The notes below the pieces were generated by a model. That model was not told where the DNA came from, did not search any database, and saw nothing but the letters and a program-made list of their open reading frames with translations. From Methylotenera versatilis 7 (GTDB lineage: Bacteria > Pseudomonadota > Gammaproteobacteria > Burkholderiales > Methylophilaceae), in the NCBI RefSeq assembly GCF_000799165.1, contig NZ_JUGF01000001.1, positions 434,001 to 498,000 on the forward strand: 64,000 bases of DNA, in the 5' to 3' direction. The translations under genes were made by a program, and so were the position numbers. This document shows, in pieces, positions 1 through 64,000 of the stretch (positions are counted from its first letter, which is position 1; the number at the start of each line of letters is the position of its first letter).

Positions 1-117
1 AAAAGTTGTTTTGCTGAGATTTAAATGCGTGATTTAACTACACGCTCTGAAAGAAATTTAAATCAGTTAGAAATTGCCACAAGTGAGCACAATAATAAAA
101 TCCATTTAATTGTTATA

Positions 118-1050
118 TTACTTTAGATTCTCTACGTTATACCCTGCAGCACGCCAAGCATCAATTCCACCGGCAAGCGGCCTTACATTATAATAACCTT
201 TTTTCATCAATGCCTTAGCGATCTTTGCTGCTGTTACCTCATTTGGGCAAGAACAGTAGAGTATGACGGCTTCATTATCATTGGTTTTAAACGTTAACTC
301 GTCTAAGGTTTCCATCGTGATGAATTGAGCGCCCGGAATCCAGCCATCCTCAATAAGATGAGGTGCTCTTGTATCTAAAATAATTGGCGTTTCACCTTTA
401 GCTAAAAGTATATTTAACTCATCCACACTAATGCGAGCCATGCGCAGATCTTTCAGAAATCTTTGCCTTTCCCACCATTTTGACGCGATGAAAACAAGCA
501 GGGCTAATAAGACCAGCAGCATTCCCCATTTGCCCATTTCAACTAAAATGCTCATCAACTCATCAATTGCATTGCTGAACAACGAGCCTAACCATAATGC
601 TGAACCAGCCCATAACGCTGCACCGAGTCCATCCATAATCAGGAAAACGATTAGCTTGGTGCCGGTAGAACCAGCCAGGGCGCTAGAGATCGAGGCGAAT
701 CCAGGAACAAATTTACATATCAGTAAAGCTGGTGGTCCAAATTTCAAGAACAGTGATTGGGATTGAGCAACGCAGGTGTCGGGAGAAAGTGATATTTTAC
801 AAAGCTTGCTCATCACCTTGTTTCCATATTTGCGCCCAGTAAAATACCAAAAGGTATCAGCTATCACGGCAGCTACAACAGCTGTAAGCAATACCACTGG
901 GAAAGAAAACTGCTCAGGGCTAATTAATAAAGCGCCAGCAATTACTAGTGTTGGGTAAGCAGGGATTGGTAACCCCAGTTGCTCTAAAAAAACATTAACA
1001 AATACGATAATTAATCCAAACTGCTGGATTAATTCTGTGATGTAGCTCAT
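118..1050 (-). CDS. DedA-family membrane protein fused to a rhodanese domain
   Basis: The 310-residue product has two parts. Residues 1 to about 200 are hydrophobic and carry DedA/SNARE-associated features (GLPIPAYPTLVIAGAL near the N-terminus, then KFVPGFASISSALAG). After one more membrane segment, residues about 215-305 form a rhodanese domain with a putative catalytic Cys266 in YCSCPNE and a closing GGIDAWRAAGY segment. DedA proteins are inner-membrane proteins linked to lipid carrier transport and membrane homeostasis; rhodanese domains handle sulfane sulfur. The fusion suggests a membrane protein with a cytoplasmic thiol or sulfur-sensing module, but the substrate is unknown. It stands apart from the azoreductase gene upstream by about 50 bases. 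Confidence 0.9.
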   Translation of the reverse strand: MSYITELIQQFGLIIVFVNVFLEQLGLPIPAYPTLVIAGALLISPEQFSFPVVLLTAVVAAVIADTFWYFTGRKYGNKVMSKLCKISLSPDTCVAQSQSLFLKFGPPALLICKFVPGFASISSALAGSTGTKLIVFLIMDGLGAALWAGSALWLGSLFSNAIDELMSILVEMGKWGMLLVLLALLVFIASKWWERQRFLKDLRMARISVDELNILLAKGETPIILDTRAPHLIEDGWIPGAQFITMETLDELTFKTNDNEAVILYCSCPNEVTAAKIAKALMKKGYYNVRPLAGGIDAWRAAGYNVENLK

Positions 1051-1099
1051 AGATAACCATTATTCATTTATAAGATTTGAATCATACTCGATATCATGA

Positions 1100-1732
1100 T
1101 TAGCTCATCCATTCTTTAGCTATGGACTCAAGTTCACTATATGCCCGCTTGAGCGCTTCTTCACGTGCAGTCTGATCAGAAAATTGAAGTGGCTGTGCGT
1201 CTACAAAGTGAGGGTTCTCTACGCCTAAAAAAGCAAAAGGTGAGCGTAGCGCAGGAGTAAGCGCATCCATGCCTGCCCAAGGGCTTAATCCGGGTCTTAA
1301 ATCTGCGCCTCTAGCCGTGATAAAGATTACTTTTTGGCGAGTAAGATTTCCAGATGTTGTGCCATCAGCAAGGAAATTATAAGTAAGGTTAGTCCGCACT
1401 AAGTTATCAATAAATGCTTTAAAACTAGAAGGCATCGAAAAGTTATACATCGGCATAGCAAAAACAAGCATATCTGACATCAATACTCGTGCGCACAAAT
1501 TATCGGAGTATTCCAGAACCTTTTTCATCTCATCGGTTCTTTCTGATGCCGGCGTATAAGTCGCTTTAGCAAAATCACCACTCACATGCGGCGGCGTATC
1601 AATAGACAGGTCAAGATAATCTATTTCCAAATCTGGAATTTGCTTTTTGAGCAAATCAACATAATAAGCGGATAACATTTTCGAGTTTGAAAGCGAGCTT
1701 TTAGGGCTAGCGTCTACATGCATTAATCTCAT
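1100..1732 (-). CDS. azoR: FMN-dependent NADH-azoreductase (AzoR-type)
   Basis: A 210-residue flavodoxin-fold reductase. The start MRLMHVDASPKSS and the segment FAMPMYNFSMPSSFKAFID are typical of AzoR, which binds FMN and uses NADH to reduce quinones and azo compounds two electrons at a time. I place the start at 1732 because an AGGA motif lies nine bases before this ATG; the ATG three codons upstream directly abuts the same motif. It lies between the DedA gene and an exported cupin on the same strand, with short gaps, so co-transcription is possible. A role in protection from quinones fits the nearby NmrA-like reductase, but that is inference. Confidence 0.88.
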   Translation of the reverse strand: MRLMHVDASPKSSLSNSKMLSAYYVDLLKKQIPDLEIDYLDLSIDTPPHVSGDFAKATYTPASERTDEMKKVLEYSDNLCARVLMSDMLVFAMPMYNFSMPSSFKAFIDNLVRTNLTYNFLADGTTSGNLTRQKVIFITARGADLRPGLSPWAGMDALTPALRSPFAFLGVENPHFVDAQPLQFSDQTAREEALKRAYSELESIAKEWMS

Positions 1733-1785
1733 GTTAATCATTCCTTTTAAAACATTTAGCTAAAATATCAAAGAGCATCCTTGAT

Positions 1786-2208
1786 TTATTTTACTGGTAA
1801 TACTGCATCTACACCCTTATTCTTCAAGAGTAAGACTAAAAATTTAGCAGGATTTGTTTTACTGGCATTTCGTCCAATGGTATGGATGTCGTTAGGACCT
1901 TCGTAGAAAGTTTGGCCAGCTTTTAGTGTCACCTCTTTACCCCCTTTTACCCCCATGATTACCGAACCTTCTAACACATATAAGAAACAATGTGCATCAT
2001 GGCGGTGCGGCACTTCAACTTCACCGGGCTTGTAATTAACTGTAATCATTAAAACTTCTTTACCAGGAATATCTGTTAAGTCTTTGATCATCACTGGTGT
2101 CACTTCAGGGCCTTCATGTGGAGCATCGTGTGCATTAACCGCAGTGGTGTAGTTGAGTGAGAATACTGCGATGAATAAAGCTTTTTTAATTCGGCTTAAG
2201 TGACTCAT
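1786..2208 (-). CDS. exported cupin-domain protein
   Basis: A 140-residue protein with a signal peptide (MSHLSRIKKALFIAVFSLNY, cleavage likely after VNAHD) followed by one cupin barrel. The metal-binding cupin motif is visible as PHRHDAHCFLYVLEG with the second half GQTFYEGPNDIHTIG. This family includes periplasmic cupins with no known reaction. The start at 2208 is chosen because AAGGA lies about ten bases upstream; the reading frame extends seven codons further to a TTG without a ribosome site. It precedes the azoreductase gene on the same strand. Function in the periplasm is not predictable beyond binding of a metal and small ligand. Confidence 0.85.
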   Translation of the reverse strand: MSHLSRIKKALFIAVFSLNYTTAVNAHDAPHEGPEVTPVMIKDLTDIPGKEVLMITVNYKPGEVEVPHRHDAHCFLYVLEGSVIMGVKGGKEVTLKAGQTFYEGPNDIHTIGRNASKTNPAKFLVLLLKNKGVDAVLPVK

Positions 2209-2311
2209 GGATATGTTTTCCTTTTTCAAATAATTAACCGTATTTAAGTAGCAAGTTAATTCTTGCCATTATGCAAATACGGTTAAGTTGGGCTGATATG
2301 GCCTGAGTTTA

Positions 2312-3073
2312 TTAGGCGAGCGAAACTGATTGTTGAAGCCAATCTGCATAGCGGATCTGACCTATGCGAGGGTTCAACCCGGGAGTAAGTGATGCGTCAT
2401 CAATCACTAACATGCCAAAATAAGGCGCATTATCATCAGTGATGACTTTACGTTTGTCTGAGTGCGTGTCTAAAACTTTTTGTATCAGTTTGTCCAACCC
2501 GATTTTTTCTGGCCCTGCAACTTCAACGATGTCATTTTTAGGGTTTTCAATCGCAATGTCAGCCAGTGCTTTTGAAACATCCGCTGCTGCCACAGGTTGT
2601 AAAGTGGCTGAACTCAAACGCACAGTTTCACCATCCGTACTTGCTTGGGCAATGCCCATCATAAACTCGTAAAACTGGGTTGCGCGCAATATCGTATACG
2701 GCAGTTTGGATGCCTTAATTAAATTTTCTTGCAGCAATTTTGCCTTAAAATAGCCACCTGCCTGCAAACGTTCTGTGCCAACAACTGATAGCGCGATATA
2801 ATGTTTAATATTGGCTTTTGTAGCTGCGGCAATAAGATTGTTGGTCGACGACTCAAAGAAACTTAACACGGCAATATCTTCAAATGAGGGTGAATTCATG
2901 ACGTCAATCACCACATCCGCGCCTATCAGTGCGTTGTCAAGACCTTCCCCTGTGACAGCATTAATACCTTGACTTGGTGAGGCTGAAACGGTTTCATGAC
3001 CTTGCCCATTAAGAATTTTAATAAGCTTCGATCCAATCAGGCCGCTACCACCAAAAATTACCGTCTTCATCAT
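2312..3073 (-). CDS. NmrA-like NAD(P)-binding reductase (atypical SDR)
   Basis: The 253-residue protein opens with a Rossmann dinucleotide motif GGSGLIGSKLIKIL and has the NmrA/atypical-SDR pattern: a conserved VIDVMNSPSFED strand, ALSVVGTER, and an ILRATQFYEFM segment. Such proteins act as quinone reductases or redox sensors that bind NADP(H). A strong AGGAGA ribosome site lies six bases before tandem ATG codons. It is transcribed away from a MocR-type regulator gene, with 181 bases between the two, so the regulator may control it. Substrate unknown. Confidence 0.87.
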   Translation of the reverse strand: MMKTVIFGGSGLIGSKLIKILNGQGHETVSASPSQGINAVTGEGLDNALIGADVVIDVMNSPSFEDIAVLSFFESSTNNLIAAATKANIKHYIALSVVGTERLQAGGYFKAKLLQENLIKASKLPYTILRATQFYEFMMGIAQASTDGETVRLSSATLQPVAAADVSKALADIAIENPKNDIVEVAGPEKIGLDKLIQKVLDTHSDKRKVITDDNAPYFGMLVIDDASLTPGLNPRIGQIRYADWLQQSVSLA

Positions 3074-3254
3074 ATGTCTCCTAAGTTGAACTATTAAGTA
3101 AGTTGAATCTTCAAACCAATCAATTGACCGGGGTTAGTAAGTTGCTATGCTATTGAAGTGATTGACGAATATGTAGAGCCATATTTCATCCAAATGAATA
3201 GTCCATGTTGTCGTCTGGCTACTAAAGCTACATTTTTAATTTAAAATATACCCA

Positions 3255-4673
3255 ATGAAACTCTACGAACAGCTTGCCGATTCTATTGCTCAGTCGATTC
3301 AAGAAGGGGTTCTTTGTCGTGGGGATAAACTTCCGTCTGTCAGGCAGGCAAGCGCCAGTAGAAACGTCAGCCCATCAACCGTTTTTCAAGCATATTATCT
3401 GCTTGAAGCCAGAGGCTTAATTAGCGCTCGCGAACGATCAGGTTATTTTGTTTCGGGTGGGGCAACTGGCATGCCAACTTCGCCTGAGCCGATTGCTCAG
3501 ATGAATGAAGAGCTGACGCAGGTAGATGTAAGTGAACTTGTATTTGAGGTGCTTGAGTCGATTAGGGTCAAGAATGTCATTCCACTTGGGTCGGCTTTTC
3601 CTAGTCCCTTGTTGTTTCCTTTGAGTAACTTGGCGCGAACAATGGCTTCCAGTGTGCAAATGATGGACCCTTGGAGCAGTGTGGATAATCTAAGTCCAGG
3701 CGACGCAAATCTTCGGCGCCAGATTGCATTACGTTACATGATCGACGGATTGCATGTTGCCGCAGACGAAATCATTATTACCAACGGTGCGCTAGAGGCG
3801 CTAAATCTTTGCTTGATGGCGGTTGCCCGACCTGGCGACACGATACTGATTGAATCGCCCACTTTTTATGCGGCACTGCAATCCATTGAAAGAGTTGGAC
3901 TGCGTGCAGTTGAGGTGCCTAGCCATCCTAGAGATGGCATCGATCTAAATGCGATGGAGTTGGCTTTAGAGCGCCATAAACCCAAGGCCTGCTGGCTGAT
4001 GACAAACTTCCAAAATCCATTAGGCAGTTTGCTTTCAGATGAAAAGAAGAAGGCGTTGGTAGCCTTGTTAACTAAATATCAAGTGCCATTGATAGAAGAC
4101 GATGTATACGGCGAGCTATATTTCGGAGATAAGCGACCCACACCAGCAAAAGCTTTTGATACCGAAGGTTTGGTCATGCATTGTTCGTCATTCTCAAAAT
4201 GCCTTGCGCCGGGTTATCGCGTAGGCTGGGTCGCGACTGGTCGCTATTCAAAAGCAATAGAACGTTTAAAATTAACGACGACTTTATCTGCATCGGCGCC
4301 TGCACAAGTGGCTTTGGCGCAATACCTGCAAAAAGGTGGTTATGACAAACATCTTCGTAGTTTGCGACATACGCTTTTGGTTAATCAAATTAAATTTACT
4401 GAAGCAATTGAGCGTTATTTTCCTGATGGCACCCGATTAACAGTTCCACAGGGAGGCTATTTTTTATGGGTGAAACTGCCTGATGGTGTGAACGCCTTAG
4501 AGGTTCAACGTATTGCACTTGCAAATGGAATTAGCATCGCCCCTGGGCCTATTTTTTCTGCCCAGAAAGGATTTACAGACTATGTCAGATTAAATTATGG
4601 GCATATCTGGGATGCGCGTATTGAAGCGTCTTTATCTACTCTGGGATCTATAGCCCGTGATTTAACACCATAA
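3255..4673 (+). CDS. MocR/PdxR-type regulator (GntR HTH plus aminotransferase domain)
   Basis: The 472-residue protein has an N-terminal GntR winged helix (residues about 1-70, KLPSVRQASASRNVSPSTVFQ region) joined to a fold-type I aminotransferase domain. The PLP lysine sits in the segment SSFSKCLAPGYRVGW; NPLGSLLSDEKKK and the EDDVYGELYF strand are also typical. MocR proteins use PLP or an amino-acid adduct as effector and usually control a divergent neighbour. Here the neighbour is the NmrA-like reductase on the other strand. YdcR-like proteins are the nearest relatives I recognise. Which metabolite it senses cannot be told from the sequence. Confidence 0.9.
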   Translation: MKLYEQLADSIAQSIQEGVLCRGDKLPSVRQASASRNVSPSTVFQAYYLLEARGLISARERSGYFVSGGATGMPTSPEPIAQMNEELTQVDVSELVFEVLESIRVKNVIPLGSAFPSPLLFPLSNLARTMASSVQMMDPWSSVDNLSPGDANLRRQIALRYMIDGLHVAADEIIITNGALEALNLCLMAVARPGDTILIESPTFYAALQSIERVGLRAVEVPSHPRDGIDLNAMELALERHKPKACWLMTNFQNPLGSLLSDEKKKALVALLTKYQVPLIEDDVYGELYFGDKRPTPAKAFDTEGLVMHCSSFSKCLAPGYRVGWVATGRYSKAIERLKLTTTLSASAPAQVALAQYLQKGGYDKHLRSLRHTLLVNQIKFTEAIERYFPDGTRLTVPQGGYFLWVKLPDGVNALEVQRIALANGISIAPGPIFSAQKGFTDYVRLNYGHIWDARIEASLSTLGSIARDLTP

Positions 4674-4782
4674 AATCAGTTAAAAACAGCGTTCTATTTC
4701 TAACTGATATGCTTTTTATTCAAGCATCTGATTCTGTTTTTCTTTCATATTAAGCATTAATCTTCGCCATATTGAAATTTGT

Positions 4783-4804
4783 TTGGCAATTTTCGAATTG
4801 TCAA
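4783..4804. promoter_or_regulatory. inverted repeat upstream of sulfite reductase gene
   Basis: TTGGCAATT-TTCG-AATTGTCAA, two 9-base arms with one mismatch, ends 16 bases before the start codon of the sulfite reductase gene. It could be an operator overlapping the leader. It does not match the FNR box spacing. Confidence 0.4.
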
Positions 4805-4820
4805 AAATTAAGGCGACTGA

Positions 4821-6566
4821 ATGTATATCTATGACGAAATCGATCAAAAGTTAGTTGAGCAGCGTGTTGCTCAATTTAAAGGGCAAACACATCGATTTTT
4901 GAATGGAAAATTGAGTGAAGATGAGTTTAGAGTTTTAAGGCTTCAAAACGGACTGTACATTCAACGCCACGCGCCAATGCTGCGTGTCGCTATCCCTTAC
5001 GGAATGCTGGTTTCAAAACAATTGCGCATGCTGGCCTACGTTGCAAGGCGTTGGGACAAAGGGTATGGGCATTTTAGTACTAGACAAAATATCCAGTTCA
5101 ATTGGCCGCGTTTAGAAGACGTGCCCGAAATCCTGGCAAAGCTAGCCACCGTACAAATGCATGCCATTCAGACTAGTGGCAATTGTATCCGCAATACCAC
5201 TACAGACCATTTTGCCGGTGTCGCGCCAGATGAGATCATCAATCCATTGGTATGGTGCGAAATTATCAGGCAGTGGTCTATGCTGCATCCAGAATTTGCA
5301 TTCCTGCCGAGAAAATTCAAAATTGCAGTGAGTGGGGCATTAACTGATCGGGCTGCTGTCGGTGTGCATGATATCGGTTTGCAGGCAATTGAAGAAAAAG
5401 GAGTTTTAGGTTTTAGCGTTTGGGTGGGTGGTGGTTTAGGCAGAACGCCTATCGTGGGTAAGCTCATCAAGCCATTCGTTGCATGGCACGATTTATTAAC
5501 TTATTTACAGGCCACGCTGCGTGTTTACAATCTGCATGGTCGAAGAGATAACAAATATAAAGCACGTATCAAAATACTGGTTAAGGACTTAACCCCGGAG
5601 GTTTTTGCAAATCAAGTGGATGAGCAGTGGCAGTTGATTAAAGATGGTCCAGACAAAGTGACTGAAGAGTATGTTGAGTATGTGTCCAATCGGTTCGAGT
5701 GGCCAAAATATGACCTGACATTATCCGAAAATGAAAACGATGTCATTGTTAAGAGCACAGAAAATCCTAAATTTGAAAGATGGCTGCGTACCAATGTGCA
5801 CGGCCACAAAGTTAAGGGGTATGCATCTGTAACGGTCTCGCTGAAAGCGAGCGGCATTCCTCCGGGAGATATCACAGCAGATCAGATGGATGCGTTAGCG
5901 GATATGTCCGATAAGTACGGTTTCGGTGAGTTACGTGTGTCTCATGAGCAAAATTTAATATTGGCTGATGCGCGAAGGAACAGTCTTTATTCTTTATGGC
6001 TGGAATTGGATATGCTTAATCTGGCGACTCCAAATATTGGCTTGATTACTAATATCATCTCATGCCCTGGCGGTGATTACTGCAGCTTAGCCAATGCTGT
6101 ATCGATACCTGTCGCTGCCGCTATACAGCAACGATTCGATGATCTTGATTTTGTGTATGAAATCGGTGAGCTTGATCTTAATTTGTCAGGATGTGTTAAC
6201 GCCTGCGGTCATCATCATGTTGGGCATATTGGCATTCTTGGCGTCGATAAAGCGGGCGAGGAGTGGTATCAAATTACGATTGGCGGCAGACAGAATGGAG
6301 CCAGTAGTAGTCAGGGCGCCATTCCAGCTTTGATACGTGGTGGCGGTGCCGCAATTGGGCGTGTCATAGGACCCTCTTTTGCTCGCGAACAAATACCAGA
6401 TGTCATTTATCGACTTATTCAGACTTATTTAAGGCTGCGTGATAGCGATGCAGAGCGATTCATTGATGTTGTTGAAAGGCTTGGTATAGAACCTTTCAAG
6501 CATGATGTTTATTCAGATCCATTATTAGCAAAATCTACAGTAAGTATGGCGGTTTTAGATGCTTAA
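4821..6566 (+). CDS. siroheme-[4Fe-4S] nitrite/sulfite reductase
   Basis: A 581-residue protein with the two-fold repeated ferredoxin-like and siroheme domains of assimilatory sulfite/nitrite reductases. GHFSTRQNIQFNW and RNTTTDHFAGV belong to the first half; the four cysteines that bridge the cluster to siroheme are in CPGGDYCSLANA and GCVNACGHHHVGH in the second. It reduces sulfite to sulfide with six electrons in the cytoplasm. The following gene overlaps it by eight bases and encodes a DUF934 protein, a combination known from sulfur-assimilation clusters, so sulfite rather than nitrite is the likely substrate. No flavoprotein subunit is visible nearby; electrons may come from ferredoxin. 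Confidence 0.92.
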   Translation: MYIYDEIDQKLVEQRVAQFKGQTHRFLNGKLSEDEFRVLRLQNGLYIQRHAPMLRVAIPYGMLVSKQLRMLAYVARRWDKGYGHFSTRQNIQFNWPRLEDVPEILAKLATVQMHAIQTSGNCIRNTTTDHFAGVAPDEIINPLVWCEIIRQWSMLHPEFAFLPRKFKIAVSGALTDRAAVGVHDIGLQAIEEKGVLGFSVWVGGGLGRTPIVGKLIKPFVAWHDLLTYLQATLRVYNLHGRRDNKYKARIKILVKDLTPEVFANQVDEQWQLIKDGPDKVTEEYVEYVSNRFEWPKYDLTLSENENDVIVKSTENPKFERWLRTNVHGHKVKGYASVTVSLKASGIPPGDITADQMDALADMSDKYGFGELRVSHEQNLILADARRNSLYSLWLELDMLNLATPNIGLITNIISCPGGDYCSLANAVSIPVAAAIQQRFDDLDFVYEIGELDLNLSGCVNACGHHHVGHIGILGVDKAGEEWYQITIGGRQNGASSSQGAIPALIRGGGAAIGRVIGPSFAREQIPDVIYRLIQTYLRLRDSDAERFIDVVERLGIEPFKHDVYSDPLLAKSTVSMAVLDA

Positions 6567-7074
6567 TAATTCTTTAAGGCTTATTAGGAATGGGCGGCTG
6601 GAAATCGATGTTTGGCGTCTGTTTGATGCGGATCCAGCCATATTGCCGCCTGATGAAAACTATTGGATGGTTAAGCTGGAAACATGGAAAAATCATCGTG
6701 AGCAATTAAGTCTACGAAAATTTCCAGTGGCGATATTAGTACCTTCAGATGCAGATTCCACAGACATTCTTTTTAAATGTGACAGTAGTGCTAACTTAGA
6801 AAAAATTGCACTCATTGCGATTGATTTCCCCACTTACACCGATGGGCGGGGTTTCTCACTCGCTCAAATATTGAGAAAACAATATGGATGGAATGGCGAA
6901 TTAAGAGCCATGGGAGACGTACTTATTGATATAATCCACTATTTGGCAAGATGCGGTTTTGACAGCTTTTTAATTAAAGAGGGTCATGACGCAGAGTTAG
7001 CGTTAGAAGCATTCGAAACTTTCACTGTGCATTATCAAAGATCTTATCCTCAGCCAACAAAAGCAACCACTTAA
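6559..7074 (+). CDS. DUF934 protein, sulfite reduction partner
   Basis: The 171-residue product has the features of DUF934 proteins (FPTYTDGRGFSLAQILR, GELRAMGDVLID, CGFDSFLI). Genes of this family sit directly after CysI-like reductases in many proteobacteria and are thought to support sulfite reduction, but the biochemical role is unproven. Here the start overlaps the reductase stop by eight bases, which points to translational coupling. The next gene, ccoN, begins 45 bases later on the same strand, so read-through into the oxidase operon is possible. Confidence 0.87.
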   Translation: MLNNSLRLIRNGRLEIDVWRLFDADPAILPPDENYWMVKLETWKNHREQLSLRKFPVAILVPSDADSTDILFKCDSSANLEKIALIAIDFPTYTDGRGFSLAQILRKQYGWNGELRAMGDVLIDIIHYLARCGFDSFLIKEGHDAELALEAFETFTVHYQRSYPQPTKATT

Positions 7075-7118
7075 CAATTTGAATTTTTTATTTTAGTATT
7101 AATCAAGGACTTTTAATC

Positions 7119-8555
7119 ATGAGTGCTAATAATGTCAGTCATCAATTCTATGATGACTATGCTGTCAGAAAATTTACCGTGATGGCGGTGATTTGGGGCG
7201 TGGTAGGTATGCTAATGGGGGCGGTTATTGCCTCACAGCTCGCCTTTCCTGAACTGAATCTTGGCATTTCCTGGACTAGTTTCGGGCGTTTACGTCCGGT
7301 GCATACCAATTTAGTCATATTTGCTTTTGGTGGCTGTGCTTTATTTGCTACCTCTTTGTATGTCGTACAGCGTACTTGTCAGACAACACTTCAATTTCCA
7401 CAATTATCGCGTTACATGTTTTGGGGTTATCAAGCGGTTATTGTGGCAGCACTTATCTCTTTGCCTTTGGGATACACCTCTGGTAAAGAGTATGCTGAGT
7501 TTGAATGGCCAATTGATCTATTGCTGCTAGTAGTATGGGTCATGTATATATTCGTGTTCTTCGGCACGATTGCTGCCAGAAAAGTGAAGCACATTTATGT
7601 TGCTAATTGGTTCTATGGTGCATTTATCGTGGTAGTGGCTATATTGCACGTTGTGAACAGTATGGCAATACCTGCTGATTGGATGAAGTCTTACTCAATC
7701 TATGCTGGCGTGCAAGATGCCATGATTCAATGGTGGTACGGCCACAACGTGGTTGGTTTTATTCTGACTGCAGGCTTTTTGGGCATGATGTATTACTTTG
7801 TACCTAAACAAGTTGGACGTCCTGTCTATTCATATCGCCTTTCAATCGTACACTTTTGGGGTTTGATCTTTACTTATATGTGGGCGGGCTCACATCATTT
7901 GCATTACACAGCGTTACCAGATTGGACACAGTCCGTAGGTATGGTGTTGTCACTGATTTTATTAGCACCAAGCTGGGGCGGCATGATCAACGGCATGATG
8001 ACGATGTCTGGTGCATGGCACAAATTACGTGACGACCCAATTCTGCGTTTCCTGATTGTATCTTTGTCGTTCTACGGTATGAGTACGTTTGAAGGTCCGA
8101 TGATGGCGATTAAGACTGTTAACTCTCTTTCACATTACACCGATTGGACTATTGGTCATGTGCATTCTGGCGCTTTGGGCTGGGTAGGGTTCATTGCAAT
8201 GGGTTCACTCTATTATTTGATTCCACGTTTATATGGTCAAAAACAAATGTACAGCATTAAGGCCATTGAAATCCATTTCTGGTTAGCCACGATAGGTGTC
8301 GTGATTTACATCACTGCCATGTGGGTGTCTGGTGTCACGCAAGGTTTAATGTGGCGTGCGATGAATGATGACGGAACATTGGCTTATACCTTTGTTGAGT
8401 CGGTTAAAGCTTCACATCCTTATTATGTCATTCGCTTATTTGGCGGCGCACTTTACTTAACCGGCATGGTAATCATGTTATGGAATACATTTAAAACGGT
8501 ATCTATGGGGCAGGCTACACGTGCTGCGATTCCATCAAAACTTGTACACGCTTGA
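7119..8555 (+). CDS. ccoN: cbb3-type cytochrome c oxidase catalytic subunit I
   Basis: A 478-residue polytopic membrane protein, normal length for CcoN. Visible metal ligands: His62 in RPVHTN (low-spin heme b), His209 in [10 protein letters not shown] and His259/His260 in [15 protein letters not shown] (copper B), and His347/His349 in [12 protein letters not shown] (heme ligands). Tyr253 corresponds to the active-site tyrosine of the C family. The enzyme reduces oxygen to water with high affinity and pumps protons. It heads a run in the order N-O-Q-P-G-H-(TauE-like)-I-S. No FNR/ANR box was found in the 44-base gap upstream, so expression may start within or before the sulfite reductase genes. 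Confidence 0.97.
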
Positions 8556-8565
8556 GAGAACGAAA

Positions 8566-9198
8566 ATGAGTATAGAAAAAGATAAGAAAGAAGAAGGTTT
8601 TACGCACGAAACCATTGAAACAAACAGCTTTTTGATGGTGGTGTTGATTCTTTGTGTTGTGTCGTTTGGTGGTTTAGTAGAGATTGTGCCACTGTTTTTT
8701 CAAAAATCGACAACACAGCCAATTGCTGGCCTTAAGCCTTATAACCCGCTGCAATTAGCGGGGCGCGATATTTACGTGCGTGAAGGCTGTTATAACTGCC
8801 ACTCGCAAATGATTCGACCATTCAAGGCAGAAACATTGCGTTATGGTCACTATTCGGTTGCGGGCGAATTTGTTTATGACCATCCATTTCAATGGGGTAG
8901 TAAACGTACTGGCCCGGATTTACAACGCGTTGGAAAAAGATACACGGATGAATGGCACCGTATTCATCTCATCAATCCACGTGATTTAGTGCCTGAGTCA
9001 GTTATGCCTGCATATCCTTGGTTAGAAGAAAATAAAGTGGATGCTAAGAGTTTGCCCAACCATATGCGAGCATTAAGAGTTGCAGGCGTTCCGTATACAG
9101 ATGAAGAGATTGCAAACGCGACCAGTGAAGTGGAAGGCAAAACAGAAATGGAAGCGATGATTGCTTATCTACAAATCCTTGGTACAAGTTTGAAATAG
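8566..9198 (+). CDS. ccoO: cbb3 oxidase mono-heme cytochrome c subunit
   Basis: A 210-residue membrane-anchored cytochrome c. One transmembrane helix near residues 17-38 is followed by a periplasmic domain with a heme attachment motif CYNCH and the family signature SQMIRP; the axial methionine is probably in SVMPAYPW. It passes electrons from CcoP to CcoN. I choose the ATG at 8566, which has GAGAGAA just upstream; a GTG 15 codons earlier lies inside ccoN and adds a stretch unlike other CcoO proteins. Confidence 0.95.
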
Positions 9199-9221
9199 CT
9201 GGAATAGTTAACTAGGTGAAC

Positions 9222-9362
9222 ATGATGAATATTACAGATTTAAGAATAGTGGCAACAGTCGCATGTTTTGTCGCATTCATTGGTATTTGGATATGGGCTT
9301 GGTCTAAACGCCATAAGAATAATTTTAATGAAGCGGCGAATTTGCCGTTTGAAGGGGAATAA
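9222..9362 (+). CDS. ccoQ: cbb3 oxidase small subunit CcoQ/FixQ
   Basis: A 46-residue protein between ccoO and ccoP. One hydrophobic helix (VATVACFVAFIGIWIWAW) is followed by a basic stretch and an acidic tail ending NEAANLPFEGE, which matches the usual CcoQ tail pattern (AA-LPF followed by acidic residues). CcoQ stabilises the oxidase complex and is not catalytic. The start has tandem ATG codons after an AGGTGAAC ribosome site. The gene stops three bases before the GTG of ccoP. Confidence 0.93.
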   Translation: MMNITDLRIVATVACFVAFIGIWIWAWSKRHKNNFNEAANLPFEGE

Positions 9363-9365
9363 GAA

Positions 9366-10304
9366 GTGAGTGATTTTACCAGTAACTTTTGGTCGTACTT
9401 TATCTCATTTATTGTGATAGGCGGCATTATTGGCTGCCTGGCTTTATTGCTGATGACCAGCAAGGTTAAGCAAATGAGTGATACGGACAATACAACGGGT
9501 CATGTCTATGATGAAGACATCGTTGAGATGAATAACCCATTACCACGTTGGTGGATGTGGTTATTTATTATTACTTGCGTATTTGGTGCAGCCTACTTAA
9601 TTATTTATCCGGGACTGGGTATTTATAAAGGTACAGCGGGCTGGACAAGTATCAACCAATACGAGCAAGAAGTTGCGGAAACCAAAAAGAAAATTGCCCC
9701 AATCTACGCAAAATTTGCTGCCATGAAACCAGAAGATGTTGCTCAAGATAGTAAGGCAATGGCCATTGGTGAACGCTTATTTATGAATAACTGTTCTCAG
9801 TGTCATGGTTCAGATGCGCGCGGTAGTAGAGGTTTCCCTAACTTGACTGATAACGATTGGCTTTATGGCGGTAGCCCTGAAAAAATCAAAGAAACGATTA
9901 CTTTGGGTCGACACGGAATGATGCCACCTATGGCTGCTGCATTAGGTAGTGCGGAAGATGTTAAGAACGTGGCCAATTACGTGCTTAGTCTGTCGGGCAG
10001 TATGTATCACTCTGGTAGGGCAGGTTTAGGGCAGCAGAAGTTTGCTATTTGTGCAGCCTGTCATGGTGCGGATGGTAAAGGTAATCAAGCGATTGGTGCG
10101 CCTAACCTGACGGACAATGTTTGGTTGCATGGTGCCGGTGAAGCAGCGATTATCAAGCGCATCAATGAAGGCAAAGATAACCAGATGCCAGCGCAGGGTG
10201 AACGACTGACTGAGGAACAAATACATGTCTTAACCGCTTATATTTGGAGATTCTCTAATTTGCCTGACAGCCAAAAACCAGATAATCAAGCGAATACTAA
10301 ATAA
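9366..10304 (+). CDS. ccoP: cbb3 oxidase di-heme cytochrome c subunit
   Basis: The 312-residue product has two N-terminal membrane helices, as in the long form of CcoP, then two cytochrome c domains with heme motifs CSQCH and CAACH. NNPLPRWWMWLF between the helices is characteristic of the family. It receives electrons from soluble cytochrome c and feeds CcoO. Translation starts at GTG with GGGGAATAAGAA upstream. The gene is packed tightly after ccoQ. Confidence 0.96.
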   Translation: MSDFTSNFWSYFISFIVIGGIIGCLALLLMTSKVKQMSDTDNTTGHVYDEDIVEMNNPLPRWWMWLFIITCVFGAAYLIIYPGLGIYKGTAGWTSINQYEQEVAETKKKIAPIYAKFAAMKPEDVAQDSKAMAIGERLFMNNCSQCHGSDARGSRGFPNLTDNDWLYGGSPEKIKETITLGRHGMMPPMAAALGSAEDVKNVANYVLSLSGSMYHSGRAGLGQQKFAICAACHGADGKGNQAIGAPNLTDNVWLHGAGEAAIIKRINEGKDNQMPAQGERLTEEQIHVLTAYIWRFSNLPDSQKPDNQANTK

Positions 10305-10339
10305 CCACTTAATTGCATGCATAAACAGCGAGTAATAAA

Positions 10340-11776
10340 TTGACAGTTAGCCAGCAAAAATCTAAAAAAGTGATTCCTATCATCAGCGACCCAAATCAAG
10401 AAAAATTTGTGTCGTTGTATGAGGCGCAAAAGAAAGTCTATCCGCGCAGTATTAGCGGATACTTTCACCAGTGGCGCTGGATTACGATTTGGATCACTCA
10501 AATTGTTTTTTATGGCATGCCTTGGCTTGAATGGGGCAACAGACAGGCATTGTTATTGGATATCAGCACGCACCGTTTTTATATTTTCGGATTAGTGCTG
10601 TATCCGCAAGATCTGGTGTTTCTAGTCGTATTATTAGTCATTGCTGCATTGGCTCTCTTCCTGTTCACCGCAGTGGCGGGCAGGCTTTGGTGTGGTTTTT
10701 CGTGCCCGCAATCTGTGTATACAGAGATATTTTTATGGATAGAACGCAAGATTGAAGGCGATAGAGCGGCGCGCATCAAGCTAGACAGCAAGGCGCTTAG
10801 CTTTGAAAAAATCTATAAAAAATGGCTAAAACATGCCGCTTGGATTACTTTTTCCATGTGGACTGGTTTTACTTTTTTAGGGTATTTCACACCAATTAGA
10901 GAAATATCTGACAGCATTCTTCACTTTCATCTGAGTCCTTGGGAAACGTTTTGGATCTGCTTTTATGGTTTCGCCACTTATGGCAATGCAGGTTTTCTAC
11001 GCGAGCAAGTGTGTAAATATATGTGTCCATACGCGCGTTTTCAGAGCGCAATGTTCGATAAAGACACTTTGATTGTTACTTACGATGAAGAGCGCGGCGA
11101 ACCTCGTAGTGGGCGTTCTCGCAAGGTTGACGCGAAAGAAGCTGGTTTGGGCGATTGCATCGATTGCAGCCTTTGTGTGCAGGTGTGCCCGGTCGGCATT
11201 GATATCCGTGATGGTTTGCAATATGAATGTATTAGTTGCGGATTATGCGTAGATGCTTGCGATAGTATTATGGATAAGATGAATTATCCGCGTGGATTGG
11301 TTCGCTTTTCTACACAAAATGGTGTCAGTCATCATTGGTCAAAACACGAGATTATTCAAAAAATCCTGCGACCTCGTGTATTGATTTACACTGGTTTGCT
11401 GGTGTTGCTCTGTGTCGGCTTTGCGGTGTCATTGGGTATGCGTACGCCATTTAAGGTCGATGTCATTCGTGATCGGGGCGTGTTATCGCGCTTGGTAGAA
11501 GGTGGTAATGTTGAAAATGTATATCGTCTACAGATTACCAATGCCACAGAAGCCACGCAAACTTATCACATCTCAGCCACAGGTTTGGATGGACTGACTA
11601 TTGCATCGCAAAATGAATTCACGGTTAATGCCGCAGACTCGCGTATGGTGGCGATTGGCTTACAGATTCCAGATGGCAGCATAAAAAGTGGCTCACATCC
11701 CATTAATTTTGAGATTAAAGCACTCGGGTTAAATGAAGCTATAACGGAAAAATCCATTTTTTATATGTCACGATAG
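10340..11776 (+). CDS. ccoG: CcoG/FixG-type iron-sulfur membrane protein, cbb3 assembly
   Basis: A 478-residue protein with several membrane helices, a CGFSCPQ motif in the N-terminal part, and two 4Fe-4S ferredoxin motifs (CIDCSLCVQVCP and CISCGLCVDACD) followed by a C-terminal Ig-like FixG domain. CcoG reduces copper so that it can be inserted into CcoN. The first in-frame start after the upstream stop is TTG at 10340; no better ATG is present nearby, so a weak TTG start is likely. It lies between ccoP and a fixH gene. Confidence 0.95.
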   Translation: MTVSQQKSKKVIPIISDPNQEKFVSLYEAQKKVYPRSISGYFHQWRWITIWITQIVFYGMPWLEWGNRQALLLDISTHRFYIFGLVLYPQDLVFLVVLLVIAALALFLFTAVAGRLWCGFSCPQSVYTEIFLWIERKIEGDRAARIKLDSKALSFEKIYKKWLKHAAWITFSMWTGFTFLGYFTPIREISDSILHFHLSPWETFWICFYGFATYGNAGFLREQVCKYMCPYARFQSAMFDKDTLIVTYDEERGEPRSGRSRKVDAKEAGLGDCIDCSLCVQVCPVGIDIRDGLQYECISCGLCVDACDSIMDKMNYPRGLVRFSTQNGVSHHWSKHEIIQKILRPRVLIYTGLLVLLCVGFAVSLGMRTPFKVDVIRDRGVLSRLVEGGNVENVYRLQITNATEATQTYHISATGLDGLTIASQNEFTVNAADSRMVAIGLQIPDGSIKSGSHPINFEIKALGLNEAITEKSIFYMSR

Positions 11777-11788
11777 GAGTACATATTA

Positions 11789-12088
11789 ATGTCAGATAAG
11801 AATGTTAGTAAACCAGATAATGTCGATCTAGAAAATCGGCAATGGTGGCATTATGGTCACGCATGGCTTGTTTTTGGTGGCCCTGCCGCAGTTGTTATTG
11901 CTTGCATCATTACCGTTTATATTGCTGTTAAAGCGCAAGACCCCGTGATAGATGAGGATTATTATCGTCATGGGCTCGAGATTAACAAGACACTTGAGCA
12001 TGCTAAAACATTAGAAGAGCGTAACTCATTAGAACCAGCCCTTCGTGCACGAAACCATGCAGCAACCGGCGTTAATCAGCAAGAATAA
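11789..12088 (+). CDS. fixH: FixH/CcoH family protein
   Basis: A 99-residue protein with one membrane helix (about residues 28-48) followed by the FixH segment DPVIDEDYYRHGLEINK. FixH/CcoH proteins are needed for a stable cbb3 complex and interact with CcoN/CcoI. Its stop codon overlaps the next start by one base (TAATG), so it is coupled to the TauE/SafE-like gene. Confidence 0.9.
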   Translation: MSDKNVSKPDNVDLENRQWWHYGHAWLVFGGPAAVVIACIITVYIAVKAQDPVIDEDYYRHGLEINKTLEHAKTLEERNSLEPALRARNHAATGVNQQE

Positions 12089-12750
12089 TGCAAACAACTC
12101 TCATCTTTAGTGCATTATTGATGGGATTAGCTGGTGGCCCGCATTGTGTGGCCATGTGTGGCGCAGCGTGTGCATCACTTACTCAATCACAACCCAAAAA
12201 GCCGTTCGCCATCCAGTTTTACCATTTAGGGCGTTTATGTGGCTATGCTTTACTTGGTGCTATTGTTACATTTGGCATTACAAGCATCGCATGGCTGGCT
12301 GACTATACTGCAGCATTGCACCCAATATGGACGTTCTTTCATGTGCTGGTGTTTTTCTGGGGATTCTTGCTGGTCATTTATGCGCGACAACCTGTTTGGG
12401 TCGACAGGACTGGCCGAAAAATCTGGTCGCAGGTAAAAAGTGTAAGTCATGCAAAAGGCGGCCATTTTTATATTGGCATGCTATGGGCATTAATGCCATG
12501 CGGGTTGCTTTATTCCGCACTCATTATCGCCTCTTTTAATGGCAATCCATTAGGTGGCGCACTTACGATGGCAGCATTTGCGGTGGGCTCAAGTGTATCG
12601 CTGTTTTTTGCGCCATGGTTGTGGTTAAAACTCAAAACCAACTTAGTTGAACCTTATGGAATGCGATTGGCCGGACTAATGTTGAGCATTGCAAGTGGAT
12701 GGGCCATTTGGATGCAGTTGGCACATGATACAAAAGTTTGGTGCATGTGA
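12088..12750 (+). CDS. sulfite exporter TauE/SafE (UreH-like) membrane protein in cbb3 operon
   Basis: A 220-residue polytopic protein with the duplicated helix bundle of the DsbD/UreH_2 group. The paired motifs GGPHCVAMCGAAC near the N-terminus and MPCGLLYSALIIAS in the second half are its hallmark; the cysteines may handle copper or thiols. Genes of this type occur in many beta- and gammaproteobacterial ccoGHIS clusters and are thought to help copper delivery or redox during cbb3 biogenesis, not to export sulfite. It starts one base inside fixH and is followed by the copper ATPase gene. Confidence 0.85.
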   Translation: MQTTLIFSALLMGLAGGPHCVAMCGAACASLTQSQPKKPFAIQFYHLGRLCGYALLGAIVTFGITSIAWLADYTAALHPIWTFFHVLVFFWGFLLVIYARQPVWVDRTGRKIWSQVKSVSHAKGGHFYIGMLWALMPCGLLYSALIIASFNGNPLGGALTMAAFAVGSSVSLFFAPWLWLKLKTNLVEPYGMRLAGLMLSIASGWAIWMQLAHDTKVWCM

Positions 12751-12811
12751 TTTTTAATTGGGTTAAATCAATGGAAAATTGTTTTTTTTGAGATGATTGC
12801 GGGAATCTGAT

Positions 12812-15193
12812 TTGTCAGCTAATACTTTCATCGCTGAAAAGCCGGTAATAAACCCTGCTTGGGTTATCTTGGATACTGAAGATCAATGGTTGGCTTTCAG
12901 CCAGCCATATGGTCAAGATTTATCGCAGCCGCTTGTTGAATCCAGCTTACTGTTAGATGGTTTGCGTTGTGCTGCCTGCTCAGGGATTATAGAGCATGGC
13001 CTGCAAGCCTTACCTGGTATTGTTAATGTGCGCGTTAGTATGTCAAAAAGACGTGCTGTAGTTGTGTGGTCTCCAACTCAAACGCGCCCGTCCAGTATAC
13101 TTGCCGCAATCAAGCACTTAGGTTATGACGCAAATCCGGCATCGCATAATGAAAGCCAATTGAATATCACAACAAAAAGCCGAGCGGCTTTCTGGCGTTG
13201 GATGGTTGCTGGCTTTTGCATGATGCAAGTCATGATGTACGCCACGCCCAGTTATTTCACGAAACCTGGTGATATGACTGGCGATATTATTCATTTGCTA
13301 AACTGGGCATCATGGTTGTTAAGTATTCCTGTCTTACTGTTTTCAAGCAGCACTTTTTTTAGCAATGCACTTAGAGATTTAAAATTAAGACAGATCAGCA
13401 TGGATTTACCAGTTGCACTGGGTATTGTCATTACTTTTGTTGTCAGCTCAGCTGCCACATTCGACCCTAGTGGCTGGTGGGGACATACCGTATATTTTGA
13501 TTCGCTGACTATGTTTGTGTTCTTTTTACTCTCAGCCCGTTTGGTGGAAGTGAAACTGCATAGTAAAACACTGGGTGCTCTTGAGTCATTGGTTAGCCGT
13601 ATTCCCGAAAATATTGAGCGGCTTAATTTAGATGGATCATATACGCGAGTGTTAAACAGTCAACTGAAAGTGGGTGACACTGTTCGCGTGAGTATGGGAG
13701 AGGCCTTTCCTGCAGACGGTAAAATTGTTCTTACCAACCTCAGCAACAATAGCACCAGTGTAGATGAGTCATTATTAACAGGTGAATCCACTCCAATTCT
13801 TAAAAATCTGCATGATAGAGTGATTGCCGGTAGTTATAACCTTGGCCAAGTAGTGCATATCCAACTGGAAGCAATTGGTGAGTCAACAAAATATAGCCAA
13901 ATCGTTAGCCTTATTAATCAAGCGGCTATTGAAAAGCCAAGGTTATCGCAGCTCGCTGACCGCATAGCTAAACCTTTTCTTTTGTTTGTGATAATCAGTG
14001 CGGCACTGGCAGCAGCGATGTTATGGAATGTTGATCATGGTCGTGCGTTAATGACAGCTGCTGCGATATTGATTGTGACTTGTCCCTGCGCACTTTCTTT
14101 GGCAACGCCTGCTGCGATGTTAGCCAGCGCCAGTGCTTTCGTTAAACGCGGGATATTAATTAAGCGATTACAAGCGATTGAAAGCATTGCAGATATTGAT
14201 ACGATTATTTTTGATAAAACTGGTACATTGACGGATGATCATATTGAAATCAACTCAATCAGTCATAGAGAAGATTTATCTGAAATGATTGTGCTGACAA
14301 TCGCTGGCGCAATCGCTGAAAACTCAATGCACCCCATCTCGCGCGCATTATTTAACGCAAGTCGTGCCCAAGTTAATCAGGATAATATAACGGTTGAATT
14401 GACTGACATTCAGGAGCAGGTTGGGGCAGGCGTAAGTGCCAGCTTAGTTGATAGCGTCTACTCAGAACATGTGCATGGTCAAATAAAGCTTGGGTCTGCA
14501 AAATACTGTGAAATTAAAGTAGCGGATACGTCCACACAACAGGTTTATTTGGCGGATGAAAATGGTTGGCTAGCAACTTTTAACCTGCAAGAAAAAATTA
14601 AATCTAATGTCGCAGAAACCATTCAGAGACTGAAAGAAATGCGTTTAGACATCGAGCTTCTGTCAGGGGACCAATCTCACTCAGTCACCAAGATGGCAAA
14701 AGCAATTGGTATTGCTCAATTCCAATCAGCTTGTAGTCCGTTAGATAAATTAAAGCGATTGCACGAGCTCAAACAACAAGGAAAAAAAGTGTTAATGGTG
14801 GGTGATGGCTTAAATGATGGCCCTATATTGGCTAGCGCGCTTGTATCAATTGCAATGGGTAAAGGTGTACCATTAACGCTTGCGCATGCAGACTATATTT
14901 TGCTCAATGGGGATATCAGTCAAATTCCAGAGCTAATTCAACATGCACAAAAAACCATGAGCATCATCAAGCAAAATATTGCCTGGGCAATTGTTTATAA
15001 CTTAGTTTCTATTCCGCTTGCCTTTATTGGTGTCTTGTCAGCCTGGCTGGCGGGGTTAGGGATGGCATTGAGCTCAATAATCGTTGTAGCAAATGCCTTA
15101 CGCTTAACAAACTTTTCTACGCGGCCTGAGTCACAGGTAATTGAATCAACGATAATCAGGCAGTTTGCTGCCAACCCTGTACAGGCTAAATAA
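12812..15193 (+). CDS. ccoI: copper-translocating P1B ATPase for cbb3 oxidase assembly
   Basis: A protein of about 793 residues. It has an N-terminal heavy-metal domain (GLRCAACSGIIEHGL), the CPC ion channel motif in VTCPCALSLATPAA, the phosphorylation motif DKTGTLT, and the hinge motif GDGLNDGP. The CPC signature and the position before ccoS mark it as CcoI/FixI, which moves copper for the CcoN active site. The start is uncertain: TTG at 12812 has GCGGGA at a good distance, and a TTG at 12797 is also in frame; no ATG is available near. Confidence 0.94.
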   Translation: MSANTFIAEKPVINPAWVILDTEDQWLAFSQPYGQDLSQPLVESSLLLDGLRCAACSGIIEHGLQALPGIVNVRVSMSKRRAVVVWSPTQTRPSSILAAIKHLGYDANPASHNESQLNITTKSRAAFWRWMVAGFCMMQVMMYATPSYFTKPGDMTGDIIHLLNWASWLLSIPVLLFSSSTFFSNALRDLKLRQISMDLPVALGIVITFVVSSAATFDPSGWWGHTVYFDSLTMFVFFLLSARLVEVKLHSKTLGALESLVSRIPENIERLNLDGSYTRVLNSQLKVGDTVRVSMGEAFPADGKIVLTNLSNNSTSVDESLLTGESTPILKNLHDRVIAGSYNLGQVVHIQLEAIGESTKYSQIVSLINQAAIEKPRLSQLADRIAKPFLLFVIISAALAAAMLWNVDHGRALMTAAAILIVTCPCALSLATPAAMLASASAFVKRGILIKRLQAIESIADIDTIIFDKTGTLTDDHIEINSISHREDLSEMIVLTIAGAIAENSMHPISRALFNASRAQVNQDNITVELTDIQEQVGAGVSASLVDSVYSEHVHGQIKLGSAKYCEIKVADTSTQQVYLADENGWLATFNLQEKIKSNVAETIQRLKEMRLDIELLSGDQSHSVTKMAKAIGIAQFQSACSPLDKLKRLHELKQQGKKVLMVGDGLNDGPILASALVSIAMGKGVPLTLAHADYILLNGDISQIPELIQHAQKTMSIIKQNIAWAIVYNLVSIPLAFIGVLSAWLAGLGMALSSIIVVANALRLTNFSTRPESQVIESTIIRQFAANPVQAK

Positions 15194-15333
15194 TGGATAT
15201 TTTATTTGTGTTAATCCCACTTTCGGTCATTATGGCCATCATTGTCCTTGCCGGGCTTTGGTGGGCAGTTTACCGTGGGCAGTTTGAAGATATAGAAGAT
15301 GAAGGACGAAGAATTTTTGAGAAAGATGAGTGA
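15193..15333 (+). CDS. ccoS: cbb3 maturation protein CcoS
   Basis: A 46-residue protein whose ATG overlaps the ccoI stop by one base. One helix (LIPLSVIMAIIVLAGLWWAV) is followed by YRGQFEDIEDEGRRIF, the conserved tail of CcoS. CcoS is required for heme and copper incorporation into the oxidase. It closes the cbb3 gene block. Confidence 0.94.
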   Translation: MDILFVLIPLSVIMAIIVLAGLWWAVYRGQFEDIEDEGRRIFEKDE

Positions 15334-15341
15334 TTCAATCA

Positions 15342-16238
15342 CTATCCCGTGCTTAGACTCCCAGTCCAAAAGCTATAAAACTCGCGTGAGACTATTGAAA
15401 TAAATTCTTTTAAATCTTGACTGATAAATAGACTTTGAATTTTATCAACTGCTTTACGGTAAGCTTGTTTGCCGTTCTTGTCCTCCCTTAGCACCTTAAT
15501 AAGCATCAAGACAAATTTCTGCCTGGTATTGATATGTTCGCTTAGCATATCTGTTTGTCTTAAAGACTCTACATATAAATGTAATGGCTGGCTCTCAATG
15601 TCAGAAAAAAACTCTGATTCAATCGTGTTCCATAGCTCTAACGATGTTGCGTTGATTACATCATTTTCTAGCTGATTTGGTTTTAAGGCCGCCTGATGAT
15701 TCGCGCCAAAAGCTAATCTACACTCACTTATCCAAAAAGGATAAAAATCTCTTGCAAGTTTTATGCAAAAAGTCTGTTCCTCAGTGTCAGCATGCAAGAG
15801 CATCGTTTCCACAGCTCGACGATATGATGCACCGTCAGCATGAACGCCATAAAGATAATCGGCGAGTACAATCAAAAAATACTTGCTTTCCCAAATAGTG
15901 TCTCTGTTAGCGCCTTTCTCACTTAAGGCGGCGACGTAGTGTTCAATAGCGTTCATCTCAATCAGATTAAGGTTTAACTCGCTGTTCACCATTTTTGTTA
16001 ATTGAGTGAGCTCTTGATTGTCAGATAATCCAGCTTTAGTCAAAATGTTGCTTGCATAATGTGGATTCGTGAGAACCCTCTCTAACTTAACTAACCCGAT
16101 ATGCTTTTTGGCTTTTGACGCAAATTTTGACAATAACATCAATTTTTCATTACTAAGATTCACCAGTTGATTCCTTAAATTAAACTTTAGATTTTTAGAT
16201 ATTTTGTTTAAATGAAAGCGACTTAAACACACTATCAA
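15342..16238 (-). CDS. hypothetical protein with internal duplication
   Basis: I do not recognise this 298-residue protein. It is largely helical and soluble. Two segments look like copies of each other: YRRAVETMLLHADTEEQ leading to LARDFYPFW in the middle, and YRKAVDKIQSLFISQDLKE leading to VSREFYSFW at the end, each preceded by a similar stretch with an aromatic/hydrophobic pattern. The protein may therefore be two copies of one domain of about 90 residues. The start is unclear: TTG at 16238 and GTG at 16232 are possible, with no clear ribosome site. Its 3' end lies eight bases from ccoS on the opposite strand (convergent). Confidence 0.65.
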   Translation of the reverse strand: MIVCLSRFHLNKISKNLKFNLRNQLVNLSNEKLMLLSKFASKAKKHIGLVKLERVLTNPHYASNILTKAGLSDNQELTQLTKMVNSELNLNLIEMNAIEHYVAALSEKGANRDTIWESKYFLIVLADYLYGVHADGASYRRAVETMLLHADTEEQTFCIKLARDFYPFWISECRLAFGANHQAALKPNQLENDVINATSLELWNTIESEFFSDIESQPLHLYVESLRQTDMLSEHINTRQKFVLMLIKVLREDKNGKQAYRKAVDKIQSLFISQDLKEFISIVSREFYSFWTGSLSTG

Positions 16239-16432
16239 AAAAGCTATAATCCAAGATGAAAGCTTAAGGTTAAAGCTTACTAAAATCTAGTGAAACTGCT
16301 TTATTAATGACTAAGTTAACATTGATTTACAACGGGTTGCCGGTATTTTTTAACAAAACCATAGTTTCAAAAAGAAACAGGATTAAATTGCTGAAGACTT
16401 GCTATACCGGTGCGTAATATGGCGCAATGATT

Positions 16433-16460
16433 AAAAAAAACCTGCCCCCTAAAGGGCAGG
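16433..16460 (-). terminator. Rho-independent terminator after TorF-type porin gene
   Basis: On the minus strand a 7-base-pair stem CCTGCCC/GGGCAGG with a six-base loop is followed by eight T residues. It lies 15 bases after the porin stop codon. Confidence 0.88.
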
Positions 16461-16474
16461 CTGATATTGTTTAA

Positions 16475-17389
16475 TTAAAAGCTTTTAGAAACCGAGATCA
16501 CATAACGTGAATCTACAATTTGGTGGTTATTAGAGAATCCATAAAAATCATGATGGCCTTTTTTAATATTAGTATCATGGTAGCGTAAGTCAACATTGTA
16601 GCCAAACATCTTACGGCTAACACCTACGTTCCAATGCCACCAATCAAGCTCTTCCTTACCATTCGCATTTGCATCCAGATTAGGACCACTGTTATGGAAG
16701 AATTGATAGCCAACGCCTCCTGATACTACAAACTTATGTGGCAATGCATAACTAGGATGGATTGCTATGTTGTGCGATTGAAGCCCCTTAACGCCAAACC
16801 AATCTGTGATGGTTGGAGAATATTCAAGTTTAAGATTTAGCTGACCAATTTGTTTATCTATGTAGTTGAACATCTCTAAATAATTAGAATCACTGTCGCC
16901 TGGATATACATACTGGAAAAACATACCATTGTAGTTAAATCCTGTGCCCGCAATATCTTTAGCACTGTATCCAATATATGGGCCCCAAATAGCATTTATC
17001 TTTGGATTGTTACCTTCAGAGTCGCCTCCTGGAAAGAGATTGTTTGCACCATAGTAGCCTAAATACAGGCCGCTTGGATGAGACCAGGTAATTGCTGCTT
17101 TTAATGATGGGATTTTTCCGTCATTGGTTTCTGATTCACCACGAAAAACATAGTCTGAAGCAAATTCTACCCAAGTGGTAAATTTACCGCCAAACAGTGT
17201 TTCACTATCCAGAAAATCATCAAATGCAGTAGACTCTTTTGCTGCTTTGGCAGGGCCTGTTTCAGCGGGACCTGTTTCGATGGACAATGCTTCCTCTTTA
17301 GATTTATCTGCTCCTGCAGCGAGTACATTTACAGATAAGGCCATACCTACCGTGAGTAACCCAGCGGTTTTAAATAAACGTGCGTACAT
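16475..17389 (-). CDS. TorF/Gcw_chp-family putative outer-membrane porin
   Basis: The 304-residue protein has a signal peptide (MYARLFKTAGLLTVGMALSV, cleavage near VLAAG), a low-complexity linker rich in Ala, Glu, Thr, and then a beta-barrel region beginning TTWVEFASDYVFRGESET, the hallmark of the TIGR02001 (Gcw_chp/TorF) family, and ending in Phe (VSKSF), as outer-membrane proteins do. The substrate is unknown. It is the last gene of a minus-strand cluster with an unknown exported protein and a cupin. A partial copy of its 5' end lies just upstream (17455-17613). Confidence 0.87.
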   Translation of the reverse strand: MYARLFKTAGLLTVGMALSVNVLAAGADKSKEEALSIETGPAETGPAKAAKESTAFDDFLDSETLFGGKFTTWVEFASDYVFRGESETNDGKIPSLKAAITWSHPSGLYLGYYGANNLFPGGDSEGNNPKINAIWGPYIGYSAKDIAGTGFNYNGMFFQYVYPGDSDSNYLEMFNYIDKQIGQLNLKLEYSPTITDWFGVKGLQSHNIAIHPSYALPHKFVVSGGVGYQFFHNSGPNLDANANGKEELDWWHWNVGVSRKMFGYNVDLRYHDTNIKKGHHDFYGFSNNHQIVDSRYVISVSKSF

Positions 17390-17454
17390 TTCATTCTCCT
17401 AATTCTAATTTAGCCTTACGGCTGATTTGTTTTTATTGAGCACAGGGCAGCAAG

Positions 17455-17613
17455 TTATGCCTTTAGTGGGTAACTATGCGGTTGGCTAAGTCCAGTTTCA
17501 GCTGGGGGTGCGGTTTCTTCTTTCGGTCTATCTGCGCCTGCAGCTAAAGCATTTGCAGACAAAATCATACTCACCGCGAGCAAACTCGCAGATTTAAATA
17601 AACGTGTGTACAC
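17455..17613 (-). pseudogene. chimeric remnant: porin 5' end joined to 3' end of the upstream gene
   Basis: A 52-codon open frame from a GTG. Its first 30 codons mirror the TorF porin signal peptide (YTRLFKSASLLAVSMILSAN compared with YARLFKTAGLLTVGMALSVN). Its last bases and the DNA just after it mirror the 3' end of the gene at 17657-19180 (shared stretch GGCTAAGTCCAGTTT near 17485, and matching bases around the stop). The segment therefore looks like a second copy of the junction between the two genes, left by tandem duplication followed by deletion. It might still be translated as an exported peptide of about 30 residues, but ATG has become GTG and I think it is a scar. Confidence 0.6.
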
Positions 17614-17656
17614 TTCTTTCTCCTAGTTTTAATTGAAGCCTTACAGCCCATTCGTT

Positions 17657-19180
17657 TTATTGATGTACAGGGCGGCAAGTTGTGCCTGCTGCAGGGACCA
17701 TGCGATTAGCTAAGTCCAGTTTGGGTGGGTTAACATAAGTAACGACTGGTTCTACAGCTGGGTAGGTAATCGGCACCTGACTTGGCACATTTTGCGCTTC
17801 AGTATTTTTAACACCACGTTTCGTGTTGTATGGGTCGTCAAATACACCATATTCACCAGGCTGCATTTTGTAAGTAACCGTTTGTTTCGCTATTCCCGCA
17901 TTAGCCATGTATTTGTTGGCATTGTTCCAATCTCTGCCATCAAGATTGCTGTAAAACTTAATGTCTACTAATACTGCATCGCAAAGTGGAGTAACTTCTT
18001 CATATTGTGTAGGCCAGCCTGAACCGCCTGTGGTGTTAGGGTAACGACCCCAATCACCGCCTTTGAAAGGGCAGGCACCACCACCATTAAATGCTGCACG
18101 GTTAGGATGATGTACGCCATAGATTGGTAATCCCACAGTTTTGCCAATTTCACCATTTTCGAGATGAAATCTTGGTTGAGCAGTAACGGTAGTTTTTAAC
18201 TTCAATCCTGCATTTTTTATACTGTCGTAATAAGGGCCGTCAGGTCTTACATATCTTAGGTCGTTATTATCTTTATTGTCATAAACCGCTGTAACAAAAA
18301 GGTAAGGCTTATTAAAGAAAGGGCGCTCTACTAAGTAATACTCAACATTTGTTTTATTGGCATCAATGGCTTCCCATTTCACATGCAGATTATCTTTCCC
18401 TTTTTGACCAACATTCACCCAAGAGCGAGCATCTGATAATTGATTGAGTCTAAGAACTTGGGTGTAATTTTCTTTTACATCCAAACCAGCTCGCTTACCT
18501 AGAGGACCAACTTTATTTGCACCGGGTTGACTAAAAGCAAAGTTCATTGCCTGTTTGGCATATGGGTAATCGTTTTCAGACATGGTGCAATAAAAGTTAG
18601 GCAGTTCTATAGGCTCATGTTTTGCATATTTACCTTTGTATTTGGGGTGGCTAATTGGCAAATCGACAAAGTTTAACTGACCATCTTTTGTGATTTTTTC
18701 ATCCGGGAATTTATAGCCCGCCCAACTTTCTTCAGGTAAATAAGAACTGTAGTCACTTTCTATTGTTGCTAAATTTTCTTTAGTTGCTAAATCTGCAGTT
18801 GCAGGTAAGCCGCTTGCACCTTTTTTCAGGTATTCACGCACTGTGCCGTTTTCCTGCACACGCCAAAGGCCATGCTTACCTTCGCCAATCATGGTTAATA
18901 CTTGCTCAGCCACGTTAACAAAACGGTAAGTATAATTAGTACTCATATACCCGGTATAGAAGGGCAGGTGCGGAATCTGTGAGTGCGTTCTATTAGGTCG
19001 ACCTGTGCCCACTAGAGCCTTCTGGCCGTCGTTTTCTTTAATATTCTGGTCACTGGTGTAAAAGAAAGGATCTCCCTGTGTTAGATCCGTAAGATTAATA
19101 CTCTCTTCTGCCTGCGCCACTAATGCCGCAACACATAAAGAAGCCAACAGTGACAATTTGTAAGTCGGCATTTTTTTCAT
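17657..19180 (-). CDS. exported protein of unknown function
   Basis: A 507-residue protein with a clear signal peptide (KLSLLASLCVAALVAQAEES). I do not recognise the family. The mature part is rich in Tyr, Asn, Gly and Pro, with several cysteines (NFYCTMSE, GGGACPFKGGDWG, PLCDAVLVD, TTCRP) that could form disulfides in the periplasm or at the cell surface. No lipobox, heme motif or membrane helix is visible. I take the ATG at 19180, with AAGGAAAAC upstream, over an earlier in-frame start at 19213. It sits between an exported cupin and the TorF porin, so a shared periplasmic or outer-membrane task is likely. Its 3' end has a decayed partial copy at 17455-17500. Confidence 0.7.
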   Translation of the reverse strand: MKKMPTYKLSLLASLCVAALVAQAEESINLTDLTQGDPFFYTSDQNIKENDGQKALVGTGRPNRTHSQIPHLPFYTGYMSTNYTYRFVNVAEQVLTMIGEGKHGLWRVQENGTVREYLKKGASGLPATADLATKENLATIESDYSSYLPEESWAGYKFPDEKITKDGQLNFVDLPISHPKYKGKYAKHEPIELPNFYCTMSENDYPYAKQAMNFAFSQPGANKVGPLGKRAGLDVKENYTQVLRLNQLSDARSWVNVGQKGKDNLHVKWEAIDANKTNVEYYLVERPFFNKPYLFVTAVYDNKDNNDLRYVRPDGPYYDSIKNAGLKLKTTVTAQPRFHLENGEIGKTVGLPIYGVHHPNRAAFNGGGACPFKGGDWGRYPNTTGGSGWPTQYEEVTPLCDAVLVDIKFYSNLDGRDWNNANKYMANAGIAKQTVTYKMQPGEYGVFDDPYNTKRGVKNTEAQNVPSQVPITYPAVEPVVTYVNPPKLDLANRMVPAAGTTCRPVHQ

Positions 19181-19245
19181 GATCGTTTTCCTTCTAAGCT
19201 TTTGCTGGTTCAATAGGTTTTAATAATTAATCGGTTAAATGTGAA

Positions 19246-19692
19246 TTAAGCGCCATCTATTTCACGTTGACCACAAATAAAACCTAAACCTGAGCTTTCT
19301 GATTTAAAGTTGATGGTTGAGCCTTTAGGGAAGAAAAACACATCGCCTGGTAACGCTTTCACTGCTGTAGTACCATCATTAATAGTCATTTCACCTTTGA
19401 TAATGATTTTAGCTTCATCGTAACCATATGTATAAGTTAATGATTTACCTTTATCCATTCTGAACAAACCACAGGCGATAGGTGCTTTAGGGTCGCTGGA
19501 TGCAACAATGTCTTCCAAGAAAGCATTAGTTCCTTCTACATTCATGGATTTAATTTTCATGCGTGAAGCATTTTTAAAGTACTCCATTTTTTTACTACCA
19601 GCAGGTACCTCTACACCATGCGCCATTAATCCTGCGGCATATGAAACAGCAACTGCAACAACGACGCCGCCTAATAAATATGACTTTTTCAT
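19246..19692 (-). CDS. exported EutQ-like cupin protein
   Basis: The product of about 148 residues begins with a hydrophobic signal or anchor (SYLLGGVVVAVAVSYAAGLM) followed by a single cupin domain. The EutQ-like features are the strand YTYGYDEAKIIIKGEMTI and the turn LPGDVFFFPKGSTINF. The usual His ligands are mostly replaced, so metal binding is doubtful. The ATG at 19692 has GGGG at a suitable distance; two further in-frame starts lie within 12 bases upstream. It is first in the minus-strand cluster and divergent from a LuxR-type regulator, which probably controls it. Confidence 0.75.
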   Translation of the reverse strand: MKKSYLLGGVVVAVAVSYAAGLMAHGVEVPAGSKKMEYFKNASRMKIKSMNVEGTNAFLEDIVASSDPKAPIACGLFRMDKGKSLTYTYGYDEAKIIIKGEMTINDGTTAVKALPGDVFFFPKGSTINFKSESSGLGFICGQREIDGA

Positions 19693-19778
19693 TTTCATCC
19701 CCACAATTAAAAATTGATAATTTAATTAAGAACGTTTGTTCTTTCATTAGAGACATCATATTTGTTAATGGAATGTAA

Positions 19779-19793
19779 TTTCTTGACAAGAAA
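19779..19793. promoter_or_regulatory. perfect palindrome between cupin and LuxR regulator genes
   Basis: TTTCTTG-A-CAAGAAA, 7-base perfect arms, in the divergent intergenic region. It overlaps a possible plus-strand -35 (TTGACA at 19783-19788) with a TATAAA at 19807-19812, spacing 18. It could be an operator for the neighbouring LuxR-type protein. Confidence 0.4.
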
Positions 19794-19961
19794 CCCCTAT
19801 AAAACCTATAAAAAGTAATTTTGTTGTAATTAAAGTGTAAACGTAATGTAAATTTCATGAATTATATGGATTGACAAATAATCAAGAATTAAGAGTAATA
19901 TATAAAAAAGAAATTACTACGATGACAACTGGGTATGTATGAACTTACTGAGGTTAACTAA

Positions 19962-20756
19962 TTGAATTTATTCAATTATAAAGATGAGCCGCCTTCAAAG
20001 CGTGTTTTAAAACAGCATTTTATTGATGCTAACAGAGAGGTGTTTCCACAAGATACGCTTAACTGTGTTGCTCATCTGATATTAACAGTTGAAGACCCAG
20101 ATGAGATGATGACAATTGCCTTAGAGTTTATTGTGAAAAAACTTGAGGCATGTCGCGCAGATATTGGCTTTGCTAGACCACAAGATCATATCTATAAGCC
20201 TGCTTCGATTTATTATAGCCTGAGTTCAGACCCTCCGAATTGCACAGGTACCGTATTTTCTAATCAAGATAAAGTATTTCAGAAAACTTGGCATCAGCGC
20301 TTGCCAGTGGCGTGTGATAACGTGCAATCAAATCCGTTACTCTATGATTCAAGAAAAAAATTTGAATCCATACAAAGTAAGTCAATTTTGTTTCAGCGAC
20401 TCGTTTGGGATAAAACCCCCGTGGGCATGACATGTATAGATTTTACGCATGAACACCATGTTTGGACGCCAACCGAAATTGATTTCGTCGCAGTGTTCAG
20501 TGAGGTGTTTTTGGGGCCATTGCTTGGTATTAGCCATTATTGGCACGATCCTGAAAAGTATCGACTCATCAAAAAACCCACACAGTCTGAATTGATGGCC
20601 ATTAAACTTGCGGCAAAAGGTTTTAGCTATAAGCAAATTGCTGAAGAGCTAGGGAAGTCAATTCGTACCATAGAAAATCAACTTAGAAATGCCAGAGATA
20701 CACTTAATGCATCAAATCAGGCAGAACTGATTACCAAGTGCGAAATATGGCTTTAA
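19962..20756 (+). CDS. LuxR-type transcriptional regulator with N-terminal sensor domain
   Basis: A 264-residue protein. The C-terminal 60 residues are a LuxR/GerE helix-turn-helix (SELMAIKLAAKGFSYKQIAEELGKSIRTIENQLRNA region). The N-terminal 190 residues contain a GAF-like fold (MTIALEFIVKKLEACRADIGF, GTVFSNQDKVFQ, PVGMTCIDFTHEH) with no phospho-acceptor domain, so it probably binds a small ligand. TTG is the only plausible start; GAGG lies eight bases upstream. It is divergent from the cupin/unknown/porin cluster. A strong hairpin terminator follows 30 bases after the stop. Confidence 0.82.
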   Translation: MNLFNYKDEPPSKRVLKQHFIDANREVFPQDTLNCVAHLILTVEDPDEMMTIALEFIVKKLEACRADIGFARPQDHIYKPASIYYSLSSDPPNCTGTVFSNQDKVFQKTWHQRLPVACDNVQSNPLLYDSRKKFESIQSKSILFQRLVWDKTPVGMTCIDFTHEHHVWTPTEIDFVAVFSEVFLGPLLGISHYWHDPEKYRLIKKPTQSELMAIKLAAKGFSYKQIAEELGKSIRTIENQLRNARDTLNASNQAELITKCEIWL

Positions 20757-20785
20757 TAAAATCAATGGCTATGACTTAATTTAAA

Positions 20786-20817
20786 CGAAAAGGCCTACAT
20801 TTCTGTAGGCCTTTTCG
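20786..20817. terminator. bidirectional Rho-independent terminator
   Basis: A perfect 14-base-pair stem (CGAAAAGGCCTACA) with loop TTTC. The A-rich and T-rich ends let it act for the LuxR-type gene on plus and for the tRNA remnant on minus. Confidence 0.9.
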
Positions 20818-20821
20818 AATT

Positions 20822-20861
20822 TGGCTGCTCAAATTGAGTGAAAGCCAGAAACATCCGGATT
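20822..20861 (-). repeat. decayed tRNA-Asn 3'-half remnant, copy A
   Basis: On the minus strand this reads AATCC...GAGCAGCCA and aligns over about 40 bases with the 3' half of tRNA-Asn seen better in copies B-D, but it has many changes, including in the T-arm. A terminator follows directly, as in the other copies. It is the most decayed of the four. Confidence 0.55.
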
Positions 20862-20987
20862 AGCAATTGAGTGAACTTAAGTTTTTATTCGATTAAATCT
20901 TATCTAAGATACACATACTCAATGTAGTTTGGCTTTAAAATTAATGACATATAGCCAGACAATGCGCCAAATATTCAAAGGATCAAC

Positions 20988-22952
20988 ATGTTGAAAAGTT
21001 TTTGGAAAAAAACTTCATCTCCCCCTCATTTAATTGCTTTACGTATTTTCATCGTCTATATCTTAATTGGCGTTATATGGATATTTTTCAGCGATCGTAT
21101 CCTTCAGACGCTGGTCACTACGCAAGAACAGTATACTCATTACAGTATTTATAAAGGCTGGGCATATATTATGCTTACCGCACTTCTGCTTTATTTCTTA
21201 GTACGTAAAACCATACAGGAATATCTTGAAATAGAAAGCTCTTTAAATGTAAGCGAGGATCGTTGGAAATTCGCGCTAGAAGGCGCTGGAGATGGCGTTT
21301 GGGATTGGAATGTGGTCACGGACCAAGTATTTCGCTCGGCACGATGGAAGGAAATCTACGGATATATCAATAATGAACTGGAAGAAACTGCTACGGCAGG
21401 GCGCAGGCTTGTGCATCCAGATGATTTGTCTCATATGCTGGAAGACACGCAAGCTTATTTACAAGGGAGGAGAAATATCTATACGTCTGAATTTCGACTT
21501 CTTTGCAAAGATGGCACTTGGAAATGGACACTAAGTCGCGGTATGGTTATCAGCCGCGACGATGATGGTAAACCTTTGCGTATGATTGGTACACATACTG
21601 ACATCAGTGAGAGGAAAAATGCTGAGGCTCAAGTGTTTCGCTTGGCACACTACGATCAAATCACTCATCTGGCTAATCGAAATTTATTTCTAGACCGTTT
21701 TCAACAAGAGATTAAAAAGAGTCAGCGCAACAACCAATCTATCACTTTAATGTACTTGGATTTGGACAACTTCAAGGAAATCAACGATACACTCGGGCAT
21801 GATATGGGAGATTTGTTGCTGAAAGAAACCGCGGATCGCCTAGTGACTTGTGTGAGAGCTGATGATACTGTCGCACGCATGGGTGGCGATGAATTCACCA
21901 TCATATTGAGTAGTCTCAATAATCAAATGAGTACTGAGCCTATTGCACAAAATATTTTAGATAAGTTTGCTGAGCCTTTTAATTTGGAAGGTGAGGTTGT
22001 GTATATCACCACCAGCATAGGCATCAGTGTTTATCCGGTTGATGGCACAGAGGTGGATGTATTGCTTAAAAATGCAGATCAGGCGATGTATGCGGCTAAA
22101 GAGCAGGGCAGAAACCGCTATCACTATTTCACTGCATTCATGCAAGAAGCTGCGTTAACTCGCATGCATCTAAGCAACGATTTGCGCGGCGCATTGGCAG
22201 CAAATCAATTTCGATTGTATTACCAGCCTATTGTAGAACTCGCATCCGGCAATATTCATAAAGCGGAAGCCCTAATTCGCTGGCAACATCCACAACGCGG
22301 TTTGGTTAACCCGGATGAGTTTATCCCTATTGCCGAACACACCGGCATGATTATTGGAATTGGTGACTGGGTATTTGCCGAAGCGGTAGATCAGGTCGTT
22401 AAATGGCGTGCCCATCAGCCCGATTTTCAAATCAGCATCAATCGCTCTCCAGTGCAGTTTAGGGCTAACCTCAAATATCACCTGAATTGGATCAACCATC
22501 TACAGTCACTAGGACTATCCGGAAACAGCATTTGTATCGAAATTACTGAAGGTCTATTGCTGGATGCCCGTGATGGGGTAATAAGTCAGCTGGATAGTTA
22601 TAGCAAAGCCGGTATTCAAGTAGCAATTGATGATTTTGGTACTGGCTATTCATCGCTGGCATACTTAAGGAAATTCAATATTGATTATGTGAAAATTGAC
22701 AGGTCATTCACGTCTAATATCTATCCGGATTCTAGCGATTTAGTGTTATGCGAGGCCATTATCGCCATGGCGCATAAGTTAGGCAAAAAAGTAGTTGCAG
22801 AAGGTATTGAAACTCAAGGGCAACTAGATTTGCTGATGGCGGCAGGTTGTGATTTTGGGCAAGGCTATTTATTTTCCAAGCCAATTCCTGCTAACGATTT
22901 TGAAAGCCTTTTATGGAAAAGAACTAAAGTCAAAAGTTTGACCGGACAATAA
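20988..22952 (+). CDS. membrane PAS-GGDEF-EAL cyclic-di-GMP protein
   Basis: A 654-residue protein with two N-terminal membrane helices (about residues 17-38 and 60-72) enclosing a short periplasmic loop, a PAS domain with PAC tail (residues about 90-215, GDGVWDWNVVTDQVFRS), a GGDEF domain with intact MGGDEF motif, and an EAL domain with intact EALIRW and DDFGTGYSSL segments. Both enzymatic signatures look complete, so it could make and break c-di-GMP; such proteins are often net phosphodiesterases. The PAS domain may sense redox state or a ligand. It stands alone, convergent with modA. Confidence 0.92.
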   Translation: MLKSFWKKTSSPPHLIALRIFIVYILIGVIWIFFSDRILQTLVTTQEQYTHYSIYKGWAYIMLTALLLYFLVRKTIQEYLEIESSLNVSEDRWKFALEGAGDGVWDWNVVTDQVFRSARWKEIYGYINNELEETATAGRRLVHPDDLSHMLEDTQAYLQGRRNIYTSEFRLLCKDGTWKWTLSRGMVISRDDDGKPLRMIGTHTDISERKNAEAQVFRLAHYDQITHLANRNLFLDRFQQEIKKSQRNNQSITLMYLDLDNFKEINDTLGHDMGDLLLKETADRLVTCVRADDTVARMGGDEFTIILSSLNNQMSTEPIAQNILDKFAEPFNLEGEVVYITTSIGISVYPVDGTEVDVLLKNADQAMYAAKEQGRNRYHYFTAFMQEAALTRMHLSNDLRGALAANQFRLYYQPIVELASGNIHKAEALIRWQHPQRGLVNPDEFIPIAEHTGMIIGIGDWVFAEAVDQVVKWRAHQPDFQISINRSPVQFRANLKYHLNWINHLQSLGLSGNSICIEITEGLLLDARDGVISQLDSYSKAGIQVAIDDFGTGYSSLAYLRKFNIDYVKIDRSFTSNIYPDSSDLVLCEAIIAMAHKLGKKVVAEGIETQGQLDLLMAAGCDFGQGYLFSKPIPANDFESLLWKRTKVKSLTGQ

Positions 22953-23054
22953 AACTTGCTAGTGCTAATTCTCCCGTATATCGACAAGAATGCATGGTTT
23001 CTTTATTCAAATGAATCCGATGGCGTTGAAAAGTTACAAATTGATGACTTAATA

Positions 23055-23087
23055 CATAGGACGCACTGTCAATGAGTGCGCCCTATG
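23055..23087. other. strong hairpin between convergent genes
   Basis: CATAGGACGCACT-GTCAATG-AGTGCGCCCTATG: 13-base arms with one mismatch. It lies between the convergent GGDEF-EAL and modA genes. It has no T-run, so it may be a Rho-independent-like end for both genes or a small palindromic repeat. Confidence 0.5.
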
Positions 23088-23152
23088 CCGGTTGCAGCGC
23101 TTAGTATGAAAATAGAGTAAATGCCAACGTTTATTATTAAATCAAATTGACT

Positions 23153-23920
23153 TTATGGCTTTTTGAGAATGCTAAAACCATACTTTTGGAAAACTTCCAA
23201 AGCTGCATTAGATTGAATATAAGCAAAATAATCATTATTCACATTTTTTGCATTCGCCACAAATGCCATTGGATAAACAATAGGCTTATGGCTCTCTTCT
23301 GGAAAGGTTGTAATAATTTCTACTTTATTCGAAACTTTAGCATCGGTCTCATAGACAATTCCCGCGCCGCACTCACCGCGTTCAACAAATGCCAGTGCTC
23401 CTCTTACATCTTGTGCACCGACGATTCTGGTTTTAATCCCATCCCACCAATTTAAATAAGTAAGTGATTCCTTAGCGTAGATACCTGCAGGCACGGATTC
23501 AATGTCACCGGTACATAATCTACCGTCAAAAGCTTTTGAGAAATCGAATGACTTCTCAAGCTTCACGTTAAAACCACGGCCTTTTGGGGCGATAAGCACT
23601 AACTTGTTGCCTAAGAACTCTTTACGCGATGCTACGTTAATCAGTTTTTTATCCTGCAAATAATTCATCCATTTAGTATCCGCTGAGATAAAAATATCCG
23701 CAGGTGCACCATTTTCAATTTGTTTTGCGAGGGTTGAAGAGGCGGCGAAAGAGTGGGTGATTTTAGTCGCCTTTTCTTTTTCGTACTGCACACTTATGTC
23801 AGTCATGGCGTTGGTTAAGCTAGCAGCAGCAAATACGGTAACTTTGTCATCAGCATTCGCAACGATACCTAAAATTGCAAGCAGTAAGGCAATTGCCCAT
23901 GTAGCAATATTTTTCATCAT
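23153..23920 (-). CDS. modA: molybdate ABC transporter substrate-binding protein
   Basis: The 255-residue protein has a signal peptide (MKNIATWAIALLLAILGIVANA) and the ModA pattern: VFAAASLTNAMTDIS, FAASSTLAKQIENGAPADIFISAD, and ALAFVERGECGAGIVYETDA near the end. It binds molybdate or tungstate in the periplasm for import. Its start lies 31 bases after the OprP-type porin gene, so the two form one transcript under the ModE-like operator at 25526. No modB or modC is found in the window; the permease must be encoded elsewhere. Confidence 0.93.
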   Translation of the reverse strand: MMKNIATWAIALLLAILGIVANADDKVTVFAAASLTNAMTDISVQYEKEKATKITHSFAASSTLAKQIENGAPADIFISADTKWMNYLQDKKLINVASRKEFLGNKLVLIAPKGRGFNVKLEKSFDFSKAFDGRLCTGDIESVPAGIYAKESLTYLNWWDGIKTRIVGAQDVRGALAFVERGECGAGIVYETDAKVSNKVEIITTFPEESHKPIVYPMAFVANAKNVNNDYFAYIQSNAALEVFQKYGFSILKKP

Positions 23921-23951
23921 GTTTTTTTCCTTAATTGTTAGGTAGTAGCGA

Positions 23952-25427
23952 TTAGAAGTCGTATTGGGCTCTTAGCACAATCGCTTTTTCAGTGTCGTCA
24001 AGTTTGCCATTAATTCGAATGTCATCTTCAAATTCCGTTTGAATATAGTTAAGCACTAAACGTGAATTTGGATTCATTATCCATTTGGCACCAGCTGTCC
24101 AAGAACTTGCTTCACTGCTGAATGCGGTAGTTGCTGTTGCTGCTGGTAATAATGATTTGAAATCTGATGCATCAAACTTACTGTAACGTAAGCCCAATTC
24201 GAAAGCGCCCCAGCCGTCTTTGGTATCGAAATTATTTTTTGGCTTTAATCTACCAAATACACCACTTTTGTAGGTATCTGCATATGATTCACCTGTGACT
24301 AGCCAATTCAAATCGGCGTACCATACCTTGATGTCATTATCAAAGGCAATTCCAGCAGCAGTTGGACCGCGTTTACCTTCAAAATTCGCATTGATATATT
24401 CCGCCTGTACTTTTACAGGACCATAAGCCAATGCAGTTTCCAGACCCAAACGATCTCGATCGGAGGTGAGTGCTGAGCTAATGTTTGCAACATTAAAAAA
24501 TTGTACTCCACTGCCTTCTGTACTTTGCGCAATACTATTACCTGCTGAAGTAGAAAAACCGATACTTCCTGTACTTGCTGATGCGCCAACATGCAACACT
24601 AAGTCTTTATTTTCAGTAAAGCTGGCAAAGTTAGCGTTAATTCTACCGCCGATATCTTTGCTATCTCTTACATCATCGACGTTTTGTGCCGTGCCATTCA
24701 CTATATAAGCATTGTAATTCAGCCATGGTAACGGATCGCCAAATACCATGACGCCTCGGTCATAGGTTGAGGTAAATATAGAACCGTTATTGGTTGCTAA
24801 AGAGAGTTCAGTAAAGTCAGTAAAATTGGTACTTTGTGGGCGTTCTAAGCCGAAAAATGGTTTGAACTGACCGACACGAATCTTTGCAGCTGGCCAGCGA
24901 TTAAAATCCAGATAGCCATATGTTAAAGCTGTCGTGCCTTTTGCGCCCGTATTATCGTTTGCATATTCGCCTTCAACCCGCACTGCAAAATCCTTTAAGA
25001 AGGAAAAAGTACCGCCGAATCTTGCGCGACGAATACTGAATGTGTCATTCTTCCACTCATCTGGCTGATAGGTTCTATAGTCAGTCTGGATACGACCGTT
25101 CAACTGCAATTTCCAGTTACCTGTGCCATCTTCAAATACCAGGCCATCTTTAAAGGCGCCATAAATAGGCGAACCTTTACTGCTCCCTTTTTCTTCTGAT
25201 CTAGTTATTTTTGATTGGCTGACTTGGTTTTCAATTCCTACCAATTCTTTGGTTAATAATTCGACTTGCTTGTCTTGTTCGGCACGTTGTTGTTGCATCG
25301 TTTGCAGCGCTTTTTCTAATTGCTGGATACGTGCTTCAAGGTCTGAGTTTTCTGCGCTTGCACTTAGTGGCATTGAAACTGTAATTATTGAAGATAGCAG
25401 TACTCGTTTTGAAAGAGGGAAGTGCAT
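23952..25427 (-). CDS. OprO/OprP-family porin, ModE-controlled
   Basis: A 491-residue outer-membrane protein: signal peptide, then a coiled-coil stretch (LEARIQQLEKALQTMQQQ, trimer stem) and a 16-strand porin barrel ending in YDF with terminal Phe. The pattern GRIQTDYRTY, SIRRARFGGTFSFLKDFAVRVEGEY and RVGQFKPFFGLERPQS is that of phosphate-selective porins O and P. These channels prefer anions. Its location right before modA and behind a ModE-type operator suggests uptake of molybdate or another oxyanion rather than phosphate; that is inference. Confidence 0.88.
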   Translation of the reverse strand: MHFPLSKRVLLSSIITVSMPLSASAENSDLEARIQQLEKALQTMQQQRAEQDKQVELLTKELVGIENQVSQSKITRSEEKGSSKGSPIYGAFKDGLVFEDGTGNWKLQLNGRIQTDYRTYQPDEWKNDTFSIRRARFGGTFSFLKDFAVRVEGEYANDNTGAKGTTALTYGYLDFNRWPAAKIRVGQFKPFFGLERPQSTNFTDFTELSLATNNGSIFTSTYDRGVMVFGDPLPWLNYNAYIVNGTAQNVDDVRDSKDIGGRINANFASFTENKDLVLHVGASASTGSIGFSTSAGNSIAQSTEGSGVQFFNVANISSALTSDRDRLGLETALAYGPVKVQAEYINANFEGKRGPTAAGIAFDNDIKVWYADLNWLVTGESYADTYKSGVFGRLKPKNNFDTKDGWGAFELGLRYSKFDASDFKSLLPAATATTAFSSEASSWTAGAKWIMNPNSRLVLNYIQTEFEDDIRINGKLDDTEKAIVLRAQYDF

Positions 25428-25525
25428 AATGTCTCCTGGTTTTTATATTGGCAAAGTGCGAATGGGGGCAAATACCTTCTTTGGTAAAGCTTCATTTCTG
25501 CGTTAAATACCATCTTTGGTGTTAT

Positions 25526-25553
25526 ATCGTTATATTATCAGAAATATAGCGAT
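25526..25553. promoter_or_regulatory. ModE-type operator
   Basis: ATCGTTATAT-N8-ATATAGCGAT, arms with one mismatch, about 100 bases before the porin start codon. This closely matches the known enterobacterial ModE box (ATCGCTATATA-spacer-TATATAACGAT). A modE-like gene is next door, which supports the call. Confidence 0.82.
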
Positions 25554-25618
25554 GTTAACATTTGTGTAACAATTGCTAGAATGCGAGGATTGGCTTGAGT
25601 CTTTTAGCTTAGCGCCTA

Positions 25619-25963
25619 TCAGCGCGCTAAAAGGTCTAAAAAGTCATGCATTTCGGAAAATACATACTGCTCAGATTTAGCTTGGATAGAGAGGTACTCT
25701 TTCAAAACATGGTGCCCGAAGGATGTGAGCGTTGCGCCGCCTCCGTGCGATCCGCCTATGACGGTAGTCACTAGCGGTTCTTTAAAGCTCGCATTCATGA
25801 CCATGACCAAATCCCAAGCCCGTTTATAGGACATGTTCATACTCTTGGCTGCACCTGATATTGAACCGTGACCACTGATCGCTTGAAGCAACTGTGCTTT
25901 TCCCGGGCCAAAGGCAATGCCGTTACCATGTTGAATTTGAATTTTAATTTTGACCGGATACAT
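25619..25963 (-). CDS. one-domain ModE-like molybdate regulator
   Basis: A 114-residue winged-helix protein of the ModE N-terminal (LysR-like) type: LLQAISGHGSISGAAKSMNMSYKRAWDLV, then GGSHGGGATLTSFGHHVL. The molybdate-binding TOBE domains of full-length ModE (about 260 residues) are absent. Short forms occur in many proteobacteria, where molybdate sensing is either lost or done by another protein. It is transcribed in the same direction as the porin-modA pair, with its stop about 65 bases before the operator, so it may repress that operon. Confidence 0.85.
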   Translation of the reverse strand: MYPVKIKIQIQHGNGIAFGPGKAQLLQAISGHGSISGAAKSMNMSYKRAWDLVMVMNASFKEPLVTTVIGGSHGGGATLTSFGHHVLKEYLSIQAKSEQYVFSEMHDFLDLLAR

Positions 25964-26114
25964 GGATTAAGTTAACTCTATTTTTTCTTATTAATGTAAA
26001 AATAATATGGAATCATATTCAAGTAAGTCTATGTATCTAAATTACTAATCATAATACGTTGAGACAAAAATAGGGGAGTAAAGAGTAAATAGTGGTAAAA
26101 ACTGGTGAACTACA

Positions 26115-26148
26115 TAAAAAACGGGTTTCAGATATGTTCTGAAACCCG
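26115..26148 (-). terminator. terminator following tRNA-Asn remnant copy B
   Basis: An 11-base-pair perfect stem CGGGTTTCAGA/TCTGAAACCCG with a five-base loop, followed on the minus strand by six T residues. It comes directly after the tRNA-like 3' end of copy B. Confidence 0.85.
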
Positions 26149-26157
26149 CTTAGAATT

Positions 26158-26197
26158 TGGCTCCTCGACCTGAGATCGAACCAGAAATCCACGGATT
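26158..26197 (-). repeat. tRNA-Asn 3'-half remnant, copy B
   Basis: Minus strand: AATCCGTGG...GGTTCGATCTCAGG then TCGAGGAGCCA. The acceptor 3' strand and the T-loop TTCGA are intact, with several changes in the T-stem and variable loop. No 5' half is present. Confidence 0.75.
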
Positions 26198-26236
26198 GTT
26201 TGAGTTCGATTGGCTAATACTCTCAATTCAATTGTT

Positions 26237-27487
26237 TTATTCAGATATGAGAAACTCGTTATCGTCTGTTCTTATGTAAAAACTTCCTTGAGGGTCTATT
26301 TTAAGCGCTCTAATCCTATACCCAGTTAATACGGGCTCGGCATAAACAAAACTCGCTCCTTCTTTCTTAGCCCGATACAGGGTTTTAGAGGCCATACCGG
26401 CAAAAAAATAATTATTATCCCAATAGTCGTTTTTTCCAGTGCTGGCATATTTAGCAATGGGACCGATTCCTATGGATGGTAGAAATGTCATGACAGGCTT
26501 TTCATAACCCTCATGGCTGTTAAATTTATTGCCATAATAATTGCCCATTCCATCTCTTTCATAAATGGTTCCATAACTCACAATGGGCCACCCATAATTC
26601 TTATTTCGCTTGATCAGATTGATCTCATCTCCGCCTCTAGGGCCGTGCTCAGTTAACCAAAGCTCATTCGACTCTCGATCATACATAAGTCCTCCTGATG
26701 GTGATCTAAGACCTGACGCAAAGACTTCAGCATTGAGTCGTTTTAAATCTATACGAATGACTTTGCCGATAGACGTAGTGTTGTCTTGTACGCGCTCCGG
26801 CTTTGAAAAATCCCCTATACTTAAATATAGCGTGTAGTCATTTTCCCCAATAGCTAACTTCCCACCCACTTGATGACCTAATATGGGCTCTTTGATAGCG
26901 GGTCGGCTTAAATATATTTCTCTTTTGAAGATAAGTTCGTAACCCTCTTTATCTAGTTCAAATTCAGATACAGCTAACCTGACGCCATTAAATTGATCGT
27001 CCCAAACGGTATAGGCGACAAAAAGTGAATGATTGATCAGTAACGAATCCTTAACCCCAGATAAGTCTTTACAATACACCACGTTCTTGGCATCACTTTC
27101 TTCAGTAGAATTCTCACTGCCAGGGATAAACTTGGACAATTTCTTGCCGGTTTTCGTTAACACCATTTCGCTATCCAATTTCGCAAAATGGATATCTCCG
27201 CATTTACTTATAAAAAGATATTGTGCTGTATCAAGCTTCTCAAAAGGCCCCATTGGGTAACCATCTTCAAATGGCAAAGCAAATACTTTGAGGTTTGAAG
27301 TGCCGAACACTGACTGAATTCGAACAGGCTCTTTTTCGACTTGGGGAGCATCAGTTATTAATAACGTAGGCACGTTTTGATTCATATCATTACTGGTTGT
27401 GCCGGAAGGGTTAGATTGCTCAGATGTTGCGATAGAGCTTTGAAAAGTGAGAAGAAATACCACTACAAACAGAACAGTTTTCTGCAT
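26237..27487 (-). CDS. PQQ-dependent sugar dehydrogenase family protein (YliI-like)
   Basis: A 416-residue exported protein: signal peptide (TVLFVVVFLLTFQSSIA), then a six-bladed propeller of the soluble glucose/sorbosone dehydrogenase family. The family motif ELWLTEHGPRGGDEINLI is clear, as is NYGWPIVSYGTIYERDG. Related proteins oxidise aldose sugars with PQQ in the periplasm. The protein has lower similarity than usual in the N-terminal blades, so its substrate is uncertain. It is the only gene between tRNA remnants B and C, which suggests acquisition as a single-gene cargo. Confidence 0.82.
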   Translation of the reverse strand: MQKTVLFVVVFLLTFQSSIATSEQSNPSGTTSNDMNQNVPTLLITDAPQVEKEPVRIQSVFGTSNLKVFALPFEDGYPMGPFEKLDTAQYLFISKCGDIHFAKLDSEMVLTKTGKKLSKFIPGSENSTEESDAKNVVYCKDLSGVKDSLLINHSLFVAYTVWDDQFNGVRLAVSEFELDKEGYELIFKREIYLSRPAIKEPILGHQVGGKLAIGENDYTLYLSIGDFSKPERVQDNTTSIGKVIRIDLKRLNAEVFASGLRSPSGGLMYDRESNELWLTEHGPRGGDEINLIKRNKNYGWPIVSYGTIYERDGMGNYYGNKFNSHEGYEKPVMTFLPSIGIGPIAKYASTGKNDYWDNNYFFAGMASKTLYRAKKEGASFVYAEPVLTGYRIRALKIDPQGSFYIRTDDNEFLISE

Positions 27488-27658
27488 TCATACCTCAGAT
27501 GTTTTTTTAATTTAGATTAGAATACTTTGAATATTGATTATTAATAATCGTTATACAGTTGGGCATCGCCGCACTAAAACTACATTTATTAAGAAATGCG
27601 TTGCAGTCTTTGATTAAGTCTTCATTAAAGTAATTAGATTTACAACTTAAATGTTAAC

Positions 27659-27682
27659 AAAAAAAGCCACCTAATGGTGGCT
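27659..27682 (-). terminator. Rho-independent terminator upstream of the sugar dehydrogenase gene
   Basis: Minus-strand stem AGCCACC/GGTGGCT with loop of four bases, followed by seven T residues. It would stop transcripts coming from the tRNA-remnant side and insulate the dehydrogenase gene. The rest of 27488-28114 holds repeat copy C and no gene that I can see. Confidence 0.8.
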
Positions 27683-27820
27683 CACAATTCATTATCGATT
27701 TTTAGTCGATATATGTTCGCTATCAATAAGAGCTTTATTTCTTCAAGTAATTTTTGCAGAGCGGAATAAGAATTGCAGAGCGAAAAAAACCGCCAACATC
27801 TCTGTCAGAGGCTTAATATT

Positions 27821-27932
27821 TGGCTCCTCAACCTGGGCTCGAACCAGGGACACACGGATTAACAGTAGGACGCAACTCCCAATTATGTATCTGAAAGCCT
27901 AAGATTTCTAATAAATTTCCTGTATGTCATTA
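27821..27932 (-). repeat. tRNA-Asn 3'-half remnant plus flank, copy C (112 bases)
   Basis: Minus strand CTGTTAATCC...GGTTCGAGCCCAGG...GAGGAGCCA is the tRNA-Asn (anticodon GTT) sequence from the anticodon loop to the 3' end, without the 5' half. A further flank of about 67 bases beyond the anticodon loop is shared with copy D. The 112 bases align to 37629-37740 without gaps and with few mismatches. A degenerate terminator-like sequence ending in seven T follows. Confidence 0.85.
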
Positions 27933-28114
27933 AACTCGTAGGTGCTGGCGTTCTCTTCTGGTGTGCAGTAGTCTAAGATTATCTCGCGGGACGAACCACA
28001 TGAGTGAGCCTTTACGTTGACAGAAAGAGCAATTGCAAGACATCGCGCCAGTCAGTGTTCCTTCTACTTCAAACTTGATTTGCCAGAAAATACTCTATCA
28101 AGTGTACAAAAAGT

Positions 28115-29071
28115 TTATCTAAGCTTTTTATGTTTGTACATTAAGCTGTCTGCATCGGCAACCATATTGTTGATTGACTCATGTTTTTGATTGTCGTACT
28201 CTACAGAACCAATACTAAACTCAATGTCATATCCTCTGTTTGATTTTCTGTTGTAATCTAAAACATTTTGTTGCAAACGTTCCAAGCTTTTTTTGCATTC
28301 TTCTGCCGAACATTTCGTTTGTAGTACGGCAAACTCATCACCACCAATACGGCCAATTACATCGAAATCTCGAAATGTTTCTCTTAATAGGTGACTAAAC
28401 TCACGAAGCGCATGATCACCCTCGGCATGACCATATTTATCATTGATAGATTTAAATTTATCAAGATCAATAAACATTAAAGATGCTGAGAATCCCATTC
28501 TGTTACACAGTGATAGTGCGCGCTTCGAGAGTGATTCAAACCCGCGCTTATTAGAAATCATTGTTAATTCGTCTATTGTAGCCAATTGAATTGCGACGAC
28601 TTCCTGTTCTACCATACGAGCTAGATCGCGTAGCAGCTCTGCATCCTCATCACTAAAGTCTCTCGGTGATTGATCAATTAAGCAAATCGTTCCTAATTTA
28701 CTTCCGTTTGGGGCACTAATCGGACATCCCGCATAAAAACGAATGTTAGGAGAGCCTGTAACAAGTGGATTACCAACAAACCTTGGATCAAGTACTGTGT
28801 CTAATACAATAAATACCTCATCACCTAAAATTGCATGTCCACAGAAAGAAATGTCCCTAGAAGTTTCTTTGACATCCAAACCAAGTGACGATAAAAACCA
28901 CTGGCGATCTGTATCTATCAAAGAGATAAGCGCTACAGGCACTCTAAACATTCTTTTAGCTAGTCGTGTTATTCGGTCAAAGCGTTCTTGCGGCGAAGAG
29001 TCAAGGATACCCAGTGACACTAATGTATCAATTCGAATTTTTTCATTAGGGGGAGTGGCCGGTTGTTGCAT
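28115..29071 (-). CDS. GAF-GGDEF diguanylate cyclase
   Basis: A 318-residue soluble protein: GAF domain (residues about 25-150, with VPVALISLIDTDRQWFLSSLG and SFCGHAIL) and a GGDEF domain with intact IGGDEFAVL motif, predicted to make c-di-GMP. The GAF segment is of the type found in many light- or redox-responsive cyclases. ATG at 29071 is preceded by AGGAAAAAG; an ATG 21 codons upstream is less likely. The gene occupies an insertion of about 1.3 kb that splits a repeat whose uninterrupted form is at 37.6-37.9 kb, so it was probably added to the island later. Confidence 0.88.
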   Translation of the reverse strand: MQQPATPPNEKIRIDTLVSLGILDSSPQERFDRITRLAKRMFRVPVALISLIDTDRQWFLSSLGLDVKETSRDISFCGHAILGDEVFIVLDTVLDPRFVGNPLVTGSPNIRFYAGCPISAPNGSKLGTICLIDQSPRDFSDEDAELLRDLARMVEQEVVAIQLATIDELTMISNKRGFESLSKRALSLCNRMGFSASLMFIDLDKFKSINDKYGHAEGDHALREFSHLLRETFRDFDVIGRIGGDEFAVLQTKCSAEECKKSLERLQQNVLDYNRKSNRGYDIEFSIGSVEYDNQKHESINNMVADADSLMYKHKKLR

Positions 29072-29261
29072 CTTTTTCCTGATACTTATGTTTAATACTT
29101 TATATACGAAACACAATTGGGAAATTAGTTGCAAATATCTAAAGCTGGTTTACGAGAAATTATATTCGAGGACAATCGCGAATGATAGATGAGTGAACTG
29201 TGAAATATTAAAAATAATGCATCTCTCTAACTATTTCTTGAACGTGACACTCCGCAGAGAA

Positions 29262-29345
29262 CTCTAAAAAACAAAATTAATAAATGAGTTACTGCTAGTT
29301 ATTAATGAACCGAAATCGATTGTGCTTAAAAAATCTTCTTTAATT
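29262..29345. repeat. second part of split repeat, copy C2
   Basis: Begins CTCTAAAAAACAAAA and matches 37802-37885 over about 80 bases, including the shared CGATTGTG and TTAAAAAAT words. At 37.7 kb the two parts are 61 bases apart; here they are 1.3 kb apart, with a GAF-GGDEF gene between. Confidence 0.65.
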
Positions 29346-29370
29346 AATAAATAAAAAATATAAGGTGCTT

Positions 29371-29769
29371 TTAGAAACGCCGACCACGCATTTCCCAAAT
29401 ATTGGTCGCATCTCTTAAAATTTCTCCTGTTTCTTTATCCCGCGCTTTTATTCGTTCTATTTGTGTTCTGATAGGAGGAAGCGTAAGTTTTGCTGGAATT
29501 GGCAACATAGCATTGGCCAAATAAAATATGGCAAGAAATAATAACGCCAACGCCGCTGATCCTTTCCATGCCCAGTAAATAAGAATGCCCCATTTGATAA
29601 TGGTCAACGGTAGCGCGATGACAAAATAGCTTGGCGTCATCAACGCACCGGTTAAGACTGGCAAATCACCAGATCTACTAATTTGGAGGATGGTTCTTTG
29701 TACGAGACTAAAGTACAAATGAATAATGGCCAATATAAGGAAGCCACAAAAACAAACAACGTTAATCAT
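29371..29769 (-). CDS. hypothetical membrane protein
   Basis: A 132-residue protein with two to three hydrophobic segments (INVVCFCGFLILAIIHLYF, YFVIALPLTIIKWGILIYW, ALALLFLAIFYLANAML) and a basic, soluble C-terminus (IRTQIERIKARDKETGEILRD). I do not recognise the family. The ATG at 29769 starts directly with the first helix; the frame also extends 22 codons further. It points away from the stress cluster that starts 412 bases to the right on the other strand. Confidence 0.6.
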   Translation of the reverse strand: MINVVCFCGFLILAIIHLYFSLVQRTILQISRSGDLPVLTGALMTPSYFVIALPLTIIKWGILIYWAWKGSAALALLFLAIFYLANAMLPIPAKLTLPPIRTQIERIKARDKETGEILRDATNIWEMRGRRF

Positions 29770-30181
29770 ATTAATATCACTTTTTTTGTAATGATTATAA
29801 CTTTCATGATTAGAGTTACATATTGCTAAATGCACAACTTATTTTAAAGCCGAGCAAATGCAACAATTATTAAGCAGTTCGGCCCATAACGGACATTCAA
29901 CGTTTAAGTTGAATTACGCATTAAAGTACGTCACAGATGAGCTATTATTAGGGTTGATTTATACCACCTTATATCAAGGACTGCATCTTAATTGCTTATC
30001 AATTGATGTCAGTTTTCCACTGGATAGGCTTGCTTGATATGTCCTATGTAAGTTTTGAGTAATACCTAACCATGACTCAAGTTTTGGATTTATTCCAATA
30101 TTATGTTAGCTAACTAACAAAGTCATGAAGTAAATAGTGCAATACTCAATCCATAAATTCACCCTTTAATGGAGGTTAATT

Positions 30182-31156
30182 GTGGCACTATCCAATGAAA
30201 CATACTCAGAAGAATTAGTTCTTGGCGAACCTTCAGCCGAAAATTATTATAAGAGCCCGTTAAATGCTAGTGCCGTTTCTTGGGGTGCGATATTGGCAGG
30301 AGCCACAGCAGCTGCCGCATTATCGTTAATCCTCTTACTCTTGGGCGCGGGTTTGGGTCTGTCATCTGTTTCACCCTGGGCGCAAAAAGGTGTTAGTGCG
30401 GGTGCATTTGGAATCTCTACCATTGTTTGGCTGACGGTTACTCAAATTCTTGCAGCTGGTATGGGTGGTTATCTAGCGGGAAGGCTAAGAGCAAAATGGG
30501 CTGGCGCGCATGCGGATGAAGTCTATTTCCGCGATACAGCACATGGTTTTCTATCTTGGGCTGTTGCATCACTTGCTACTGCCGCCTTACTTACATCTGC
30601 AATCGGAACCATTGTTAGTGGCGGTACACAGGCCGCAGCCAGTTTGGCTGGCGGAGCAGTAGCTGCCACTGTGACAGGTGTTGCTTCGGGTGAATCTGGC
30701 AATTCTGATCATGGAATACAGTCAGGCACTGAGGGGCTAGGATATTTTGTTGACGCTCTGTTTCGACCAAATATGCATATGCCCATTGAGTCATCTACAG
30801 AAGATAGTGCCACAACTGGCACGCCTCAAAAAACAACCCTAGTATCAGAAGTGACACGAATCTTTGTTCATTCAATGGATGCAAAAACATTGCCAGCAGC
30901 AGATATGTCTTATATCGGCCAACTAATTTTAAAGAATACCGGTTTGACTCAGCAAGAGGCTGAAAAACGCGTCGATGATATTTATAACAACTTACAGAAA
31001 CAGAAAGCGGATGCTGAAGTAGCCGCGAAAGAGGCAGCCGAAAAAGCACGTAAAGCGACTATCTACGCAACATTGTGGTTGTTTGTTTCACTGCTGATGG
31101 GAGCGTTTTCAGCAAGCCTTGCGGCTACCTGGGGTGGTCGAGAGCGTGATGTTTAA
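30182..31156 (+). CDS. hypothetical polytopic membrane protein of stress cluster
   Basis: A 324-residue protein with four glycine/alanine-rich membrane helices in the first 190 residues (SWGAILAGATAAAALSLILL, WLTVTQILAAGMGGYLAGRL and following), a cytoplasmic helical region rich in Lys/Ala/Glu (coiled coil around QKQKADAEVAAKEAAEKARK), and a last helix at the C-terminus. Similar proteins occur beside hemerythrin, catalase and CsbD-type genes in environmental proteobacteria; function unknown. GTG start with a strong GGAGG ribosome site. It heads the cluster of membrane peptide, hemerythrin and catalase. Confidence 0.75.
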   Translation: MALSNETYSEELVLGEPSAENYYKSPLNASAVSWGAILAGATAAAALSLILLLLGAGLGLSSVSPWAQKGVSAGAFGISTIVWLTVTQILAAGMGGYLAGRLRAKWAGAHADEVYFRDTAHGFLSWAVASLATAALLTSAIGTIVSGGTQAAASLAGGAVAATVTGVASGESGNSDHGIQSGTEGLGYFVDALFRPNMHMPIESSTEDSATTGTPQKTTLVSEVTRIFVHSMDAKTLPAADMSYIGQLILKNTGLTQQEAEKRVDDIYNNLQKQKADAEVAAKEAAEKARKATIYATLWLFVSLLMGAFSASLAATWGGRERDV

Positions 31157-31197
31157 TCGTATTTAACTAATCCCTTCTATTCATTCTGGAGACTATT

Positions 31198-31272
31198 ATG
31201 CGTTCATTATTATTATTTTTTCTTGGTGTGCCTATTCCACTCATTATCTTAATCGCTCTATTCGTTCATTAA
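31198..31272 (+). CDS. 24-residue hydrophobic membrane peptide
   Basis: ATG to TAA encodes 24 residues, almost entirely one helix (LLLFFLGVPIPLIILIALFV). CTGGAG lies upstream at about ten bases. The gene fits the 145-base gap between the membrane protein and hemerythrin genes. The Pro-Ile-Pro kink inside the helix resembles tiny membrane peptides often found in stress loci. Not proven to be translated. Confidence 0.5.
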   Translation: MRSLLLFFLGVPIPLIILIALFVH

Positions 31273-31301
31273 ATGGAGTATTCCTAAAAGGAAAGTGTGC
31301 G

Positions 31302-31790
31302 ATGAAAACTGAACAAGGTAAGACTGGGAAATTTATTGCTCCAATCAAATCTCAGGAAGCTATCAAACTACTCATTGCTGATCATAGACTTGTTAGCAAG
31401 CTGTTTGATGAATATGAAAAAGCATCCACAAAGGCCATGAGGAAGAAATTAGTGGCTCAAATCTGTATGGAGTTGAGTATTCATGCGCAAGTAGAAGAGG
31501 AGATTTTTTATCCTGCGGTTAAAAAGGCATTAAAAGATCACGAGCTTGTTCCTGAAGCGACAGTAGAGCATGCGAGCTTGAAAACGCTTATTGCACAAAT
31601 TGAAGGCAAAGAGCCGGATGGAGAAATGTACGACGCCAAAGTAAAGGTGCTTTGTGAATATGTGAAGCATCATGTGAAAGAAGAGCAAAACGAGATGTTT
31701 CCGAAAGCGAAGGCGACAAATCTGGATATGGTGGAATTGGGCGAAAAAATCACGGCTCGTAAGCAAGAGTTGATTGCTGAGAAAGCTTAA
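31302..31790 (+). CDS. hemerythrin HHE-domain protein
   Basis: A 162-residue four-helix protein with the expected di-iron ligands: His in ADHRLVSKLF, His/Glu in SIHAQVEEEIFYPAV, His in VEHASLKTLI, and His/Glu in YVKHHVKEEQNEMFPKA. HHE proteins bind oxygen or nitric oxide, or protect iron-sulfur repair. The gene is immediately before the catalase gene (50-base gap), so a shared role against oxygen stress is likely. Confidence 0.9.
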   Translation: MKTEQGKTGKFIAPIKSQEAIKLLIADHRLVSKLFDEYEKASTKAMRKKLVAQICMELSIHAQVEEEIFYPAVKKALKDHELVPEATVEHASLKTLIAQIEGKEPDGEMYDAKVKVLCEYVKHHVKEEQNEMFPKAKATNLDMVELGEKITARKQELIAEKA

Positions 31791-31840
31791 TACCAACTGT
31801 TTACTTTTTAAAATGTAAGTTTCATTTTTAGGGTGATTCT

Positions 31841-33931
31841 ATGAGCAACGAAAAGTCAGTAAGCAATAAAGACAAAGCATCTTCCAGCAATACTCATTTA
31901 GGAAATGGTGGAGAGGTTCATCAGCTCGCTAGTGGCGATCATTCCTTATTGACGACTAATCAAGGAGTAGGGATTTCTGATAATCAAAATTCGCTTAAAG
32001 CCAATCCTCGCGGCCCAACGTTATTAGAAGATTTCATCTTACGAGAAAAAATCACACACTTTGATCATGAACGTATCCCTGAGCGTATCGTTCATGCGCG
32101 CGGAACTGGTGTTCATGGATACTTTGAGTTAACAACCTCGTTACAAAAATACACAACCGCAAAAATACTGACGGAAGTTGGTACAAAGACGCCACTTTTT
32201 ACACGCATCTCAACTGTTGCTGGCGGCTCTGGCTCTGTTGATACGCCACGTGACGTACGCGGTTTTGCTATTAAATTTTTTACGCAAGAGGGTAATTGGG
32301 ATTTAGTGGGTAACAATATTCCAGTTTTCTTTATTCAGGATGCAATCAAATTTCCTGATTTAGTGCACGCTGTAAAAATGGAGCCAGATCGTGGTTTTCC
32401 ACAATCTGCTACTGCGCATGATACTTTTTGGGACTTTATCTCGCTCACGCCCGAATCCATGCATATGGTGATGTGGATCATGTCCGACCGCACAATTCCA
32501 CGTTCATTACGCATGATTGAAGGCTTTGGTGTACATAGCTTCCGCTTGATTAATGAAAGTGGCGACTCTACTTTTGTAAAATTCCACTGGCGCCCAAAAC
32601 TAGGCCTTCAATCTACGATATGGGATGAAGCGGTTAAAATAGCTGGTGCTGACCCAGATTTCTTGCGGCGTGAAATGTTTGAAGCGATTGAAGCGGGTGA
32701 TTTTCCAGAATGGGAATTTGCCGTGCAACTTTTCACCCAAGAAGAAGCGGATAAATTCCCATTTGATCATCTAGATGCTACTAAACTAATTCCAGAAGAG
32801 CTTGTTCCGCTGAAAGTGATTGGCCGTATGGTACTTGATCGCTGGCCAAATAATTTCTTCGCAGAAACAGAACAAGTCGCATTTTGCCCATCACATGTTG
32901 TACCAGGCATTGATTTCAGCAACGACCCGCTTTTACAAGGTCGCTTATTCTCTTATTTAGATACTCAGCTATCCCGTTTGGGTTCAGCTAATTTCCACCA
33001 GATACCAATTAATGCGCCAAAATGTCCTTTTGCCAACCATCAACGTGATGGCCATATGCAGATGGACCAGCCAACTGGCAGAGTTGCTTACGAACCTAAC
33101 TCCTTATCTACAGACTCTCCACGTGAGTCACCAAAAGGCTTTCATAGCGCGGTTGTTAACGAGTCTGGAGATAAAGGCAGAGTCAGGGCAGAAAGCTTCG
33201 CAGATCATTACTCTCAAGCACGACAGTTTTTTATTAGCCAGACAAGCTATGAGCAGGCGCACATTGCGTCCGCATTAGTGTTTGAGCTATCTAAAGTGGA
33301 ACATTTACACATTAGAGTGGCAATGGTTGCGCATTTACTGCATATATCAGAAGACCTAGCGAATAGAGTAGCTAAAGGATTGGGATTGGATAAGATGCCA
33401 AACGCACCAAAAGCTGCTGCAAAAGTACAAGAAATGCCAGCATCACCAGCATTGCAAACTATCGGAAAAATGAAAAACACCTTGCAAGGACGTTTAATCG
33501 GCATTCTTGTTGCAGATGGCTCAGATGCAACTGTGATTAATAGTATCAAAAAGGCTGTAATCAAGGCTGGTGCAAGTGTCAAAGTGGTTGGGCCAAAAAT
33601 TGGCGGTGCAAAATTAAGTGATGGCTCTATTCACGCAGTTGATGGACAGCTTGCTGGAACACCTTCAGTAATATTTGATGCTGTAGCAATCATTCTCTCC
33701 AATGAAGGTGCAAAAACACTCTCTACGGAATCTGCTGTAATCGATTTTATCCGCGATGCATTTGGTCATTTAAAAGCTATTGCTGTAGATAATGGAGGCG
33801 AAGTCTTAGTTAATAAAGCAAACATTACTGCCGATAAAGGTGTGATAAATGCTTCAGATATAGAGGCTTTTATTTCCGCAGCAAAAACGCGCCAATTTGA
33901 TAGAGAGAAATCAGTTCGAACATTAGCTTGA
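31841..33931 (+). CDS. katE: large-subunit (clade 2) catalase
   Basis: The 696-residue protein is a heme catalase of the HPII type. The catalytic His85 is in RIVHARGTG, the distal Asn region in [11 protein letters not shown], and the proximal heme tyrosine in [15 protein letters not shown]. The C-terminal extension from about residue 540 ([20 protein letters not shown] onward) is the DJ-1/flavodoxin-like domain that only large-subunit catalases have. It destroys hydrogen peroxide in the cytoplasm. Such catalases are usually induced in stationary phase or by general stress. Confidence 0.95.
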
Positions 33932-34123
33932 TATTTAGATGCTCATTAAATATTAGCTTTAGATAAGTGAGATGCAACTGCCCAAGTTCTTTGATTAATT
34001 GGGTTTTAAGTAGTATTGCATTAACTTTCAGAGCGTAATCAACCCCCTACATAAGAGTAATCATATTTCCTATAAATATTCTTAATTCAATAAATTATGG
34101 TTATGACTTTAGGAGAATGAATA

Positions 34124-34993
34124 ATGGATAAACAGGGCACTCAAAAGAAAACAATTCCTGCTCAACATCAAACACATAATCCTGGGTTAGAGAGCAAGAT
34201 GACGCCAGAACCTGAGTACATTAAAAAAGACTATCGTCCCAGTGGTAAATTGAAGAACAAAGTAGCCATCATCACTGGCGGTGATAGTGGAATTGGCAGA
34301 GCAATCGCAATAGCCTATGCTGTAGAAGGTGCCAATGTTGTTATTCAATATTTAAATGAACATATTGATGCCAAAAAAACTAAAAAATTAGTAGAGGATG
34401 CTGGTAGAGAATGCTTGTTAATCTCTGGCGATTTACGCGAAGAAAAATTCTGCAAATCAATTATCACCAAAACAATCGGGTATTTTGGCAAGCTTGATGT
34501 TGTCGTCAATAATGCAGCCGAACAGTTTCCGCAGGACGATTTTTTAGAGATTAAAACCGATGAATTAATCGATACTTTCCGCGTCAATATATTCCCACTA
34601 TTTCACATTATTAAAGCGGCCATACCCCATTTAAAAAAAGGCAGCAGCATTATTAACACAGCCTCAGTTACAGCATATCGAGGCAGTGATCATTTAATTG
34701 ATTACTCTGCTACTAAAGGTGCAATCGTTACACTCACTCGGTCGCTTTCTAAACAGCTTATAAAGAAAGGTATCTACGTGAATGCGGTGGCTCCGGGGCC
34801 TATTTGGACACCTCTGATCGCTTCAACATTTTCGGCTAAAGAAGTTAAAAAATTTGGGACAAATACGCCTATGGGAAGAGCAGGCCAACCAAGTGAAGTT
34901 TCGCCTTGCTATGTTTTTCTTGCCTCAAATGACTCTTCATATATGAGTGGTCAAGTCCTTCACCCAAATGGAGGTGAAATTATTAACACCTAA
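34124..34993 (+). CDS. SDR-family oxidoreductase (YghA/YhdF-like)
   Basis: A 289-residue short-chain dehydrogenase. Cofactor motif TGGDSGIGRAIAIAYAVEGAN; NNAAEQFPQD strand; catalytic Ser and Tyr-Lys in INTASVTAYRGSDHLIDYSATKGA. The N-terminal extension of about 40 residues (PAQHQTHNPGLESKMTPEP) is typical of the YghA/YhdF/general-stress SDRs. Substrate unknown. It follows the catalase gene by about 190 bases and belongs to the stress set. Confidence 0.9.
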   Translation: MDKQGTQKKTIPAQHQTHNPGLESKMTPEPEYIKKDYRPSGKLKNKVAIITGGDSGIGRAIAIAYAVEGANVVIQYLNEHIDAKKTKKLVEDAGRECLLISGDLREEKFCKSIITKTIGYFGKLDVVVNNAAEQFPQDDFLEIKTDELIDTFRVNIFPLFHIIKAAIPHLKKGSSIINTASVTAYRGSDHLIDYSATKGAIVTLTRSLSKQLIKKGIYVNAVAPGPIWTPLIASTFSAKEVKKFGTNTPMGRAGQPSEVSPCYVFLASNDSSYMSGQVLHPNGGEIINT

Positions 34994-35263
34994 AATATTA
35001 AAAATGGAGGCGATAAATGCTTAATAAGAGGATAAGGAGCCAGAAAAGATTGTAAAAATGGCTCTTAAATTGGTTTTAAGTAAGGATTTATTAAGCGCTA
35101 GTCAGTTTATGACTGAATCTGGAGTATCAAACAAAATAATTGCATTTCAAAGATAGATATCTTGAACGTCATCCATACCTTACATATTTTCCAGAACAAT
35201 CCCTACATTTATTATGTCGAGAAACTTTCATAGTTATGTCTAAATATAACAAAGGAGAAAGTA

Positions 35264-35380
35264 ATGTTCTTTCTAGGATGGCAAGGTATTTATACTTTTA
35301 TCGCACTATGTATTTTTGTTGGTTTAATTATTTTTTACTTTGCGAAAAAAATAAATTTAGAATCAAGTTCAAGCATTTAG
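35264..35380 (+). CDS. 38-residue membrane peptide
   Basis: A strong ribosome site AAAGGAGAAAGTA precedes ATG. The product has one helix (IYTFIALCIFVGLIIFYFA) and a short polar tail (KKINLESSSSI). Like the 24-residue peptide at 31198 it belongs to the stress island. No known family. The strong ribosome site is the main reason to believe it. Confidence 0.55.
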   Translation: MFFLGWQGIYTFIALCIFVGLIIFYFAKKINLESSSSI

Positions 35381-35495
35381 GACGATGACTCTCTAATCTT
35401 ATTCTAAGCAAATATAGCTCTTTAGATTGTTTCTAAATATCATTAAACTTTTAAGATGGCTTAGTTAGCTTATAACAATGTTATGCGGTTTCTTC

Positions 35496-35732
35496 CTATA
35501 GAAACTTCATAGACTTCAATAATCCATCAGGCTTTGCATGGCATTCGACAATGGGAGTGTTATGATCAGTCAGCGTAACTAAAAGAATGTTAGCTTCGCA
35601 TTCTTCCTTGGTCTTGAAGCTAACAGCACTTTTAGCAATAACAATATTTCCGCAAATTTTGGTTAACTGCCAGTGCCACTCTGGAACTGATGGTTGCTCG
35701 GGATTTGGTTCGTTGTACATTTCAAATAGCAT
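35496..35732 (-). CDS. small DUF1508/YegP-like protein
   Basis: A 78-residue protein. The core WHWQLTKICGNIVIAKSAVSF followed by KTKEECEANI matches the pattern of YegP/DUF1508 modules (Trp-rich strand, then an S-x-x-C helix). These small domains are of unknown role. AGGAG precedes the start. Its neighbours are the 38-residue peptide (convergent) and a long gene-free region upstream. Confidence 0.6.
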   Translation of the reverse strand: MLFEMYNEPNPEQPSVPEWHWQLTKICGNIVIAKSAVSFKTKEECEANILLVTLTDHNTPIVECHAKPDGLLKSMKFL

Positions 35733-36356
35733 AAAATTTACTCCTAGAATAAAGATAAAGTAAGCTAATTAGTACTTTGCAGGATCGTAAACTTTAATAA
35801 TTTGAAGTGTTTTTAAGGCTCTGGAAACCTTAAAATTCAAAATCTTGCAGCAATTCACTGTATACCTTTAAATACTAATGTAAAAAACATATATTCATAT
35901 GAGCTACAAACGTTAACCCAACATTCAGCAACTTAGATGCGAGTAAGAAAACGGCAGCATAGATGTAGAGGCTGCCGTAGTGTCGTGTATTGAGGTCAAA
36001 TCTAGGGATTTATCAAACTCGACAGTTGCACTTTATACTTTTGTTTGAGTTTGGTTTGTAAGTATTTGTCTGATTAAATTGTAGGATTATTCAGCAAAAT
36101 AAATTTTTCTATACCTCTGCTTAACATAGATGGTTTGATTAGGTGGTTTTGCGTCAGTTGGCCACAACCCCCATAACGGTCATTCAAAAAACTCAACTTC
36201 GTAGAATCAACCTTATGTCTAAGTAAATGGTCCGTTGGAGGAATGCTGGCTTTTAATTTGCATTAGTGGATAGAGCTGTTGTCAGTATATACTGGTCTGT
36301 ATATATTTGGCTTAAACATATATCCTATTCCTTAAGCAACACTCTTGAGAGTCATC
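35733..36356. other. gene-free region
   Basis: About 620 AT-rich bases without a convincing gene. Around 36165-36200 a phrase CCCATAACGGTCATTCAA resembles one at 29883-29900 (CCCATAACGGACATTCAA), a short dispersed intergenic similarity of unclear meaning. The 3' end holds the promoter and leader of the DUF2380 gene. Confidence 0.5.
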
Positions 36357-36887
36357 ATGAAATATCTAACAATATTCTTATCTGTAACGTTCAGTATCAT
36401 TTTTCCTGTCCTAAACTATGCGAACGCAGCCGCGTCTTCTAAAGTCATGGTCTTAGACTTTCAACTAAACGATTTAACAGATCTTCCGAATGCACCACAG
36501 GAATTAGAGCGCATCAGTTATCTAACAAAGACTTATAAAGAAGTTTTAGAGAAGAAAGGTGTAAATATTGTACCTGTGGCCGACAAGTTGAAAGCCGATA
36601 TCCAAAATCAATCACCCACCTATTTATTTGACCAAATCGAATATGTTGCGGAAGTGGCTACAGAAAGTGGAGCCGATTACGCGCTAATAAACGTAGCGCT
36701 GAAACCTACATACTTATTTGTCTACCCAAGAATTTTGCTTGTCGATGCTAAGCTGAAAAAAGTAGTACTGGCCAAAGCTTTTCAATTGGAGAGTTCATGG
36801 ACAGACCAAAACACGACTGCAAATACTGCAAAGAAAATGGCAGAAGCCGTTGCAGCTGCAATTAAGAGCTTCGACGAGAAAAAATGA
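36357..36887 (+). CDS. exported DUF2380/DUF3280-type protein
   Basis: The 176-residue protein has a signal peptide (YLTIFLSVTFSIIFPVLNYANA) and then KVMVLDFQLNDLTDLPNAPQE, the opening of DUF2380/DUF3280 proteins, with ADYALINVALKPTYLFVYPRILLVDAK later. These periplasmic proteins resemble the CsgG/TolB-like lipoprotein fold; function unknown. I start at the ATG at 36357 rather than a TTG four codons earlier. It stands alone inside the candidate island. Confidence 0.72.
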   Translation: MKYLTIFLSVTFSIIFPVLNYANAAASSKVMVLDFQLNDLTDLPNAPQELERISYLTKTYKEVLEKKGVNIVPVADKLKADIQNQSPTYLFDQIEYVAEVATESGADYALINVALKPTYLFVYPRILLVDAKLKKVVLAKAFQLESSWTDQNTTANTAKKMAEAVAAAIKSFDEKK

Positions 36888-37111
36888 ATGCTTTAAGGTA
36901 ATAAATCTTCATTTATATAGCGTATTTAAATTTAACAACCATCAGATTTTATTGGTACTACGAGGTAGCTTTGGGCCGGAAGAAGGCTTAGATTAGCGTT
37001 GGCGGTGAACGTAAGAAACGCTACTATTATTAACTTTGCATGGCTCATGTAGATAGTTAGATATCATCCAAAAGTGGATATTTGCTTACCTAGAATCAAT
37101 TTAAAAACCTA

Positions 37112-37141
37112 AAATAAGCCCCTAAATTTAGGGGCTTATTT
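37112..37141. terminator. bidirectional Rho-independent terminator
   Basis: AAATAAGCCCCTAAA/TTTAGGGGCTTATTT forms a perfect 15-base-arm palindrome with A/T ends. It lies between the convergent DUF2380 (+) and DUF5710 (-) genes. Apart from it, 36888-37259 contains no feature I can see. Confidence 0.85.
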
Positions 37142-37259
37142 CATTCAGTTGCAGGTTTTTTGTTTAATTACCAAAGATAGCTTAATTGCGCGTCCACTCT
37201 GCGAGATGTTCCGTAGTAGCAATAGAAGTCGCATGCGCTTGACGGCTAAGCATGAAGTA

Positions 37260-37565
37260 CTAAAATGCATCACCATCACGCGGTTCATAGGCATCGCGTA
37301 ATTTTGCGTTAATGGCATCTAGGTCGTCATCAAATGACTGATCCCGTGCGGTAGTATCTGTATTATATTTTGTGACAGGCTTAGACGCAGATGGAGTGGG
37401 GTCTATAGCCGGGGAATTTGTTAACCACTTTTCAAAGGGTGCTACATCGATGCCTTGCGGTATATACCAGTGTTTTGATTCGGCGTTCCAACGTGCACCC
37501 AATGATTTAGCTTGGTCTTTCTCGTTGAATGGTACTTTTAGACTAATGTTAGATGTGGCATTCAT
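37260..37565 (-). CDS. DUF5710-domain protein
   Basis: A 101-residue protein. Residues about 8-48 (LKVPFNEKDQAKSLGARWNA then KHWYIPQGIDVAPFEKWL) are a clear DUF5710 module, which in other proteins sits at the end of primases and plasmid proteins and is thought to bind nucleic acid. The C-terminal half is acidic and disordered. This kind of gene is typical of mobile elements and supports the island reading. The start is about 24 bases from the tRNA-remnant terminator. Confidence 0.8.
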   Translation of the reverse strand: MNATSNISLKVPFNEKDQAKSLGARWNAESKHWYIPQGIDVAPFEKWLTNSPAIDPTPSASKPVTKYNTDTTARDQSFDDDLDAINAKLRDAYEPRDGDAF

Positions 37566-37588
37566 TTTTATGAGCTATTTCCTAAAAC

Positions 37589-37617
37589 AAAAAAAGCCCC
37601 ACATTTCTGCAGGGCTT
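37589..37617 (-). terminator. terminator following tRNA-Asn remnant copy D
   Basis: Minus-strand stem AAGCCC/GGGCTT with a T-run of seven after it. It lies directly after the tRNA 3' end of copy D, as the other copies' terminators do, but with a different stem sequence. Confidence 0.75.
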
Positions 37618-37628
37618 CTTTATTTATT

Positions 37629-37740
37629 TGGCTCCTCGACCTGGGCTCGAACCAGGGACACACGGATTAACAGTAGGACACTACTCCAAATTATGTATCT
37701 GAAAGCCTAAGATTTCTAATAAATTTCCTGAATGCCATTA
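37629..37740 (-). repeat. tRNA-Asn 3'-half remnant plus flank, copy D (112 bases)
   Basis: Best-preserved copy: minus strand CTGTTAATCCGTGTGTCC then CTGGTTCGAGCCCAGG and TCGAGGAGCCA, which is a fully regular anticodon loop, T-arm and acceptor 3' strand of tRNA-Asn. The DNA 5' of the anticodon loop does not continue as tRNA (the anticodon stem cannot pair), so it is not a working tRNA gene. It is a direct repeat of copy C. Confidence 0.88.
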
Positions 37741-37801
37741 TCTCACAAATCTCTTTTTGAACCTATGTAGAACCTTGAAGCTTTAATTTTCTTGTATAAG
37801 T

Positions 37802-37885
37802 CTCTAAAAAACAAAACGAATCAACGAGTTATCACTGCCAATCAGTGAACCTAAACCGATTGTGATTAAAAAATTCTTTCTAATG
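37802..37885. repeat. second part of repeat, copy D2
   Basis: Begins CTCTAAAAAACAAAA and matches 29262-29345. Here it lies 61 bases after the 112-base repeat, which is likely the original arrangement. The rest of 37566-38147 has no gene that I can see. Confidence 0.65.
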
Positions 37886-38149
37886 TGTATTTCTGTGACT
37901 AAAAAACACGAATAATTTTTCTAAGAAGTTACAACCTGAAATATTAATTTTTTTAATGACTTAATACGGCCCAAAGCTGACCTTCATAATAACCTATGAA
38001 GATTTACAAAACCAATGAATCCCATACCAATAAAAAATATAGCGAATTGTGAATTTTCAAGTACTAGAGATTTATCATTCATCCTCTTCCCAAGCAAATT
38101 CTTTTTAGATTTTCGCAAAGTAAATTGAAAGCTTTTTTAATGGCATAAC

Positions 38150-38164
38150 TAGACGACCGGTCTA
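38150..38164. promoter_or_regulatory. operator 1 of TetR regulator
   Basis: TAGACGACCGGTCTA, arms TAGAC/GTCTA, 20 bases before the TetR start codon. It is nearly identical to operator 2 at 38819 and resembles the NemR-type TAGACC-GGTCTA box. Confidence 0.75.
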
Positions 38165-38184
38165 ATTAATGCAATAATGCACTT

Positions 38185-38790
38185 ATGGGTAATGAACTTC
38201 CAATCATAAAGTCTGGCGATACGCGTCAGCAAATCCTCGATACAGCCAAGGGCATCATCCTCGGCAAGGGCTTTGCTGCGGTCGGCCTCAACGAGATACT
38301 TTCCACCGCAGGTGTGGCCAAGGGCTCGTTTTATCACTATTTCAAATCTAAAGAGCAGTTTGGCAACGCCTTGCTCAAAGATTACTTTGACGACTACCTG
38401 CAGATGTTAGAGCACATGCTTAAAGATGACGGCAGCACTAATTCCAGCCGCCTGCTGGGATTTTTCCAGTTCTGGCTGGATACGCAGTCTAGTGATGCCA
38501 CAACGGATAAATGTCTGGTCGTTAAATTGAGCGCGGAAGTGACGGATCTTTCCGAATCCATGCGACTCACACTGAAAAATGGCACCGACAGGGTAATAGC
38601 CTGCCTCACTCATTGCGTGCAAGAAGGTATACGCACAGATGAATTCCCCGCCAACCTCGATGCAAAAACTGTCACGGCAGAGATCTACTATATGTGGATA
38701 GGCGCAACGCTTTTGACCAAGGTAGGCCGCACGCGTGCAGCCTTGGAATGCGCCATGAATGCCACGAAAGCGAGATTGGGGCTTAATTGA
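38185..38790 (+). CDS. TetR-family regulator (AcuR/NemR-like)
   Basis: A 201-residue protein with an N-terminal TetR helix-turn-helix (residues about 10-60, GFAAVGLNEILSTAGVAKGSFYHYF) and a TetR C-terminal ligand domain. Cys residues at KCLVVKL and ACLTHCVQ could be electrophile sensors, as in NemR. It autoregulates in all probability, since matching operators precede both its own gene and the operon that follows. The coding DNA is GC-richer than the genes to its left, a sign of transfer. Confidence 0.9.
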   Translation: MGNELPIIKSGDTRQQILDTAKGIILGKGFAAVGLNEILSTAGVAKGSFYHYFKSKEQFGNALLKDYFDDYLQMLEHMLKDDGSTNSSRLLGFFQFWLDTQSSDATTDKCLVVKLSAEVTDLSESMRLTLKNGTDRVIACLTHCVQEGIRTDEFPANLDAKTVTAEIYYMWIGATLLTKVGRTRAALECAMNATKARLGLN

Positions 38791-38818
38791 GTACGATCTT
38801 TTTTATTTGGCCGAACAC

Positions 38819-38833
38819 TAGCCGACTGGTCTA
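38819..38833. promoter_or_regulatory. operator 2 of TetR regulator, upstream of the dehydrogenase operon
   Basis: TAGCCGACTGGTCTA within the longer shared context ACTAG-CGAC-GGTCTAAT. It lies between the TetR gene and the alcohol dehydrogenase gene. Same orientation and context as operator 1. Confidence 0.75.
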
Positions 38834-38859
38834 ATAACTGTAATTTTTAAGGAGTTTTG

Positions 38860-40029
38860 ATGCTGAATTTTGATTTTTACAACCCGACGCGCATCGCTTT
38901 CGGCAAGGGCAAGGTCGCCGAAATCGACAAGCTGGTGCCTGCTGAGTCTCGCGTATTGATTGTTTACGGCGGCAGTAGCGCCAAGAAGAATGGCACGCTG
39001 GATGAAGTCAAAGCTGCGCTGGGCGGGCGTTATGTCGAGGAATTCAGCGGCATCGAGCCAAACCCTACCTATGAGACCCTAATGAAAGCCGTCGCCCAAA
39101 TCAAGGTAAATAGGCTGGACTATCTGCTGGCAGTCGGCGGCGGCTCGGTGATTGATGGCACCAAGTTTGTCGCGGCGGCGGTGTATGCCGAGGGTGACCC
39201 GTGGGAGATTTTGCTCCAGCGCGGTGCCAATGTGAAACAGGCCATGCCTTATGGCACTGTGCTGACCTTGCCTGCGACAGGCTCGGAGATGAACGACGGC
39301 TCGGTGATTTCACGCACCGAAACCGCATCTGGCTTGCACGACAAGCTCTATTTCTCCAGTGAGCATGTGTTTCCACAGTTCTCCGTGCTAGACCCGAGCA
39401 AGAGCTACACCCTGCCGCCGCGCCAGTTGGCTAACGGCGTGGTGGATGCCTACACCCACATCATGGAGCAATACCTGACCTACCCGGTGGAAGCGCGGGT
39501 GCAGGATCGCTTTGCCGAAGGCTTGCTACAGACCCTTATCGAGGTTGGTCCCAAGGTGCTGGCCAATCCGCAGGATTACGACACTCAGGCCAACTTCATG
39601 TGGGTCGCCACCCTGGCCTTGAATGGCTTGATCGGCTCCGGTGTGCCCAGCGATTGGGCGACGCACATGATAGGCCACGAGATCACCGCGCTGCATGGAT
39701 TGGATCACGCACAGACTCTCGCTATTATCCTGCCGACCATGTTGAGCGTGCGTCGCGAATCCAAGCGCGCCAAGCTGCTGCAATATGCCGAGCGCGTCTG
39801 GCATATCAGTGAAGGGTCAGAGGATGCTCGCATCGAAGCGGCCATCCAGAATACCCGCGCTTTTTTCGAGAGTCTCAGCGTGCCTACGCGCTTATCCGCC
39901 TACAACATCAGCGCGGATGCCATTCCTGCCCTGCTGGCACAGCTTGAAAGTCATGGCATGGTCAAACTCGGTGAGCATGAGGATGTGACGCTGGATAAGA
40001 GCAGGGAAGTGCTGGAAGCCAGTATTTAA
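38860..40029 (+). CDS. iron-containing alcohol dehydrogenase, YqhD-like
   Basis: A 389-residue group III alcohol dehydrogenase. It opens with FDFYNPTRIAFGKGKV; NADPH motif GGGSVIDGTKF; LPATGSEMNDGSVIS; metal ligands in the segments VVDAYTHIMEQY and THMIGHEITALHGLDHAQ. YqhD-type enzymes reduce toxic aldehydes such as those from lipid peroxidation, methylglyoxal or furfural with NADPH. The ATG at 38860 has AAGGAG at five bases distance; a TTG directly before it is in frame. First gene of a five-gene TetR-controlled operon. Confidence 0.93.
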   Translation: MLNFDFYNPTRIAFGKGKVAEIDKLVPAESRVLIVYGGSSAKKNGTLDEVKAALGGRYVEEFSGIEPNPTYETLMKAVAQIKVNRLDYLLAVGGGSVIDGTKFVAAAVYAEGDPWEILLQRGANVKQAMPYGTVLTLPATGSEMNDGSVISRTETASGLHDKLYFSSEHVFPQFSVLDPSKSYTLPPRQLANGVVDAYTHIMEQYLTYPVEARVQDRFAEGLLQTLIEVGPKVLANPQDYDTQANFMWVATLALNGLIGSGVPSDWATHMIGHEITALHGLDHAQTLAIILPTMLSVRRESKRAKLLQYAERVWHISEGSEDARIEAAIQNTRAFFESLSVPTRLSAYNISADAIPALLAQLESHGMVKLGEHEDVTLDKSREVLEASI

Positions 40030-40103
40030 ATTTTTAATAGGGTGGATAAAGCGCGATATCGCGAATTCACCACCTTTGTACTTATTTTTTATTAGGAGCA
40101 ATC

Positions 40104-40409
40104 ATGAGCAAAAAGTTAGCACTGTATGTACGTCTGCACGCCAAGATAGGCAAGGAAGCAGCACTGGAAGCATTTCTGAAATCCGCACTACCGCTGGTGG
40201 AAAATGAGCCAGAAACCGCTACCTGGTACGCACTCAAATTCGGCCCAGCCACCTTTGGTATCTTTGACACTTTTATGGATGAACATGGTCGACAAGCTCA
40301 TTTGACCGGTAAAATCGCTGAAGCACTGATGGCGAATGCCACAGACTTGCTGGCTGAGATGCCGGTGATCGAAACCGTTGATTTACTGGCAGTCAAAGGC
40401 CAGGCTTAA
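40104..40409 (+). CDS. antibiotic biosynthesis monooxygenase (ABM) fold protein
   Basis: A 101-residue ABM-fold protein: KLALYVRLHAKIGKEAALEAF, WYALKFGPATFGIFDTFMDE, GRQAHLTGKIAEALM. ABM-domain proteins of this size include YgiN-like quinol monooxygenases. AGGAG ribosome site. Between the YqhD-like and the luciferase-like genes in the TetR operon, so it may act on quinones or related electrophiles. Confidence 0.87.
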   Translation: MSKKLALYVRLHAKIGKEAALEAFLKSALPLVENEPETATWYALKFGPATFGIFDTFMDEHGRQAHLTGKIAEALMANATDLLAEMPVIETVDLLAVKGQA

Positions 40410-40520
40410 ATCAGTTTTTGGCAAGGTATATAGCTCCTTCCCTAGTTATATCGAGCCTATACTGGCGCATCGCTTTCTTCCCCCTTTGTGGGTGTGCCAG
40501 TTTTTTTCTTATAGAGCATA

Positions 40521-41483
40521 ATGTATACCCCTAATCCAAATCAATCGCCGACAACCAACCGCGGCTGGCAACGTGTATTCCAACAAGGCAAACTCACGCT
40601 GGGCATCATGTTCCCAATCGAGGCCTTCGAGCGTGATCAGCCGAACATGCACAACCAGGTAGCGCTGGCACAGTTGGCCGAAAAAGCCGGTTTTTCCAGC
40701 CTAGGCTTTCGCGATGTGCCCCTGCGCGACCCGAATTTTGGCGATGTCGGTCAGGTATTCGACCCTTGGGTTTATCTCGGTTATATGGCCGCGCAGACCA
40801 CAGAAGTCGCACTATTGACGGCATCCATCATTCTGCCATTGCGCCACCCGATACATATCGCCAAAGCCGCCGCCAGCATAGACCAGTTGTCCAATGGCCG
40901 CTTGCTGCTTGGCATAGCTACAGGCGATAGGATGGTGGAGTTCCCAGCCTTTAATGTGGATTTTGAGTCGCGAGGGGCGATGTTTCGCGAAGAGGTCGAT
41001 TTGCTTAAGATATATTGGTCAGAGTTTTACCCGCAAATAAGTAGCAGCTTTGGCCATCTGCAACATGCCGATGTCATTCCCAAGCCGGTAGCTTCGCATG
41101 TGCCCTTGTTAGTTACCGGACATAGTCAGCAGGATCTGGGCTGGATCGCGCGCAATGCCGACGGCTGGATGAGCTACCCGCGTAGCATAGAAGCGCAGGC
41201 GCAGGTGGTGCAGCGCTGGCGTGATTCCGTTGAAGCAGAACTACCAGGACAATACAAACCATTTACACAGTCTTATTTTATTGATCTTGCCGACAGCCCG
41301 AATGAAGCAGCAACGCCTATTCATCTGGGTCACCGACTCGGCAGGAATGCCTTGCTGATGCATCTGCGTGCTAGCAAACGCATTGGTGTAGATCACTTGA
41401 TATTCAATTTGAAATATGGAAAACGTGCAGCTGACGAAGTGCTGCAGGAACTGGCAGAGTTCGTGCTGCCAGAATTTATGTGA
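40521..41483 (+). CDS. luciferase-like (LLM class) oxidoreductase
   Basis: A 320-residue bacterial-luciferase-fold protein: KLTLGIMFPIEAF at the N-terminus, LGFRDVPLRDPNFGDVGQVFDP, TASIILPLRHPIHIAKAAASIDQLSNGR, and LLVTGHSQQDLGWIARNADGW. Such enzymes use reduced FMN or F420; F420 is unlikely here. The partner flavin reductase is not obvious in the operon. Substrate unknown. Confidence 0.88.
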   Translation: MYTPNPNQSPTTNRGWQRVFQQGKLTLGIMFPIEAFERDQPNMHNQVALAQLAEKAGFSSLGFRDVPLRDPNFGDVGQVFDPWVYLGYMAAQTTEVALLTASIILPLRHPIHIAKAAASIDQLSNGRLLLGIATGDRMVEFPAFNVDFESRGAMFREEVDLLKIYWSEFYPQISSSFGHLQHADVIPKPVASHVPLLVTGHSQQDLGWIARNADGWMSYPRSIEAQAQVVQRWRDSVEAELPGQYKPFTQSYFIDLADSPNEAATPIHLGHRLGRNALLMHLRASKRIGVDHLIFNLKYGKRAADEVLQELAEFVLPEFM

Positions 41484-41531
41484 CACATAAGCGCAGGCGA
41501 GGATGCCTGCGCCACTAAAACAGGAGACACC

Positions 41532-42554
41532 ATGAAAGCCGTTGCATTAACCAGATATTTACCTATCAGCGATCCTGAATCACTGATGGACGTCGAATTG
41601 CACAAACCCGTGGCAACCGGTCGCGATCTTCTGGTGATGATCCACGCCATTGCAGTCAACCCTGTCGATACTAAGGTACGTAAGCCTAAAGACAAGCTGG
41701 AAATAACACCCAAAATTCTAGGTTGGGATGCCGCTGGTGAAGTCGTCGAAGCCGGGCCAGATTGCACGCTGTTCAAGACTGGCGACAAAGTGTTTTATGC
41801 GGGTGACATCACGCGCTCGGGCTGCAATGCCGAGTACCAGCTCATAGATGAGCGCATAGTCGGGCACATGCCGCAGAGCTTGAGTTTTGAGCAGGCGGCA
41901 GCTTTGCCGCTGACCGCAGTGACAGCTTGGGAATCACTGTTCGACCGCCTGGGCATTGCGCTTGATATAGCGCAGAACCGCAATAAAAACCTGCTTATCA
42001 TAGGCGGTGCGGGCGGCGTGGGTTCGATTGCCATCCAACTCGCTAACAAACTGGCGGGATTGACCGTGGTAGCCACGGCATCGCGGCCTGAGACCGTACG
42101 CTGGGTGCAGGAATTGGGCGCACAGTATGTCATCAATCATAAGCATGACCTAGTGACGCAAATGCGCGAAATCGGCATTCCCCAACCAGATTATATTTTT
42201 TGCTGCAACGATACCGATGGCTATTTTTCTGTCATGGCCGAGCTCATCAAGCCGCAAGGCAAGATTTGCTCGATTGTCGAAACCGCACAGCCGGTGGACC
42301 TAAATCTGCTCAAGAATAAGAGCGCGACCTTCGCATGGGAGCTGATGTTTACACGTTCCATGTTTCAGACCGCCGACATGACAGAACAGCACCTTATCCT
42401 CGACCGCATTGCCAATCTGGTGGATGAGGGTGTGCTGAAAACCACGCTCAATGAAACCCTATCACCCATCAATGCTACCAATCTGCGTAAGGCGCACGCT
42501 CAGCTCGAAGCAGGTGGCACCATAGGCAAGATCGTGTTGAGCGTCTGGGCTTGA
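41532..42554 (+). CDS. zinc-type alcohol dehydrogenase-like MDR reductase
   Basis: The 340-residue MDR-superfamily protein has a GroES-like N-terminal domain (VNPVDTKVRKP, LGWDAAGEVVEAG) and a Rossmann domain with GGAGGVGSIAIQLANKL. No structural-zinc cysteine cluster and no clear catalytic zinc ligands are visible, so it is probably a zinc-free NADPH quinone or enone reductase of the ZADH1 type. CAGGAGACACC ribosome site. Fourth gene of the TetR operon. Confidence 0.88.
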   Translation: MKAVALTRYLPISDPESLMDVELHKPVATGRDLLVMIHAIAVNPVDTKVRKPKDKLEITPKILGWDAAGEVVEAGPDCTLFKTGDKVFYAGDITRSGCNAEYQLIDERIVGHMPQSLSFEQAAALPLTAVTAWESLFDRLGIALDIAQNRNKNLLIIGGAGGVGSIAIQLANKLAGLTVVATASRPETVRWVQELGAQYVINHKHDLVTQMREIGIPQPDYIFCCNDTDGYFSVMAELIKPQGKICSIVETAQPVDLNLLKNKSATFAWELMFTRSMFQTADMTEQHLILDRIANLVDEGVLKTTLNETLSPINATNLRKAHAQLEAGGTIGKIVLSVWA

Positions 42555-42590
42555 TTTTCATACTATTTTTTTCATTATCAGGAGATAGAA

Positions 42591-43580
42591 ATGTCACGTG
42601 TCGTCAGATTCCACCAAACCGGTGGGCCAGAAGTATTACAGATAGCAGATGAACAAGTCGCCTCACCAGGCAAGGGTGAGGTGCAGATCAAGGTGCATGC
42701 CATCGGACTCAATCGTGCCGAAGTCATGTTTCGCAATGGTCAGTATCTGGAAACACCGCAACTGCCAGCGAGGCTCGGCTATGAGGCGGCAGGCTTAATC
42801 AATGCGGTGGGCGAGGATGTGACTGATTTCAAGATAGGTGATGCGGTCAGCACGGTTCCGGCGTTTTCGCAGAATCAGTATGGCGTGTATGGTGAGTTGG
42901 CGAATGTGCCCGCATTTGCCGTGGTCAAGCATCCACCATCACTTTCTTGGCCGGAAGCTTCCGCCATCTGGATGCAATATATGACTGCCTACGGCGCATT
43001 GGTGGAGTTTGCCGATACCAAAGTCGGTGAGTTTGTGCTGATTCCGGCGGCATCCAGTAGCGTGGGTGTGGCAGCTATCGAGATTGCCAATCTGCTGGGT
43101 GCCATTCCTGTTGCTTTGACGCGCACCAGCAGCAAGCGCGAGGCTTTGCTCAAGGCCGGTGCCAAGCATGTGATTGCGACGGAAGAACAAGACCTGGTGA
43201 CCGAAGTGAACCGCATTACCAATAATAAAGGTGCACGCGTGGTGTTCGATCCGGTTGGCGGGCCGACCATCAGCAAACTGGCAGAAGCGACAGCCCAAAG
43301 CGGCATTATTTTCCAGTATGGCGCGCTAAGTACAGAGCCGACGCCATTGCCGCTGTTCCCCGTGCTCGCCAAGCAATTAACCATACGCGGGTATACCCTA
43401 TTTGAAATCAGCACTCATCCTGAACGCATGGCACGCGCCAAAGCCTTCATTGTGCAAGGGTTGACTGAAGGCAAGCTGAAACCGCTGGTGGCCAAAACCT
43501 TTCCGCTAGCGCAGATTGTCGAAGCACACCGCTATATGGAATCCAACCAGCAGATCGGCAAAATTGTGGTGACAGTTTAG
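42591..43580 (+). CDS. quinone oxidoreductase-like MDR protein
   Basis: A 329-residue NADPH:quinone reductase-like protein (RVVRFHQTGGPEVLQIADE, IGLNRAEVMFRNGQY, YEAAGLINAVGEDV, IPAASSSVGVAAIEIANL, FDPVGGPTISKL). It probably reduces quinones or alpha,beta-unsaturated carbonyls. The gene differs from the MDR gene before it, so this is not a recent duplication. Last gene of the TetR operon. Confidence 0.9.
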   Translation: MSRVVRFHQTGGPEVLQIADEQVASPGKGEVQIKVHAIGLNRAEVMFRNGQYLETPQLPARLGYEAAGLINAVGEDVTDFKIGDAVSTVPAFSQNQYGVYGELANVPAFAVVKHPPSLSWPEASAIWMQYMTAYGALVEFADTKVGEFVLIPAASSSVGVAAIEIANLLGAIPVALTRTSSKREALLKAGAKHVIATEEQDLVTEVNRITNNKGARVVFDPVGGPTISKLAEATAQSGIIFQYGALSTEPTPLPLFPVLAKQLTIRGYTLFEISTHPERMARAKAFIVQGLTEGKLKPLVAKTFPLAQIVEAHRYMESNQQIGKIVVTV

Positions 43581-44096
43581 CGCTATTAGCAACTGCATAG
43601 GCGCTTTGCAGTCGGTTGGGCAGTCACGTTTGAGTGCCGAAATGAAGCCTCCACGATGAAAGTATACAAACATAGAATCTGGGGGCGTTAATGGTGGATT
43701 TTGTTTAGCAAGCTCACCCTAACCCTTTAGCGGGACGCCTGACGGTGCTCATGCATTCAACTGTTGAAGGTCAGTTAAGGGACGATTAGAGTCGGTTATT
43801 CTAACAGCTCATATAATTCTAAAGAGAAAGTCAGCTTAATCCTGTCTACTTTTCAGTTTAAGGATATTAGGAGTATTTGAACTGCTATTTTAACTTTATT
43901 CCGGGATTGGGTTTTATGAAGGTCGAAAATGGATTCCGCGATGACTTTCTGACTGTATCAGCAATCTTAATTCTACTTTTTATTTATGAGCATATATGAC
44001 CCATAGTTGAACTTCATATATATATATTCAAAACAACACTTAACATTTATACATTTAAATGTGACAATGTATGCAACTTAAATTAAAGAGGCATAT
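43581..44096. other. gene-free region
   Basis: About 515 bases between the GC-rich operon and the AT-richer Old Yellow Enzyme gene. No coding signal or clear terminator that I can see; the base composition drops within it, so it marks the right border of the GC-rich cassette. Confidence 0.5.
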
Positions 44097-45230
44097 ATGA
44101 ACGTATCGTCATTATTCGAAAAAGTCCAATTAGGCGACTTGTTTTTACCCAATCGGATTGTATTACCGCCATTAACTCGCTGCCGTAGCACTCAGCCAGG
44201 AAATGTACCAAATGAATTAATGGCAAGTTACTATAAACAACGCTCTACTGCAGGTTTCATGGTTACAGAAGGTACACAGATTGAGGCGCGTGGTCAAGGT
44301 TACGCTTGGACACCAGGCATACATTCTGAGGAGCAAATAGAAGGTTGGAAGAAAGTAACGAACGCTGTACACGAAAGTGGTGGAGTTATTTTTTGCCAAC
44401 TTTGGCATGTTGGCCGAGTATCACATTGCAAGTTACAACCAAACGGAGATGCACCAGTTGCACCTTCAGCCATTCAGGCGAAGTCTGTAAAGGTGTTCAT
44501 TGAGACAGGTCTAGGTGAGGGTTCTTTGGTTGAACCAAGCATGCCTCGTGAACTGACAACAGAAGAAGTTAAAGAATTAGTTAACTTATATCGTCAAGCT
44601 GCTAAAAACGCAAAGTTGGCTGGATTTGATGGCGTTGAACTTCACTCAGCTAACGGTTATCTGCTAAATCAATTCATATCTGAGCATACGAATCACAGAA
44701 CTGATGAATATGGTGGCTCGCTACCCAATAGACTACGCTTTTTAAAAGAGGTAACTGAAGCTGTAATCGAAGTGTTTGGGCGCAATCGAGTAGGTGTACG
44801 ATTCGCTCCACTGTTTGCTACCACTACAGAAGACCGAGTTTACCTTGGCCTAGTAGAAAGCAATCCTCATGAAACCTACATTTGTGCTGCTAAAATGTTG
44901 AATGACCTTGGGATCGCTTATTTATCAATCGCAGAGGCGGATTGGGACAACAGCCCAGACTTGCCTGAAACATTTAGAAGTGAATTACGTAAAACATTTG
45001 AGCGTGCGATAATCTATGCGGGTCGTTATAGCGTACAAAAGGCACTAACAGTAAATTCAAAAGGCTACGGTGATTTATATGCATTTGGTAGAGCATTCAT
45101 CGCAAACCCAGACTTACCGTATCGAATTCAAAAAGGATTATCGTTGAATCAGGTCCAAAATGATACCCTTTACGGTGGTGGCGAAGCAGGGTACATTGAT
45201 TATCCATTCAGCACACAATTATCAACTTAA
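44097..45230 (+). CDS. Old Yellow Enzyme family alkene reductase (NemA-like)
   Basis: A 377-residue FMN-dependent reductase: LFEKVQLGDLFLPNRIVLPPLTRCR start, GGVIFCQLWHVGRVSH, the substrate-anion pair in GVELHSANGYLLNQF, and the FMN phosphate segment YGDLYAFGRAFIANPDL. OYE enzymes reduce activated C=C bonds and nitro groups with NADPH. Downstream of it an ArsR-type regulator is probably co-transcribed. It fits the same electrophile-defence theme as the TetR operon, but its DNA composition is closer to the host. Confidence 0.92.
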   Translation: MNVSSLFEKVQLGDLFLPNRIVLPPLTRCRSTQPGNVPNELMASYYKQRSTAGFMVTEGTQIEARGQGYAWTPGIHSEEQIEGWKKVTNAVHESGGVIFCQLWHVGRVSHCKLQPNGDAPVAPSAIQAKSVKVFIETGLGEGSLVEPSMPRELTTEEVKELVNLYRQAAKNAKLAGFDGVELHSANGYLLNQFISEHTNHRTDEYGGSLPNRLRFLKEVTEAVIEVFGRNRVGVRFAPLFATTTEDRVYLGLVESNPHETYICAAKMLNDLGIAYLSIAEADWDNSPDLPETFRSELRKTFERAIIYAGRYSVQKALTVNSKGYGDLYAFGRAFIANPDLPYRIQKGLSLNQVQNDTLYGGGEAGYIDYPFSTQLST

Positions 45231-45268
45231 ATAGTGGGCTTTCCCACTGGCAATAAGGTGAGAGTAAG

Positions 45269-45580
45269 ATGGATTTAAATGAAGCATTAAAAATGCTAGC
45301 TAACCCGACAAGACGTGCAATATTGGCTTGGTTAGCTAATCCTAATGAGGCGTTTAAGGACTACACACAACTTTACCCATACGAGATGTATGGGGTGTGT
45401 GCAAGCTTGATTCAGGACAAGGTTGGGCTATCGCAACCTGCCACATCATTATGTTTGAAAGCGTTGCAAGATGCGAACTTGGTCGAATCAACTAAGGTTG
45501 GTAAATGGACATACTACAAACGTAACTCGACGGTGGTAGAGCAAGTTTTAGCTACCTTACGTGAAGTATTAAGTGAATAG
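45269..45580 (+). CDS. ArsR-family transcriptional regulator
   Basis: A 103-residue winged-helix protein (ALKMLANPTRRAILAWLANP, VGLSQPATSLCLKALQDANLVES, GKWTYYKRN). The SQPATSLCLKAL recognition helix is typical of ArsR/SmtB regulators, with Cys residues (VCASL, SLCL) that could sense metals or electrophiles. It starts 38 bases after the Old Yellow Enzyme gene and likely controls it. Confidence 0.88.
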   Translation: MDLNEALKMLANPTRRAILAWLANPNEAFKDYTQLYPYEMYGVCASLIQDKVGLSQPATSLCLKALQDANLVESTKVGKWTYYKRNSTVVEQVLATLREVLSE

Positions 45581-45590
45581 TGAGGTTGTT

Positions 45591-45833
45591 ATGTCTAGCG
45601 GAACTCTAATCAATCAAATAGACCAGATTAGCTCAAATTTGAATGACTGCTATGGGCCGGTTACCGTCATTCAAAAATTATGTCTAATTTACAGCCACAT
45701 AATGACGCGTCCGGATTTTGGTGATAGGCAAAAATGTCAAGACGACAAGATCGTTGCGCAGGCGCTCAAGAAATGGGCAGGTTGGGTAGCTCTCACCCTA
45801 AAACCCCGCCCAAAACTCACGTTACGATCTTGA
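45591..45833 (+). CDS. hypothetical protein, 3' end at integrase border
   Basis: An 80-residue protein of unknown function, starting at ATG 45591 with GAGG at a suitable distance. Residues 1-60 look like an ordinary helical protein; the last 15 (VALTLKPRPKLTLRS) look less natural. Its stop lies 12 bases inside the convergent integrase gene, so the true 3' end may have been replaced when the element inserted. Alternative: a normal short protein. Confidence 0.5.
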   Translation: MSSGTLINQIDQISSNLNDCYGPVTVIQKLCLIYSHIMTRPDFGDRQKCQDDKIVAQALKKWAGWVALTLKPRPKLTLRS

Positions 45834-47003
45834 GTTGCCCATTGCGGCATTAATCATTACAGAGGCGCTGTTCGCTGCAGCTTGCAAGGTAGCACTAGAT
45901 AAGTGACTGTAGCGTTCGGTAACTTTGCTAGTTGAGTGTCCCAGTATCTGCTGAACCTCGTACAAAGTTCTGCCACTGTTCACCAAGAAACTAGCATAAG
46001 CATGCCGACAGTCGTGGATTCGCAAATGTGGTAAGCCTGCTTGAATGCGTATTTTCCCCCAAGCTTTATGAATGTTTGTATACGGATTGCCCGTAACGCG
46101 ATTCACAAACAAATACTCAAACTCATCTTCAGTGTCCAACTGTTTAATAATATCAAGTGCACTATCATTTAAAGGTACAGAACGTATCTTTTTAGACTTA
46201 GAATTTAAAGCAGGAATTTTCCAAGTACGGGTTTCTCGGTTAATTTGATCCCACTTGGCAGACAATGCTTCGTTCAAGCGAGCTCCAGTACTTAGTAAGA
46301 ACATAACTATCAAGCAAACTGGCCGATTTACACCCGTTTGAAGTACATTCATCAATGCTGCTAATTCAGTGGCATCTAAGTAGTTTTCAACCTTGTTGTC
46401 TAAATTAAAAAGCTTAACCCCTGATGCTGGATTTTCTTTAATCATTTGCCAATCAATCGCAAGGTTATAAGCATGCCTCACGTACTTCACCATATGGTCA
46501 CATGTGGCCCCTGCGAGTCCAGACTCACGCAACTCATTATGAAGACCAATAATCATGGTCTTCGTGATTTGATTGAGTCTAAGATGTCCCATGCGTGATT
46601 CTAACCGGCTAGTATAAATCTGGTGATCGGAGCTAGCAGACCTTTTATGTACAGCGGCGTAAGGCTTGTAATGATCTTCGTAAAATGCAGCCAAGGTTGG
46701 CACTGCCTTTTGTACACGCTTCTCATTGCTAGGGTCAGCGCCATTCGCAATCTCAAGTTTTAGCATCTTCGCTTTCTTACGAGCTTCTATAAGCGTTAGC
46801 TCATTGGTGCGACCAAGCTTAATATAGCTAGTCTTACCAGCACTATTTTTATATCGAACAAAAAATGTTGATATTGTTGATAAAGAAGAAATGATTATTA
46901 TCAATCCAGGCATAATTTTGTCGCAGTATTCGATACGCTTTTTGTCCCCAGGACACTGCATGGTGTTGTTAATGAAATCTTGTGTTAGTTTTAATACTGG
47001 CAT
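45822..47003 (-). CDS. int: tyrosine-type integrase
   Basis: A 393-residue site-specific recombinase. N-terminal arm-binding domain (FVRYKNSAGKTSYIKLGRTN), core-binding domain, and a catalytic domain with the residues Arg in STGARLNEAL, His and Arg in IHDCRHAYASF, His in LGHST and Tyr in TERYSHL. The set R-H-R-H-Y is complete, so the enzyme should be active. It integrates the element at 45.8-55 kb. Its 3' end faces the Old Yellow Enzyme/ArsR genes. GGAG precedes the start. Confidence 0.94.
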   Translation of the reverse strand: MPVLKLTQDFINNTMQCPGDKKRIEYCDKIMPGLIIIISSLSTISTFFVRYKNSAGKTSYIKLGRTNELTLIEARKKAKMLKLEIANGADPSNEKRVQKAVPTLAAFYEDHYKPYAAVHKRSASSDHQIYTSRLESRMGHLRLNQITKTMIIGLHNELRESGLAGATCDHMVKYVRHAYNLAIDWQMIKENPASGVKLFNLDNKVENYLDATELAALMNVLQTGVNRPVCLIVMFLLSTGARLNEALSAKWDQINRETRTWKIPALNSKSKKIRSVPLNDSALDIIKQLDTEDEFEYLFVNRVTGNPYTNIHKAWGKIRIQAGLPHLRIHDCRHAYASFLVNSGRTLYEVQQILGHSTSKVTERYSHLSSATLQAAANSASVMINAAMGNSRS

Positions 47004-47084
47004 AAATTAATCTCCGTTATTCAAGTGGTTATATGTAATCGTAAATGGTTAATATAGATGCGGCCTGTAATAGCGCCGAGTATG

Positions 47085-47372
47085 CTATGAATGCAATGCG
47101 GCCATCCGGACTAAAGTGCCCATTTTTACTGGGTTAGTAATGGTTGGTTTAAAACAGCGCCATTTGGCTCTTATATCTTTTTCACCTTTATATTTGTAGC
47201 CATGACTGCTCCAATCATCAGCTAAGGCGAATCCAGCCTCGTCGCCTTCAGTTTCATAGTAAATAACCATTAACACACGAATCCAATCGTGGTAACCCAC
47301 GTCAGGATCTATATGCTCTAGTAAGGCCGTGATTTTGGTTAAAGTTGAATAAATGTCTTTTTTAATGCGCAT
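47085..47372 (-). CDS. PriCT_2-domain primase-associated protein
   Basis: A 95-residue protein made of one PriCT_2 module: LEHIDPDVGYHDWIRVLMVIYYE, GDEAGFALADDWSSHGYKYKG, AKWRCFKP. This module normally follows the catalytic domain of phage and plasmid primases. Here it is a separate small gene directly after the primase-helicase gene, and might act with it in trans. GGAG ribosome site. Confidence 0.82.
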   Translation of the reverse strand: MRIKKDIYSTLTKITALLEHIDPDVGYHDWIRVLMVIYYETEGDEAGFALADDWSSHGYKYKGEKDIRAKWRCFKPTITNPVKMGTLVRMAALHS

Positions 47373-47537
47373 TTTTGTATCTCCAAGATAATAGTTAAAA
47401 GTAGAAGTGTTGAGATTTGAGTTGGTGTGAAATGGCGGTAAAGGAGGTTAAAGCAAGGGGACACGCACGCTTTTAAAAACCTTCTTTACCGGCTTCAACG
47501 TCTAATTTAGGCTCCATTGAATCTAGCAAAGTCGAAA

Positions 47538-50312
47538 TTAAATTTTTGTGACCATCCAAGCGACGCGACCATCAGCGGTTGATTTTTTAAAGATAAAATC
47601 ACCAACAATACGATTGGCGTTTTTCTTAAGAATCCAGCCAAATTTTGATGGATTAATATTTCCACGCTCTTCAACGGGAAACTCGCAAATGGCATCACGT
47701 AATGAGTCTTCACCAATTAAGTCATAGGTGTCACGAATCACTTTGCGTACAGTTGTCGGTGTAGAACCATACCGCTTATGCCAAGCCGTCATTAATACCA
47801 AAAGCGCGTCAGCGTCAGGATCGTTTTTTACTTGGTCAAGTAATGATGTAGCCGGATCAGCTTGACCTAACCAAATAAGCGTATGACGGCAATAGTCGGC
47901 CCACGCACCACCATAAGTAGCAATGTTCTCAACAGCAGCGCGCGGCGAACCTGCTGCCTTCCATGCAAGAATAATCGTAAGTACAGCAGCTACGTAACGT
48001 CCACGATCTCTGCGGACAGTTTCAACAGGTAAACCTTTATAGGATTTTGTTGCAGGCGTAGCGCAACGGTGATCAATACTAATCGTGATTACTCGACGCA
48101 ATAAATCACGTACTGGACCAACATTATTACCAGAAGATAAGAACAAAGTACGCGTGCTGACAGTAGCAGTCTTGCTAACACCTAAAATGCGATCTGTAAT
48201 AGATTCGGCTGTCAAAGCACGATTAATGATGCCATGTGGAATCCAATCGGTTGCCATATCGTCAAACTCAATCACAGCTGGCGCTGGTAATAGCAGAGCT
48301 AAAATAGATTTAGTGGCTTCCTCACCGGTAGTTGGATAGCTGACTTTCTGAGTCAAGCCAGGTTTAGCAAATGCACTAATCAGCTCGTTTTGGTAGGTTT
48401 TACCACTACCAATCGTGGATGCTTTAGTGTGGAACGCAGGCGCATAAGCGTAAGATGTTCTAGTGACGGCAGTAAAGATGGCTGAGAGTGCTGCTGACTT
48501 ATCAGATGGGGTAGCGTAACTAAATTCAGTCAGCAAATCATTTAAAAGCGCTAACGCGATATGCGCAGCATCAATAGTAGGCGTAGTCGTTACAAATTTA
48601 CGCGCATCAAACACGCCAAATCGCTTAGAAACTTTATCGTAACCAGCTTGGGTAACTAATATGCCATCAGACTCACGGAAGTAGGGTTGACGTGCAACGC
48701 CCAACAAATGCGGTAAATGCGCGTATGTTTGGCTATCGCTCAGAATACCAATATGCCGAGCTGGTGGGTCACATGCTACAAAACCACCAGCACGAGCGCT
48801 AAATTTCTCCCAAGCAGCACATATCGACAACTCTTTAGTCAGCGCAGGCACATTAATCGGCACAATCGATGGATCACCGGTTTCAGGGTTAGTAGAAATA
48901 GTGACGATTAAACCGCCAGCCTGATAATGGCGTCCGCCTTTCGCTAATTCTCTTTCTGCTGTATTAACAACATGGTGTAACTCACCTTCAACAATGCGAA
49001 TAACTGGTTTATGCTTGGCTTCACCTTTTGTAATACCAAGAAAATCAAAAAACTGCTTGGTTTTATAAACTTCACCATGAGAATGCTGGCATCTAAAACC
49101 GCCATTTAAATAGGTTTCATTTGGTTCGAAGAATGCAGTGCCACTGTCTAAAGCGTCTGTATGCTCGTTAAGCCATGGACAAGTGACATCATGCTTCCCT
49201 GAGCCTAGTGGTGTTTTGTACAAACCACGCGCCTTTAGTGCTTTAATGACTGGATTTTCAGACGATTTTGGCGTGAATACTTCATCTGCATCTTCATGAT
49301 CGTAGTCGCGTGATTTAGCATTTGTTGCTAAGGAGGATTGGGATGTATCCGCAGGCAATAGTTCTAATTGCAAACCTGCAATGATCTCTTGCGGTGTATA
49401 AACTCGCTCTGGTGCCCACTTAACGAGACGGCTTTGAAACGGCTCACCAGATGCGTTAACATGCTTGGCTTTACCATTGATGCCTACGGGCAGTCTTGCC
49501 CAGCGACCTTGCGCGCCTGTTGCTCCTGCATCACATAGCCCCGCAATAATAACTGCATCTAGCAATTGATTCGCTTTGACGCCATTTATAATGGGTTCAG
49601 CGAGAATAATGCCACCTTGATAGTTACCTGGGCTTGTTTCAAGTAGGTAAGACAAGTCGAAGTCATTCAATCTAGCAAATGAGACTTTTGTGCCTATGTC
49701 ATCAAGCATTAACAAGTGATAAGCGGCGAAGTTGTCTTTACGTGCATGAAGAAAACCATCGTCACCTAGGTTGAAGCTTGAGCAATTAAGGTAGTTGTTG
49801 TGAGTAGCGGGTATATTTTCTACCACTTTATCCGCACGCTTAGCGACCCAACCGCCTTGTGTCGGATCGCCAGGTTTAGAGCAAACAGCAGAATGGGCAC
49901 CTATCGGCAACTGATGAAATAGGGCAGAAACAAACTCTGCATTTGTTACTTGTAATGTTACAAATGGTGGCGGTAAAACCGGTGAAGGTGGTGTTGGTGT
50001 AACTGTGACAGGTAGCGAATGTATTTGTGAAAAACCGCCTTTACCGGTTTCACCACCTTTTTCTGGGCTAGCTATGGACATTTTTTGTGTTTCAGACAAA
50101 TGTTCGTCTATAAGCGCGTTTTGAAATGGTGAGTTCAAAAGTGGTGAAGCCGGTAAAGGTGGTGAAATCTGAGCGATAGTCTGCTCACCTTGCATGCTAA
50201 CGTTGGGTTTGATGGCTATGGCTAAATTATCACGCAAAACTGTAGGCGCGATAATTCTGTTTGATATAGCGGCTGATGCTGGCAGCGCTACTGTTTGACT
50301 TTGTGTTGTCAT
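47538..50312 (-). CDS. primase-helicase of integrated element
   Basis: A 924-residue replication protein. Residues about 1-130 are low in complexity, with Pro/Ser-rich and repeated Gly-Lys-Gly-Gly stretches. A primase-like domain (LLMLDDIGTKVSFARLNDFD, GRWARLPVGINGK) follows at about 180-320, then a zinc/winged-helix region, and a C-terminal helicase domain (about 540-850) with Walker A GSGKT and Walker B VIEFDDMA. It probably starts replication of the excised element. The N-terminal low-complexity region contains repeated GGTGGTGAA-type DNA words that may serve as binding sites. Confidence 0.8.
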   Translation of the reverse strand: MTTQSQTVALPASAAISNRIIAPTVLRDNLAIAIKPNVSMQGEQTIAQISPPLPASPLLNSPFQNALIDEHLSETQKMSIASPEKGGETGKGGFSQIHSLPVTVTPTPPSPVLPPPFVTLQVTNAEFVSALFHQLPIGAHSAVCSKPGDPTQGGWVAKRADKVVENIPATHNNYLNCSSFNLGDDGFLHARKDNFAAYHLLMLDDIGTKVSFARLNDFDLSYLLETSPGNYQGGIILAEPIINGVKANQLLDAVIIAGLCDAGATGAQGRWARLPVGINGKAKHVNASGEPFQSRLVKWAPERVYTPQEIIAGLQLELLPADTSQSSLATNAKSRDYDHEDADEVFTPKSSENPVIKALKARGLYKTPLGSGKHDVTCPWLNEHTDALDSGTAFFEPNETYLNGGFRCQHSHGEVYKTKQFFDFLGITKGEAKHKPVIRIVEGELHHVVNTAERELAKGGRHYQAGGLIVTISTNPETGDPSIVPINVPALTKELSICAAWEKFSARAGGFVACDPPARHIGILSDSQTYAHLPHLLGVARQPYFRESDGILVTQAGYDKVSKRFGVFDARKFVTTTPTIDAAHIALALLNDLLTEFSYATPSDKSAALSAIFTAVTRTSYAYAPAFHTKASTIGSGKTYQNELISAFAKPGLTQKVSYPTTGEEATKSILALLLPAPAVIEFDDMATDWIPHGIINRALTAESITDRILGVSKTATVSTRTLFLSSGNNVGPVRDLLRRVITISIDHRCATPATKSYKGLPVETVRRDRGRYVAAVLTIILAWKAAGSPRAAVENIATYGGAWADYCRHTLIWLGQADPATSLLDQVKNDPDADALLVLMTAWHKRYGSTPTTVRKVIRDTYDLIGEDSLRDAICEFPVEERGNINPSKFGWILKKNANRIVGDFIFKKSTADGRVAWMVTKI

Positions 50313-50563
50313 TTACTGTTCTTCTTATATTTCCCTGGGAGAGGGTTGGGTTTACTAGCAATAGATCGGATGTTTAGACATCATATTTTCCAAGCAGAAC
50401 CCAAACTTGCTTCTCGCATAGAGTGGTTAATAACTTGAGAAAACATGACGGGAAGATTTGGTGTCATGCGCATAAACGACCAGTCTCTGATAAGTTGCCA
50501 TCAGCAATACTTCGTTTCATGCCTCACTTTAATAAGGGCTGCAATACAGCCCGTTTATTACAA

Positions 50564-50896
50564 TTAATGTTTGATTTGAAAATCCTCCAGCACTGGAAAT
50601 GAATATCCATTCTCAATAATAATCAACATACATGCGGGTGCTACACTTTGCTCATACTCATCAAGTTTTGACCAAAAGTCACTACCTAATAGCTCTTGAA
50701 TTGGCCACACATAGCCATACTCAAAAATTGAATCTGATAGATGTTCAAACATGCGAGACACTAGTGATTTAGGCACTAACATATCGTCAATAATAAAATA
50801 ACCATAGGTATCCCCTTGTCGATAATCGTCGATATGGGTACTTAGAAAGCGGGGGTCCATGTCTGCTGATTTATAAATTTTTGATTTCAATTGCAT
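50564..50896 (-). CDS. hypothetical protein
   Basis: A 110-residue acidic protein with an AAGGAAATTTG ribosome site. I do not recognise it. It has features like DIDDYRQGDTYGYFIIDDMLVPKSL replaced here by the similar segment YRQGDTYGYFIIDDMLVPK, and is rich in aromatic and acidic residues. It could be an antirestriction or regulatory protein of the element, but there is no evidence. It lies between the primase gene and a gene-poor AT-rich stretch. Confidence 0.5.
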   Translation of the reverse strand: MQLKSKIYKSADMDPRFLSTHIDDYRQGDTYGYFIIDDMLVPKSLVSRMFEHLSDSIFEYGYVWPIQELLGSDFWSKLDEYEQSVAPACMLIIIENGYSFPVLEDFQIKH

Positions 50897-50975
50897 TACA
50901 AATTTCCTTCTTAATCCACCAATATTATTTTTTAAGCTTAACCAGGTGGTTGAAGTTAAACTTTTCGTCGAAAAT

Positions 50976-51032
50976 CACTTAAAAACTAAGTGAGTAAATG
51001 AGCCTATTTTTTTATCTAGTAGACTCATTTAC
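50976..51032. other. AT-rich region with two inverted repeats
   Basis: CACTTA-N5-TAAGTG (50976-50992) and GTAAATGAG-N21-CTCATTTAC (50994-51032) are adjacent. The surrounding 50897-51254 is gene-free and very AT-rich. Could be a promoter/operator region for divergent transcription, an RNA hairpin, or a replication site. Confidence 0.4.
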
Positions 51033-51254
51033 AAATTACTACTTAAATAAATAATTAGATATAGTCAGGAAAATGCTATTTTCATAAGAGATCTTATTAA
51101 ACAACCGGGTTTGTTTAACATATTGTTTTAATATATTAAAATATGAAAAACATATACATATAAAATAAATATGAAATGCCAAATAGGACTGTTGTATGCA
51201 TGCAACAAATTTTAAAAAAAGATTAAAATTCCATTAAACCAATAACAATTTAAC

Positions 51255-51908
51255 TTGAAAAAAGTGCAGTCATTTGTGACCAGGAAACTAAATAAAGAGC
51301 AGGAAGCAAAAGTTTTTAAACTTGTTACTACCTATTGGCCCCATTACCTAGGATTAAGACAACCTTACAATATTGAGGGGTTATTTTTTTGGTCACGAGA
51401 TCTTTTAAAGCAACTAATTAAGAAGCAATGTGAGATTGAAATCGCTGATCGTGTAGTGGTGAATTATTTAACCCGCTGGGGGATAAAGCCATTAAATAGA
51501 GCTAAGACTAAATTAGAACAATGTGATTCTGACATTCAATGTTGGTGGAAAACTCATGGAGAAGAAGTGCTTGCAAGAAGCAAAAGTGAAAATGCAAAAA
51601 TTTTTTGGATGGGTGAAATAGGTTTAATTGGCTTGGAAAAGGTTGAAAGTAGCAGAAACAAAAGATTAACCAATGTTCCTGTAATTGAAAATCAGGGACG
51701 TATGCATTGGCTAACCTTTCAAGGAGAGTTCAATGATGAAAAACAAGTGATGTTTCTTAATTCATTAAAGCGCCAGAGTAGAACCAAAATATTTTTAATT
51801 CGTAAAACGTCAACGCACTTCAATAAATGGTTGGTAAAACACTGGTTAAAAGATAACAAAGATTACATGGAAATTTTCCCTCCTCCGGATGTGGATATTA
51901 AAAAATAA
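51255..51908 (+). CDS. IS630-transposase-derived protein lacking catalytic residues
   Basis: A 217-residue protein that aligns by pattern to the middle of IS630-family transposases: winged-helix FWSRDLLKQLIKKQCEIEI...VVNYLTRWGIKPL, then KIFWMGEIGLIG where IS630 proteins have a D-E pair (for example GDE-G), FLIRKTSTHFNKW where they have VDGHPVH, and no final catalytic Glu. All three catalytic positions are therefore lost, but the frame is open, so the protein may be a domesticated DNA-binding protein. Start TTG at 51255 is weak; no ribosome site is clear. It is the only plus-strand gene in the element. Confidence 0.65.
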   Translation: MKKVQSFVTRKLNKEQEAKVFKLVTTYWPHYLGLRQPYNIEGLFFWSRDLLKQLIKKQCEIEIADRVVVNYLTRWGIKPLNRAKTKLEQCDSDIQCWWKTHGEEVLARSKSENAKIFWMGEIGLIGLEKVESSRNKRLTNVPVIENQGRMHWLTFQGEFNDEKQVMFLNSLKRQSRTKIFLIRKTSTHFNKWLVKHWLKDNKDYMEIFPPPDVDIKK

Positions 51909-51944
51909 AGAAAACTAACCAGCATCCGGCTCCAATCGAGTGAA

Positions 51945-52235
51945 CTACTTTTTAATCACCCCCTTGGGTTTATGATATTGAATATTACCTACTGAATCAG
52001 TTTGGTAAATCTTGCCGTCTTTGATTTGATATTGCTGTTTGTGGTACTGTTTATTACCGACAGTATCAGTCTCTATGATCCGTCCATCTTCCTGAATTAT
52101 TGCTGATGGCTTGTGATATTGCGTGTTTCCAGTCGAATCTTGTTGATAAATCCTGGCCTCGTCAGCAGATACATTCAACACAAGTAACAACAAGCCACTG
52201 GCAGCTAAAGTCCTATGTAAATATTTACTGTGCAT
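51945..52235 (-). CDS. exported protein with three tandem repeats
   Basis: The 96-residue protein has a signal peptide (LHRTLAASGLLLLVLNVSADE) and then three copies of a 22-25-residue unit: RIYQQDSTGNTQYHKP, RIIETDTVGNKQYHK, KIYQTDSVGNIQYHKP. Each unit predicts two beta-strands with a T/S-x-GN turn. It may be a small periplasmic adhesive or binding protein. AGGA ribosome site. Similar short repeat proteins exist in betaproteobacteria, but function is unknown. It is next to the antirestriction gene. Confidence 0.7.
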   Translation of the reverse strand: MHSKYLHRTLAASGLLLLVLNVSADEARIYQQDSTGNTQYHKPSAIIQEDGRIIETDTVGNKQYHKQQYQIKDGKIYQTDSVGNIQYHKPKGVIKK

Positions 52236-52250
52236 GATTATCCTTTCTCA

Positions 52251-52667
52251 TTAATCGATAGCGCCAAGAATCTTTGAGGCCTCTGAATGTTGCAGCATAT
52301 ATTCACGTAACCAGTGATAATGATTAGCGCATATTTCAGCAAACGTTTGGTTACTGTTAAACGACAAATGACTATAAGCATACAGGCAAGCTGTAATACC
52401 TAATGCATCTGCTGATAGCGTACCTTCATAGCCATTTTCACAACTGATTTGATACGATTGATTCGATACAGGAGCCATGTAAAAGCCACCGTTACTTAAC
52501 GAATAAAACTCCCAATAAGCCCCATTGTAATCATTTGCGATATTACCAGCGATTGAATAAACAGCAGGCTCGATATTGAGCGGGAAACGAATGCCAAATA
52601 AATCAGCGGTATGTTGAATGCGTTGTTTGTCAGCGACTTGCTGACGAGTAATGATTGACTGTGTCAT
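52251..52667 (-). CDS. ArdB/KlcA-type antirestriction protein
   Basis: A 138-residue protein with the pattern of ArdB/KlcA: helix with DLFGIRFPLNIEP, then the signature NDYNGAYWEFYSLSNGGFYMAP and the Tyr/His-rich end. KlcA/ArdB proteins inhibit type I restriction enzymes without mimicking DNA and protect plasmids and ICEs on entry. AGGAG ribosome site. Typical cargo of conjugative or integrative elements. Confidence 0.87.
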   Translation of the reverse strand: MTQSIITRQQVADKQRIQHTADLFGIRFPLNIEPAVYSIAGNIANDYNGAYWEFYSLSNGGFYMAPVSNQSYQISCENGYEGTLSADALGITACLYAYSHLSFNSNQTFAEICANHYHWLREYMLQHSEASKILGAID

Positions 52668-52826
52668 GAATAACTCCTAAAGTTTATGTGTAATTGTTGC
52701 CCCCCTCCACTTGCAATAGGCGTGCAAAATCCTCCGCATGGTGCCGGATCATTTTTTTAGACTATTGAGTTTATGTAGTGGGTGGAGGTGGGTGAATCAG
52801 GAAAAAAAGTTGTCTGAGCGTTGCAC

Positions 52827-53327
52827 TCAGGTAATGCTAGTTGAATTTGTAGCTTCTATATGATCAGTGACTTTTCCTTTTTCCCAAAGGTGCTTGGGTA
52901 CGTAGTAAACAGGACCACCAGCATTGTTCCAACACAGCAGAAAGATGACCCATTGCCGATCGCCGGAGGCTTCATCCAGATAGTTGCAAGCATCCCACGA
53001 CATAGCGATATCAGTGACATTAGGCCAATTTCCATCATGCGCCTTGGCCCACTCAAAGTCGCAGCCAAGGATTTGCAAGAGGTCATCTTCCATTTCACAA
53101 ACATAGCCGTAACCGCCTAGATAATCAGCATAATCTTGAGTGGCTTCGGGTTGCTGCATGAGCCAATCAATATCTGCCTGGGTAATTTCTAATGGGTTGC
53201 TGATTGATGAGTGTGGGTTTTGGCAAAGACCTAACAGGACAGCAGCCTGATCCTGCAATAACCTGAAACTTATCTTATGCTGTTTGTAATGCAGACAGGC
53301 TTCATTGAAGTGATGAATCTTGATCAT
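52827..53327 (-). CDS. hypothetical element protein
   Basis: A 166-residue acidic, Trp-rich protein. I do not recognise a fold. Segments: HFNEACLHYKQHKISFRLLQD, then DFEWAKAHDGNWPNVTDIAMS and GDRQWVIFLLCWNNAGGPVYYVPK. The strand-turn-strand with WNNAGGPVYYVP hints at a small alpha-beta domain. Good ribosome site (CAGGAGACATAC). The preceding 49-residue gene overlaps its start by 26 bases, so both are in one operon with the antirestriction gene. Confidence 0.65.
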   Translation of the reverse strand: MIKIHHFNEACLHYKQHKISFRLLQDQAAVLLGLCQNPHSSISNPLEITQADIDWLMQQPEATQDYADYLGGYGYVCEMEDDLLQILGCDFEWAKAHDGNWPNVTDIAMSWDACNYLDEASGDRQWVIFLLCWNNAGGPVYYVPKHLWEKGKVTDHIEATNSTSIT

Positions 53328-53451
53328 GTATGTCTCCTGTTCGATGTGTGATTAATGCGTATTGTTGATTGATGGCATCGGCTAACGCTTCCTCGGGCAA
53401 ATCCCAAGCTAGTACAGTTTCAATTGCTTCCAGGTAAAGTTGGCGGTACAT
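53302..53451 (-). CDS. 49-residue hypothetical protein
   Basis: ATG at 53451 with AAGGA upstream; product YRQLYLEAIETVLAWDLPEE followed by ALADAINQQYALI. Its helical N-terminus resembles small proteins of plasmids and ICEs with a YRQLYL-type start. Overlaps the next gene by 26 bases and the previous one by about 30. Translation is likely but unproven. Confidence 0.5.
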   Translation of the reverse strand: MYRQLYLEAIETVLAWDLPEEALADAINQQYALITHRTGDIHDQDSSLQ

Positions 53452-53629
53452 AATGTTTTGTTCCTTTAAGGTTGTGACGATTGATAAGATAAATAACGAT
53501 TGCTGCAAGTGAAATAACGGTGAGAGGAAAAGCTAAAAAGAGAAAGATGAATAAAAACATGCCAAACTTTCGGGTGGACTCGAATAGCAGGCACACAAAA
53601 GTAATCACGGTTAAGGTGATGAATTCCAT
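53420..53629 (-). CDS. small membrane protein with two helices
   Basis: A 69-residue protein starting at ATG with GGAG upstream. Two hydrophobic segments (FITLTVITFVCLLF and GMFLFIFLFLAFPLTVISLAAIVIYLI) and a soluble tail HNLKGTKHYVPPTLPG. The 3' end overlaps the following gene. No family recognised. Confidence 0.5.
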   Translation of the reverse strand: MEFITLTVITFVCLLFESTRKFGMFLFIFLFLAFPLTVISLAAIVIYLINRHNLKGTKHYVPPTLPGSN

Positions 53630-53805
53630 GGAAAAACTCCGGATAAGATTGTAAAAAGTGAGGAGAAGTGGGGTGGTTCTATATAAGCTCGGTATAACTA
53701 ATTTTGTTTAATTAGTCTTTTTGAGATTAAGGACTGGCTTAGTGTTATGGCTAGATATTTTTGGAGGACAACGGACTACAACTACCTGAGTGTGAGATTT
53801 AAGGC

Positions 53806-54372
53806 TTAATTGGCTGAGCTGGGCTTGTCTATAATTTCAAAGTAAGCTGCTTTTGGTGGGGAGGGTTTTTTGGTCTTGAACGGTTGTGCAGGCTTAATTA
53901 CTGTTACTTTTTTCTTTAAAGCAAAAGAAGTTTTATAGTCACCTTGAATTTCTACAACCTTCAAATTAATGTCTGTAGCCATCAATACGTTCATTTCAGA
54001 TATAAATGCAGAATTGTCTAGAATTTCATAACCACGTACTTTGCCTTCTAGATTCCGCACAAGCCCTTCATTCTTGAGTGCCGCCATCAAAAAAGCTGGT
54101 GTATTGGTTGATTTACCTTGTAGCAGCTCTATCAGAGGATATGAAGTGAGTGGAATTGCAGCTTGATTCATCGCTGTTTGAATTGCATTTAAAGATAGCC
54201 ATTCAGGACTGAATAAGCCGCCACCCGTATTTTCAACAACACGGAGATAAATCTTGTTATCAGCAGTGCAGCCAATGTGATAGGTGAGGGTGGCCCTAGC
54301 AGAGCTGGTAAGGCAGGATGCGATTTTAATAACCCGCATTGGTAAAGCTTTGGTAGGTATTGTTTTTGTCAT
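53806..54372 (-). CDS. hypothetical element protein
   Basis: The 188-residue protein has a strong AAGGAGCTACATC ribosome site. Pattern: KALPMRVIKIASCLTSSARA, then LTYHIGCTADNKIYLRVVEN (beta strands), then helical FLMAALKNEGLVRNLEGKVRGYEI. The C-terminal end (KPAQPFKTKKPSPPKAAYFE) is basic and Pro-rich. It may be a DNA-binding or regulatory protein of the element, without firm evidence. First gene of the minus-strand group. Confidence 0.6.
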   Translation of the reverse strand: MTKTIPTKALPMRVIKIASCLTSSARATLTYHIGCTADNKIYLRVVENTGGGLFSPEWLSLNAIQTAMNQAAIPLTSYPLIELLQGKSTNTPAFLMAALKNEGLVRNLEGKVRGYEILDNSAFISEMNVLMATDINLKVVEIQGDYKTSFALKKKVTVIKPAQPFKTKKPSPPKAAYFEIIDKPSSAN

Positions 54373-55337
54373 GATGTAGCTCCTTAGAAGTTGATGATAG
54401 AAATGGTCCTTCATATAAGATGGTTAAAAAGTCGCTGCGTATAAAACAAGAAAAGAAAAAAGTTTTAAATTCGAAGCGATACTTTTGGCCGGGTGACTGC
54501 ATGAGTTAAAGGTGGTGAAAGCGGCATTCGGATCTCCGCTCCATGCAGCGTAAGGGTAGGGACAAAAACAAAGGTGGTGGAGTTGTGGGCTGACAAAGGC
54601 GGTGTTATGAATGCTGGTAATTGGCCGCAAAATGATATGTAGCATGGGTTTTCCGGCTTTACCACCTTCACCGCTTTTGTTCACTAGCAGTTTCTTGCGA
54701 AGACGCCATTGATTACTATTTATACTGTTTTGAGAAAAGCCTTTCAAATCGGCTAGTTAGTTGCGCTATTCACCCTAACTCACAGAGTTATCCACAAAAT
54801 TTGTGGAGAGAGCTTAATATGGGCTGTTTGATAGTTTTGAATTGATTGGCAGCCCTAACTTGGCCCGAATGACTCATAAGAGGGGATGTTGCTACAGTTT
54901 GATTGAGTTTAAAACGGTGGTTACCATCAAATTAAAATCCACCAAGCCTGAGTCAATTACGCACATTAATCGTCTCATTCGGCCTTTTCCGCCAAGGCAC
55001 AGAGTAGTAATAACTCTGTGATTTCCTATACCGTAGAAAGTGAATCTAGTGGCAGCATAAGTTTGCCGGAATAGTCTCCTAGGTTTGATAATGATCCCTC
55101 TGGTTTTAGGGCACGTAAGCAGCTTTCAAATGTTTGCTGTGTATTTATTGAATTATCAGTGTATCGAAATAAAACAACTAAGTTTTTGATCAGGTGCAAC
55201 CAGTATGAATAACTTAATGGTTTGTGGTGATAAATAAATCAGAGTGAGTTCTTAATGGCTAACTCTTACTGGAGCTCATTAACTAAAAACTTTTTAAGTT
55301 TTCATGAAATATAAACATTGAAATGTTCAATATTAAT
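54373..55337. other. gene-poor region with DnaA box, right end of element
   Basis: No convincing gene in about 965 bases; a 107-codon open frame at 54424-54747 has unnatural composition. Contains the DnaA box, a palindrome, and GGTGGTGAA-type words (54510, 54570, 54652). The boundary between element and host probably lies here. Confidence 0.5.
54788..54796 (+). promoter_or_regulatory. perfect DnaA box
   Basis: TTATCCACA, the exact consensus. It overlaps a perfect palindrome TCCACAAA-A-TTTGTGGA (54791-54807). Located about 415 bases upstream of the 188-residue element protein. Possible replication or regulatory site; a single box can occur by chance. Confidence 0.45.
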
Positions 55338-56714
55338 TTAATTCAAATCCACCGTTTGCAGATAATCTGGCACCATTGTTTTCCAGTGCAGTTTTTCCTC
55401 AATATGTAGGCGCATAGCATCAGAAGCAGTTGGTTCGCCGTGTGTAATAAAGGTGGTTTTAGGTGGGCTTTCAAAGCCATCTAACCAATCCAGTATCTCA
55501 GCATAATCTGCGTGAGCAGACAGGTTAGGCAAATACTTAACATCAGCGTGTACTGGGACATATTGGCCGTGAATTTTGATACTTTCAGCACCGTCAAGCA
55601 TAGCCGCGCCACGGGTACCTGCGGCTTGGAAGCCCACGAACAGAATAGTATTTTTGGGGTTTGGTGCGAACGCTTTTAAATGATGCACAACCCGACCGCC
55701 TGTGGCCATGCCGCTTGCCGATAGGATGATCATTGGCCCGTTGGTTTCATTTAATCGTTTGGACTCTTCAATACCATTCACCATAATTGCAGTATGACAT
55801 AGCGCATGACTTTCTTCAGGCGTTAGGCGGTGCTCGCCGCGGTAGTGGTTGAATATTGCGGTAGCGTCTACTGCCATTGGGCTATTAAGGTAAACGGGGG
55901 TGTTGTTTTCAATCGCTCCAGATGCTTTAAGTAGATGGATGTAATAGAGTAGCTCTTGCGCACGACCTACTGCGAATACAGGAATGACCACAACACCTTT
56001 GCGGTTGACAGTTTGATTGATAATCTCGGCTAGCCTAATTTTCGGGTCGGTTTTGTCGTGTAAGCGATTGCCGTAGGTAGATTCCAGCACCAGATAATCA
56101 GCTTGTTTGATGCGCACCGGTGCTTTCATCAAAATATCATGAGGTCGACCAATGTCACCCGAGAATAGTATGGAGGTTTTACTATTTTGAATGTGTACAA
56201 ACGCAGAGCCGAGGATATGCCCACTGGGTGAAAGTCTTGTAGTAATGCCATCACCTAAGTCAATATCCTGTTCATACCCAACTGCAGTAAGCAGTGTGAT
56301 TGCTTTTTGAGCATCTTCTTGAGTGTAGAGCGGCAAGGCTGGGAGGTGTTTAGAAAAACCGCGCTTATTGGCGTATTTTGCTTCCTCTTCTTGTAAATAC
56401 GCAGAGTCTAATAACAACACCTCACATAAATCACGGGTTGCTTCAGTGCAATAAACTTTGCCAGAGAAGCCATTTTTAACAAAAAGTGGCAGGTAACCCG
56501 AGTGGTCAATATGTGCATGGGTGAGTATTACCGTATGGATATCTTTTGGGTTAATAGGTAATGTATCCCAGTTTCTAAGTCGTAATTGTTTAAGACCTTG
56601 AAATAGCCCGCAATCAATTAGTATGCGTTTTTCGTCGCCAGATTTTGTTTCAATATTGAGTAAATATTTAGAGCCTGTAACAGTGCCTGTTGCGCCCAGA
56701 AAGGTTAATTTCAT
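55338..56714 (-). CDS. MBL-fold beta-CASP hydrolase (RNase/CPSF-type)
   Basis: A 458-residue metallo-beta-lactamase fold protein. Motif 2 THAHIDHSG, motif 3 SPSGHILGSAFVHI, motif 4 SGDIGRP, and the beta-CASP motifs NSPMAVDAT and ILSASGMATGGRVVHHL. The closing LSAHADYAEIL is typical of the prokaryotic CPSF100-like group, which are RNA processing nucleases. The gene is coupled to the upstream one by a 4-base overlap. It belongs to a minus-strand set near DksA, acetate kinase and phosphoketolase. Confidence 0.93.
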   Translation of the reverse strand: MKLTFLGATGTVTGSKYLLNIETKSGDEKRILIDCGLFQGLKQLRLRNWDTLPINPKDIHTVILTHAHIDHSGYLPLFVKNGFSGKVYCTEATRDLCEVLLLDSAYLQEEEAKYANKRGFSKHLPALPLYTQEDAQKAITLLTAVGYEQDIDLGDGITTRLSPSGHILGSAFVHIQNSKTSILFSGDIGRPHDILMKAPVRIKQADYLVLESTYGNRLHDKTDPKIRLAEIINQTVNRKGVVVIPVFAVGRAQELLYYIHLLKASGAIENNTPVYLNSPMAVDATAIFNHYRGEHRLTPEESHALCHTAIMVNGIEESKRLNETNGPMIILSASGMATGGRVVHHLKAFAPNPKNTILFVGFQAAGTRGAAMLDGAESIKIHGQYVPVHADVKYLPNLSAHADYAEILDWLDGFESPPKTTFITHGEPTASDAMRLHIEEKLHWKTMVPDYLQTVDLN

Positions 56715-57319
56715 TTTATTTCTCCTTTGCTAGATTCCTTATTTAAGGCAAGCCGAAATTCCTCAAGCTTGGCCTCGTAGTTGTCAGCCGCGCCAAAATC
56801 TAAAAAATGCGCATAGCGTACATGAGTGCCTAGAATCTTTCTAGCATGTTTAATTGGGCAAAAGTACTGTTCAGTGCGCGCCACAATTTCGCTGATATAA
56901 GCAATCATACCAGCGCCATAAGCGCAGTAAGAACAATGAAATTTCTCAATAAAATTAAGGTATTGCAGTTTGTGACGATCAAAAATAATATAATCAGCAC
57001 GGCGTACTTTTTTAATACCGTAAATCGGAAAACAAGATAGCTGGTAAAAAGTAATGAATAAATCGGTCAGCAGCAATGGAATAATCATCGAGTAAATAAT
57101 CGGTCCAGTAATCAGGTTTTGCGGCCTATTTGTGACCAGCCAGCGGAAGAAGTTTTTTTTAAGTTTAAGGTGAGTTTGTTTGATTGATTGTTCAAACTCG
57201 ACTCGTTTGCCTTTAATTTGAAAAAATACACTCGACTGCTGTTCGCTAAGTGCAGTACGTAGCTCATCTTCTAGTGCTGTTATCTGCGTTAGCAGTTGTT
57301 GAATGCGCATATCCATTTT
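56711..57319 (-). CDS. hypothetical protein with coiled coil and Cys motif
   Basis: The 202-residue protein starts with a coiled coil (RIQQLLTQITALEDELRTAL), then a membrane segment (MIIPLLLTDLFITFYQLSCF) and a soluble C-terminus with FHCSYCAYGAGMIAYISEI and QYFCPIKHARK, which could bind a metal or heme-like ligand. Proteins of this kind, with FHCSYC...CPIKHA, are found in other proteobacteria next to beta-CASP genes. Function unknown. GGAG precedes ATG 57319; its stop overlaps the beta-CASP start by four bases. Confidence 0.7.
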   Translation of the reverse strand, partial: KMDMRIQQLLTQITALEDELRTALSEQQSSVFFQIKGKRVEFEQSIKQTHLKLKKNFFRWLVTNRPQNLITGPIIYSMIIPLLLTDLFITFYQLSCFPIYGIKKVRRADYIIFDRHKLQYLNFIEKFHCSYCAYGAGMIAYISEIVARTEQYFCPIKHARKILGTHVRYAHFLDFGAADNYEAKLEEFRLALNKESSKGEIK

Positions 57320-57414
57320 GGTCTCCAGTATTCTTGTTAGGCATATAGAAACATGCACATATGTCACTCATGACAATAAACTTAGTTTATCAGTCAGAAA
57401 CCGGCATACAAGTA

Positions 57415-57426
57415 CGTGCTTGCACG
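57415..57426. promoter_or_regulatory. palindrome in divergent promoter region
   Basis: CGTGC-TT-GCACG in the 259-base region between the coiled-coil protein gene (minus) and the DksA-type gene (plus). Possible operator. Confidence 0.3.
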
Positions 57427-57578
57427 CATTATATTATCGGACAAATTTCACTATATTAGTGTAGATAAAGCTAGGTAAAAGCTGTCTTTTGCGAGTAGTT
57501 AGCTTTGCCTGGCAAGTTGTTAAACCATGTGTTGGGTATTTTTCAGTAAATTTGTGCACCTTAAATAAGGAAATTTCT

Positions 57579-57953
57579 ATGACAAATATAAGCAAGAATC
57601 AAATTGATGAGTTAAAACAAAGAATGGAGTTAGAGCTTTTCCAATTAGTTAATGAAATGCGAGATGAAATGGATCCTGAATCGAAATTGAGTTATGTTGA
57701 TGTTGGGGGAGATGGTAACTCGGGTGATGAAGCGATTGCTAACACTATTGTGGATACTAATAATGCAGTGATTGGGTTGCATTTACAGAAAGCAATAGAT
57801 TTAAATGCAGCGTTAGACCGCATCCAGTCAAATGTTTATGGCGTATGTATAGATTGCGGCGATGATATTATCTTTGAGCGTGTAACTGCCTATCCAACGG
57901 CAAAACGCTGTTTTAAATGTCAGCATATGCGAGAAATGAAGATGGTGAAGTAA
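57579..57953 (+). CDS. TraR/DksA-family zinc-finger protein
   Basis: A 124-residue DksA/TraR-type protein. The coiled-coil part (DELKQRMELELFQLVNEMRDE) is followed by the C4 zinc finger CIDCGDDI...CFKCQ. DksA-like proteins bind RNA polymerase and affect transcription during stringent or stress response. ATG 57579 has AAGGA upstream; the frame also extends 30 codons upstream with no ribosome site. Divergent from the coiled-coil/beta-CASP pair. Confidence 0.85.
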   Translation: MTNISKNQIDELKQRMELELFQLVNEMRDEMDPESKLSYVDVGGDGNSGDEAIANTIVDTNNAVIGLHLQKAIDLNAALDRIQSNVYGVCIDCGDDIIFERVTAYPTAKRCFKCQHMREMKMVK

Positions 57954-57996
57954 CCTAATTCTAATTTATAGCGGTTTTAGCTAATTTGGTTTTGTA

Positions 57997-58014
57997 GACT
58001 CATTTTCATGAGTC
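57997..58014 (+). terminator. weak hairpin after the DksA-type gene
   Basis: GACTCAT-TTTC-ATGAGTC, a perfect 7-base-pair stem with no T-run after it. It lies 43 bases after the stop. Confidence 0.4.
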
Positions 58015-58166
58015 ACAATTTATTAGTTAAGCTAGTAAATTCTTTTGTTGGAAAAAGTAATAAATCATCTTAACTATGATTAACTACTGAAAGGCGGCGT
58101 AAGTCTTTGGTTGTTATTGCTTGAATGACTTCGAAAACTTCCGAACCTTCGTCGACAATATTGAGT

Positions 58167-59261
58167 TTAGCTTCTTTGATCAAATGATTTGTTAGAGAAG
58201 TATAAATCTGCTGCTAGGCGAGCAATTTCCGCTTCCTCATCTGCCGCAATTATTAATATGGGTTTGGAATAGTCGGCATTTATTGTCACAAAATTAGCAT
58301 TATTTGCTTTGTCGTTTAGCGAAAAACCAAGAAAGTCAAGGCGCTCGCAAACAAGTGATCGCACACGTGCAGAGCGTTCACCGATGCCACCAGTAAAGAT
58401 TAAAGCGTCAATGCCGCCAGCTTTGGCGGCATAACTTCCAATGGCGGCACGTATTTGGTGTGCAAAGTATTCCACAGCAAACTTGGCATTTTCACTATCG
58501 CTTTTTTCCAACACAGACATTTCGCCACTTTCGTCATCTGAAAGTGCTAATAAGCCAGAATTTTTATAAATCAAGTTACTTAATTGAACATCATCATAAC
58601 GTTTGGCAAGTTCTAACATCACTCCAGGGTCAATGTCTCCACAACGTGTTCCCATTGCAATACCACCAGCAGTGCTGTAACCCATACTGGTGTCTACAGA
58701 GCGTAAGTTTTCTAGCAAGCACAGACTTGCGCCACTACCAAGATGCGCCACAACAATCCGACCTTTTGCCGCTGCGCCAAGAATTTTGGGTAATTCCTGT
58801 GCGACATGTGCGTAATTAATGCCGTGATAGCCGTAGCGACGTAGTTTGAGGGCTTGAGGAATTGCCAGGCGGTATGCAATCTCTGGTAAGGTATAGTGAA
58901 AGGCTGTATCAAAACAAGCGATCTGCGGGCAATTAAATTGTTTGGCGCACAAATCTACACCTAGCAAGTTATCAGGCATGTGCAGTGGTGCAAGATAAGT
59001 GATGCTTTGCAATCGCGACCGCTCATTGGCATCAATCAAACGTGCTGCATCTGGTAATTCCCCGCCATGAACGAAACGATGAGCAATTAACGTCGGTTGC
59101 TTATTCTCTAAATCGGCAAGTAATGCAATAAACGCTTTGGCATGGCTGTGAATATAATCGGCACTGCTGTAGGTGTAGCGAAAGTTTTCTCGCTCACCGT
59201 TAGTATTAAAAAGACTCGCCTTGAGACTAGAAGATCCGCTGTTAATCGCTAATATGCTCAT
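58167..59261 (-). CDS. ackA: acetate kinase
   Basis: The 364-residue protein is shorter than E. coli AckA (400 residues) but has the motifs: [12 protein letters not shown] at the start, [46 protein letters not shown], and [14 protein letters not shown]. It converts acetyl phosphate and ADP to acetate and ATP. ATG 59261 overlaps the phosphoketolase 3' end by 20 bases, so the two are translationally linked. At the 3' end a shifted frame stays open for about 45 more codons (to 58070), which may point to a frameshift. Confidence 0.92.
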
Positions 59262-61635
59262 CAGGCCATACCCAATCATCTTCTTCCGGTAAATCTACAC
59301 CATATTCGTAAGCATACTGGCAGCATTCCATTTGCCTGTTACGTAACTTTTCTTGCACATGCGCACCAATAGTTTGCAGGCTCGGTATGCGATAAATAGC
59401 ATCAATGGCCAAACTAAAGCGGTCAATTCCATTTTGAATGGCCAGTTCTAGCGGCGTGTTGATACTGCCTTTTTCTTTATACCCACGCACATGCAAATTA
59501 TTGTGATTAGTACGTCGATAGGTTAGGCGGTGAATCAAGTATGGATAGCCGTGAAAGTTAAAAATAATGGGTTTGTCCGTTGTAAATAAGCTATCAAAAT
59601 CGCGGTCAGAAAGTCCATGCGGATGCTCGCTTTGGGGTGCAAGTTTATATAAATCCACTACATTGACGAAACGTATTCTAAGCTGTGGAAAGTGCTTGCG
59701 AAGCAATACTATGGCGGCGAGGGCCTCTTTGGTAGGAATGTCACCAGCGCTTGCCATGACTAAGTCTGGCTCTTGCTCTGCGTCGTTACTTGCCCATTGC
59801 CAAATACCAATGCCTTTGGCGCAATGCTGAATTGCAGCATCCATGCTTAGATACTGTAAGTGTTTCTGCTTATCACAAACGATGACATTAATATAATCGG
59901 TGCTATTTAAGCAATGATTAGCTACAGTCAGCAGGCAATTGACATCGGGAGGCAAGTAGATGCGGGTTACTTCTGGGCTTTTGTTCACCACAATGTCGAG
60001 GAAGCCAGGATCTTGGTGGGTAAATCCATTGTGATCTTGTCGCCAAACAGTAGAGGTAATCAGTAAGTTAAGCGACGAGACTGGTGCACGCCAAGGCACT
60101 GCTTTGGACATCGCAAGCCATTTAGCATGTTGGTTGAACATAGAATCAATTACATGCACAAATGACTCATAAGTCGAGAAAAATCCATGGCGACCAGTGA
60201 GTAGGTAGCCTTCTAACCATCCTTCAACCGTATGTTCAGAAAGCATCTCCATCACGCGACCATCAGGCGATAGTTCACCACCATCCGCATCTTCTGGCAA
60301 ATAATCTGCCATCCAAGTTTTTTTGCTTGCTTCGTAGATATTGTCGAGTTTGTTTGAGCTGTTTTCATCAGGCCCAAATACGCGAAAATTGTGCATATTA
60401 CGCTGCATGATGTCGCGCAGAAACATACCCAGTGGCCGTGTGTTTTCAGCCAATAGTTTGCCTGGCGACTCTAAAGCAATCGCGTAATCGTTAAAATCTG
60501 GCATACGCAGGGCTTTGCGCAATAGGCCTCCGTTGGCGTGCGGGTTAGCGCTCATACGGCGATTACCTTTTGGAGCAAGTGCTTTTAAATTGAGATGTAG
60601 CCGTCCCTGGCTATCAAATAATTCATCTGGATTATAACTACGTAACCAGTTTTCTAGTTGTTTTAAATGTGCAGGATTTTCTTTAACCTTAGCCAGCGGC
60701 ACCTGATGAGCGCGCCAGAATCCTTCCACTTTGTGGCCGTCTACTTCTTTAGGGCCTGTCCAGCCCTTAGGCGAGCGTAGCACAATCATTGGCCAGCGTG
60801 GACGAGTGGCTTTGCCACTGGTGCGTGCTGTTTTTTGTATATGATGAATATCATTTACGCATTGTTCCAGCGTGGTTGCCATGGCATTGTGCATCGTTAA
60901 TGGGTCGCTACCTTCAACAAAGTAGGGGGTCCAACCATAGCCAATAAAAAGGTTTTCGAGTTCCTCATGTGAAATGCGAGACAGAATAGACGGGTTGTTG
61001 ATTTTGTAGCCATTGAGATGCAAGATGGGCAACACCGCCCCGTCACAAATCGGGTTTAGAAATTTGTTGGAATGCCAAGAAGTTGCCAGAGGTCCAGTTT
61101 CAGCTTCGCCATCGCCTACCATCACTGTGACTAATAAATCTGGGTTGTCATAAGCTGCACCGAAAGCATGCGAAATGCTATAGCCCAACTCGCCACCTTC
61201 GTGTATCGAGCCTGGCATTTCAGGGGTACAGTGGCTTCCAATGCCACCAGGGAAAGAAAACTCTTTAAAAAACTGACGCAATCCTTCTTCATCTTCACCC
61301 TTGTTTGGGTACACTTCACTATAAGTGCCTTCCAAATAAATGGGGGCGAGTACGCCAGGTGCGCCGTGGCCAGGACCTGCAAGAAAAATGGCATTGAGGT
61401 CATACTTGTTAATCAGCCGATTCATATGAATATAGGCAAAACTTAAGCCTGGGCTTGAGCCCCAATGTCCTAATAGCCGTTGTTTGATATGTTCAGATTT
61501 GAGTGGATGCTTCAGTAAGGGGTTGTCGCGCAAATAAATCATGCTGGCCGCTAAATAATTGCAAGCACGCCAATAGGCATCGATAGACTCCAGTTCTTCA
61601 TCCGAAAGTTTTGGTATTGCAAATGGAGCGCTCAT
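59242..61635 (-). CDS. xfp: xylulose-5-phosphate/fructose-6-phosphate phosphoketolase
   Basis: A 797-residue thiamine-diphosphate enzyme of normal length. Motifs: [42 protein letters not shown], ThDP motif [25 protein letters not shown], and [17 protein letters not shown]. It cleaves xylulose 5-phosphate or fructose 6-phosphate with phosphate to acetyl phosphate plus glyceraldehyde 3-phosphate or erythrose 4-phosphate. Acetate kinase, next gene, then makes ATP. In a RuMP methylotroph this gives a route from sugar phosphates to acetate under low oxygen. Confidence 0.96.
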
Positions 61636-62118
61636 CTATATTTTGTGCCTTTTATGTGTTTGCTTATTATCTTCGGGCTTACTTCTGACTAGCAAGACAG
61701 GCACAGCGCTTGTTCGTACTATGGTTTCAGCGTCACTACCCATCACTAAGCGCTCAATGCCTCGCAAGCCATGCGTGCCCATTACGATCAAATCCGCATG
61801 GCATTTATTAATGTGATTTAGAATCGATTTATATATTTGGCCATTATTCGAAACAACCAATTCTGATTCGGCTGAAATTCCAGCTAGTTTGGCGGCTTCT
61901 GTTGCTTGTAATAGAATTTTTTTGCCATTTTCAAGCAACATATCAGTAATATCGATATAGTTTATATCCCCAGTTGTATCCATTATCGGAATGAAATTAT
62001 CTACAACATGCACAAAATATAATTTGGCTTTTTGATCTTTTGCGAGCTCAATTGCATGAGTCATGCCGCAATCTGAGGTCGGACTTCCATCTACAGGGCA
62101 AATAATTTGTTTGTACAT
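61636..62118 (-). CDS. universal stress protein (UspA family)
   Basis: A 160-residue Usp: MYKQIICPVDGSPTSDCGMTHA start, and the ATP-binding motif GTHGLRGIERLVMGSDAETIVRTSAVPVLLVR. The G-2X-G-9X-G-S/T motif is present, so it should bind ATP. It lies directly before phosphoketolase (no gap), so it belongs to the same operon. Common in oxygen-limitation regulons. Confidence 0.92.
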   Translation of the reverse strand: MYKQIICPVDGSPTSDCGMTHAIELAKDQKAKLYFVHVVDNFIPIMDTTGDINYIDITDMLLENGKKILLQATEAAKLAGISAESELVVSNNGQIYKSILNHINKCHADLIVMGTHGLRGIERLVMGSDAETIVRTSAVPVLLVRSKPEDNKQTHKRHKI

Positions 62119-62172
62119 ATAAACCCCTTTTCAAATTTTAAAAATCGATATCAATATAAAACATGGTCTTTT

Positions 62173-62775
62173 TTAACTTCTATGTGTTTCAATATTTGCT
62201 AAAATTACGGGTTTTTTACGCAATTTTGCTGTGATTTCATCATCTGGATAACCAACTATAATTGGCGCAACTACGGAAAATTTTTCTGGAATATTCAGCC
62301 TAGCTTTTGCTTCTGGCATGTTTAAAAAAGGTAAAGCGCTGCCAATTACACATGTACCTAAACCCATGCCACAGGCTGCTAACATGAGATTTTCAGAAGC
62401 TAGCCAGCAATCTGCGGCATAAAATGGCGCAGCAGTTTCGCCACAAATCAGGATAAGAGTTTTTGCGTTATAAAAAATATTAAAATCTGATTGAGTGAAA
62501 ATATCGAACGAATGATTTGTATGCTCTAACGCCAGCTTTTGCGTTTCTGCGACAAACAATGGCTTTGCCTGGTTAGATAAGCTTTGTAATAACTGCGTAT
62601 CCTGAATGATGACAAACGCCCAAGGCTCTTGATGTATTGCAGTAGGCGCCCGCACGGCTGCATCCAACAGAGTGCTAATCATAGACCTATCAACCTTGCG
62701 CGATTTATAGCGACGAACTGAGCGTCTCGCAAGTATCGTTTCAAAAATGGTCATTTCATCATTAGGTAGGAGCAT
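62173..62775 (-). CDS. nitroreductase-family protein
   Basis: The 200-residue flavoprotein has the FMN signature LARRSVRRYKSRKV near its start and NLMLAACGMGLGTCVIGSALPFL in the second half. The family reduces nitro compounds, quinones or acts in redox balance. The start could be at 62775 or at the ATG at 62754 (TIFETILARR), which fits family length better. First gene of the operon-like set with Usp, phosphoketolase and acetate kinase. Confidence 0.88.
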   Translation of the reverse strand: MLLPNDEMTIFETILARRSVRRYKSRKVDRSMISTLLDAAVRAPTAIHQEPWAFVIIQDTQLLQSLSNQAKPLFVAETQKLALEHTNHSFDIFTQSDFNIFYNAKTLILICGETAAPFYAADCWLASENLMLAACGMGLGTCVIGSALPFLNMPEAKARLNIPEKFSVVAPIIVGYPDDEITAKLRKKPVILANIETHRS

Positions 62776-63088
62776 AATCTATTGAGTTCACTTCATATTC
62801 AGCAAAACTGAAAGAACACAGTAGCAAAAATTTCCCAGCTCGGTAATCCGCGCTAACACGTATATAAAGCAAGGTAGAAGGCGGTGCTAATTCGCCTTAC
62901 AGCCCTTAACTGACTTTGAGAGCCTAAATAATGTAGATTATTGGGGGCGTGACTTCTAAGTTGTTTTCTCAACTATAAAACTTTAAAGAGGGTAGCCAAA
63001 AAAATCTAGATTTTTTACTGCAGATACTCGGATTAGAGAGTGATGTATTAGGGCATTTACGCCTAGTTTAAGTCACAATAAATTAAGC
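62776..63088. other. gene-free region
   Basis: About 310 bases between the FixJ-like gene and the nitroreductase gene, both on the minus strand. It should hold the promoter for the nitroreductase-phosphoketolase set. I see no clear terminator or operator. Confidence 0.45.
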
Positions 63089-63691
63089 TCATTCTCCTTC
63101 GTGAACGATACGTGCAAGATCGAGTAAATTGATGGCACCAGTTTTCTGCATAATTTTAGACTTATGAATTTCTACTGTGCGATGACTAATGCCTAATTGA
63201 CGTGCAATGTGCTTGTTGGGATGACCTTGCACAGCCAGAAGCATCACATCGCGTTCCCGATCTGTCAGGTTGGCAAGGAGTAACAGAGCATCTTGATGAG
63301 TAGCTTTTTCTGCTAGCAATCTTTCTGACGTATGGATAGCCGCTTTAATTGAATTAACAAGCTTTTCGCGAATTACGGGTTTGGTGAGGAAGTCTACTGC
63401 ACCTGCTTTCATTGCTTGAACACTCAGGGGAATATCGCCATGCCCAGTCAGAAAAATAACCGGCAGGAGAATGTTACGTTCTAATAGTACTTGATGTAGT
63501 TCTATACCATCCATGCCCGACATGCGTATATCGACAATTGCACAACCAAGTGTTTCTAGCTGGTACGAGTTAAGAAAAGTTTCTGCACTATCGTAAGCGC
63601 ACACGATAATATTTTCCTGTTTAATCATTAGCGTTAAAGCATCTCTTACAGCTGCGTCGTCATCGACTATAAAAACAGTGGGTTTAAGCAT
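63089..63691 (-). CDS. FixJ/TodT-type response regulator
   Basis: A 200-residue protein with a receiver domain (phospho-acceptor Asp in VDIRMSG, GHGDIPLSVQAMKAGAVDFL, TKP motif with Lys) and a LuxR-type DNA-binding domain (LTDRERDVMLLAVQGHPNKHIARQLGISHRTVEIHKSKI pattern). FixJ proteins control micro-oxic genes such as cbb3 oxidase, with FixL sensing oxygen. ATG 63691 overlaps the sensor kinase stop by eight bases. It may govern the adjacent energy/stress set, and possibly the cbb3 operon 48 kb away. Confidence 0.9.
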   Translation of the reverse strand: MLKPTVFIVDDDAAVRDALTLMIKQENIIVCAYDSAETFLNSYQLETLGCAIVDIRMSGMDGIELHQVLLERNILLPVIFLTGHGDIPLSVQAMKAGAVDFLTKPVIREKLVNSIKAAIHTSERLLAEKATHQDALLLLANLTDRERDVMLLAVQGHPNKHIARQLGISHRTVEIHKSKIMQKTGAINLLDLARIVHEGE

Positions 63692-64000
63692 GATTTGGGA
63701 TAAAGGGTAAAGTAAAATGAAACGTTGCACCATCGCTAGCGTTTTGCTCCAACCAAAGTTGTCCACCATTGGCTTTTATTAGCGCGCGACTGATGAGCAG
63801 TCCCATTCCAATACCTTTAGATTTTGTGGTAAAGAAGGGCTCAAATATTCGTTCAGCTAGTTCTTGGCTTATTCCATGCCCCCGATCTTCTACCGATACG
63901 TGGGCCATATTTTTATCTGTATATATTTTAACGCTAACAGCAATCGCAGAATCAGCTTGGCCCTTTTCATTGGTTGCTTCTATAGCATTCCTTAACAAAT
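63684..64000 (-). CDS. sensor histidine kinase, C-terminal part (cut by window edge)
   Basis: Only about 105 C-terminal residues are in the window. They form a HATPase_c domain: N-box LRNAIEATNE, G1 EDRGHGISQ, F-box IFEPFFTTKSKG, G2 GMGLLISRALIKANGG. The kinase continues beyond the right edge. It is the partner of the FixJ-like regulator, coupled by overlap, and probably is FixL/TodS-like with a PAS sensor. Confidence 0.88.
   Translation of the reverse strand, partial: LLRNAIEATNEKGQADSAIAVSVKIYTDKNMAHVSVEDRGHGISQELAERIFEPFFTTKSKGIGMGLLISRALIKANGGQLWLEQNASDGATFHFTLPFIPNHA

Follow-up and report, generated by a model that had tools for sequence, protein, structure and literature searches.

Stacked genomic islands at a tRNA gene are known from the family Methylophilaceae. 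According to the parts of its description covered here, fGI-2 of Ca. Methylopumilus consists of stacked islands at tRNA-Lys, with segments of 330 bp to 42 kb that hold 1 to 63 genes (PMC10872708). The present locus, which contains four displaced tRNA-Asn 3' halves (copies A-D), belongs to the same family and likewise shows stacked variable segments marked by the end repeats of one tRNA gene. fGI-2 differs in its tRNA-Lys target and its 20-nt repeats, and those parts of the account name no integrase with an att flank, no terminators and no empty site. Islander, as far as its account is covered, lists 3919 islands, including tandems of two or more (n = 125) and of three or more (n = 4), and its table gives an anticodon-centred crossover for 2083 islands (PMC4383910). 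The present locus shares with these islands a regenerated tRNA gene, a displaced 3' fragment oriented like the gene and an anticodon-centred crossover. Islander tandems require an integrase for each member, and the present locus, in which one integrase is left, falls outside that definition although fragments A-D are present. In the covered parts of their descriptions, fGI1 of Alteromonas resembles the locus in that a conserved tRNA is the target of successive cassettes, but it concerns other bacteria and other cargo, with no att anatomy given (PMC4119200); the islands of cultured Methylophilaceae include hot spots that hold tRNA genes along with tyrosine recombinases and for which multiple insertions were suggested, but no tRNA-Asn array or displaced halves are described (PMC4109929).

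The process is known, and the locus documents it well. As in additive flexible islands, tRNA 3'-end repeats lie between variable segments at the same place in several genomes. Rarely is such a succession of insertions at a single tRNA gene recorded so fully: the intact target, four tails graded by decay, empty and occupied sites in close relatives, a related element from another genus, and a candidate integrase together with its putative arm sites.

We scanned both strands of 127 kb of the source contig (C2:400000-527000) without gaps for the 45-nt 3' half of tRNA-Asn, allowing up to 20 mismatches. The minus strand carried all five sites found, which were the intact gene and copies D, C, B and A. 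The four copies lie in the window, i.e., the whole 64-kb stretch analysed (Table 1). The first-pass annotation had described four tRNA-Asn 3' halves in one orientation on the minus strand, and the scan confirmed them with 16, 10, 1 and 0 mismatches from A to D. The intact gene, which it had expected to the right of 37.7 kb, was found past the window in the same orientation; inside the window, neither ARAGORN nor Rfam detected a whole tRNA.

Table 1 Features of the tRNA-Asn locus. Positions are those of the window, except for the intact gene, which is given in contig (C2) coordinates. RNAfold values refer to the 60 nt after each copy.
Feature	Position	Strand	Remarks
Hairpin/terminator after copy A, GAAA loop	20786..20817	-	RNAfold -23.6 kcal/mol
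Copy A, decayed tRNA-Asn 3' half	20822..20866	-	16/45 mismatches, ungapped scan; homologous junction in G006
PAS-GGDEF-EAL protein, distal end of segment A-B	20988..22952	+	Pfam; G006 homologue beside tRNA half
Hairpin/terminator after copy B	26116..26151	-	RNAfold -20.6 kcal/mol
Copy B, tRNA-Asn 3' half	26158..26202	-	10/45 mismatches, ungapped scan
GSDH-type dehydrogenase, sole long gene of 1.7-kb segment B-C	26237..27487	-	Pfam
Weak hairpin after copy C, GAGA loop	27783..27814	-	RNAfold -10.3 kcal/mol
Copy C, tRNA-Asn 3' half	27821..27865	-	1/45 mismatch, ungapped scan
Distal att flank at C	27866..27932	-	93% identical to D's; without phased [GA]GTTC repeats
Block with GAF-GGDEF gene (28115-29134)	27933..29261	.	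Interrupts homology of C flank to D flank
Continuation of D-type flank	29262..29341	.	78% identical to 37802-37879
Segment C-D cargo: hemerythrin-like, catalase, SDR, DUF3280	31302..36887	+	
DUF5710 protein, C-D end nearest copy D	37260..37565	-	
Terminator after copy D, same as intact gene's	37589..37619	-	RNAfold -19.1 kcal/mol
Copy D, tRNA-Asn 3' half	37629..37673	-	0/45 mismatches, ungapped scan
Distal att flank at D	37674..37879	-	[GA]GTTC repeats at -178, -101, -90 (putative arm sites); homologous to G106 element
Higher-GC block between D flank and integrase: TetR, Fe-ADH, luciferase-like, two zinc dehydrogenases, OYE-type, ArsR-like	37880..45763	.	GC 0.494 over 38180-45800
Tyrosine integrase	45822..47003	-	Arm-DNA-bind_3, SAM-like, Phage_integrase
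Primase-like replication protein	47538..50312	-	Pfam match below cut-off
Antirestriction protein	52251..52667	-	
Beta-CASP protein, acetate kinase, phosphoketolase, Usp, nitroreductase, response regulator	55338..63769	-	Stretch ends at intact tRNA-Asn
Intact tRNA-Asn(GTT)	C2:505657-505732	-	0/45 mismatches in 3' half; 7.66 kb beyond window, right side

We consider that copies A-D are displaced halves left by successive insertions of mobile elements at a tRNA-Asn hotspot, with a probability of roughly 0.9. Each insertion would cut tRNA-Asn near the anticodon loop, and the incoming element would keep the gene whole by supplying a new 3' half with a terminator. The old half and its old terminator would be pushed away from the gene, and the displaced halves would be older towards the left. 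As had been noticed from the sequence, identity in C and D starts at the anticodon loop; its edge, tRNA position 31 or 32, was the start of nine of the 15 half matches listed in the genus. The proposed polarity of decay held in that mismatches decrease stepwise towards the gene, but the view of copy A as the oldest end of the island was not borne out. The core flank of the source genome lies 95 kb from the tRNA, and thus copy A is not the chromosomal end; the variable region extends 41-44 kb left of A. A cbb3 oxidase gene left of A has close homologues (75-82%) in four of the seven relatives searched and distant ones (33%) in three, and no homologue was seen between tRNA-Asn and csp among these seven.

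Occupied and empty sites were then compared in relatives. In G008, a close relative, core DNA directly follows the tRNA, whereas in G007, another close relative, the same core DNA is preceded by a tRNA 3' half. The two are identical at 298 of 300 nt before the breakpoint and in 319 of 359 columns after it, and match over approximately 4 kb downstream at 94.6%. This pair is evidence for the hotspot, not for the 34.0-kb D-to-tRNA element itself. The G007 element is divided between two contigs, and no tRNA half was found near two G007 integrase relatives in the DNA examined; both points count against serial insertion. A full-length tRNA-Asn match was present in 14 of the 15 genus genomes, and eight of the 15 carry one or more 3' halves that run to the last base of the tRNA. 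Five matches were listed for the source genome: four were the intact gene and copies D, C and B, and the fifth was the 5' part of a different tRNA. Hence, neither an absence of the full gene from relatives nor a scatter of the repeats, the two outcomes named beforehand as contrary to serial insertion, was observed. Integrase-bearing elements bounded by the same tRNA-Asn halves occur in relatives, and eight IMG/VR stretches carry the tRNA tail, in copies that differ from the 3' half of the source genome at 2 to 4 of 45 positions.

The 34.0 kb from copy D to the tRNA resembles a tRNA-integrated island, with an intact tRNA, a displaced 3' fragment oriented like it and an integrase inside. The loose features of a Tycheposon in the covered wording of PMC10872708 (tRNA border, tyrosine recombinase, large cargo) are also present. 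R242, K269, H330, R333, H356 and Y365 of the integrase were conserved in seven aligned integrases. An integron, which would have an IntI-type integrase and attC sites, was rejected on the side of the integrase, which has an Arm-DNA-bind_3 domain and adjoins tRNA att sites. The primase-like protein matched 19 of 72,556 plasmid records, the best being from Legionella adelaidensis (41.7% identity over 85%). As to the relaxase or conjugation genes that would mark an integrative conjugative or mobilizable element, no relaxase or type IV secretion family was found among the D-to-tRNA proteins given to Pfam, a subset of the ORFs with several short or unmatched proteins.

A genome of another genus, G106, contains a 7.1-kb tRNA-Asn element with a 73% identical integrase and a distal att region homologous to that of D (76% over 253 nt, in the same order). 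Its primase gene is also homologous, and the higher-GC block is missing from it. When 72 nt of the D flank were searched against 150 family genomes, D itself, C and weak matches were obtained; the match in G106 (E 0.002) adjoins a tRNA-Asn half, and the remaining listed matches had E values of 0.0015 to 1. Since the G106 element combines such an integrase with a D-like att region, the integrase in Table 1 or its close kin likely made the C and D insertions; the likeness of the C and D flanks and that of the D and intact-gene terminators fit two insertions of one family. Copies A and B appear to have come from other elements. D retains three of four phased [GA]GTTC repeats and C none. With its putative arm sites gone, segment C-D would be locked in, and the D-to-tRNA stretch may still be excisable. 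The locus opens to test the idea that old islands become fixed once their arm sites are lost. The distance of 8 kb between the integrase and D counts against serial insertion and is explained only by assuming an inserted block.

No integrase was detected in segments A-B, B-C and C-D, and a single PF00589 match lies between A and the tRNA. This lone integrase counts against serial insertion. Of the first-pass proposal of serial insertion at the tRNA 3' half, the part resting on the intact gene, the empty and occupied pair and the bounded integrase elements stood; for the three left segments, separate insertion by integrases is an inference, since the array retains a single integrase. It is conceivable, if somewhat doubtful, that small segments owe their arrival or their trimming not to an integrase but to tRNA halves that recombined homologously or had the DNA between them deleted. 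Segment B-C, 1.7 kb with one long gene, would suit such trimming, as would a segment of approximately 0.8 kb in G014, whose gene recurs beside tRNA-Asn in both G004 and G009, what follows it being different in G004; this process leaves the D-tRNA element and the empty and occupied pair unexplained. Under serial insertion, the metabolic genes of the region are to be read as stacked units, not as one island.

The lack of an integrase in A-B and B-C would also agree with an array built elsewhere that arrived as one or two composite blocks with internal tRNA halves, and the A junction is common to G006, so that at least this piece existed outside the source genome. The number of copies would then not equal the number of insertions that took place in this lineage. 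We regard such an arrival as unlikely, since decay is graded towards the gene and since the C and D flanks are nearly alike while their blocks differ, as would be expected if two members of one family had inserted separately.

Copy A deserves separate consideration, as its 16 mismatches of 45 and its absence from both the BLAST listing (E 0.001) and the local-alignment listing (score 16) could point to an accidental likeness to tRNA-Asn. When the 127 kb were shuffled 40 times with a second-order Markov model, sites with exactly 16 mismatches numbered 0.025 on average, and none had 14 or 15. Copy A is thus unlikely to be a chance match, copies B, C and D are far from chance, and chance matches were rejected as an explanation. 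A hairpin directly follows copy A, and in the relative G006 the corresponding half is better preserved: there, a GGDEF-EAL gene with 82% identity to the neighbour of copy A is followed by a tRNA half (10 mismatches) and a hairpin. We therefore judge an accidental origin of copy A very improbable. The nearest G014 homologue (83%) of the neighbour gene lies far from tRNA-Asn, which counts against serial insertion. The idea that the copies are tandem tRNA gene duplicates that decayed, with no mobile elements involved, can practically be dismissed. In its favour, some family members list a pair of full tRNA-Asn genes separated by about 130 nt; against it, only 3' halves occur, the DNA of the segments between them is unrelated, G008 has an empty site and the integrase has a matching att flank; for D, the G106 element refutes it.

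Returning to serial insertion, the 60 nt after each copy were folded with RNAfold. The claim of a distinct terminator for each copy, degenerate at C, held only in part: C has the weakest hairpin, but the half of D with its terminator (86 nt) is 98.8% identical to the same stretch at the intact gene, for which the following 60 nt fold at -23.1 kcal/mol. In G106, the distal half, rather than the intact gene, bears the D-like terminator, which argues against a simple rule of one element, one terminator. We tentatively suggest that the tRNA-Asn tail and terminator might form a mobile module whose terminator is replaced at each insertion, so that relatives would run the same tRNA with different terminators, and that the spacer between distal att and integrase might be a second docking place for cargo (approximately 7.9 kb at D and 1.3 kb at C). 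The locus allows a test of whether inserting elements exchange the terminator of their target tRNA gene. As a background, 14 terminator-like hairpins in the 127 kb, a sample too small to judge the meaning of GNRA loops beyond stability, included one with a GNRA loop; among the copies, RNAfold called such a loop in 28 of 49.

The window spans C2:434001-498000 of the source genome (2.5 Mb, three contigs). An ungapped scan of 127 kb of this genome with the 45-nt 3' half of tRNA-Asn, allowing up to 20 mismatches, returned five sites, all on the minus strand. The scan bore out the four displaced same-orientation halves of the first-pass annotation (copies A to D). The intact gene, which had been predicted to lie to the right of the copies, was found 7.66 kb past the window's right end. 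In 40 Markov shuffles, sites with exactly 16 mismatches occurred at a mean of 0.025, and there were zero sites with 14 or 15. A whole-genome search gave five matches, namely the intact gene, three of the copies (D, C, B) and the 5' portion of a different tRNA; copy A was missing among them. The four-copy observation is confirmed, and its reading as serial insertion is supported, with corrections.

Copies, elements and putative arm sites (window positions unless a contig is named; arm sites relative to the half)
Feature	Position	Strand	Remark
Copy A	20822	-	16 mismatches vs 45-nt half
Copy B	26158	-	10 mismatches vs 45-nt half
Copy C	27821	-	1 mismatch vs 45-nt half
Copy D	37629	-	0 mismatches vs 45-nt half
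Intact tRNA-Asn(gtt)	C2:505657-505732	-	ARAGORN call
Segment A-B			GGDEF-EAL, solute-binding protein, porin, HTH protein
Segment B-C			one GSDH-type gene
Segment C-D			GAF-GGDEF, hemerythrin-like, catalase, SDR, DUF3280, DUF5710
Segment D-tRNA			oxidoreductase block, integrase, primase-like, antirestriction, beta-CASP, phosphoketolase + acetate kinase, Usp, nitroreductase, response regulator, P-type ATPase, DUF3293
Extra block in D-tRNA	~37880-45763		TetR, set of oxidoreductases; GC 0.494
Integrase gene	45822-47003		PF00589
Part of the primase-like gene matched in G106	47538-48701
Halves in G006 (n=5, one contig)	near C5 6119, 57916, 61593, 63154, 66483
[GA]GTTC, D flank	-178, -101, -90
[GA]GTTC, G106 flank	-178, -101, -90, -78
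[GA]GTTC, G007 flank	-177, -100, -89, -78
[GA]GTTC, G013 flank	-176, -104, -92, -70
[GA]GTTC, C flank	-132		single, out of phase
[GA]GTTC, putative tRNA-Phe elements	-105/-92 and -106/-93; -205/-187 and -206/-188

The comparison of relatives proposed earlier revealed both an empty and an occupied site, in two close relatives. In G008 the site is empty: a gene that we read as a cold-shock (csp) gene stands ~300 nt after tRNA-Asn. G007 is occupied; it matches G008 at 298 of 300 nt ahead of the anticodon point and carries different DNA beyond. In G007 the core DNA of G008 comes after a tRNA-Asn half separate from this site, with identity in 319 of 359 aligned columns, followed by ~4 kb shared at 94.6%. 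The two pieces of the G007 element lie on different contigs and were never seen whole.

One PF00589 match was listed between copy A and the intact gene, and its gene likely encodes the enzyme. In G106, a family genome of another genus, an integrase 73% identical to it lies on a 7.1-kb element flanked by a half at C31:15364 and by the intact gene at C31:22509. The distal att region of this element is 76% identical to that of copy D over 253 nt, its primase gene is 71% identical to window 47538-48701, and its order is the same as in D-tRNA, except for the extra block, whose GC exceeds the 0.38 to 0.41 of the remaining array segments longer than 1 kb. The flank of copy C belongs to the same family as that of D (93% over 67 nt); their homology is interrupted by a 1.3-kb block that contains a GGDEF gene and then resumes at 29262-29341. 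We propose that C-D and D-tRNA would be two insertions of one element family, that cargo would have been placed beside att in both, and that integrase and primase would have been lost from C-D.

Less similar relatives of the integrase were also found. The end of one in G013 (45% identical) is ~435 nt away from a tRNA-Asn half; in G008 (39%; L075 3080) and G006 (35%; L076 3086) the relative ends ~425 nt from a half read as tRNA-Phe. Two in G007 (46%) had no tRNA half within the adjoining DNA examined. The integrase clade seems to have switched to another tRNA target yet kept the layout. Separately, a 9.3-kb IMG/VR sequence (L115 1-9340) has the same tRNA-Asn 3' half at both ends, with ~52 nt in common and then a hairpin; it encodes an integrase 27% identical to that of the window and is possibly the circular form of a tRNA-Asn element.

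We infer that the phased [GA]GTTC repeats are arm sites; those of D and G106 are not independent because the flanks are homologous there. Among the residues invariant in seven aligned integrases were R242, K269, H330, R333, H356 and Y365, which we take to be the R-K-H-R-H-Y set of tyrosine recombinases. Given these putative sites and conserved residues, the D-to-tRNA stretch (34.0 kb) may still be mobile, and C-D is probably fixed.

Each copy in the window is followed by a hairpin, as first annotated, and a T-run, but the claim that each hairpin is distinct did not hold for D, whose half and terminator are 98.8% identical to those of the intact gene over 86 nt. Terminator sequence does not track host lineage. 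The 180 nt downstream of a G006 half are 95.6% identical to those of the intact gene of G101, from another genus, with zero differences in the first 78 nt. Similarly, 92 nt downstream of the G013 intact gene and a G014 half are common at 91%, and 125-137 nt of the G010 intact gene match the G095 and G013 halves at 76-86%. In G106 the terminator resembling that of D stands at the distal half, and the intact gene has a different one, which counts against a simple rule. RNAfold called a GNRA tetraloop in 28 of the 49 copies examined.

A full-length tRNA-Asn match was present in 14 of 15 genus genomes, at least one 3' half reaching the last tRNA base in 8 of 15, and 9 of the 15 genus 3'-half matches listed start at tRNA position 31 or 32. 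The G006 half at C5 63154 is weak (19/45 mismatches), yet has only 5 within the last 27 nt; that at 66483 was detected only when G006 was scanned. Next to the latter is a GGDEF-EAL gene that shares 82% identity with the gene beside copy A, and the csp flank (core DNA bordering the hotspot) lies beyond the halves at 80.4 kb. The G014 homologue of the same gene (83%) has an internal stop and lies far from tRNA-Asn. Halves also occur in seven scanned genomes of other genera (G106, G039, G124, G095, G111, G101 and G094), and a search of 121 family genomes gave a tRNA-Asn match in at least 118. Among the matches listed, G116, G117, G118, G119, G105 and others have two full tRNA-Asn genes ~130-140 nt apart. 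A G014 segment of ~0.8 kb (L035 3944-4744) with one 182-codon frame is bounded by the intact tRNA-Asn and a half, and its sequence reappears beside tRNA-Asn in G004 and G009 (84-95%). In G013, two halves on different contigs (L037 16978, L053 6463) share the 1.3 kb that comes after them, at 92% identity.

Serial insertion at tRNA genes is already known, and the tRNA-Asn case is unusually well documented. PMC10872708 describes insertions stacked at tRNA-Lys in Methylophilaceae, with repeats of the tRNA 3' end marking them, and PMC4119200 describes insertions stacked at a tRNA in Alteromonas. In a survey of 3919 islands (PMC4383910), 125 tandems had at least two members and four at least three, each member with its own integrase; the present array, in contrast, does not have one per member and under this strict definition does not count as a tandem. 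Titles and abstract openings of open-licence literature gave no tRNA-Asn array in Methylotenera, a weak negative.

Copy A had been regarded as the oldest, outermost remnant. It does not mark the outer limit of the variable region, because the csp flank is found 95 kb away from the tRNA, near C2 410.6 kb. The Na/H-exchanger-TrkA and pirin genes beside this flank are common to G014, so the part specific to the source genome is 92 to 95 kb. In G005, G014 and G013 the tRNA and csp are ~13, ~14 and ~19 kb apart, respectively. The variable region left of A (window 1-20700, L002) contains a second cbb3-type oxidase cluster, the other copy being at C2:264704, together with a cluster of the fatty-acid/AMP-ligase type. 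A direct repeat of ~210 nt (77% identity, 224 nt apart) was also observed at 17291-17722.
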